From Bacteroidota bacterium (lineage in GTDB: Bacteria > Bacteroidota > Bacteroidia > JACCXN01), in contig JACCXN010000068.1 in the NCBI GenBank assembly GCA_013696965.1, forward strand, positions 1 to 27,392: DNA of 27,392 bases, written 5' to 3'. Below, one piece after another: positions 1 through 27,392 of this stretch; the stretch's first letter is position 1; the number at the start of each line of letters is the position of its first letter. The translations under genes were made by a program, and so were the position numbers. The notes beneath the pieces were generated by a model. That model made no database searches. It was not told where the DNA came from and was given only the letters and a program-made list of their open reading frames with translations.

Positions 1-2
1 AC

Positions 3-94
3 GGATTTTGGTTTTTGTTATGTTCTTCTTAATGCTTTCGGAATAATTCTATGTTTATCACAATCTAATTTCTTATGTTTAAAAACCAAAATCC
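3..94. repeat. 14-bp perfect inverted repeat at the window edge
   Basis: GGATTTTGGTTTTT (3-16) is exactly reverse-complementary to 81-94, with 64 bases between. It may be a large hairpin or the end of an element cut off by the window. Nothing else recognisable lies between here and the first attC-like repeat at 257; the short open frames there have no family resemblance. Confidence 0.5.
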
Positions 95-256
95 TTGGAA
101 TCTTGTGGACGGTAATTCAGGATAGGATAAAAATTGAAATGTATCGAACTTCCGTGCATTAAATGTATCATAAGGCGTGATTACTTAGTTGGAATACTTT
201 ATGACCATAATTTTTTACGAGTTTTATTGAGTGGACTTTATGAATGCACTACGCTC

Positions 257-383
257 AACATTGCATATAAGCAAGTGGCGGTCTTGGTGCTCTATTGCAA
301 AGCCTGGAATTTCTATTAACTTTGCTGCTCACGGTTTTTGGTTCGGTGCTGCAATCGCCACCTGCTTATATGCAAAAAACGTT
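257..383 (+). repeat. attC-like palindromic repeat, copy A
   Basis: This 127-bp repeat begins AAC and ends GTT. Its arms are GCATATAAGCAAGTGGCG near the left end and CGCCACCTGCTTATATGC near the right end, which pair with one mismatch. Spacers between the outer trinucleotides and the stem differ (3 versus 7 bases), giving an asymmetric internal loop. The centre is a long terminal loop with a smaller GCAAAG/CTTTGC pairing. It closely resembles copies at 26275 and 27265. The flanks are not target-site duplications (GCTC left, ATAG right), which argues against a simple MITE. Confidence 0.75.
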
Positions 384-744
384 ATAGCCAATGGTAAAAA
401 AAGACAGTGCAATGAAAACCTTTGACAGAAACGTAACGGAAACTGCTGTAATGACACTTACGGGCAGACAAAGAAACGGGCGACACGCAAGCCGACCCGA
501 AAAAGATTTAATTTTTGCCCCACCGCACTTTAAAAAAGAAAAAAAAGGATTGCCACCGCTCAATTTTTTGTCACGGTTTTTGTCCACCGCTTCGTTTAGC
601 ACATTTGCTGTTTATTTTTTATTATGCGTAGAGAAAATTACGCATAATAAAAAATTGGCGAAGCCACCAACAACAAAAGAGCTAAACCCCGCCCACAAAA
701 CAAAAACACGTGCCAAAAAATTCTGCCTGCCCGCTGGTGCTTCG
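384..744. other. gene-free leader of unit 1
   Basis: An open frame runs through this stretch into the next gene, but its translation is a low-complexity Lys/Arg/Pro-rich mix without family character and looks like chance reading of leader DNA. The 17 bases at 502-518 (AAAGATTTAATTTTTGC) recur inverted at 4857-4873 near the other end of the unit. Confidence 0.5.
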
Positions 745-1269
745 TTGACAGGTTTGTGGTTATTGACCGTTTTGTTTTCCATAGACATTTTTGCTCAAAA
801 CATTCAGACACAGAAACCACAATTTGAAAGTTTCGAGCCCGTAAAATCAGAACATTATTTTACGACCGTTCCAATAAATCAAGGTTATACTTATCAAACA
901 CCACAGCAAAATGTTCCAATGGGTGCTACTGCTCAAGACATAATTAATCAATCAAACAGCAGAGCACAAGGCTCTGTTTATACTCCCAACATGACAACAC
1001 AGGAAAGGCAGCAAGCGAATATCAAATATATTCAACAGCAAATGGCGAATGACCCTGCATATCAGCAACCGAATAAATCAAACAATTTTTCTCAAAATAT
1101 AAATCGCAAACAACAGCAGGAAGTTGTGGACATTTTAAACGAAGTTCATTCAACTGAAAGCAGCAGACGGTTTAATATGAATGATTACAAATCGCCTGAA
1201 TTTTCTACAAAAACAAAACCCTACACAGATGCCTTGCAACAGTTAAAAGACCAGTTATCAGGACAATAG
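745..1269 (+). pseudogene. 5' part of transglutaminase-like secreted protein, ends at in-frame TAG
   Basis: The frame is open from 391, but recognisable protein begins only with a signal-peptide-like stretch (LTGLWLLTVLFSIDIFAQ), so I start at the TTG at 745; TTG at 754 is an alternative and no ATG fits well. A Gln/Asn-rich linker follows. The segment ends at TAG 1267-1269, and the next open frame (1300-2259) is in the same frame. The residues across the stop (LKDQLSGQ, stop, KLSVADAYFVMENAYG) align with an uninterrupted stretch of the next gene (LVDMLEGKKTLSYEQAITIIENAYW). I therefore infer a nonsense mutation inside one gene. A sequencing error or programmed readthrough is possible but less likely. 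Confidence 0.6.
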
Positions 1270-1299
1270 AAATTATCTGTTGCAGATGCTTATTTTGTA

Positions 1300-2259
1300 A
1301 TGGAAAACGCCTACGGAAATTCTTATCTCTCTAAAAAAGAATACGACCAAATTATTAAACAATCGGTTGACTTTATTAAGCAGTGGTTAACTCAACAAGG
1401 TTACAGATTAAAAGACAATGACGCATTGCATTTAGGCATTCAAAAGTTTTTGAGCGATACGCTCTCTATAACTATCGCTAATCTGGACAATCCTAATGTT
1501 CCGAAAAAAACAACACACTTGCCATTCTTTTACGATTATGAAGATTTCAAAGGCGAAAAAGATTTTAGAAATTATTTTTTAACTAAATGCCTTGCAACTG
1601 GAAGCGGACAGTGTAACAGTTTGCCTGCTGTTTATTCTTCAATTGCTGATGGATTGGGAGCTAAATCTTATTTAACTTTTGCCCCACATCATTCCTTTAT
1701 CAAGTATCCTGACAATAATGGAACAATTCACAGCTACGAGCCAACTTCAAACTGGAAAATAGGCGATAAATGGTATCAGGACAATATGTTTATCAGTCCA
1801 AAAGCAAAGGCAAACGGAATTTATCTTGACACGTTAAATAAAAAACAAATTGTCGCCAATTGTATGATTGACCTTGCTTTTGGTTATTTACAAAAACATG
1901 GTGTTGCTGACGGTGAATTTGTAAAGGATTGCATTGCTTCCGCAATGCAGCATTTCCCGAAACAAAATAATATTCAGGCTTATTTTGTTTACAGTAGTTT
2001 ATTGGCAAGGCAATTAGACCGTGTTTTATACGAAAATAAAATTACTGACCTGAAAGATATTTCCAAAGTTCCCGAAGCTCAACAAATTTACAATGCTTTG
2101 CTTAAAAACGAAGAAACTATTACCAAATTGGGTTATCAAGACCAGCCCGACCCTTTATATGATGAACTCATGAAACAGCACGAATTTAAAGGTAAAGCCC
2201 AACAAGAGAAAAACATTTCAGGAAAACAAAAACGCGACTTATTCATCAAATCATTTTAA
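1300..2259 (+). pseudogene. 3' part of transglutaminase-like protein (separated by TAG)
   Basis: This 319-residue frame is the continuation of the preceding one. It carries the catalytic-type region of a transglutaminase-like fold: Cys105 in GSGQCNSLPAVYSS, His130/His131 in TFAPHHSF, and Glu147 in HSYEPTSN. The same order appears in the neighbouring 685-residue protein (Cys175, His201, Glu218). If translated alone from the ATG at 1300 it would lack the signal peptide and the N-terminal helical segment, so it would probably stay in the cytoplasm or be inactive. The bases between 1270 and 1299 read KLSVADAYFV in the same frame, supporting a single ancestral gene. The domain call is fairly good; activity is unknown. 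Confidence 0.6.
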
Positions 2260-2276
2260 ACCTTAAATTTACAGCT

Positions 2277-4334
2277 ATGAAAACAATCCAACTTTTAACA
2301 GTCTTGCTTTGGGGACAGTTTTTTTCTGTTCAATTTGTGCTTGCATCAGACACACTTACTCAATCTAAATCACATTTCTATCTAGCAAAACAAAATTTAG
2401 TAGATATGCTTGAAGGAAAAAAAACTTTGAGTTATGAGCAAGCTATTACTATCATTGAAAATGCTTATTGGGAAAATAAAGCTGACCTTTCGCTTTTCAA
2501 TTATTCAGTTGACTTACATTTAAAAAACATTCAACGATTAATTGATGCCAACAGAAATTATTCCAATCAGGATTTTAAAAGAACTTTACTTGAGACGGAA
2601 GAACAGAAAAAAGCAAAATACGAAAGGTCTTTAGCGAACTGGGCGATTTTTTCATATATGACCGACACGACCTTTTTCGTTGGACAAGACAAATTATTTT
2701 ATAATTTACCTTTTAGTTACTCAACCAATGACCCTTTGGGAACTATTAATTGGAGCAATACACAGGTAATCAATTTACTTGACACTAAAAAAGGAAATTG
2801 TTTTGCTTTAGTTTCTCTTTTTAAAATTTTCTCTGAACGCTTAAATTCACAAGCCATTATCTGCACAGCTCCTGGACATATTTATATTCGACACGCAGAC
2901 CATAAAGGAATTTTTCACAATGTAGAATTGGCGACAGGTGCATTTCCCGGAACCGGCTCAATGGAAACATTGACTTATACAACTGATGAAGCAACCAAAA
3001 ACGGAATTTCGCTTCGTGAACTGGATTTAAAACAGTCGGTAGCACTTTGCCTTGTTTACCTTGCAAAGGGCTACGAATACAAGTTTAATACAAGAAATGA
3101 CGATTTTATTTTGGAGTGTGCTGAACTTGCTTTGAAATACGACAGTTTAAATTTAAATGCCATGCTTTTAAAAGCGGAAGTTTTAGAAGAACGGCTAATT
3201 GCTAAAAACAAAACTGTTGCTCAATTACAAAAGGAGAAAGATTTTATTGAGTATGAAAACTTCATAAATCATTTGTTTTCATTGGGCTATCGTGAAATGC
3301 CAATGGAAATGAAAAATTTGGTTATCTCACGTTTGAGAAAAGAAGACGCACCTTTTCCAATCAAAGACCACACACCAAAACCAAACGAACATTTGGGAGT
3401 TAAAAATGACCGTTATTTTACTTTATCAGGTGGTTTATTTGATGAAATGATGCTTACCAAACCTGTTGAGCAATATCACAGAACTCATTTTGACACGAAG
3501 AAGAAGAAAATTTCAAAGTTCATTCCAGTTGATACTACTTACAACAAATACCCAATTGACTTAGTTGTTTTTGCTTGGCAAATTGACCCTTTAGCTCACA
3601 AATTTGCATATTTAAGTCCTTATTCAGCCTTTAACAACAATCCAATATATTATGTTGACCCTGATGGCAGAAGTGGTATAGCATATAAAACAGATAAAAA
3701 AAACGAATCAACAGGAAGGCCAATTTTAAAAGTAGTTTCAAATTATTACATCTATGGTGAGGCTGCGACTGAAGCTCGTAGAAATTCAATAGAAAGCGAC
3801 TTAAATAATAATTATAACAAGGGATTTACATTTACTGATAATGCAGGAACAACATATGATGTAGTGTTTGAATTTAAAGCTGAAATTGTAGACGCTTCAA
3901 AAGTTAATTCAATGATGAAAGAACTAAATGCGGAAAACAATTTTTTTGAGGCAAGAACTGATGTTGCAGAATCACACGCTTTAACTGGTGTCTATGGTGG
4001 TAATGCTGGAGTATTTAAGGCTAGCGATCTTGATGCAAATATTGGAACAGCATCTCACGAAGCGAATCACGGTTTTGGAGGTCCGAATCACCCTGACTTA
4101 ATTGGAAAAACTATTAGCGAAGGAGCTGATATTGACATTACTATTCCGCAAAATTCAACATATTCATCTGGGAAATCTATTGATATTACAAATAGAAAGG
4201 TTACACAACAAAATGTAAATGATATTCTTAACAAAGTTACATTTGACAAAAATGGTAAAGGCGAAGTAGGAACAGCCAGACCTCATAAATACGATAAAGA
4301 AAAAGGATATACAGATGTTAGAGATGAAAAATAA
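2277..4334 (+). CDS. secreted transglutaminase-like protein with RHS-core segment and HEXXH toxin-like tail
   Basis: The 685-residue protein starts with a signal peptide (about residues 1-24, ending VLASDT). Residues about 30-330 match the preceding broken gene and hold a transglutaminase-like Cys175, His201, Glu218 set. Residues about 438-472 read like the end of an RHS-associated core (WQIDPLAHKFAYLSPYSAF, then VDPDGR), the usual junction to a variable toxin domain, although no YD repeats precede it. The tail after it contains HEANHGFGGPNH at 594-605, a zinc-metallopeptidase HEXXH motif resembling the metzincin type with one extra residue before the third His. The start is the ATG after a short gap from the broken gene. 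The next gene overlaps its 3' end, as expected for an immunity partner. Toxin function is inferred. Confidence 0.75.
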   Translation: MKTIQLLTVLLWGQFFSVQFVLASDTLTQSKSHFYLAKQNLVDMLEGKKTLSYEQAITIIENAYWENKADLSLFNYSVDLHLKNIQRLIDANRNYSNQDFKRTLLETEEQKKAKYERSLANWAIFSYMTDTTFFVGQDKLFYNLPFSYSTNDPLGTINWSNTQVINLLDTKKGNCFALVSLFKIFSERLNSQAIICTAPGHIYIRHADHKGIFHNVELATGAFPGTGSMETLTYTTDEATKNGISLRELDLKQSVALCLVYLAKGYEYKFNTRNDDFILECAELALKYDSLNLNAMLLKAEVLEERLIAKNKTVAQLQKEKDFIEYENFINHLFSLGYREMPMEMKNLVISRLRKEDAPFPIKDHTPKPNEHLGVKNDRYFTLSGGLFDEMMLTKPVEQYHRTHFDTKKKKISKFIPVDTTYNKYPIDLVVFAWQIDPLAHKFAYLSPYSAFNNNPIYYVDPDGRSGIAYKTDKKNESTGRPILKVVSNYYIYGEAATEARRNSIESDLNNNYNKGFTFTDNAGTTYDVVFEFKAEIVDASKVNSMMKELNAENNFFEARTDVAESHALTGVYGGNAGVFKASDLDANIGTASHEANHGFGGPNHPDLIGKTISEGADIDITIPQNSTYSSGKSIDITNRKVTQQNVNDILNKVTFDKNGKGEVGTARPHKYDKEKGYTDVRDEK

Positions 4335-4707
4335 TTATTTGTTCACTTGTATTTTAGCAATATTTTGTGTGTCGTGTCAATCACAAAATATTACAAGTTA
4401 TAATTCCAAATTATGGAAGCAAGACACTTTAGGATTAAATAAAAATAGAACTATAATTAATGAAAAAGTATTTTATGAAGATTTTTTAAATCAAAAAGAT
4501 AGTAAGGTGATTAAGAAACTAGGTAAACCGGACTACTTAATTACTTCAGGCAATAAAACTTATTACAATTATTGCAGAGCAAGTTATAAATACGGAAGCT
4601 CAATAGAGGATTTCAAAAATGATAAAGATTGTAGAGGTTCTTATGTTTCCTTAATAATAGAAAAAAATAAAGTTACAGATATAGTTTTTGTAAATTCTGG
4701 TGGCTAA
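4324..4707 (+). CDS. putative lipoprotein, candidate immunity protein
   Basis: The 127-residue protein begins MKNNYLFTCILAIFCVSC, a short hydrophobic signal followed by a probable lipidated Cys18. The body has KKLGKPDYLI and a Lys/Tyr-rich beta-rich C-terminus, loosely like the small BamE/SmpA fold, but I cannot assign a family. I prefer the ATG at 4324 to the in-frame ATG at 4315 because it puts the charged residues directly before the hydrophobic segment. It overlaps the toxin-like gene by 11 bases, implying coupled translation. A periplasmic lipoprotein next to a secreted metallopeptidase toxin fits a cognate immunity role. This rests on position only. Confidence 0.7.
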   Translation: MKNNYLFTCILAIFCVSCQSQNITSYNSKLWKQDTLGLNKNRTIINEKVFYEDFLNQKDSKVIKKLGKPDYLITSGNKTYYNYCRASYKYGSSIEDFKNDKDCRGSYVSLIIEKNKVTDIVFVNSGG

Positions 4708-4950
4708 CGCTATTTTTCGTCATGCTTTTTGTGCCGACACATTTTTAGCACATTGCCGTCCTCGTTCCTGCGGGCTGCAAAGAGCTAAAGCCATCGCTCA
4801 ACAAAAAGGTATGCCAAAAGCCACCGCACCGTAAGACAGTAAAAATGCCTCGCTTCGCAAAAATTAAATCTTTCGACCGCACCAAATCAACAAATATGAC
4901 CGTTTCAAACAGACACCAAAAGCAACGACAGACAAGAACCACTGGGCTAT
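4708..4950. other. gene-free trailer of unit 1
   Basis: No gene is supported. The stretch is richer in G and C than the coding DNA and contains GCAAAAATTAAATCTTT (4857-4873), the inverted partner of 502-518. The antisense open frame across it has no protein character. Confidence 0.5.
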
Positions 4951-5075
4951 AACACGGGTTTGGCAAAAGTGGCGGTGCTGTGCTTCGTAGGACAATTTAG
5001 TGGGTATATAAACTTTAATGCTTTCTATGTAAATTGGTGCTAAAAATCGCCACCTTCGCCAAGCCCGAAACCGTT
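4951..5075 (+). repeat. attC-like palindromic repeat, copy B (divergent family)
   Basis: This 125-bp repeat begins AAC and ends GTT. Arms CGGGTTTGGCAAAAGTGGCG and CGCCACCTTCGCCAAGCCCG pair with a few mismatches. The outer stem differs completely from copies A, C and D, while the inner AAGTGGCGGT / ATCGCCACCT block, the overall length and the asymmetric spacer (1 versus 5 bases) are kept. Conservation of shape over sequence is what attC sites show. Confidence 0.75.
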
Positions 5076-5503
5076 ATAAGCAAGCCTAGGGGAAAAGTTC
5101 ACCAAAGCCTTGTCTAACAAGCCGCACCGCCCTCTGCCTATCCTTCTGTATTTTTTTATTTTCCCCTCACGCACTTTTTTTAATTTAATTTAAGCCATTG
5201 CACACAATGCCACATTTACTTTTGCCCTTCCCACAAAGACCCTCCACACATTGCAAAAGTAAAAGAGGCATTTCCACCAACCCACACGTTTCTGCTTTAT
5301 ATTTTATAATATTTGTGATATAACCACACCTTAATTTTTTGTTATTCTATTATGAGAAATTAAAATAAACATTATGTTTGTTTATTTTATGTCTTAATTA
5401 TGCATCACCTTAAAATGACACAAATGGTCTACTTTAAATAATTGGTATGTTGAACGAGTAAGCTGAAAATCGAAAGAGTAAGCAAAAACTAAAATACAAA
5501 ATA
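5076..5503. other. gene-free leader of unit 2
   Basis: No gene is supported across these 428 bases. The first half is C-rich on the plus strand with long T tracts; the second half is A/T-rich and holds the promoter-like palindrome described separately. A short hairpin CTTGT-CTA-ACAAG lies near 5109-5121. Confidence 0.5.
5361..5389 (+). promoter_or_regulatory. palindrome around a TATGTTTG box upstream of the repeat protein
   Basis: TAAAATAAAC (5361-5370) and GTTTATTTTA (5380-5389) form a perfect 10-bp inverted repeat. Between and overlapping them is TATGTTTG (5373-5380), matching the Bacteroidota -7 consensus TAnnTTTG. No well-spaced -33 TTG was found, so this is a candidate promoter or operator about 115 bases before the gene. 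Confidence 0.35.
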
Positions 5504-5905
5504 ATGGCAAAAATATTTCAGGGCGACAGCACTTCTTCAAATAAAATCGTATTTACATTTGATGCTAAATACGTTTATCAAGGCGACAGTTCATCATCAA
5601 ATAAAAGGATATATACTTGGGACGGCAAGCACATTTACCAAGGTGATAGCACATCTTCAAATAAGAGATTGTATACATGGGATGGAAAATATCTTTACCA
5701 AGGTGATTCTACATCATCAAATAAACGACTTTATACTTGGGACGGAAAATACTTTTATCAAGGAGACAGTTCTTCTTCAAACAAAAGAATTTACACATTT
5801 GACGGTAAACATTTGTTTCAGGGAGATAGCACATCTTCAAATAAAATAATGTATACTTTTGATTCACCAATACCACCAGCAGTAATACTTGCTACAATTG
5901 CTTAA
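5504..5905 (+). CDS. protein built of six 20-residue GDSxSSNK repeats
   Basis: The 133-residue protein is almost wholly repeats: residues 5-124 are six units of exactly 20 residues with the pattern (Y/F)QGDS(T/S)SSNKR(I/L)YT(W/F)DGK(Y/H)x. Aromatic, Gly-Asp and Asp-Gly positions are fixed and the pattern suggests repeated beta-hairpins, as in other small beta-repeat proteins of Bacteroidota. There is no signal peptide. The C-terminus ends in a short hydrophobic tail (PIPPAVILATIA). The ATG at 5504 precedes the first repeat directly. Function is unknown; repeat number probably varies by slippage or recombination. A second, out-of-phase open frame across it is a shadow caused by the 60-bp periodicity. 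Confidence 0.8.
   Translation: MAKIFQGDSTSSNKIVFTFDAKYVYQGDSSSSNKRIYTWDGKHIYQGDSTSSNKRLYTWDGKYLYQGDSTSSNKRLYTWDGKYFYQGDSSSSNKRIYTFDGKHLFQGDSTSSNKIMYTFDSPIPPAVILATIA
5516..5875 (+). repeat. 6 x 60-bp tandem coding repeat
   Basis: Six in-frame 60-bp units encode the 20-residue repeats. Core blocks such as CAAATAA and GGCGACAG/GGTGATAG recur at 60-bp spacing with synonymous differences, so the array is not a very recent expansion. Confidence 0.8.
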
Positions 5906-5918
5906 CTTTAAAATAAAA

Positions 5919-6010
5919 ATGTCAACTGGTTTTTTAAACCAGAAATTTATTTAGAGTAGCGACAATATTGAAGTACTGTTGACATAAAAAGTGGAGACCA
6001 GAGACCACTT
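5919..6010 (+). other. nested hairpins between two small genes
   Basis: ATGTCAAC (5919-5926) pairs with GTTGACAT (5978-5985). Inside is CTGGTTT-TTT-AAACCAG (5926-5942), followed by an A/T-rich stretch, which could act as a weak terminator for the repeat protein gene. Next is AAGTGG...CCACTT (about 5989-6010). This could be a terminator plus a structured leader for the small gene at 6068. Confidence 0.35.
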
Positions 6011-6067
6011 ATCAAACGGGGCGAAATCGAAAAGCCAAATAAGTAGGAAAATTTAAACTGTAAAGCT

Positions 6068-6205
6068 ATGAGTAAAAAAACACCTCCACCTAATCCAAAT
6101 TGGCCGAGTAAAATTCCAGGTAACCCTTCGGGGCCAGACAGAGGAAACAACCCTGCAAAAACACCAGCAAAACCAAGCCCGACACCAACCCCGAAAAAGA
6201 AATAA
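6068..6205 (+). CDS. 45-residue Pro/Lys-rich small protein
   Basis: The frame ATG 6068 to TAA 6203-6205 encodes 45 residues starting MSKKTPPPNPNWPSKIPG and continuing with NPSGPDRGNNP and a Lys/Pro-rich end (PTPTPKKK). The composition is far from random for this A/T-rich DNA. From memory, short MSKKTPPPNP proteins with an SGxxRGNNP block occur in other Bacteroidota. It should be basic and disordered. The gene lies between a hairpin cluster and a strong terminator, so it may be its own transcription unit or the end of the one starting at 5504. Function is unknown. Confidence 0.6.
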   Translation: MSKKTPPPNPNWPSKIPGNPSGPDRGNNPAKTPAKPSPTPTPKKK

Positions 6206-6279
6206 CTTTGAATACACGAAAGTCTAAATCATTTGTGATAGATAATTTGCCTATTTCATATAACGAAGAGGTAATAACC

Positions 6280-6312
6280 AAAAGCCCCACTTGCAAAGCA
6301 AGCAGGGCTTTT
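6280..6312. terminator. strong hairpin terminator, convergent genes
   Basis: AAAAGCCC (6280-6287) pairs with GGGCTTTT (6305-6312), and CTTGC-AAA-GCAAG pairs inside. The stem has A tracts on one side and T tracts on the other, so it can work in both directions. It sits between the small gene ending at 6205 and the minus-strand gene ending at 6349. Confidence 0.75.
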
Positions 6313-6348
6313 CGGTTTTGCACACATAATCCAGTCAACTAAAAAAAG

Positions 6349-7149
6349 CTAAAACACTTTTTCCAATCTCATGGCATTCTTTGCAGCAAGCAGGTAAAAG
6401 TCACCATTAATCTCCTGGTAAAACTCTATACCTATACAAGCAATCACACCAGCCGTAAGCGGAATGATGGGAGCACCCGGAATAGCACTTACAATACTCA
6501 AAATACCCGGGGAGTTTCCACCCAACAAAGTATAAGGACTGTAAGTGATATTGTGCTTGCCATTAATGCCCGGGTTTACTGCTTTATAATGCTTCACCGA
6601 ATTAATATAGGTGAAGTCAGAAAGCACAGTAAGAGCATTAACCACTCTACAGTGAGTAGCACCTTGTGGAGGTGTAATATAATTATCCGTGTTGAACACA
6701 GGAATAGTTATAGTTACCTCGTTCCGGTCTACATTAGCCGCAATGGTGTACGGTGCATTAAACACAGCACTGAATGAAGCATCAGGAGTAAACTCAAAGC
6801 CTTCAATAATTTCCTGATTAAGGACAATCTCGAAACTTCGTTTCCCCCTTGATCCACCTCCTAGTTCAACCAACTTTCTAAACAAGCCGGTTACCCTTGA
6901 GGAAATGTACCTGCCTCCCATGAACTTTATCAGTTCAGCCAATCCAGTGCGGAGTGATTTACCGACCATTGCACTGCCTCCAAACTCCGACATGTTTTCA
7001 CGTGTCCGTTTAAAAGCGGGGTCGTTCATTATTTTGGACTTATCCAAACTTGTGGATTCTCTTACGAATCCTTTACCATCTTTGGTAAAAAAGGTCAAAT
7101 CTCCGATTTGCCCTTTGATCCTTATCGGACCTTTTTGAATTGCACACAT
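6349..7149 (-). CDS. MCA-x-QKG family protein of unknown function, paralog 1
   Basis: This 266-residue protein begins MCAIQKGPIRIKGQIGDLTF. It has a basic, helix-rich N-terminal part with PAFKRTRENMSEFGG, and a beta-rich C-terminal part ending YLLAAKNAMRLEKVF. There is no signal peptide. It is collinear over its full length with the 266-residue product of 24907-25707 in the same orientation; the last 15 residues are identical. From memory the family is widespread in Bacteroidota and has no assigned function. The two copies frame the defence island. The start at the ATG 7149 is supported by the matching N-terminus of the paralog and by the shared upstream hairpin. Confidence 0.8.
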   Translation of the reverse strand: MCAIQKGPIRIKGQIGDLTFFTKDGKGFVRESTSLDKSKIMNDPAFKRTRENMSEFGGSAMVGKSLRTGLAELIKFMGGRYISSRVTGLFRKLVELGGGSRGKRSFEIVLNQEIIEGFEFTPDASFSAVFNAPYTIAANVDRNEVTITIPVFNTDNYITPPQGATHCRVVNALTVLSDFTYINSVKHYKAVNPGINGKHNITYSPYTLLGGNSPGILSIVSAIPGAPIIPLTAGVIACIGIEFYQEINGDFYLLAAKNAMRLEKVF

Positions 7150-7177
7150 AAAACATAAGGTATTAGGTTAGTAAATT

Positions 7178-7191
7178 CCCGCTTTCACGGG
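7178..7191 (-). promoter_or_regulatory. conserved CCCG/CGGG leader hairpin of paralog 1
   Basis: CCCG-CTTTCA-CGGG lies 29 bases upstream of the start codon at 7149. The same element with near-identical flanks (ATTCCCGC, CACGGG, TGAAT) stands at the same distance before the second paralog. It could be an mRNA leader hairpin or an operator. Confidence 0.5.
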
Positions 7192-7729
7192 TTGAATAAC
7201 CAAGACGTCATTGGTTTTGTAGTTGTGCAATCATTTTTTGGAAGTATTGATTTCTCCTATAACGGGCAGAATTTTCTATTTGTTACATCAGAAAATCAAC
7301 TTTCTTCAAAAGTTAAAACGCTCCGTCTATCGGTCAATAACTGCATGGTCTGTAGAGGTATTCGGGTAGAAAAATAATTTTATTTAATCTTTATTTTTCC
7401 GTTTTATTTAGGATAAATAATTGTCAATGTATTAAATCTTATGAATATAATATTTCAAATTTGTTAAATACTTCTGACCTAAGTATATAAGAGGTATTGA
7501 AAAAATCAATTACATTAGCAGCAATAAAAAAGCAAAAATAGCATAGCAAATAGGTAATTTTAGGATATAAAATAACAAAAATAAAGTTCAACTACCCATT
7601 TAGTTTATCCACCCAAAGGTAGGAATAAACTCATTTTTGGCTGGTGCTATGTGACAAACTGACCAAACAGAGGTGGCACACCATCTGATTTGACCGGCTT
7701 TTAAACTAAACTTTTACAAGAAAAAATTA
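7192..7729. other. gene-free, A/T-rich stretch before the DnaJ operon
   Basis: A 61-residue open frame at 7192-7377 has no convincing protein character. The stretch contains an imperfect stem-loop at 7602-7631 (AGTTTAT...ATAAACT with inner ACC/GGT) followed by CATTTTT. It probably carries the promoters of the diverging genes, but I could not pick a clear -33/-7 pair. Confidence 0.4.
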
Positions 7730-9145
7730 ATGGATTTCATTGACAACATATTTAACGGAAGGAAAAAGAAAGAAATCTATCAAGCGCGACAAGCTGCCCT
7801 TGATGCTAATTTGGAAAAGACCACTAACGTTCAAGTGCAAAACATTGAACTTCAGGTGAAAAATACTGAGATTCAGAAGTCAGCAATGACAATTGCTTGG
7901 AAGAATCAAGAGCTAAATGAACAACTAACAAAACTTGTTCTTGATAATGAAATAACAAAAAATCTTCTTCTTGAAAGAGAAAATAAAATAAAAGCAAAGC
8001 AAGACGAATTAGATGAAAGACAGAAAGACGTAAGAAGAGAAGAAATTGAAATCACCGCTCGAAAAGCAGAAACAAGAAAGAATGAACAACTTGCTGCAGA
8101 ACAACAAAAGAATCTTGAAGCGGAAACCAAACGAGTTAAAGAAAGAGAATTAGAAGCAGAGAAAGTAAAAACTAAATCGGAAAACGAGAAAGAAAAATAT
8201 CAATCCCTTTATGATGAATTAGAAATAGACAAGGAAAACATCAACACTTTAGAAGAAGCTGCAAGAAGAAAAAACAAGGAAGCCGAAACACAAACAGCAG
8301 CAGCAAACGCAATTTTTGAAAAAGCGAAGGTAATTGATGAAGAAATAAAAGCAAAGGAGACAAAGTTTGAAGAACATCGGGAATCTATTGAAAAATCTTT
8401 AAACGAAAAAATTGCCGAGTATGACAGACGGATTGAGGACTTGAATGCAGTTAAGGGGATTGTTGATGATGTAAAGTTTGATAAAAGTAATGAAGGTAAA
8501 GAAGCTAAAATTGTTGTTAAAGAGGCAATTAGACAAGCAAAAAAAGCCCTTACAGACATTAAAACAAAGTTTGAAGAACTTGACGAAAAGTATTCAAGTG
8601 GAAGTTTTAAGGGTTTTGCTACCCCACTTTCAGAGATTGACAAAAGTTTTGAAGAATTAAAATCACAATACCTTCAAATAAATGAACACTTTTCAAGTGA
8701 AGAAAATTTACCGCCTTCTGTATCCCAATGGCTAGGTAGCATTGAGGAATCAATTAATAATGCTGATAAATACATCAAATCATGGGAATTTTCTGAGGCA
8801 TACAGAAATATTGTTTGGGGTTTATCAACATGTAAGAATTACGTGTTACTTCTAACAATACTTAATGACTTTGCAAATCCAGGAACAGAGGACATTCCAC
8901 AAAACGAAGAAGATGATTTTGAAGATTGGTATGATATACTTGAAGTTGAATCAGATGCTGATGAAAAGGTAATAAAGAAGGCATATCGTGATGCAGCAAA
9001 GAAACATCACCCTGACAAAAACAACGGAGATAAGGAATCAGAAGGAAAGTTCAAAAAAGTTGCTGAAGCATATGAAATTTTAAGCGACCCAGACAAACGG
9101 AAAGCATTTGACGAAAAAAGAAATAATCGTAAACAAAAAAAATAA
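7730..9145 (+). CDS. coiled-coil protein with C-terminal DnaJ (J) domain
   Basis: The 471-residue protein has a long, highly charged Glu/Lys/Gln-rich coiled coil from about residue 15 to 245, a helical region to about 390, and a C-terminal J domain at about 396-466. The J domain has the helix II basic face, the HPD motif at 427-429 and the end motif [17 protein letters not shown] domains stimulate Hsp70 ATPase activity. The Gly/Phe and zinc-finger parts of true DnaJ are absent, so this is a dedicated adaptor and not the housekeeping chaperone. The ATG at 7730 is the first in frame. Only three bases separate it from the vWA gene, so the two are one operon. The coiled coil suggests oligomerisation or a filament-like sensor. 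Confidence 0.85.
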
Positions 9146-9148
9146 ACT

Positions 9149-10099
9149 ATGAGTGACGATAACAAAAAACTCAATCTACCTGTCATCAAGAAAGGTGGTG
9201 ACTTAGCGAAACAACCAATAAAAAAGGGTGTTTCAACTTTGGATTTGAGCAAAAAAAGTTCAGTGAGTTCAATTTTAATGTCCAAACCTACTTCTATTCA
9301 AAATTCTATATTAAAAGAGGAAGTAGGTTTAGATTTAGTATTGGTTGGTGATTTAACAACATCAATGACTGATTATCATAAACTCTTAAAGGACAAATTT
9401 AAGGTGCTTTGTAAAGAACTATTCTCAATGATTGACAATATGCGAATAGGAATTATTTTTTACTTAGACCATGACAGTCATTTACCATATGTTACAAGAG
9501 TTTCCAAGTTAAGCAAAGACATTGAGCAACTTTATCATTTCATTGAAAGTACCCCTGTTTCACATGATGGCAATAGCACATTTGATGAAGCCGTTGAAGA
9601 TGCTTTTAACGATATAGTGAATATAAATTGGAGGGAAGTAGGTACCCGGTCAGTTGTGCTATTCGGAGATGCACAACCACATGAACCAGAGGAGTGTCCA
9701 AATCGTTTTAGTTACTTCGACTTAACCAAAAAAATGTTTCAAAACAAAATAGTCGTAAATAGTGTTTATTGTGGAAAAGACTATGGCTCTGACGAAGAAT
9801 TGCAAAGATTGGAGAATGTAAATGTTGGTGACTTTTCTCAGAGAATATACAGAATGGGTCATCCCAATTTCTATTCATGGGTAGCTAATATTACAGGTGG
9901 AATGGTTTTGGGAATTAGAAATATAGAAGATTTGGTTGATATCATCAAAGCTTCAGCAGCCAAAGATTCAGGGCATCTTGACGACCTTGAAAAGAAAATG
10001 AAAGCAACTTCACCAAGCAAACTAAAATTAATTGAAGTTGCACGAAAAGCAGAAAAGAGAAGAAAACTTGGTGGTGACGAACGTAAAATGTTGACATGA
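9149..10099 (+). CDS. von Willebrand factor A (vWA) domain protein
   Basis: The 316-residue protein has a disordered, Lys-rich N-terminus (1-58) and a vWA domain from about 60 to 255. The metal-binding MIDAS motif is DLTTS at 68-72 after a hydrophobic strand (LDLVLVG). Later elements include STFDEAVEDAF, VVLFGDAQPH and WVANITGGMVLGIRNIEDLV. The tail is Lys/Arg-rich and helical. Bacterial cytoplasmic vWA proteins usually bind partners through a divalent metal. There is no signal peptide or membrane segment, so the protein should be cytoplasmic. It lies between the J-domain gene (3-base gap) and the putAbiC gene (43-base gap). A scaffold or sensor role is inferred. Confidence 0.85.
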   Translation: MSDDNKKLNLPVIKKGGDLAKQPIKKGVSTLDLSKKSSVSSILMSKPTSIQNSILKEEVGLDLVLVGDLTTSMTDYHKLLKDKFKVLCKELFSMIDNMRIGIIFYLDHDSHLPYVTRVSKLSKDIEQLYHFIESTPVSHDGNSTFDEAVEDAFNDIVNINWREVGTRSVVLFGDAQPHEPEECPNRFSYFDLTKKMFQNKIVVNSVYCGKDYGSDEELQRLENVNVGDFSQRIYRMGHPNFYSWVANITGGMVLGIRNIEDLVDIIKASAAKDSGHLDDLEKKMKATSPSKLKLIEVARKAEKRRKLGGDERKMLT

Positions 10100-10142
10100 T
10101 ACGAACAAAAATGGCAGCAGCCATAGCACCTACTTAATAATA

Positions 10143-11990
10143 GTGGTTCAGTATTTAAATCAAGCTTTGTCCTTCTCCAAAGTTTGTGCTATCTACAAGA
10201 CACGCCAATTAAATCAAGTAAAAAAGACTAATAATTTGACCAGAAAAGAACTATACAATGAGCTTAAAGCTACGATAATTATTGCATCTGTAATTAGTGC
10301 ATTATTTTTTGTGATTTACTTATTTAAGAATGAGAAAATCCAAAATATTGTTTTTATTTCATTTGCTGTCTACTTACCAATCGCAGTATTACTTGTAGTA
10401 ATTAATTCTAGTTTAAAGAACAAGTATTTTGGCATATTAACATCAATCATTAGCTATCCCCTCGGGATCGTATATGCTATTTTAACTGTCATAATTCCAT
10501 TTTGGACATTGCCATTGCATTTAATGATATATTTCGCAATCGCCTTTTTAGTTCCCGAATTATTTTTTAAAATCCTTAACTATTTTGAATTACTGGTCTT
10601 TGTAAATATCCAAACAATTACCTATTTAAAAATCACTTCAACAGTATTCATATGTGTAATATTAAATCCATTATTAAGAGACATAGTATATAGAATATCA
10701 CCAGCAAGAATTAAGTCGTCCGAAAAGCTAAAGCCCTATGAACTTGACAAATTAACAGACTATGTTCTTTCAATAGATAATGTTAGGTTCTTAGTATATG
10801 GAGCATATGTAATTGCTTTGCTAGTGATAAATTACTTTAATCTACAAGGCAAAAGCCTTAATAGTGCAAATGAAATTGACAAAGCTGTTTTACAATCATT
10901 TGTTACATTTATTGCATTTGACAGAACGGTAGCTTTAATGAAACAGTTGAATTTCAGGCCATCAGGCTTATTAAATAAAATTTATCAATCAATATTAAAC
11001 AAAATGAATACAGAAGCAGGTATCGAAACAAAAAACAATAAAATAATGGCAGCAAACCAAAATTATGAAAATTACCAACAACCAAACTGGTGGTCAAAAA
11101 ACTGGGTAGAGTTTACAACCATAGTTGGTGGTCTGATTGCAATCAATCTTATATTCATTGCAAAAGTTTACAGAGTATCTGAAACTGTTAATCCTGAGAC
11201 AGCTGGACAGCTTGGGAACTTTGTTGGTGGTTACATTGGGACAATTTTTGCTTTAATAGGCGTTGTATTTCTATACTCCACATTAAAGAACCAACGGGAG
11301 ACTTCACAAGTGGAAAAATTTGAAAACAAATATTTCGAACTCATTAAGTTACAGCGTGACAACGTTTCTGAAATAGGTATTGGAGAAGATTTCGGGAGAA
11401 AAATATTTGTGATTTTAATTAGAGAGTTTCGCGCAATTCTTCAATTAACAAGTAAAATAGCACTACGAACAAACCAATCATTCTCGCAAGAGCAAGTTTT
11501 CATAATATCTTATTATGCTTTGTTCTTTGGAGTTGGACCAAATTCATCAAGGTTGTTAAAGGAAGCATTAAAGGATCAGGATAAAACATTTGTTGATGAG
11601 TTTGATGAAGCTTTAAAGTCGGATATTGAACAAAAGAAAGCAAAAACCGATAAAAACCTAAAGTTTAGACCGTTTGGAGGACATCAGTCAAGGCTTGGAC
11701 ATTACTACAGACATCTTTATCAAACAGTTTCTTACGTAAATAATCAATCTTTTAGTTTGGACAAATACGAATATGTGAAAAACATTCGAGCACAACTCAC
11801 AACCCATGAACAAGCACTTTTATATATCAATAGCTTGACACCACTTGGAAGTGATTGGTGGAAAGACAATTTGATAGTAAACTATCGAATTGTTCAAAAT
11901 ATACCTTCAGGTTTTTTTGACAAAGACACTGAAATTGATTTGCCTTCTTACTTCCCAAAAGACTATTTTGAATGGCAAAAGACAAATTAA
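10143..11990 (+). CDS. membrane protein with C-terminal putAbiC-type abortive infection domain
   Basis: The 615-residue frame opens at GTG 10143; no early ATG is available, and TTG starts further in (before TRKELYNEL) are possible. Residues about 35-235 hold several hydrophobic helices. Two more membrane helices lie at about 318-340 and 355-378. The C-terminal part has the hallmarks of the putative phage abortive infection family (putAbiC): STLKNQRE after the last helix, FENKYFELIKLQ, GGHQSRLGHYYRHLYQ at 512-527, and IRAQLTTHEQALLYINSL. Ordinary members have only the last two helices and this domain, so the extra N-terminal membrane block is unusual. The position suggests that the J-domain and vWA proteins control a membrane effector. 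Confidence 0.8.
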   Translation: MVQYLNQALSFSKVCAIYKTRQLNQVKKTNNLTRKELYNELKATIIIASVISALFFVIYLFKNEKIQNIVFISFAVYLPIAVLLVVINSSLKNKYFGILTSIISYPLGIVYAILTVIIPFWTLPLHLMIYFAIAFLVPELFFKILNYFELLVFVNIQTITYLKITSTVFICVILNPLLRDIVYRISPARIKSSEKLKPYELDKLTDYVLSIDNVRFLVYGAYVIALLVINYFNLQGKSLNSANEIDKAVLQSFVTFIAFDRTVALMKQLNFRPSGLLNKIYQSILNKMNTEAGIETKNNKIMAANQNYENYQQPNWWSKNWVEFTTIVGGLIAINLIFIAKVYRVSETVNPETAGQLGNFVGGYIGTIFALIGVVFLYSTLKNQRETSQVEKFENKYFELIKLQRDNVSEIGIGEDFGRKIFVILIREFRAILQLTSKIALRTNQSFSQEQVFIISYYALFFGVGPNSSRLLKEALKDQDKTFVDEFDEALKSDIEQKKAKTDKNLKFRPFGGHQSRLGHYYRHLYQTVSYVNNQSFSLDKYEYVKNIRAQLTTHEQALLYINSLTPLGSDWWKDNLIVNYRIVQNIPSGFFDKDTEIDLPSYFPKDYFEWQKTN

Positions 11991-12189
11991 AAGGACAATA
12001 GTGCGCTGGATAAATCCAGATTCTAACTGAACATTTGCAAATACGAGCCGCACCTACAGCACATTGCCTTTTGCCTTAATTACACAGACCTGACTTACCT
12101 TTGCAAAAGTCAGAGAGCTGTTTTTTACTGCCCTCAGTTTCCGGAGCTAAGACAAACTAAGATTACTATAAAAGAGAAGAATGAAAAAA

Positions 12190-12657
12190 CTATAATTTTA
12201 AATAATGTAAAATTCTCTTTATGCATTCATCTTGATTTTTATGTACCTCTTTTTCCCAAAAACGAAAAACTATATAACCCATAGATCTCAGAACATCTTC
12301 GTTTTGTTTGTCCCTTTGCATATTCCTTTCGATTTTTGGAATCCAAAATTCTTTATTTGTTTTAATTTTTTTTTTCTTTTCTTCCCAGTTATAACCATGC
12401 CAGAATTCACCATCTATAAAAATTGCCAACTTGTATTTTTTTATGGAAATATCCGGTTTTCCAGGTAAGCTATTTTCATTAACTCTATATCGAATGCCTT
12501 TTGAAAATAGAGCTTTACGAAAAGCAATTTCGGGTTTAGTTCCTTTGCTTTTAATTTTTGACATTAATTGGCTCCTGTCCTTTGTAGTATAGAATCCATT
12601 TTCCTTTTTGAACCTAGGCACTTTAATATCTTTAGAATTAGAATCTTTACTTATCAT
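12190..12657 (-). CDS. vsr: Vsr-like very short patch repair endonuclease
   Basis: The 155-residue protein matches the Vsr family: DRSQLMSKIKSKGTKPEIAFR, then LPGKPDISIKKYKLAIF, FWHG, and a KIERNMQRD helix. Vsr nicks beside T:G mismatches that arise when 5-methylcytosine deaminates, so it usually accompanies a C5 methyltransferase, as here. The catalytic-type Asp69 (GKPD) and His87 (FWH) are present. The position of the first His of the E. coli HGCFWH motif is Asp82 (DGEFWH). The gene diverges from the DUF6471/methyltransferase pair with 268 bases between. It ends in TAG, showing that TAG is a normal stop here. Confidence 0.85.
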   Translation of the reverse strand: MISKDSNSKDIKVPRFKKENGFYTTKDRSQLMSKIKSKGTKPEIAFRKALFSKGIRYRVNENSLPGKPDISIKKYKLAIFIDGEFWHGYNWEEKKKKIKTNKEFWIPKIERNMQRDKQNEDVLRSMGYIVFRFWEKEVHKNQDECIKRILHYLKL

Positions 12658-12925
12658 AGTATTTTTAACAACAATAAATTATAAAATTAATAAGATTGTA
12701 AACATAGAATAGATAAGAATATTACCAATAAGAAATTGAAAAACTAATTTTATCAACATTTAGAATCCCAAAAATGGAAATAAAGTAAACAAATTTGGTC
12801 TTTTTAGGATCATTTTGTTGCAAATCAATCAATAAACCCCTTAAACACGATATTTTTATTAATGTCATGATTTTTGCATAAATGATAATTAAAATCTATT
12901 ATTGTAAAATATAAAATTATCAATT

Positions 12926-13210
12926 ATGGTTAATTGGAATGATAAAGTTAAACGATTGCTTAAGTCAGAATTAATTAAAAGAGGAATATCGAATACTACA
13001 CTGGCTTTGATGTTGAGAGAAATTGGAGTTGAAGAAACAAAGGGTAGTATTGATAGCAAAATAAGTAGAGGAAGCTTTAGTGCTTGTTTCTTTTTGCAAT
13101 GCTTATCAGTTATTGGATGTAGCAAAATTGAAGTTGAAGAGTATGAAAACAATGTTCTTATTGCTGCTGATACAAATGTTGAATACAAAATAGCTAATAA
13201 TGAAAAATAA
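12926..13210 (+). CDS. DUF6471-type small protein beside the methyltransferase
   Basis: The 94-residue protein begins with a Trp-Lys-rich helix (MVNWNDKVKRLLKSEL) and continues LIKRGISNTTLALML, GVEETKGSIDSKISRGSFSA and CFFLQCLSVIG. This fits my memory of DUF6471, a short domain often found beside DNA methyltransferases. The helix-turn-helix-like order (SNTTLALML...SIDSKISRG) would suit a DNA-binding controller of the restriction-modification genes, but that is inference. Its end overlaps the methyltransferase start by 11 bases, implying coupled translation. The 268-base divergent region toward vsr is very A/T-rich, and I see no clear operator. Confidence 0.75.
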   Translation: MVNWNDKVKRLLKSELIKRGISNTTLALMLREIGVEETKGSIDSKISRGSFSACFFLQCLSVIGCSKIEVEEYENNVLIAADTNVEYKIANNEK

Positions 13211-14561
13211 AACTATAAAATTTATTGACTTGTTCTCTGGGCTCGGGGGAATAAGGCTGGGCTTTGAAAATGCTTTTAAAACTAAAGGATTTAAGACAGA
13301 ATGTGTAATGACTTCTGAAATAAAACCTCATGCAATTGAAACATTAAATAAAAATTTTGAACACGGTTATTTTGTTGGCGATATTTTTAAAGTCGAAAAT
13401 GAATCAATTCCTGATTTTGATTTTTTATTAGGTGGTTTTCCATGCCAACCTTTTAGTGCTGGAGGCAAACGTCAAGGATTTCTTGACACCCGTGGTACTT
13501 TGTTTTTTGAAATAGAAAGAATCTTAAGAGATAAAAAACCTTATGGTTTTATTTTAGAAAATGTTGAGGGATTGGTAAAACATGATTTGGAAAACAAGAA
13601 GGACAAAACAGGAAGAACTTTAGCAACAATTATAGATAAACTAGAAAATGATTTAGGATACAAAGTTTCTTGGAAAATTTTTGATTCAATTGAATTCGGA
13701 TTGCCACAATCTCGAAAACGAATATTTATTGTAGGAACTAGAGAAAATAAAGTTGATTTGGAAGGTAATGATCCCGTATTTAAGACTTTGGATAGTATTT
13801 TAGAAAACGGATTAGAAAACTTGAAATCAAGTTTCGTTGATAAGTTGCTTTCCCATTTTGATATTTGCGATTTACATGGAAAATCTATTAAGGATAAAAG
13901 AGGTGGAAACAACAATATCCATAGCTGGGATATAGGATTGAAAGGGGAAATTACTGAAGAACAAAACTTATTACTAAATAAACTGTTTAAAGAAAGAAGA
14001 AGAAAAAAATGGGCAGAAGAAATCGGAATTGATTGGATGGATGGAATGCCATTAACTTTAAAACAGATTACCACATTTTTTGACTGTAACGTTAATGAAC
14101 TTGAAAAATTATTAAAAGATTTAACTCATAAAGGGTATTTAAAATTTGAATATCCTAAAAAATTAATCAAAGAAGAAACAAAAAGTGGAATAAAGACATA
14201 TAGGGAATATGATATTACAAAACCAAAAGGTTACAATATAGTAACAGGTAAATTAAGTTTTGAAATAAATAAAATTCTAGACCCAAAAGATATTGCCCCG
14301 ACATTGGTTGCTACTGATGTTTCTCGTCTTGTTGTTCCAGATGGGAAAGGGTTAAGAAGATTAACTATTCGAGAAGGACTAAGATTATTTGGATATCCGG
14401 AATGGTATAATATACCAACAAAAGAGTATGATGCTTTCGATTTATTAGGGAATACGGTTGCTGTTCCTGTTGTTGAACATGTAGCTTCAAAAATTGCTGA
14501 ACTTTATCCTAAAAACAAAGCAAATTATTCAACAGTTAATAACACACCTGTATGTTCATGA
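13200..14561 (+). CDS. type II C5-cytosine DNA methyltransferase
   Basis: The 453-residue protein has the ordered motifs of the family: I, FIDLFSGLGGIRLGF (8-22); IV, GGFPCQPFSAGG with catalytic Cys82; VI, ENVEGL; VIII, QSRKRIFIVG; IX, RRLTIREGLRLFGYP; X, NTVAVPVVEHVA. A long target-recognition region with GIDWMDGMPLTL lies between VIII and IX. It transfers a methyl group to C5 of cytosine in a short site. The convergent gene looks like an NgoBV-type endonuclease (GGNNCC specificity), so the same site is plausible but unproven. The start ATG lies inside the end of the DUF6471 gene. The last 37 bases overlap the endonuclease gene tail to tail. Confidence 0.93.
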   Translation: MKNKTIKFIDLFSGLGGIRLGFENAFKTKGFKTECVMTSEIKPHAIETLNKNFEHGYFVGDIFKVENESIPDFDFLLGGFPCQPFSAGGKRQGFLDTRGTLFFEIERILRDKKPYGFILENVEGLVKHDLENKKDKTGRTLATIIDKLENDLGYKVSWKIFDSIEFGLPQSRKRIFIVGTRENKVDLEGNDPVFKTLDSILENGLENLKSSFVDKLLSHFDICDLHGKSIKDKRGGNNNIHSWDIGLKGEITEEQNLLLNKLFKERRRKKWAEEIGIDWMDGMPLTLKQITTFFDCNVNELEKLLKDLTHKGYLKFEYPKKLIKEETKSGIKTYREYDITKPKGYNIVTGKLSFEINKILDPKDIAPTLVATDVSRLVVPDGKGLRRLTIREGLRLFGYPEWYNIPTKEYDAFDLLGNTVAVPVVEHVASKIAELYPKNKANYSTVNNTPVCS

Positions 14562-15211
14562 TAATTTTTAAGTACTTTTTGTAACCAATGTCCATTTGCA
14601 TGTCTTGTTTGAGGGTATTTATACCTGGTTTCATTTAATGCAGCTAAAAATTCCTCTTTAGATGCAAAAGGCTTGAATTTAGTTCTCTCAGAATACCAAG
14701 TTGAAGGACGAAGATTATAAATTACATTTTTCTTTTCTTGAACTTTTATTGGGTATGTTCCACTAGGGCACGCTAATTCCCATATTTTTTTTACCCAAAC
14801 ATCTTTAATTGTAATTACACTCCCCGACATTTGATAAGCAAATATTAAATAATCTGAATCAATTCTATAAGTGTTTTCTAAAAGTGAATTGCAATAGGAA
14901 TCAAAGTTTGCCAAATCAAAACCTGGACCTCGATCCCAGTCAAAAGATTTAACTTCTAATAATCCTTTCTTAAGATTTCCTTTGTTTAAATAAAAATCTG
15001 GAAAAACTTGAGAATTTACATTTTCTTCAAATTCTATATTTTCTTTTTTCATCCAAGCCTTTAACCATTCCTGTAGCAGATTACCTACTGTATCTTTAGT
15101 CTCTACAGAGATTGTTAAATCTTTCAGTGAAAAATTAATTACTGCTTTTTCTCCAATAATTTTATACTCATAAACAAGCTTATGATATAATTCCTGTGCT
15201 GTCAATTTCAT
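14525..15211 (-). CDS. NgoBV-like type II restriction endonuclease
   Basis: I start at the ATG at 15211 (MKLTAQELYHKLVYEYKIIG), giving 228 residues; an upstream in-frame ATG at 15310 would add 33 residues of poor character. Residues 70-90 hold a PD-(D/E)xK nuclease core: VFPDF (Asp72), then LLEVKSF (Glu86, Lys88). The opening and the segment DSDYLIFAY...KKIWEL match what I recall of the NgoBV family, whose prototype cuts GGNNCC. The gene is convergent with the methyltransferase and overlaps it by 37 bases, a compact restriction-modification arrangement. Nuclease fold confidence is high, the NgoBV name moderate, specificity low. Confidence 0.8.
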   Translation of the reverse strand: MKLTAQELYHKLVYEYKIIGEKAVINFSLKDLTISVETKDTVGNLLQEWLKAWMKKENIEFEENVNSQVFPDFYLNKGNLKKGLLEVKSFDWDRGPGFDLANFDSYCNSLLENTYRIDSDYLIFAYQMSGSVITIKDVWVKKIWELACPSGTYPIKVQEKKNVIYNLRPSTWYSERTKFKPFASKEEFLAALNETRYKYPQTRHANGHWLQKVLKNYHEHTGVLLTVE

Positions 15212-15471
15212 AAATACTTTGATCGATAGTTTACAAAGGTATTCAATTTTCATTGTTCTTTTATAAATTAGTGTATTTAAAGCAATTGGCATTAATTTAT
15301 AAAGGAACAATGAAATTTTGATGCAAAATACGGGAGTGATGCATAAAACCTTTCACCACAGGCGTAAGCCCTTCACAATTCCCGCCCCCTTTCTCACAAA
15401 TACCACAAATGTTATTTGTCAATAATCATTACTTGTATATTCTATTATCTTTAAAAAATCCTATGTTTGTG

Positions 15472-15479
15472 AAATTATG
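15472..15479 (+). promoter_or_regulatory. TATGTTTG, candidate -7 box of the HEPN/GmrSD operon
   Basis: TATGTTTG matches the Bacteroidota TAnnTTTG element 53 bases before the ATG at 15532. The 10-mer CTATGTTTGT is repeated exactly at 18051-18060 before the second methyltransferase. No well-spaced -33 element is evident. Confidence 0.35.
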
Positions 15480-15531
15480 AAAATTATTGGGAATGATTTG
15501 AATAACCCTGAACATCACTAAGACATAATTT

Positions 15532-16125
15532 ATGGACAGCTTAATAAGAATTACAAAAAATATCACGTTTGAGGATTTAAGGACAGGACGAAAATCACCT
15601 ATCGATGTTTATGAAGAACAAATGATCAGTTGGCTATTTAGACCTTTAGAACAACTAGCGACAGACAAGCAGAATTCATTTGAAAATGGCTATTCAATGT
15701 TAGGACTTGAACTTCTATTCTTTGAACCTCACGGGAAATATTTGTCTGGAGATACTATTGATAAAAGTGGTGAGTGTTTTAGGTACGGATTAGATCCTTT
15801 CTTGAATTATTTAGAACAAAATAATTTTATTGATAGCGAGGTATTACAAAAACTCAAGGCTACTAATTTTTATAAAATTTCTCGCTGTGGTATTTTTCAT
15901 GATATGACCATTAAATCAGGTTTATTAATTGATAGTATTCATTGTGGAGGTGAAAAAGTGTTTTATAATAGTCCGGTTAACAATGGCCTACTGATAAGTC
16001 CGTGGAATTTTCTTGCCGCGGAAAAAAAATACTTTGACAACTATATAACAGAATTAAAGTCTGACCAAACTTCTACAAAATATATAAACTTTGAAACGAC
16101 ATTTAATAATTTATTTAATTACTAA
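15532..16125 (+). CDS. HEPN-like protein of unknown family
   Basis: The 197-residue, mostly helical protein contains FYKISRCGIFHDMTIKSGLL, with Arg118 and His123 forming an R-x4-H motif as in HEPN nucleases. The setting (a helix with the motif, then small residues) also fits HEPN-like proteins. I do not recognise a named family, and only this one motif supports the call. There is no signal peptide or membrane segment. It is followed after 43 bases by the GmrSD-type gene in the same direction, so it is probably its partner or a second effector in one operon. If it is a HEPN RNase, mutation of Arg118 or His123 should abolish toxicity. Confidence 0.6.
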   Translation: MDSLIRITKNITFEDLRTGRKSPIDVYEEQMISWLFRPLEQLATDKQNSFENGYSMLGLELLFFEPHGKYLSGDTIDKSGECFRYGLDPFLNYLEQNNFIDSEVLQKLKATNFYKISRCGIFHDMTIKSGLLIDSIHCGGEKVFYNSPVNNGLLISPWNFLAAEKKYFDNYITELKSDQTSTKYINFETTFNNLFNY

Positions 16126-16168
16126 GAAAAAACACGACTACATAAAAGACAATAACAAAAAAAGAAAC

Positions 16169-17881
16169 ATGAGTTACATCCCAAAGACAATTAGTGAAGT
16201 TACTTCCGAGTATCTTAATAGGACAACTTTTTTACCTGCAATTCAAAGAGAATTTGTATGGGGGACTTACGGTATTGAGAAACTTTTCGACTCAATTATG
16301 GGAGACTTTCCTATTAGCACATTTTTGTTTTGGAAAATAAAAGAGGAAAACAAAAAAGAATGGACAGCTTACGAATTTCTTAGAGAATTTGACCAAGGAA
16401 CTCCGCACAATAAAGAAGCTTCTGTAACTGGTATCAATCAAGATATATATTTGGTACTTGATGGACAACAAAGGCTTACTTCATTGTTTATAGGACTGAA
16501 AGGCTCCTATCGTTACTTTTATTACCGCTGGACAAAGTGCAAACTTTACTTGAACATTTTAAAGGCTCCAATTAAAAGTGACAATCCCGAAGAATTTACT
16601 TATCAATTTCAGTTTAGAGAAAACGACATTGTAAACTCGAAAGACCCAAATCCACAGTATTGGTATTTAGTTGGCGATATTCTGAATTTTGACGATGCCG
16701 AAGATTCTAAGAAAGAAATAAAGGAAAGATTAAAGGATTTCACAGATGACCAAAAAGACACTGCTAACTCACATATTGGACGACTTCATTCAAGAATTCA
16801 TACCTCAAGACTTCTCAACTACTACGAAGAAAAATCACAGGACTACGATAAAGTCGTTGAAGCATTTATTAGAGCCAACACTGGTGGGGTAAAACTTGAA
16901 TACAGTGATATTTTGCTTTCAACTGCAACAGCAAAATGGGTAAACTTAAACGCGAGAGAAGAAATTCATTCTTTCACAGATAACATTAACGCAATTGGAA
17001 GTGGCTACTCTTTCGGAAAAGACTTTGTTCTTAAAGGTTGTCTGTATCTCACAGAAGATTTGCCTATTCAATACAAAGTGAAAAACTTTACAAGAACCAA
17101 TCTTGAAAAAATTGAAAACAATTGGGATAACATTACTGACAACATTGAAATGACTGTTCAACTAATGCACAAATTTGGTTTTAATGACAAGAGCTTAGTT
17201 GCAAAAATTGCTTTGCTTCCTATATCATTATACTTGGGCAAACTGAAACCAAAAAACTTTATAGATTCCACAGACAAGAACGATGTAAGAAATCAAAACA
17301 TCATTCAAAAGTGGATAATCATTACTTTACTGAAAAATGCGTTTGGTGGTTCTTCTGATACAATCTTAAAAAACCTTCAAGAAACAATTAACGCACAAAA
17401 CAACTATTCATTTTTCCCATTTGAAGCATTGAACAAACGCTTAAATATTGAGGCGACATTTAACGACACGGAAATTGAAAATCTACTTGCAACAAATTAT
17501 AGCACTAAATACAGCTATCTAATCTTATCGCTTTTGTATCCAGACAGGGACTGGAAAGGCAAAAAATTTCACGAAGACCATATATTTCCAAAGTCCGAAT
17601 TTACAGCGGCCAAGTTAAAGGCTCGTGGCTATGACACAAATATAATTTTAGAATACCAAAAGCATTTTAATTCAATTGGCAATCTTCAACTTTTGACAGA
17701 TTCTGAGAACCTTGAAAAAAGCGCAGAAGACTTTGAAACTTGGTTTTCAACTCGAGACTCTAACTTCAAGGAGAGAAACACTATTCCGACAATTAGCACT
17801 TACAATTTCGACAACTTTCTTGAATTCATTACCGAGAGAAAAAAACTTTTAGTGCAAAAATTCAAAGCATTTACCATATGA
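16169..17881 (+). CDS. GmrSD-type (DUF262 + DUF1524) modification-dependent restriction enzyme
   Basis: I choose the ATG at 16169 (MSYIPKTISEVTSEYL), 570 residues; the frame is open upstream to 16091, but that adds only Lys-rich spurious sequence. The N-terminal DUF262 domain has LPAIQREFVWG (22-32) and the nucleotide-binding LDGQQRLTSLF signature at about residue 90. The C-terminal DUF1524 domain has the HNH-type motif HEDHIFPKS (468-476). Fused GmrSD proteins are NTP-dependent type IV enzymes that cut modified DNA, classically glucosylated hydroxymethylcytosine of T-even phages. Together with two C5 methyltransferases nearby, it must not recognise plain 5mC here, or it would attack the host. 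Confidence 0.9.
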   Translation: MSYIPKTISEVTSEYLNRTTFLPAIQREFVWGTYGIEKLFDSIMGDFPISTFLFWKIKEENKKEWTAYEFLREFDQGTPHNKEASVTGINQDIYLVLDGQQRLTSLFIGLKGSYRYFYYRWTKCKLYLNILKAPIKSDNPEEFTYQFQFRENDIVNSKDPNPQYWYLVGDILNFDDAEDSKKEIKERLKDFTDDQKDTANSHIGRLHSRIHTSRLLNYYEEKSQDYDKVVEAFIRANTGGVKLEYSDILLSTATAKWVNLNAREEIHSFTDNINAIGSGYSFGKDFVLKGCLYLTEDLPIQYKVKNFTRTNLEKIENNWDNITDNIEMTVQLMHKFGFNDKSLVAKIALLPISLYLGKLKPKNFIDSTDKNDVRNQNIIQKWIIITLLKNAFGGSSDTILKNLQETINAQNNYSFFPFEALNKRLNIEATFNDTEIENLLATNYSTKYSYLILSLLYPDRDWKGKKFHEDHIFPKSEFTAAKLKARGYDTNIILEYQKHFNSIGNLQLLTDSENLEKSAEDFETWFSTRDSNFKERNTIPTISTYNFDNFLEFITERKKLLVQKFKAFTI

Positions 17882-18051
17882 CATGGAGAAAATAAAGAGG
17901 AACTTACATATCAACAAGCCAGTAAAATTTAATTTAATTTGTCGTAATTAATCAGTACGAAAAAGGAGGGTACACATAGATTGTAGGAAAGAAAACAATC
18001 ATAAATATTGATTAAACTTAAACTTCAACTTAATTCAATTGAATTTTTCCC

Positions 18052-18059
18052 TATGTTTG
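18052..18059 (+). promoter_or_regulatory. TATGTTTG, candidate -7 box of the methyltransferase/HD/ATPase operon
   Basis: TATGTTTG lies 20 bases before the preferred ATG at 18080, which argues against the longer upstream starts at 18008 and 18053. The same 10-mer CTATGTTTGT occurs at 15471. The -33 element is unclear. Confidence 0.35.
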
Positions 18060-18079
18060 TTGGACAAAATTTCGGGTTT

Positions 18080-19135
18080 ATGATTGGAGTTGAATTATTT
18101 GCAGGTGCGGGTGGTATGGCAACAGGAGCTGTTATGGCGGGTATTGATGTAAAGTTAGCAATTGAGAGTGATTCATGTGCCGCACAAACTTATTTAGCTA
18201 ATCATAAAAACACTACTGTTGTAATAGATGATATTCAAAATATAAAAGAGTATAAATTTGAAAGGAACGGAGATCAGGTGATTTTATTTGGTGGACCTCC
18301 TTGTCAAGGATATTCATACTCAAATAGGAAAACAAGGACTGCAAAGAATCCAAAGAACTGGTTATTTAAAGAATTCATTAGATCAATTATGCTTGTTGAT
18401 CCAGATTGGATTGTGATAGAAAATGTTCCTGGATTAAAGAAAATGGATAATGGCTTTTTCTTAAAGGCAATTTGCGATGATTTACGCAACTTAGAATACA
18501 CTCCTAATGTTAAGATTTTAAATGCAATAGATTTCGGTGTGCCACAAAAACGTGAGCGTATTTTTATAGTGGCATCTAAACATGGGATTGCTTTTGATTT
18601 TCCTATAGGCGAATTCGTTAATAAGCCAATAACCGTTTCAGAAGCTTTATTCGATTTACCATTTCTGCAAAATGGTTCTATGAAACCCAAATTAAAATAT
18701 CGTACAAAAGCCGTCTCTGAATATGCTAAGTCTTTGAGAGGGAATAAAAAAATCGTTACACAAAACTATGTAACAAAAAATTCTGACGTAATAGTCAATA
18801 GATATTCTCATATAAATCAAGGAAATAACTGGCGAGATATACCAGTTGAACTTATGGAAAACTATAAAGATCACACAAGGTGTCATAGTAGTATTTATAG
18901 ACGATTATCAGAAAATGAACCCGCTGTAATTATTGCTAATTATAGGAAGAGTATGCTAATCCATCCAACAGAAGATAGAGGTCTTTCCGTAAGAGAAGCA
19001 GCAAGATTACAATCGTTCCCAGATCATTACAATTTTATAGGCTCTTTAGATCAAAAACAGCAACAAGTTGGCAATGCAGTACCTCCACTTTTAGCTAAGG
19101 CTATATTCAAAAAAATAATAGAATATTCAGAATGA
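18080..19135 (+). CDS. second C5-cytosine DNA methyltransferase, first gene of a four-gene operon
   Basis: I start at ATG 18080 (MIGVELFAGAGGMATGAV), 351 residues, because motif I then sits at the N-terminus as usual; the frame is open from 18008. Motifs: I, ELFAGAGG; IV, GGPPCQGYSYSN with catalytic Cys75; VI, ENVPGL; VIII, VPQKRERIFIVAS; IX, GLSVREAARLQSFPDHY; X, QQVGNAVPPLLAKAI. It is only distantly similar to the 13200 enzyme, so it should have another specificity. No endonuclease gene pairs with it; instead it overlaps an HD-domain gene by four bases (ATGA), followed by an ATPase and a Rossmann-like protein. The likely role is to mark host DNA for that system. Confidence 0.9.
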   Translation: MIGVELFAGAGGMATGAVMAGIDVKLAIESDSCAAQTYLANHKNTTVVIDDIQNIKEYKFERNGDQVILFGGPPCQGYSYSNRKTRTAKNPKNWLFKEFIRSIMLVDPDWIVIENVPGLKKMDNGFFLKAICDDLRNLEYTPNVKILNAIDFGVPQKRERIFIVASKHGIAFDFPIGEFVNKPITVSEALFDLPFLQNGSMKPKLKYRTKAVSEYAKSLRGNKKIVTQNYVTKNSDVIVNRYSHINQGNNWRDIPVELMENYKDHTRCHSSIYRRLSENEPAVIIANYRKSMLIHPTEDRGLSVREAARLQSFPDHYNFIGSLDQKQQQVGNAVPPLLAKAIFKKIIEYSE

Positions 19136-20172
19136 GTTGGATAGATACCACATTTGAAAAGGCAATGAAAGAGCTTTTTATTAAATCTTTAGGTCAAGTG
19201 AAGGGAGAGCATCTGTATGGAGAATATACAAGTGTTCGAAATGCAATGGAAGGTGATAATTTTTTCAGAGAAATTAAAGGAAAAGAATCATTTCTATCTG
19301 ATCATAGCGAAAAACATATACAAGATGTTTTCGAGCGAGCATACAAAGTAATTGGTGAAGATGAATTTCAAAACTTAAATGCATATAACATTTATTGTCT
19401 TGCTCTTATGATTCTATTTCATGATGTTGGTAATATTTTCGGAAGAAAGGGCCATAATGCGATAGAGAAAATCGCTGAAATATATAATAAATATCGTAGT
19501 AATTTTCAAAATTACAGAGATGAGAAAAGAGTAATTACCCATGGGGCAAGTGCACATTGTGGAAAATCCAAGTCAGGGAATAATGATACTTTAAAAGATT
19601 TAAATAGTGCAAGCATAAAAGGTCAAAAAATAAATTTATGTGAAATAGCAGCAATTCTAAGATTCTCAGATGAACTTGCAGAAGGAAAACAAAGAACATG
19701 TTCTTTGTTGATTGAAAAAGGTATGTTAGATGACGAAAAAGGAAGTGAAATTTATCATAAATATGCACAAGTTTCAGATATAGAAATTGATAGAAATCTT
19801 CAAAGAATTTCAATTACTTATGATATCAATATTCCTGGAGATTTTGATCAAAAGGCACAAAAAGACTTTAAGGATTTATTGAATTTCACTTATTATCGAG
19901 CTGTGAAATTAGATACAGAAAGGAGATATAATAAATATTATTCAACCGTATTGAAACAGTTTAAATTTGTATCTGTTCAGTACAATTTCAGTATTGATGA
20001 AATTCCTATTGAAATTGATTTGAACAAGATTACTTTTGAAGATAGATATCCTATTCCTGGTGAAAAAGAAGAAGAATCTATCCAAGGTGCTGAAAAATAT
20101 TTTATCAATATGGATAATAATTACGAACTGTCCAAAATTATTGAAAATATTAATTCAAAGATTAAAAAATAA
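19132..20172 (+). CDS. HD-domain phosphohydrolase-like protein
   Basis: The 346-residue protein has the spaced metal ligands of the HD superfamily: His58 and His62 in FLSDHSEKHIQDV, His97-Asp98 in LFHDVGN, His108, His137/His142 in THGASAHCG, and Asp180 in LRFSDELAEG. HD proteins hydrolyse phosphoester bonds in nucleotides or nucleic acids. The second half (about 200-346) is a mixed alpha/beta domain I do not recognise. It overlaps the methyltransferase by four bases, and the ATPase gene follows after two, so the three are translationally coupled. A nucleotide- or nucleic-acid-degrading effector controlled by the ATPase is plausible but unproven. Confidence 0.8.
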   Translation: MSWIDTTFEKAMKELFIKSLGQVKGEHLYGEYTSVRNAMEGDNFFREIKGKESFLSDHSEKHIQDVFERAYKVIGEDEFQNLNAYNIYCLALMILFHDVGNIFGRKGHNAIEKIAEIYNKYRSNFQNYRDEKRVITHGASAHCGKSKSGNNDTLKDLNSASIKGQKINLCEIAAILRFSDELAEGKQRTCSLLIEKGMLDDEKGSEIYHKYAQVSDIEIDRNLQRISITYDINIPGDFDQKAQKDFKDLLNFTYYRAVKLDTERRYNKYYSTVLKQFKFVSVQYNFSIDEIPIEIDLNKITFEDRYPIPGEKEEESIQGAEKYFINMDNNYELSKIIENINSKIKK

Positions 20173-20174
20173 AT

Positions 20175-21887
20175 ATGGAAAATCCATTCGTTTTTGATAG
20201 ACCAAATAATATTAATATTAGTGAATTTATTCAATTCTACATAAAGGAAAATATCTATACTAGATTTCTTGAATCAACAAGAAATATTTTATTAATTGGT
20301 GTTAGAGGTAGTGGAAAAACATCTACTTTGAGGTATTATTCTTTCCCTGTTCAATTTGCTAATTCAGAAGTTGAAGATAAATATTCTGTTATAGGTATTC
20401 ACATACCCAGTAAACATGCGATTTTTGGCAAAAGAGAATATCTTCTATATGAAAATCAAAATAAACAAAGTGTTGTTATTGAACATTTTCTATGTATCAA
20501 TATAATTTCATGTATATGCGAAACATTTATTAGTACTCCGGGAAGTTTAGATTTAACTTCAGATATAGAAAAAAAGATTTTAAAAAATTTATCTTTTATT
20601 CTTGAATCTGATTTTCCAACTGAGAATTCTTTGTTTGAAAGCATTAAGCTTTTTGTTAACAAAGAAGCTAATTCAAGTCAAAGGAAATTAAATAATGATG
20701 ATTTTGAAAGCTTTATAGATTTCTCTTTTTCATTTAATAATACAATAATTCCTTTTTTAGAGCAATTAAAAAATATTCCTAATTTAGAAAATTCACATTT
20801 TTCTTTATTCTTTGATGATATCCAAGATTTAGGAAAAATTCATCAAGAAATTATAAATTCATGGATATCATATAGAGATAATAAGTTGTTCAGTTTTAAA
20901 ATTGCAACAGCAGATATAAAACCTTCATTTATTACTTCTACAGGTGGAGTAATTCTTGAAGGGCACGATTTTGTAAAGATTGATCTTACTAAAAGGTTAT
21001 ATAATAAAGAATCAGAATTTAGCAAGTTTGCAAGAGATGTAATAGCTAAAAGACTGATGATTGCAAAAATTGATGTTAGTGTTGAAGAATTTTTACCAGA
21101 AAGCGAAAGTTTTAGAAAAGGATTAGATGATGGTAAACTTAAAGCAAGAAAATTGGCTGCTATAAAATATCCAGATCCTAAGGGGACACAAATCAATGAT
21201 TATGTAGCAAAATATGGCAGGGCAATATACTTTAGAGAGCGAAATCCAAAAGCAAATTTACCTATTTATTCTGGTTTTGAGACTTTAGTAGATATTTCAA
21301 CAGGAGTAATTAGAAATCTCTTAACTCCAGCTTTTTTTATGTATGAAAAACAATTGTCAAATACTAATGGAATTTTTGTAAGGGAGATACCATCTGATGT
21401 TCAAAAAGAAATTATTTTAAATAGAAGTGAAACATTTTGGGAGAAAATAAAAGATATCGATTCAGAAATTGAAAATTGCCCAGAAGAGCTAGGAAAAAAA
21501 ATCAATAATTTTTTCAATCAATTGATGATTTATTTAAAGAAGAGGTTGAAGAATGAAACAATATCTGAACCACGCGCTTTAAATTTCATTATATCTCAAA
21601 TTGCAAATGAGGAAGAGCAAATCCAAATAGATGAAATCATTAATACTTCTTTGAAGAGCACCTTACTATATAAAAGGATGGTAGGTCACAAAGCAACTGG
21701 TGTTAAATTACCGTTGTATGTTCCAAATAGAATGATGCTTCCATTACATGGGCTTGATTCGCACGGTCAATATTCACATTTCCCAATTACTGGTCGTGCA
21801 TTTCTAGAGGCTGCTTTACAAAATAAAGAAATTCCATTTTTTGCTGACGAAGACGAAGCAACGAACCAACTTGAACTTATATTTTAA
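20175..21887 (+). CDS. ORC/CDC6-like AAA ATPase
   Basis: The 570-residue protein has a Walker A motif GVRGSGKTS (42-50) and a Walker B-like strand LFFDDIQDL (211-219). An N-terminal helix (SEFIQFYI) precedes the P-loop, as in ORC/CDC6-type and STAND-like ATPases of defence operons. Sensor-like polar residues follow in the strand FKIATADIKPS. The C-terminal half is helical, with a basic patch near YPDPKGTQINDY and the end segment GLDSHGQYSHFPITGRAF. It should be the NTP-driven switch of the operon. Its TAA is immediately followed by the ATG of the next gene. I could not match it to a named defence ATPase. Confidence 0.8.
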   Translation: MENPFVFDRPNNINISEFIQFYIKENIYTRFLESTRNILLIGVRGSGKTSTLRYYSFPVQFANSEVEDKYSVIGIHIPSKHAIFGKREYLLYENQNKQSVVIEHFLCINIISCICETFISTPGSLDLTSDIEKKILKNLSFILESDFPTENSLFESIKLFVNKEANSSQRKLNNDDFESFIDFSFSFNNTIIPFLEQLKNIPNLENSHFSLFFDDIQDLGKIHQEIINSWISYRDNKLFSFKIATADIKPSFITSTGGVILEGHDFVKIDLTKRLYNKESEFSKFARDVIAKRLMIAKIDVSVEEFLPESESFRKGLDDGKLKARKLAAIKYPDPKGTQINDYVAKYGRAIYFRERNPKANLPIYSGFETLVDISTGVIRNLLTPAFFMYEKQLSNTNGIFVREIPSDVQKEIILNRSETFWEKIKDIDSEIENCPEELGKKINNFFNQLMIYLKKRLKNETISEPRALNFIISQIANEEEQIQIDEIINTSLKSTLLYKRMVGHKATGVKLPLYVPNRMMLPLHGLDSHGQYSHFPITGRAFLEAALQNKEIPFFADEDEATNQLELIF

Positions 21888-22763
21888 ATGATAGAAACAG
21901 TCATAACTGTCTTAGGATGGGAGGATAGATTTCCATTAGGAATGGAAATAATTTTAAGTAAGTACAAAGTTAAAAGGATAGTATTAATCTCTTTCATTGA
22001 TTATTGTTCTATGGATAAAATGGAAGACAACAAAAAAAACCTTTTGGAAAATTGTGCTATGGAAAAAATTGAAGTTGTAGAGGTCAATTTAGAATATTCT
22101 AATTCTATAAATAATTGGAAGTGTCTAGATCAATTCTTTGAAAAAGAAACAGAAAATATCGAATATTTACTTAACATTACTACAATTCCTCGAGAAACTA
22201 TTTGGGCATTACTGTTTTTCCTTAGACAGAAAAATAGTCATATTAACTATATCTATTTCAAACCAGAAACTTATTGTGATGGTTGGCTCACTAAAAATTA
22301 TAAAAATCCAAGGTTATTATTCAAGCACTCAGGTGTGTTTGAATTGGATAAGAAATTAGCTCTATTTATTATTACTGGATTTGATGATAGCCGTCTGGAT
22401 TCACTTATAGAATATTATGAACCTAGTAAAATTGTTGTTTTTAGCCAAAGGGGGAATCAATTCCATAATATGGATAGAAATAAATACATTAAAAAAAGTA
22501 ATTCATTTGAATCCGAAATAGTTGAATTTGATAGTTATGATGTAGAAGAAGCAACAAAAATTTTGAATGATACGATTATAAAATACGGAGATTCAAATAT
22601 TATTATATCATCTCAAGGTCCTAAATTATCTTCACTCAGTACGTATAAAAACCATCTTTTACATGATAGTATAGCTTTTGCATATGTACCTGCTCAAGAT
22701 TTTAATCTTGAATACTCCAAAGGCATAAACCCTGATTATATTGATGGAAAATTGGAGATTTGA
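21888..22763 (+). CDS. two-domain Rossmann-like protein, possibly CARF-like
   Basis: The 291-residue protein has two alpha/beta domains. The first opens ETVITVLGWEDRFPLGMEI, followed by strands RIVLISF, KIEVVEVNL and YLLNITT. The second starts near residue 155 with LALFIITGFDDSRLDSLIEY, followed by KIVVFSQRGNQF and NIIISSQGP. Strand-loop-helix units with Gly/Asn/Thr-rich loops resemble nucleotide-sensing CARF and related Rossmann domains, but no single signature is decisive. The ATG directly abuts the ATPase stop codon, so the two proteins are made together and probably interact. No membrane segment or nuclease motif is visible. The family is not recognised. Confidence 0.7.
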   Translation: MIETVITVLGWEDRFPLGMEIILSKYKVKRIVLISFIDYCSMDKMEDNKKNLLENCAMEKIEVVEVNLEYSNSINNWKCLDQFFEKETENIEYLLNITTIPRETIWALLFFLRQKNSHINYIYFKPETYCDGWLTKNYKNPRLLFKHSGVFELDKKLALFIITGFDDSRLDSLIEYYEPSKIVVFSQRGNQFHNMDRNKYIKKSNSFESEIVEFDSYDVEEATKILNDTIIKYGDSNIIISSQGPKLSSLSTYKNHLLHDSIAFAYVPAQDFNLEYSKGINPDYIDGKLEI

Positions 22764-22937
22764 ACTTCATGAATTATACTTATTCCACTTAATAGTTCTT
22801 ATTTATATGATATACAATGGAATTAATAACCCCGTAAGGCTAATCTGAAGGTAAAGGAGAAGTAAATTGAGCTTTAAAAATTAAATTTATAATCTTTTGT
22901 TTTACAATTTTTTTATAAATACGTTAGTCAGGCCCTT

Positions 22938-23954
22938 ATGACAAGATACCATGACATATCAATCGTAACCAATAACGCGTACAGACTTGCCGAATTAATT
23001 AATGGCGGATGCTATACCAACATTTTATATTACGAATTTCACGAAGTAGTTGACCCGACTGGTATTTACAATTGCTTAGAGGGGTTAGAAGCATTTTCAG
23101 AACGTTCAATATCCTTTTATAAAATTTTCTTTTCTAGCGGCTATATTGACGTACAGCCAGCAAATATTCATATTGCAGTTAAATTAGAAGACGAGTGGTT
23201 TATTGCTCACGACTGCGGCTCCAATTATTATCTCGGTTACGGACCGACAGGCATATTAAAACTTAGAGAAGCTTGTGCAAATAAAAATATTGCCAGTTTT
23301 GCTAGTGAGGACAAATTTGAAGAATGGCTAAAACTAAAATTTGGAAGTCCGAAGAAACTGACCATATCAGACAAAAAAAGTATAGACCAACTTCAATTTG
23401 AGAAACTAATTAAAGCCACTCAGTTTTTGACAAATGATATGCAAAGAAGGCCTTTGCAATATCAAGGATTAAACGAAGAAAATATTCGTGATCTTATGCT
23501 GACACCTATAAACGTAACCTTTAAAGGTCGAGGAAATGCGGAAGCAAAAAATTGTAATGGAAAAACAGACATACTTGTTAAAACGAAGGACGGCTTAAAC
23601 GAACATATTTTTGAGTTGAAAGTTTGGAACGGGATTGGTACTCTAAAAGAAACAATTGAACAATTGCTTGGATATTTAGGTTGGCACAATAACTTCTGCG
23701 GAATCATTATGTTCTGTTATAAAATAAACTTTACCAATATTTTGAAAACGGCAGAAGAACATTTAAGAGAATACTACAACTTTGACAAAAGTGAAAGATA
23801 TATTCCAAATGAATTTCGATTTCGGCTTCAACATCCGACAGACAAATTCAAACATATTGAAACACACTTGACATTTGTAAATCTTAAAACAAATCTTAAA
23901 ACAAATCTTATTAATTCGGCAAATCACAAGCATACCACTCAGGATGACATTTAA
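22938..23954 (+). CDS. PD-(D/E)xK nuclease-like protein
   Basis: The 338-residue protein starts at ATG 22938 and has an N-terminal alpha/beta domain of unknown type (about 1-140). A C-terminal nuclease-like domain contains NGKTDILV (Asp211), IFELKVW (Glu226, Lys228) and EQLLGYLGWH (Gln242). This is the order D...ExK...Q of the PD-(D/E)xK superfamily, close to C-terminal domains annotated as restriction-like in many defence proteins. The coding DNA is visibly richer in G and C than the operon just upstream, and 174 bases separate them, so it is probably a separate module. Its 3' end overlaps a small minus-strand zinc-ribbon gene by 44 bases. It could be a stand-alone defence nuclease. Confidence 0.75.
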   Translation: MTRYHDISIVTNNAYRLAELINGGCYTNILYYEFHEVVDPTGIYNCLEGLEAFSERSISFYKIFFSSGYIDVQPANIHIAVKLEDEWFIAHDCGSNYYLGYGPTGILKLREACANKNIASFASEDKFEEWLKLKFGSPKKLTISDKKSIDQLQFEKLIKATQFLTNDMQRRPLQYQGLNEENIRDLMLTPINVTFKGRGNAEAKNCNGKTDILVKTKDGLNEHIFELKVWNGIGTLKETIEQLLGYLGWHNNFCGIIMFCYKINFTNILKTAEEHLREYYNFDKSERYIPNEFRFRLQHPTDKFKHIETHLTFVNLKTNLKTNLINSANHKHTTQDDI

Positions 23955-24057
23955 TACAGTAAATATGCATTCTATACCGCATTGGTTTACCACAACCAAA
24001 ACATGAGAAATATTCAATTCTGGGTTTTTCAACCTTAAGTTTAATTATTTTCCCCAA
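23911..24057 (-). CDS. 48-residue zinc-ribbon protein
   Basis: This frame has no ATG near its start and begins at TTG (24055-24057); an in-frame stop lies just upstream. It reads MGKIIKLKVEKPRIEYFSC, then FGCGKPMRYRM, HIYCIKCHPEWYAC and DLPN. Cys19/Cys22 and Cys34/Cys37 form two CxxC knuckles 11 residues apart, with further Cys44 and His38, typical of a small zinc ribbon. A chance frame would rarely give two such knuckles in 48 residues. It lies 28 bases after the stop of the small helical gene on the same strand, so both may be one operon. It overlaps the end of the nuclease-like gene. Role unknown, perhaps DNA, RNA or protein binding. Confidence 0.6.
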   Translation of the reverse strand: MGKIIKLKVEKPRIEYFSCFGCGKPMRYRMHIYCIKCHPEWYACDLPN

Positions 24058-24085
24058 CCGATTAAAAGTTTAATGAGCTATTAAA

Positions 24086-24316
24086 TTAACACAAAGAAAA
24101 TTCAAACTGAAATTTTCCATTTGAAAAATTAATTATTGATTGAGTTATCTTATTGTCCAGTTTTTTAGAACATTCTTGTAATCGAATACAAATCTCTTGT
24201 ACTTCTTCATCACTTTTTAAATGTTGAGTTAAATTAACCAAACATTCTATTGTACTCATAATTGCCGTTATTTCATATGTTAATTGAGATAACTCTAACT
24301 GGAATTTTGTTTTCAT
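24086..24316 (-). CDS. 76-residue helical small protein
   Basis: The product starts MKTKFQLELSQLTYEITAI and is predicted to be almost entirely alpha-helical, with heptad-like Leu/Ile spacing (CLVNLTQHLKSDEEVQEI, CIRLQECSKKLDNKI). There is no membrane segment or signal peptide. It diverges from the XRE regulator gene across 142 bases that contain palindromes, and is followed by the zinc-ribbon gene. This layout suggests a small regulated module. No family was recognised. The protein-like composition and neat context make it more likely real than not. Confidence 0.55.
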   Translation of the reverse strand: MKTKFQLELSQLTYEITAIMSTIECLVNLTQHLKSDEEVQEICIRLQECSKKLDNKITQSIINFSNGKFQFEFSLC

Positions 24317-24337
24317 TTATCTGGAATTATTTATAAA

Positions 24338-24435
24338 TATCAGTGGATCAAATATAATAAAGATATTCTTATTGCATACTTTAAAGAAAATAATACATAC
24401 TAAAAGTTTATCAATAAACTCAGTTAACACTGATA
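24338..24435. promoter_or_regulatory. divergent control region with palindromes
   Basis: Between the divergent starts, TATCAGTG (24338-24345) is mirrored by CACTGATA (24428-24435), and GTTTAT-CA-ATAAAC (24406-24419) is a perfect palindrome. Such sites fit binding by a dimeric XRE regulator encoded next door, acting on both promoters. Confidence 0.4.
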
Positions 24436-24458
24436 CTTTTACTCCATAGTTTTCATAT

Positions 24459-24761
24459 ATGGCTTTAGGAACAAAAATCAGATACTTTAGAAATTTAAAA
24501 GGGTGGAGTCAGGATGTTATGGCTGATAAATTAGATATATCGTTACCAGCCTATTCAAAAATAGAAAGAGACATAACAGATGTTAGTTTTTCAAGATTAA
24601 ATCAAATTTGTAAAGTTCTTGGAATAACCTTAATAGAATTGCTTTCCTATCCTTCAAAATCAACAGACCAAAATAATCTACTGAAAACATTAGCAGAAAA
24701 GGAAAAAGAAATAATTAAACTTCAAAAGAAAATAATTGAACTTTTAGAGAAGAAGAAATAA
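24459..24761 (+). CDS. XRE-family helix-turn-helix regulator with C-terminal coiled coil
   Basis: The 100-residue protein has a Cro/C1-type helix-turn-helix in residues about 5-62: IRYFRNLKGWSQDVMADKL, then ISLPAYSKIERDITDVS and LNQICKVLGITLIELL. A short coiled coil (70-98, LAEKEKEIIKLQKKIIELL) should give dimerisation. It probably binds the palindromes in the upstream divergent region and controls itself and the small minus-strand genes. The ATG at 24459 gives the standard N-terminal spacing. It is the last gene of the island before the second paralog, and convergent with it. Confidence 0.85.
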   Translation: MALGTKIRYFRNLKGWSQDVMADKLDISLPAYSKIERDITDVSFSRLNQICKVLGITLIELLSYPSKSTDQNNLLKTLAEKEKEIIKLQKKIIELLEKKK

Positions 24762-24906
24762 CTTAATCTCAAAAAATTAACTTTGAATTAGGTTTCCAAG
24801 CCGCCTCATCCTTGTCCTCTACTCTACTTCAGTACTTGGAAATTGATATTCATATGCGAATTTTTCGAGTATTAAATATACAGTTACAATAGCAACAAAT
24901 CCCCAA

Positions 24907-25707
24907 TCAAAACACCTTCTCCAACCTCATAGCATTCTTTGCAGCAAGCAAATAAAACCCTCCATTTATCTTCTGGTAAAACTCAATCCCTAAACAAGCT
25001 ATTACTCCGACAGTAGCGGGAATAACCGGAGAACCTGGAATAGAACTTACAATAGACATATTAGCCAAAGTGCTGCCACCCAAAGGGGTGTAATCACTAT
25101 AAGAAATATTGTTTTTAGAATTTATTTCAGGATTAACCGGCCTGTACCCTTTTAAAGCAGGGTTATAAGTATAATCAGAAAGCACTGTAATTGCATTAAT
25201 AATTCTAAAATGGGAAGCACTTTTTGGAGAAGTAATAAAATTATTCGTTTTAAAGACCGGAATAGTTATGGTAACCTCATTACGCCCTGCATTGGCAGAA
25301 ATATCATAAGGAGCAGTAAAAACACCTCCAAAGGCAGTGTCAGAATTAAAATCAAAACCTTCAATATTATTGCCGTTGGCTAAAAACTCAAGACTTCTTT
25401 CTCCCCTAATTCCATTTCCATGTTCAATTACTTTTTTAAGTTGTCCGGTAAGCCTTGCAGAAATGTACTTGCCTCCCATATCCTTGATAATTTCACCAAG
25501 ACCCAAACGAAAAGCTTTGCCGGCCATTGAGCAGCCACCAAATTCCATCATGTTTTCCCGGTTTCGTTTAAAAGCTGGAGACGTTTTAATTCTTTGCTTA
25601 CTCAGTCTGGATATCTCTTTTACATAATCCACACCGTCTTTGGAATAAAAAGCTAAGTTTCCTATTTTTCCATGAAGTTTGATAATACCTTTTTGTTTTG
25701 CGCACAT
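24907..25707 (-). CDS. MCA-x-QKG family protein of unknown function, paralog 2
   Basis: This 266-residue protein begins MCAKQKGIIKLHGKIGNLAF and shares the whole layout of the 6349-7149 product, including PAFKRNRENMMEFGG, the segment RNEVTITIPVF, and the end YLLAAKNAMRLEKVF. The two are the same length and orientation with clear nucleotide similarity at the 3' end. They are about 18 kb apart and bracket the defence genes. Function is unknown. The genes may be passive landmarks, or long direct homologies that allow the island to be deleted or exchanged by recombination. Confidence 0.8.
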   Translation of the reverse strand: MCAKQKGIIKLHGKIGNLAFYSKDGVDYVKEISRLSKQRIKTSPAFKRNRENMMEFGGCSMAGKAFRLGLGEIIKDMGGKYISARLTGQLKKVIEHGNGIRGERSLEFLANGNNIEGFDFNSDTAFGGVFTAPYDISANAGRNEVTITIPVFKTNNFITSPKSASHFRIINAITVLSDYTYNPALKGYRPVNPEINSKNNISYSDYTPLGGSTLANMSIVSSIPGSPVIPATVGVIACLGIEFYQKINGGFYLLAAKNAMRLEKVF

Positions 25708-25735
25708 AACACATGAATTTAGAAGTTAAATAATT

Positions 25736-25749
25736 CCCGCTCTCACGGG
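25736..25749 (-). promoter_or_regulatory. conserved CCCG/CGGG leader hairpin of paralog 2
   Basis: CCCG-CTCTCA-CGGG lies 29 bases upstream of the start codon, matching the element at 7178-7191 in sequence, spacing and flanks while the surrounding DNA differs. Confidence 0.5.
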
Positions 25750-25869
25750 CTGAATTAAAAACTTTTAACTAAGTTATGTAGCTATATTATCATAAAGAGA
25801 ATTGTTTCTCTTTAAAACGGAAATGCTTTTCTTTTGGTTACATTATTTCATTTAAATTCTATGACAGTA

Positions 25870-25968
25870 TCGGGTAAATGTCGGGTGCCATTCGGGTGGG
25901 ACTCGGGTCGTATTCGGGTGCCATGCGGATGGCAGTCGGGGTACAGTCGGGACACAGTCGGGTTTAAG
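25870..25968. repeat. nine TCGGGT-like boxes at exact 11-bp spacing
   Basis: Boxes start at 25870, 25881, 25892, 25903, 25914, 25925, 25936, 25947 and 25958. Six read TCGGGT; the others are GCGGAT, TCGGGG and TCGGGA. The five spacer bases vary (GCCAT twice). A period of 11 is not a multiple of 3, so it is not protein-driven, and it matches about one helical turn. An A/T-rich TATATAAT-like stretch follows at about 25970. An array of aligned protein-binding sites upstream of a transcript is the simplest reading. Confidence 0.75.
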
Positions 25969-26274
25969 AGTATATAATAGCAATATTTTTCAATAACTAT
26001 TAGCCTTGAAACTAGAGAATGACCGGAAACAGCCAGCCCACGGGAAAAGCACATTTCCAATTCACACTGCCAACCACGCAAACCAAAAATTGTAAAAGAG
26101 CTTCTCCCTTTCCTCCCCAAAGAAAATTAAATTAAAAAAATCCCCCCTCAAAAATAAAAAAATACCCAACTCGCACTAGCCATGCAAAGTATACCACTCC
26201 AAGTTATTACTCATTCATGAAAGCCTTTAGCAGAGCAGCTTGTATCCCCATTTATTACCAAAAGGCCAGCTTAT
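25969..26274. other. gene-free trailer of unit 2
   Basis: No gene is supported. It holds C-rich and A-rich tracts, including the mirrored A/T tracts at 26124-26140 and 26151-26165 that match the unit's other end. An antisense open frame of 90 codons is explained by the GC-rich boxes. Confidence 0.5.
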
Positions 26275-26401
26275 AACATTGCATATTCGCAAGTGGCGGT
26301 CTAGGTGCTCTATTGCGAAGCCTTGTATTTCTATTAACTTTACTGCTCACGGTTTTTGGTTCGGTGCAATAATCGCCACCAGCGTATATGCAAAAAACGT
26401 T
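26275..26401 (+). repeat. attC-like palindromic repeat, copy C
   Basis: This 127-bp repeat runs from AAC to GTT, close to copy A. The left arm reads GCATATTCGC and the right arm, read in complement, GCATATACGC. Copy A has GCATATAAGC in both, so the A:T pair at the eighth position has become C:G on both arms, a compensatory change that supports selection on the stem. Confidence 0.75.
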
Positions 26402-26531
26402 GCCCGCCAGCATAGGGTTTCGGACCGCTTTTTTTTAGGACAACTGTGAAGCGAGCATATCCATGTTAGGGCCGAATCGCACCAGTACCCATGACTTGAC
26501 CAACATTTATCAGGCCCCAAGGAACTTTCAG

Positions 26532-26661
26532 ACCAACCTCAAGGCTTAAATAAGACGACCTAACCCGCAAGGCAGAGGCATAACACCGCTTTTTAAACCA
26601 ACGGCAAGGCTTAAATAGGACGACTTAATCCAGGCCAGGCCAGGGGCATAAAACCTTCCCT
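26532..26661. repeat. 65-bp direct repeat, two degenerate units
   Basis: ACCAAC...AAGGCTTAAATA(A/G)GACGAC(C/T)TAA...GGGCATAA-like units start at 26532 and 26597. AAGGCTTAAATA recurs at 26541 and 26606, 65 bp apart. Confidence 0.55.
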
Positions 26662-26676
26662 GCTTAGCTTTAACAT

Positions 26677-26701
26677 CCCTTTAGGACAAGGGTTTTTTTT
26701 T
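26677..26701 (+). terminator. intrinsic terminator inside gene-free unit 3
   Basis: CCCTT-TAGGAC-AAGGG (26677-26692) is followed directly by nine T residues. The presence of a terminator with no upstream gene hints at a non-coding transcript in the preceding 250 bases. Confidence 0.55.
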
Positions 26702-26760
26702 GAACCTGCCCCAGAACCCCTGAAAAACATGGAAATTTGCATATAAGGAAATTATCGGGT

Positions 26761-26823
26761 AACTTTAAGAGAGAGAAATTCTTAAATAAAAAAATTCATT
26801 ACGAATTTCTCTCTCTTAAAGTT
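26761..26823. repeat. 21-bp perfect inverted repeat (long hairpin)
   Basis: The 21 bases at 26761-26781 (AACTTTAAGAGAGAGAAATT and a final C) are exactly reverse-complementary to 26803-26823, with a 21-base A/T-rich loop. The stem is far longer than an intrinsic terminator and has no flanking T run. Confidence 0.75.
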
Positions 26824-26867
26824 AGTTGTTATTGCCCTTTGACATATTGGTTTAGGCGCGGCGGGCT

Positions 26868-26962
26868 GGGTAAAAATGCGGCGGTGTGCGAGGGTGCCGA
26901 TAAGGGTCGGCAAGTAGGGGAGCCTAGTGCGACAAGACCCTTAGCCGGGCTTATTTTTACCC
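26868..26962 (+). other. GC-rich block closed by a 10-bp stem, possible structured RNA
   Basis: GGGTAAAAAT (26868-26877) pairs perfectly with ATTTTTACCC (26953-26962). Inside, GCCGA (26896-26900) can pair with TCGGC (26907-26911), or AAGGGTC (26902-26908) with GACCCTT (26936-26942); the two pairings exclude each other. A run of six Ts follows at 26965-26970. The open frame running through it has no protein family character. Confidence 0.4.
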
Positions 26963-27033
26963 GATTTTTTGCTTACTTTTTTCTAAAAAAAGTGAGAGAA
27001 AAACACTGCCACCGGACTGGGTTTTTCGCAACA

Positions 27034-27235
27034 GGCCTGACCTAAACGGGCTGACCCTCGGGACGATTTAACTTTTATTGGTTCTCCCTTTTTCGGTAGC
27101 TCGTCATGAGCGCATCACTGCTAAAGCAAGATTTGGCCTGACCTAAATGGGCTGACCCTCGGGACGATTTAACTTTTATTGGTTCTCTCTTTTTCGGTAG
27201 CTCGTCAGAAGCGCATCACTGCTAAAGCAAGGCAA
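27034..27235. repeat. 101-bp tandem duplication
   Basis: Units starting GGCCTGACCTAAA at 27034 and 27135 are nearly identical over about 97 bases up to GCTAAAGCAAG, differing at a few positions (ACGGG/ATGGG, CTCCC/CTCTC, CATGAG/CAGAAG). Confidence 0.8.
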
Positions 27236-27264
27236 GGCCAGACCTTGTCAAAATGCCGGCGGGC

Positions 27265-27391
27265 AACATTGCATATAAGCAAGTGGCGGTCTAGGTACTC
27301 TATTGCAAAGCCTGGAATTTCTATTAACTTTGCTGCTCGCGGTTATTGGTTCGGTGCTGTAATCGCCACCTGCATATATGCAAATAACGTT
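27265..27391 (+). repeat. attC-like palindromic repeat, copy D
   Basis: This 127-bp repeat from AAC to GTT ends one base before the window edge. It is nearly identical to copy A in the left arm and loop, with a single stem mismatch (TAAGC against TATGC) and minor loop changes. Confidence 0.75.
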
Positions 27392-27392
27392 A

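Follow-up and report, generated by a model that had tools for sequence, protein, structure and literature searches.

The cassette array of the window

The window analyzed here comprises 27,392 nucleotides and is the entire contig C68 of a Bacteroidota genome assembly of 3.86 Mb in 106 contigs. The four AAC-to-GTT repeats of 125–127 bp recognized in the first-pass annotation were all present, and they delimit three complete cassettes, the 5' end of each being complementary to its own 3' end (Table 1). Also the observation that the three interval starts are exact complements of the bases before the next AAC proved correct. At the left edge of the contig, site 1 forms the end of a cassette that is present only in part. 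Sites 1, 3 and 4 share a mutual identity of about 90%, while site 2 is diverged; it was missed by BLAST with the other sites and was picked up by its stem and own-end complement, later also by the covariance model. Site 2 resembles a site in the genome of another family (L102:11226-11349). The assembly breaks at the attC-like repeats, and many short contigs start or stop inside a site.

Table 1. Coordinates of the attC-like sites and the complete cassettes of the window.
Feature	Position	Strand	Description
attC-like site 1	257..383 (127 nt)	+	Hairpin from AAC to GTT with a 15/16 stem and spacers of 1/5 nt; covariance model 114 bits
attC-like site 2, diverged type	4951..5075 (125 nt)	+	Covariance model 93 bits; stem and own-end complement
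attC-like site 3	26275..26401 (127 nt)	+	Covariance model 110 bits
attC-like site 4	27265..27391 (127 nt)	+	Covariance model 111 bits; right end of the contig
Cassette 1 (4.7 kb)	382..5073	+	GTTATAGCC at 381 complements GGCTATAAC ending 4953
Cassette 2 (21.3 kb)	5074..26399	+	GTTATAAGC at 5073 complements GCTTATAAC ending 26277
Cassette 3 (1.0 kb)	26400..27389	+	GTTGCCCGC at 26399 complements GCGGGCAAC ending 27267

Cassette 1 contains ORFs of 292, 319, 685 and 130 aa, all on the plus strand. No convincing ORF was found in cassette 3, where two tandem 101-bp copies (27034-27235) are 92% identical. The genes of cassette 2 include an NgoBV-like restriction enzyme, restriction-modification pieces, Vsr, two C5 methylases and GmrSD-like (HEC-05), HD-CE, CARF-like and AbiC-like proteins. 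A defence-rich block at 7730-23954, encoding restriction-modification, Vsr, GmrSD-like, CARF-like, AbiC-like, VWA and DnaJ proteins, has a GC content of about 31%, with flanks of 36–38%. The covariance model detected no attC in the interior of cassette 2. Paralogous genes of 266 aa with 69% DNA identity over 856 bp lie near the two ends of this cassette, both on the minus strand (6349-7149 and 24907-25707), and because of this pair cassette 2 may be either one cassette grown by insertion or two cassettes minus a lost middle site. Rfam matches to the DUF805b and DUF805 RNA motifs (5453-5484 and 5986-6053) lie on either side of a six-fold beta-flower gene (5504-5905), and short TCGGGT-type repeats with a period of mostly 11 bp were observed at 25870-25968. 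In a set of 44 cassettes with a median length of 1.4 kb, the longest ORF runs in the direction of the array in 30 cassettes and in the opposite direction in nine.

Own-end complementarity across the genome

A DNA search of the genome identified 28 copies of the first site type and one weak partial match. The covariance-model search suggested by the first-pass annotation, with a model built from 39 sites, raised the number of attC-like sites in the genome to about 50. Arrays, defined by at least two attC sites less than 4 kb apart, were recognized with a median cassette of 1.4 kb, among them those of L090 and L092. Cassette links judged spurious (L053, L109 and the short L099/L102 pairs) were dropped from the later counts.

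The complementarity of intervals beyond the window was evaluated in 18 consecutive site pairs of the genome, the sites of which were taken by stem and length only, ignoring the flanks. Altogether 103 of the 108 variable positions matched, the best of 100,000 permutations reaching 81. This permutation replaces the original chance estimate of 1 in 4^19, which was an unsuitable null because the R-box sequences recur within the genome. The comparison upholds the earlier argument that a plain MITE does not explain the flanks. Reading the repeats as MITEs, REP-like palindromes or another transposable hairpin would accord with repetitive, palindromic sequences in many copies, but this scarcely deserves credence: no duplication scheme yields own-end complementarity between successive copies, the first site of an array is preceded by an integrase-linked attI, and the pairing is kept despite wide sequence variation. 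A reading of the repeats as terminators was ruled out by the flanks and the covariation.

The extent of the pairing was determined from 42 cassettes of the source and other genomes, picked by at least eight of nine matches at positions 1–9. Positions 1–9 paired in 93–100% and positions 12–15 in 74–88% of these cassettes, with fading beyond, and since the cassettes were selected on positions 1–9, the fresh information lies in positions 10–20. The complementarity of 6, 6 and 7 bases reported for the window was thus present, but its length had been understated. Position 11 was A in all 42 cassettes, mostly facing C. According to this positional pairing each cassette holds both halves of its own outer arm, like integron cassettes, in which the R'' box complements the cassette's own 5' end. 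Published integron cassettes have 9–11 complementary bases at their ends (PMC2727003). The GTTRRRY consensus, described earlier as partly followed, held at position 4, which was R in 42 of the 42 cassettes, while its remaining positions are violated by common starts, among them GTTATAA, GTTAGCC and GTTGCCC.

Structure and strand bias of the sites

In the alignment of 39 sites, 89.4% of the stem cells were paired and 191 double-sided changes were found. The covariation score of the stem was 0.544, compared with 0.138 for the shuffled data (0/500) and 0.06–0.11 for slid partners; the sequence of the sites varies widely while the pairing is maintained. The spacers between AAC/GTT and the stem are unpaired and, as first described, asymmetric: lengths of 1 nt and 5 nt, those of site 1, were the commonest overall. 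The terminal loop is long and variable. Among the 39 aligned sites and 42 cassettes the stem was ungapped, with no conserved extrahelical (bulged) base. None of the Rfam families matched the repeats.

At one constant position of the inner stem, A is opposite C in 35 of the 42 cassettes. On the bottom strand such A.C mismatches become T.G wobbles, and the hairpin of that strand is the better one for this reason. Of 46 reconstructed excised sites, a set that also included the 140-bp palindromes of L119 left out of the 42- and 44-cassette sets, the bottom strand was more stable at 44 (mean -37.0 versus -31.6 kcal/mol, DNA parameters).

The cassettes could alternatively be moved as double-stranded Xer-like sites, the hairpin then being a by-product of inverted binding arms or serving, for example, termination. 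Xer-type enzymes do use double-stranded sites, and the insert credited with hairpin recognition in IntI is absent from the recombinase described below. Such sites would, however, have no need of own-end complementarity, of the consistent strand bias or of a long stem covarying along about 20 bp at low sequence conservation, all of which are expected of folded single-strand sites, and this alternative is considered unlikely.

The recombinase and the putative attI

As the first-pass annotation had stated, no integrase lies within the window. The recombinase is located on contig C44 of the same assembly: it is a tyrosine recombinase of 646 aa (L038:11214-13154), oriented towards an array. It is followed by a putative attI block, AAAAAGTACTATGTTTATTCCGATATTTAAGAGTT/ATAAGC, the GTT of which lies 138 bp past the stop codon. 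The first cassette begins with GTTATAAGC at the attI GTT and ends with GCTTATAAC before the site at 14629-14755. This site is 90–93% identical to sites 1 and 3 of the window, and between this cassette and cassette 2 of the window about 210 bp at the start and about 260 bp at the end are shared (87–90% identity). The link between the window and C44 consists of this site identity and the shared cassette ends, not of contiguity, the assembly being in 106 contigs. L038, L089 and L090 have in common a conserved block with AGTT as its last bases, about 140 bp past the stop codon, where the first cassette begins. A second, short recombinase of 375 aa, also without the IntI insert, is encoded on C14 (L039:2321-3448), with its own attI-like point and site; this site type is also present in the array of C34.

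With the curated integron-integrase model TIGR02249 the C44 recombinase scored 223.6 bits (cut-off 265), about positions 178–239 of the model being skipped, and no true IntI over the cut-off was found in this near-complete genome. The scores with the curated XerC and XerD models were also below the cut-offs (161.8 of 335 and 156.6 of 330 bits), and matches to the NCBI archaeal XerA model were 2–27 bits short of the cut-off. The array as a CALIN, an attC cluster without an integrase, was rejected, as C44 has a recombinase, a putative attI and a first cassette; a tool requiring the IntI insert would still call it a CALIN. Some relatives of the enzyme carry the NCBI label 'site-specific tyrosine recombinase/integron integrase'.

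The first-pass annotation had recommended looking for a tyrosine recombinase with an IntI-type insertion. The insertion is missing: compared with IntI4 (PDB 2A3V), the best PDB match, the enzyme has 24 residues in place of 66, and the GxKDR-like and HxLRH motifs were 63–68 residues apart in all members measured, compared with 105 in 19 of 19 true IntIs. The family, here called patchless, includes the C44 recombinase and some 45 relatives, all without the IntI-specific insert. IntI1 without the insert loses all function (PMC7790495), and single-strand recombination without it is for this reason unprecedented.

Relationship to IntI and Xer

IntI4 was again the first fold match of the AlphaFold core model (pLDDT 88), and the recombinase retains an IntI-like C-terminal SPLD. 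In the tree, in which Xer was represented by XerC and XerD, IntI and the patchless enzymes were grouped together against Xer with a support of 98/98. The IntI sequences formed one clade (100/99), positioned amid the patchless enzymes; the tree includes long branches, and a single patchless clade was not rejected (p-AU 0.31). The tree gave no proof that IntI descends from patchless enzymes. The grouping against Xer, the position of IntI4 as the best match by both sequence and fold and the C-terminal SPLD are the reasons why, of the two options left by the first-pass annotation, 'related to integrons' fits better than 'convergent'.

The N-terminal domain

An N-terminal domain with a WSxxxxCWY-like motif is carried by almost every member whose N terminus is complete; none of the IntI and Xer sequences used for comparison has it. 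In the long form of C44, a beta-beta-alpha-beta-beta-alpha unit is predicted three times. Pfam gave weak DUF5710 and HARP matches, HARP in 8 of 31 domains with a best E of 4.7e-4, and in a profile search the HARP domain of SMARCAL1 came second (E 0.06). The structural matches included the UvsW, XPB and SMARCAL1 HARP domains, UvsW and XPB being among the best with middling scores (Z 5.5–7.3); the Foldseek match to XPB was weak (E 0.07). XPB, UvsW and SMARCAL1 are enzymes acting on forked or branched DNA. On the strength of these modelled similarities it is conceivable, if somewhat doubtful, that the HARP/DUF5710-like domain recognizes the hairpin in place of the patch.

A subgroup of about 280–311 aa in other classes (L151, L152, L153, L154) has neither the N-terminal domain nor an attI-like point behind the stop codon; in some of these, attC matches are located on the gene's opposite side.

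Relatives, distribution and possible cassette movement

The integrase of a Prolixibacteraceae MAG (L090; 53–54% identity) is followed by a similar attI block and four successive self-complementary cassettes with full sites. The layout of integrase, attI and cassettes is present also in L092, L102 and others, and the sequence of L089 stops precisely at the GTT of attI. The host taxonomy of the relatives beyond 'same class' comes from two Prolixibacteraceae records. A strict attI-to-first-site test, using the hairpin and 12 nt with controls, was positive at 12 distinct loci, which are not all independent of each other, compared with 2 of 209 random starts; the doubtful positives of L099 and L119 were excluded, and the test misses some real cases, giving no result for L090. 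A loose chain test accepting any GTT was discarded, as at some loci long chains were obtained from random starts too. No array adjoins recombinases L107, L109, L100 and L101 of the wider family.

Three pairs of sister species (L062/L092, L061/L062 and L068/L069) showed homology through the end of the integrase that stops 1–3 nt from the attI GTT. A comparison of strains for gain or loss of intervals at G/TT had been proposed; the comparison here is between sister species, with homology ending at this point. Similar site stems were found across families (L099/L105; window 4951-5075/L102:11226-11349), and by their sequences these recurring stems are consistent with cassette exchange.

Extended to the relatives, the attC model had matches at E<1e-4 in 258 of the 390 genomes sampled from the class, with a false-positive rate uncalibrated on unrelated phyla. 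In a chosen set of 25 genomes of other classes, all 12 with a strong patchless match also have site matches.

On plasmid NZ_CP092416.1 of Flagellimonas marinaquae (L120), a dihydrofolate-reductase-family gene (3905-4738) lies between two attC-model matches; erm(F) is about 0.5 kb away, and a patchless recombinase with the annotation xerA is at a distance of 1.3 kb. A Chryseobacterium plasmid (L119, NZ_CP041688.1) contains, amid cassettes, long-stem palindromes of 140 bp with identical flanks (15048-15187 and 17429-17568), which are probably a different hairpin element.

An ordinary integron or CALIN, in which a classical IntI acts from elsewhere or has since been lost and the patchless recombinase is incidental, would explain why the geometry of the sites resembles attC, and true IntIs do occur in the phylum, 84 of 296 genomes having a match above the cut-off. 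In G398 (L173), an exceptional case, a patchless-type attC array (5841-8504) lies about 4 kb upstream of a true IntI, the patchless recombinase being elsewhere in the genome, and cross-use of the array by the two is possible. However, only one of the 84 IntI genomes belongs to the class of the source, the source genome itself has no TIGR02249 match over the cut-off, and in many genera attI and the first cassette lie directly behind the patchless gene. In five genomes of other classes that have both genes (G395, G399, G407, G585 and G638), no more than about 7 kb separates site matches from the patchless gene, while the true IntI is on another contig or more than 100 kb away. Together with the lack of a conserved extrahelical base, this makes an ordinary integron very unlikely.

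Proposed system

From the sequence comparisons, the window is very probably part of a chromosomal integron-like cassette array run by an IntI-related patchless recombinase through folded bottom-strand sites; the system would be related to IntI integrons and not IntI-based. The proposal of a cassette system akin to integrons is supported by the cassette logic across the genome, the integrase with its putative attI, the same layout in relatives and the homology ends at G/TT.

In the proposed mechanism, an attC site would be folded from one DNA strand, the bottom one. The outer arm of the folded site would consist of the cassette's own two ends (GTT and 6 bp, a mismatch, then 4 bp) and the second arm of the inner stem, each arm with a near-constant A.C mismatch that would favour the bottom hairpin as a T.G wobble. 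The N-terminal domain, in three copies in the C44 form, would recognize this hairpin instead of a patch. The recombinase would exchange strands at G/TT of attI and of the folded attC sites, and the cassettes would leave as circles, be captured at attI and be shuffled.

The I2 insert is held to have enabled single-strand cassette recombination, and it has been reported from no other protein, with intermediates lacking (PMC7790495). As a tentative and rather improbable reading, the patchless integrons of Bacteroidota could be either the ancestral stock of IntI integrons or an independent solution, in which the I2 insert was predated or dispensed with and the HARP-like fork-recognition domain reads the hairpin. 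If the system works as its anatomy implies, cassette capture would be possible without the I2 insert. It would then also be a large unnoticed gene-capture system in Bacteroidota, considering the number of class genomes with sites, and the origin of integrons could be tested using living relatives. The cassettes carry defence genes, and the plasmid case near erm(F) adds to the relevance of the system.

Comparison with known systems

The known integrons of Bacteroidetes have been reported as IntI-based, in Salinibacter ruber M1 and in the earlier In0 (PMC9024848), and surveys pick integrases by the insert or additional domain (PMC2426708; PMC9668308). Because this selection requires the insert, patchless integrons would have escaped them. 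In the available part of Smyshlyaev et al. 2021 (PMC8138268), the insertion is called essential for integron function, and no patchless member of the 'integron-like' subgroup is tied to cassette arrays. A literature search, the coverage of which left out preprints and subscription papers, found no report of patchless integrons, and arrays beside the relatives labelled 'integron integrase' by NCBI have no description in the searchable literature. Judged by anatomy, the system is probably an integron variant with a patchless recombinase, widespread in Bacteroidota.

The Xer recombinases are chromosome-dimer enzymes without cassette arrays. XerC, XerD and archaeal XerA have the same catalytic length without an insert (67–71 residues), and XerC and XerD are separated in the tree from the group of IntI and the patchless enzymes. 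The inverse integrons of Treponema are set apart by their description as intI integrons, unlike the patchless system.

Among proteins of solved structure, IntI is the closest relative of the patchless recombinase, and sedentary chromosomal IntI integrons, such as the superintegron of Vibrio cholerae and its VCR sites, have in common with the present system the integrase, attI and cassette array. Also shared are sites of about 125 nt, complementary cassette ends, the G/TT cut site (putative in the present system), unequal unpaired spacers and a better bottom-strand hairpin. The patchless system differs from them in lacking the IntI insert, in having near-constant A.C/T.G mismatches instead of a conserved extrahelical base, in an R box of GTTR and not GTTRRRY, in its family-specific N-terminal domain and in some very large cassettes.

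Follow-up and report, generated by a model that had tools for sequence, protein, structure and literature searches.

Several described systems contain arrays of short direct repeats. The Apl protein of phage 186, which is both an excisionase and a repressor, binds 6-bp direct repeats that are 10-11 bp apart; one monomer binds per helical turn with strong cooperativity, both at attP and between promoters, and the excisionases lambda Xis and P2 Cox also bind repeats that are one turn apart (PMC7498355). The PHO boxes bound by PhoB/PhoP consist of 11-nt direct-repeat units, in which about seven positions are conserved and four are free, and are occupied head to tail (PMC4415409). ParR of plasmid R1 is cited in PMC9426499 as binding the 11-bp direct repeats of parC. 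Finally, arrays of the heptamer TAACTGA are present in Beggiatoaceae, Cyanobacteria and some Bacteroidetes (PMC4679880).

The array considered here is located in a window of 27,392 nucleotides (the whole stretch of DNA that was analysed) from a Bacteroidota bacterium. The features that surround it are as follows.

24459-24761, + strand: gene for an HTH_3 (XRE-like) regulator beyond paralog 2; of the DNA-binding proteins encoded around the array, it is the closest
24907-25707, - strand: paralog 2, a 266-aa orphan protein (MCAKQKG...), with the array 163-261 bp upstream of its ATG
25728-25751, - strand: short CCCGTGAGAGCGGG hairpin block just 5' of the paralog 2 ATG
25870-25968, + strand: nine-unit 11-bp array, box TCGGGT (six exact, three variants) with variable spacers
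25870-25950, + strand: long-hairpin stretch centred at about 25909-25911, with the strongest pairing between TGCCATTCG and CGGATGGCA
26010-26410, + strand: non-coding module that terminates in a 128-bp attC-like repeat and is found again where other gene cassettes of the genome end; it bounds the array on the right

The array shares with the Apl, Xis and Cox sites the short direct-repeat boxes placed one helical turn (10-11 bp) apart, although Apl sites have five to seven boxes in a row near promoters and the window array has nine TCGGGT-type boxes. The likeness extends to homologous loci, where a small divergent gene encoding a helical protein, and sometimes a tyrosine recombinase, lies beside the array. 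Unlike the phage systems, however, the window's genome lacks such a small protein and no integrase lies beside the window array. PHO boxes resemble the array in having two or more 11-nt direct-repeat units, but a PHO box usually has a small number of units and is one of many in the genome, which together form a regulon, whereas the window array has nine units at one site. As far as R1 parC is described in the source cited above, the likeness is an 11-bp direct-repeat array upstream of a gene, and the difference is that the window array lies in a chromosomal cassette and that no parM or parR was recognised among the neighbouring proteins searched. The TAACTGA arrays, too, consist of short direct repeats in intergenic DNA upstream of genes and occur sporadically in several lineages, Bacteroidetes among them, but their 7-nt units are contiguous, without spacers, and they are not phased at 11 bp. 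Because the cognate protein or the set of sites was sought and not found, we do not assign the array to the Apl/Cox or the PHO-box class.

The nine units are, in order, TCGGGTAAATG, TCGGGTGCCAT, TCGGGTGGGAC, TCGGGTCGTAT, TCGGGTGCCAT, GCGGATGGCAG, TCGGGGTACAG, TCGGGACACAG and TCGGGTTTAAG. The initial annotation had described nine TCGGGT boxes here; the strict 11-bp step is correct, but only six of the boxes are exact (starting at 25870, 25881, 25892, 25903, 25914 and 25958), and boxes 6-8 are GCGGAT, TCGGGG and TCGGGA. It had also placed the boxes on nearly the same side of the helix. This is an approximation, since with a helical turn of 10.5 bp each unit is rotated by about 17 degrees relative to the one before, which adds up to about 137 degrees across the nine-unit array. 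The description of the DNA as gene-free is a fair one, and so is the statement that the array is neither coding nor CRISPR-like. The single open reading frame over the array, 90 aa on the minus strand (25848-26120), continues into the repeated non-coding module, and the 11-bp units differ from those of a CRISPR array, which has repeats of about 21-48 bp and spacers of similar length. Rfam has no match at the array, and comparison with the DNA of phages and plasmids gave only short chance matches.

A pattern of three phased boxes with up to three mismatches has six matches in the window and none in 100 dinucleotide shuffles, and a chance origin of the array is therefore excluded. Further TCGGGT arrays with the 11-bp step, for which a search of the same genome had been proposed, are not there: a four-box pattern with up to three mismatches matches only the 25870-25968 array in the 3.86-Mb genome, which also means that no additional site of a PHO-like regulon was found with this pattern. 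These statements about the genome are based on pattern searches and a 349-kb sample.

The distribution of mismatches within the units is uneven. Columns 1-5 (TCGGG) have two mismatches in 45 cells across the nine units and column 10 is A in eight of nine units, while columns 7-9 are nearly random, so the spacers are variable as first described; the nine units contain no indels. The TCGGG box was picked after inspection, but a simulation of even decay that was allowed to take its best five-column window never produced so uneven a pattern. We read this as evidence for constraint on both the box and the phase. The same result bears on the suggestion that the array is a non-functional minisatellite, in which an 11-bp unit was amplified by slippage, underwent a few 33-bp duplications and decays at a position that is upstream of a gene by chance. 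A simple minisatellite should diverge evenly along its unit, whereas the mismatches of this array cluster in the spacers, an outcome that simulated even decay did not give; nine units with zero indels also speak against such an origin. However, some recent duplication is visible: unit 5 is an exact copy of unit 2, and besides the 11-bp array at 25870-25968 Tandem Repeats Finder reports a 33-bp superperiod. The array is, moreover, single-copy in the genome and missing from paralog 1, and many other TCGGG arrays with an 11-bp period are plain minisatellites, some of them within open reading frames. On balance, we consider a minisatellite origin rather unlikely.

Control searches in viral contigs indicate which properties of the array deserve weight. 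Four consecutive TCGGG boxes occur 86 times at 11 bp, 78 times at 10 bp and seven times at 13 bp, and the reversed box GGGCT gives 75 stretches at 11 bp. The reversed box is thus nearly as frequent as TCGGG in these contigs, and we rejected a TCGGG-specific class of arrays. Arrays with three distinct spacers display a different pattern: at 11 bp, 38 of 90 and 29 of 74 stretches are of this kind, compared with two of 78 at 10 bp, a difference that also argues against the minisatellite explanation. Freedom of the spacers is therefore tied to the 11-bp step and not to the box, and since TCGGG is not special in viral contigs, our claim rests on the period together with this freedom. In a strict exact-box test on 2.9 Mb of unselected DNA, period 11 was not clearly enriched for arbitrary boxes. 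A general placement between divergent genes was also discarded, as the Bacteroidota TCGGG arrays include two divergent, six convergent and eight tandem cases; such placement does hold for one genome, G250. Some viral contigs have two inverted TCGGGT arrays with the 11-bp step, 330-370 bp apart, that flank AT-rich DNA (L135, 6779-7210; L205, 10666 onward; L166, 5450-5820; L193, 2781-3160), and these pairs are candidate replication origins or control regions.

The gene next to the array belongs to a family with few clues to its function. The paralog 2 protein has no match in Pfam, NCBIfam or PHROG, and its structure model (pLDDT 45) is too poor for use. A second copy in the window, paralog 1, is 61% identical to it, and the CCCGTGAGAGCGGG hairpin is kept before the ATG of both (25728-25751 and 7150-7200). 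Homologues of paralog 2 are present in 45 of the 395 genomes of the class sampled, and the DNA upstream of 58 homologues was examined. Between -420 and -120, self-similarity at lag 11 averages 0.48 in these 58 regions compared with about 0.39 at other lags. Compared with dinucleotide shuffles, 15 of the 58 regions are significant at lag 11 (p<=0.01); other lags give 0-5 such regions, except lag 22, a multiple of 11, with nine. Similar 11-bp arrays are also present in other non-coding segments of the same loci, at a lower rate (12 of 182 control segments; Fisher 1.9e-4 against 15 of 58).

The boxes of these upstream arrays differ by lineage. The TATAC type is the most common (L434, L475 and L455 among them), and the others include TCGGAGTATCC (L449), GGGACATCTCT (L453), CCCGTACTTGA (L464) and CGGGTAA (L465); unrelated box types sit at a similar distance from the gene. 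About ten box types were counted among the 15 loci, which are not independent because the TATAC-type loci share descent. The initial annotation had asked for checks on a link to the MCA-x-QKG genes and on arrays in relatives, and both checks have a mixed outcome. The statistical enrichment supports the link, but the closest homologues do not: no array precedes paralog 1 or the eight other homologues that are at least 35% identical. Likewise, arrays do occur upstream of remote homologues, but with other boxes.

Many of the homologous loci have an additional gene. Their arrays lie between the paralog 2 homologue and a divergent gene for a 62-70-aa protein, and in many TATAC-type loci the start codon of this small gene marks the edge of the array. 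The protein has no Pfam family and a fold search of its model gave no match; a relative from a viral contig is predicted, with moderate confidence, to be all-helical. Six of nine members of the small protein match phrog_575 ('Cox-like excisionase and repressor') weakly, with a best E of 0.0018, and by sequence the protein may thus bear a weak resemblance to Cox-type excisionase/repressors. Tyrosine recombinases adjoin the small gene in L447, L491 and L501. In two of these, L491 and L501, the small gene has neither a MAxQKG neighbour nor an 11-bp array in front of it, and therefore the array goes with the gene pair. The small protein beside the array is the likely binder in many of the homologous loci. 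The profile of this protein (A1) found no member in the window's genome (G000), and a search of the same genome for Cox-like proteins gave only noise (phrog_575, E 0.15, with internal stops). No evidence connects the HTH_3 regulator at 24459-24761 with binding to the array, and no promoter was established between the array and paralog 2.

The strict phase, the conserved box, the free spacers, the upstream position and the enrichment at remote homologues make a cooperative binding array the best-supported reading. The proposal in the initial annotation of such an array is thus supported in part, by these five properties, and we infer from them protein binding, cooperativity and the choice of paralog 2 as the target. 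More specifically, we tentatively suggest, at a strength that falls a little short of probable, that the array serves as a cis-acting operator for paralog 2, similar in kind to those of Apl and PhoB. A DNA-binding protein would occupy the 6-bp boxes head to tail, with one monomer in each box, and one monomer per helical turn would build a short filament on the array. This filament would control transcription of paralog 2 and possibly also of anything that leaves rightward.

A broader version of the operator reading, which we regard as unlikely, is that the MAxQKG orphan family repeatedly gains its own phased 11-bp operator, with a box that differs by lineage and in most cases accompanied by a very small, divergently encoded Cox-like regulator. 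The window array would then be a nine-box form whose regulator was lost or exchanged, and the whole would be a self-contained control module that arises recurrently and quickly changes its DNA specificity. If the operator reading is true, a large Bacteroidota family of orphan proteins (45 of 395 genomes, with the phylum taken from related loci) is under fast-changing, helically phased operators. In that case, the array and the 62-70-aa protein would provide a handle on the regulation of genes annotated without function, in the form of testable protein/operator pairs. If it is wrong, 11-bp arrays with free spacers would still be a recognisable class that is apart from ordinary minisatellites.

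The plus strand of the array can also be read as a hairpin. Its RNA fold is -46 kcal/mol with a z of -5.9, and the DNA fold has a z of -4.2 (both against dinucleotide shuffles), whereas the minus-strand fold is not significant; when the spacers were permuted among the units, the observed energy was reached in 0 of 500 cases. These values would fit an element that works as folded RNA or single-stranded DNA, with UCGG boxes paired across the two arms. Since 11 bp correspond to one turn of A-form RNA, the direct repeat would then be just the outward sign of a hairpin with that period. Explicit two-armed 11-bp hairpins in G250, Sphingobacterium wenxiniae and G023 are consistent with this explanation. 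However, many of the base pairs are of the G-U type and are a consequence of the box sequence, and neither a U-tract terminator nor evidence of transcription was found. In G250, each of the seven hairpin arrays for which both flanks are available separates divergent genes, a position that no single transcript has to cross. Most other 11-bp arrays tested fold no better than shuffles, and because they lack the hairpin, it is kept as a rival explanation and a quite improbable one.

The region to the right of the array raises another alternative. A gap of 42 bp separates the array from the 26010-26410 module, and copies of this module elsewhere in the genome follow unrelated single genes and end in the 128-bp attC-like repeat. 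Elsewhere in the genome, an integron-integrase-like gene adjoins one of these modules. The array could thus be a site for a directionality factor at a cassette boundary, or else a parC-like centromere wrapped by an adaptor protein. Precedents exist for both, in the one-turn repeats bound by excisionases (PMC7498355) and in the 11-bp direct repeats that R1 ParR is cited as using (PMC9426499). The other copies of the module, however, have no comparable array in front, and no partition gene was recognised among the window proteins searched. A role in recombination or partition is accordingly very improbable. The same copies led us to reject the array as a part of the module, and the connection with attC-like repeats that was to be checked according to the initial annotation does not hold.

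The window and its genome display several other features. The 128-bp attC-like repeats close gene cassettes at 257-383, 26275-26401 and 27249-27391. The integron-integrase-like gene encodes a tyrosine recombinase near 131579-133153 of another contig (G000:C44, L562), which matches TIGR02249 with an E of 2e-66, under the cutoff, and carries an N-terminal extension of about 240 residues; these repeats and this gene probably constitute a chromosomal integron. A 101-bp unit is present in two tandem copies, 95% alike, at 27034-27231, and at 26756-26830 TAACTTTAAGAGAGAGAAATTC and its complement form an inverted repeat around an AT-rich centre. An open reading frame at 5504-5905 consists of repeats of about 20 aa (YQGDSTSSNKR-YTWDGK) and is flanked by Rfam DUF805-type RNAs at 5453-5484 and 5986-6053. 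A defence-like stretch at 12190-22763 includes an NgoBV-type restriction enzyme, a trio of HD-CE, ORC-CDC6-like and HFX_2341-like genes and, by eye, two cytosine methyltransferase-like open reading frames and one that is Vsr-like. Finally, nine contigs of G250 (C1, C2, C7, C8, C12, C15, C16, C23 and C24; L542-L556) contain dispersed two-armed hairpin repeats of TTCGR with the 11-bp step, and every copy with two known flanks has divergent genes on its sides.
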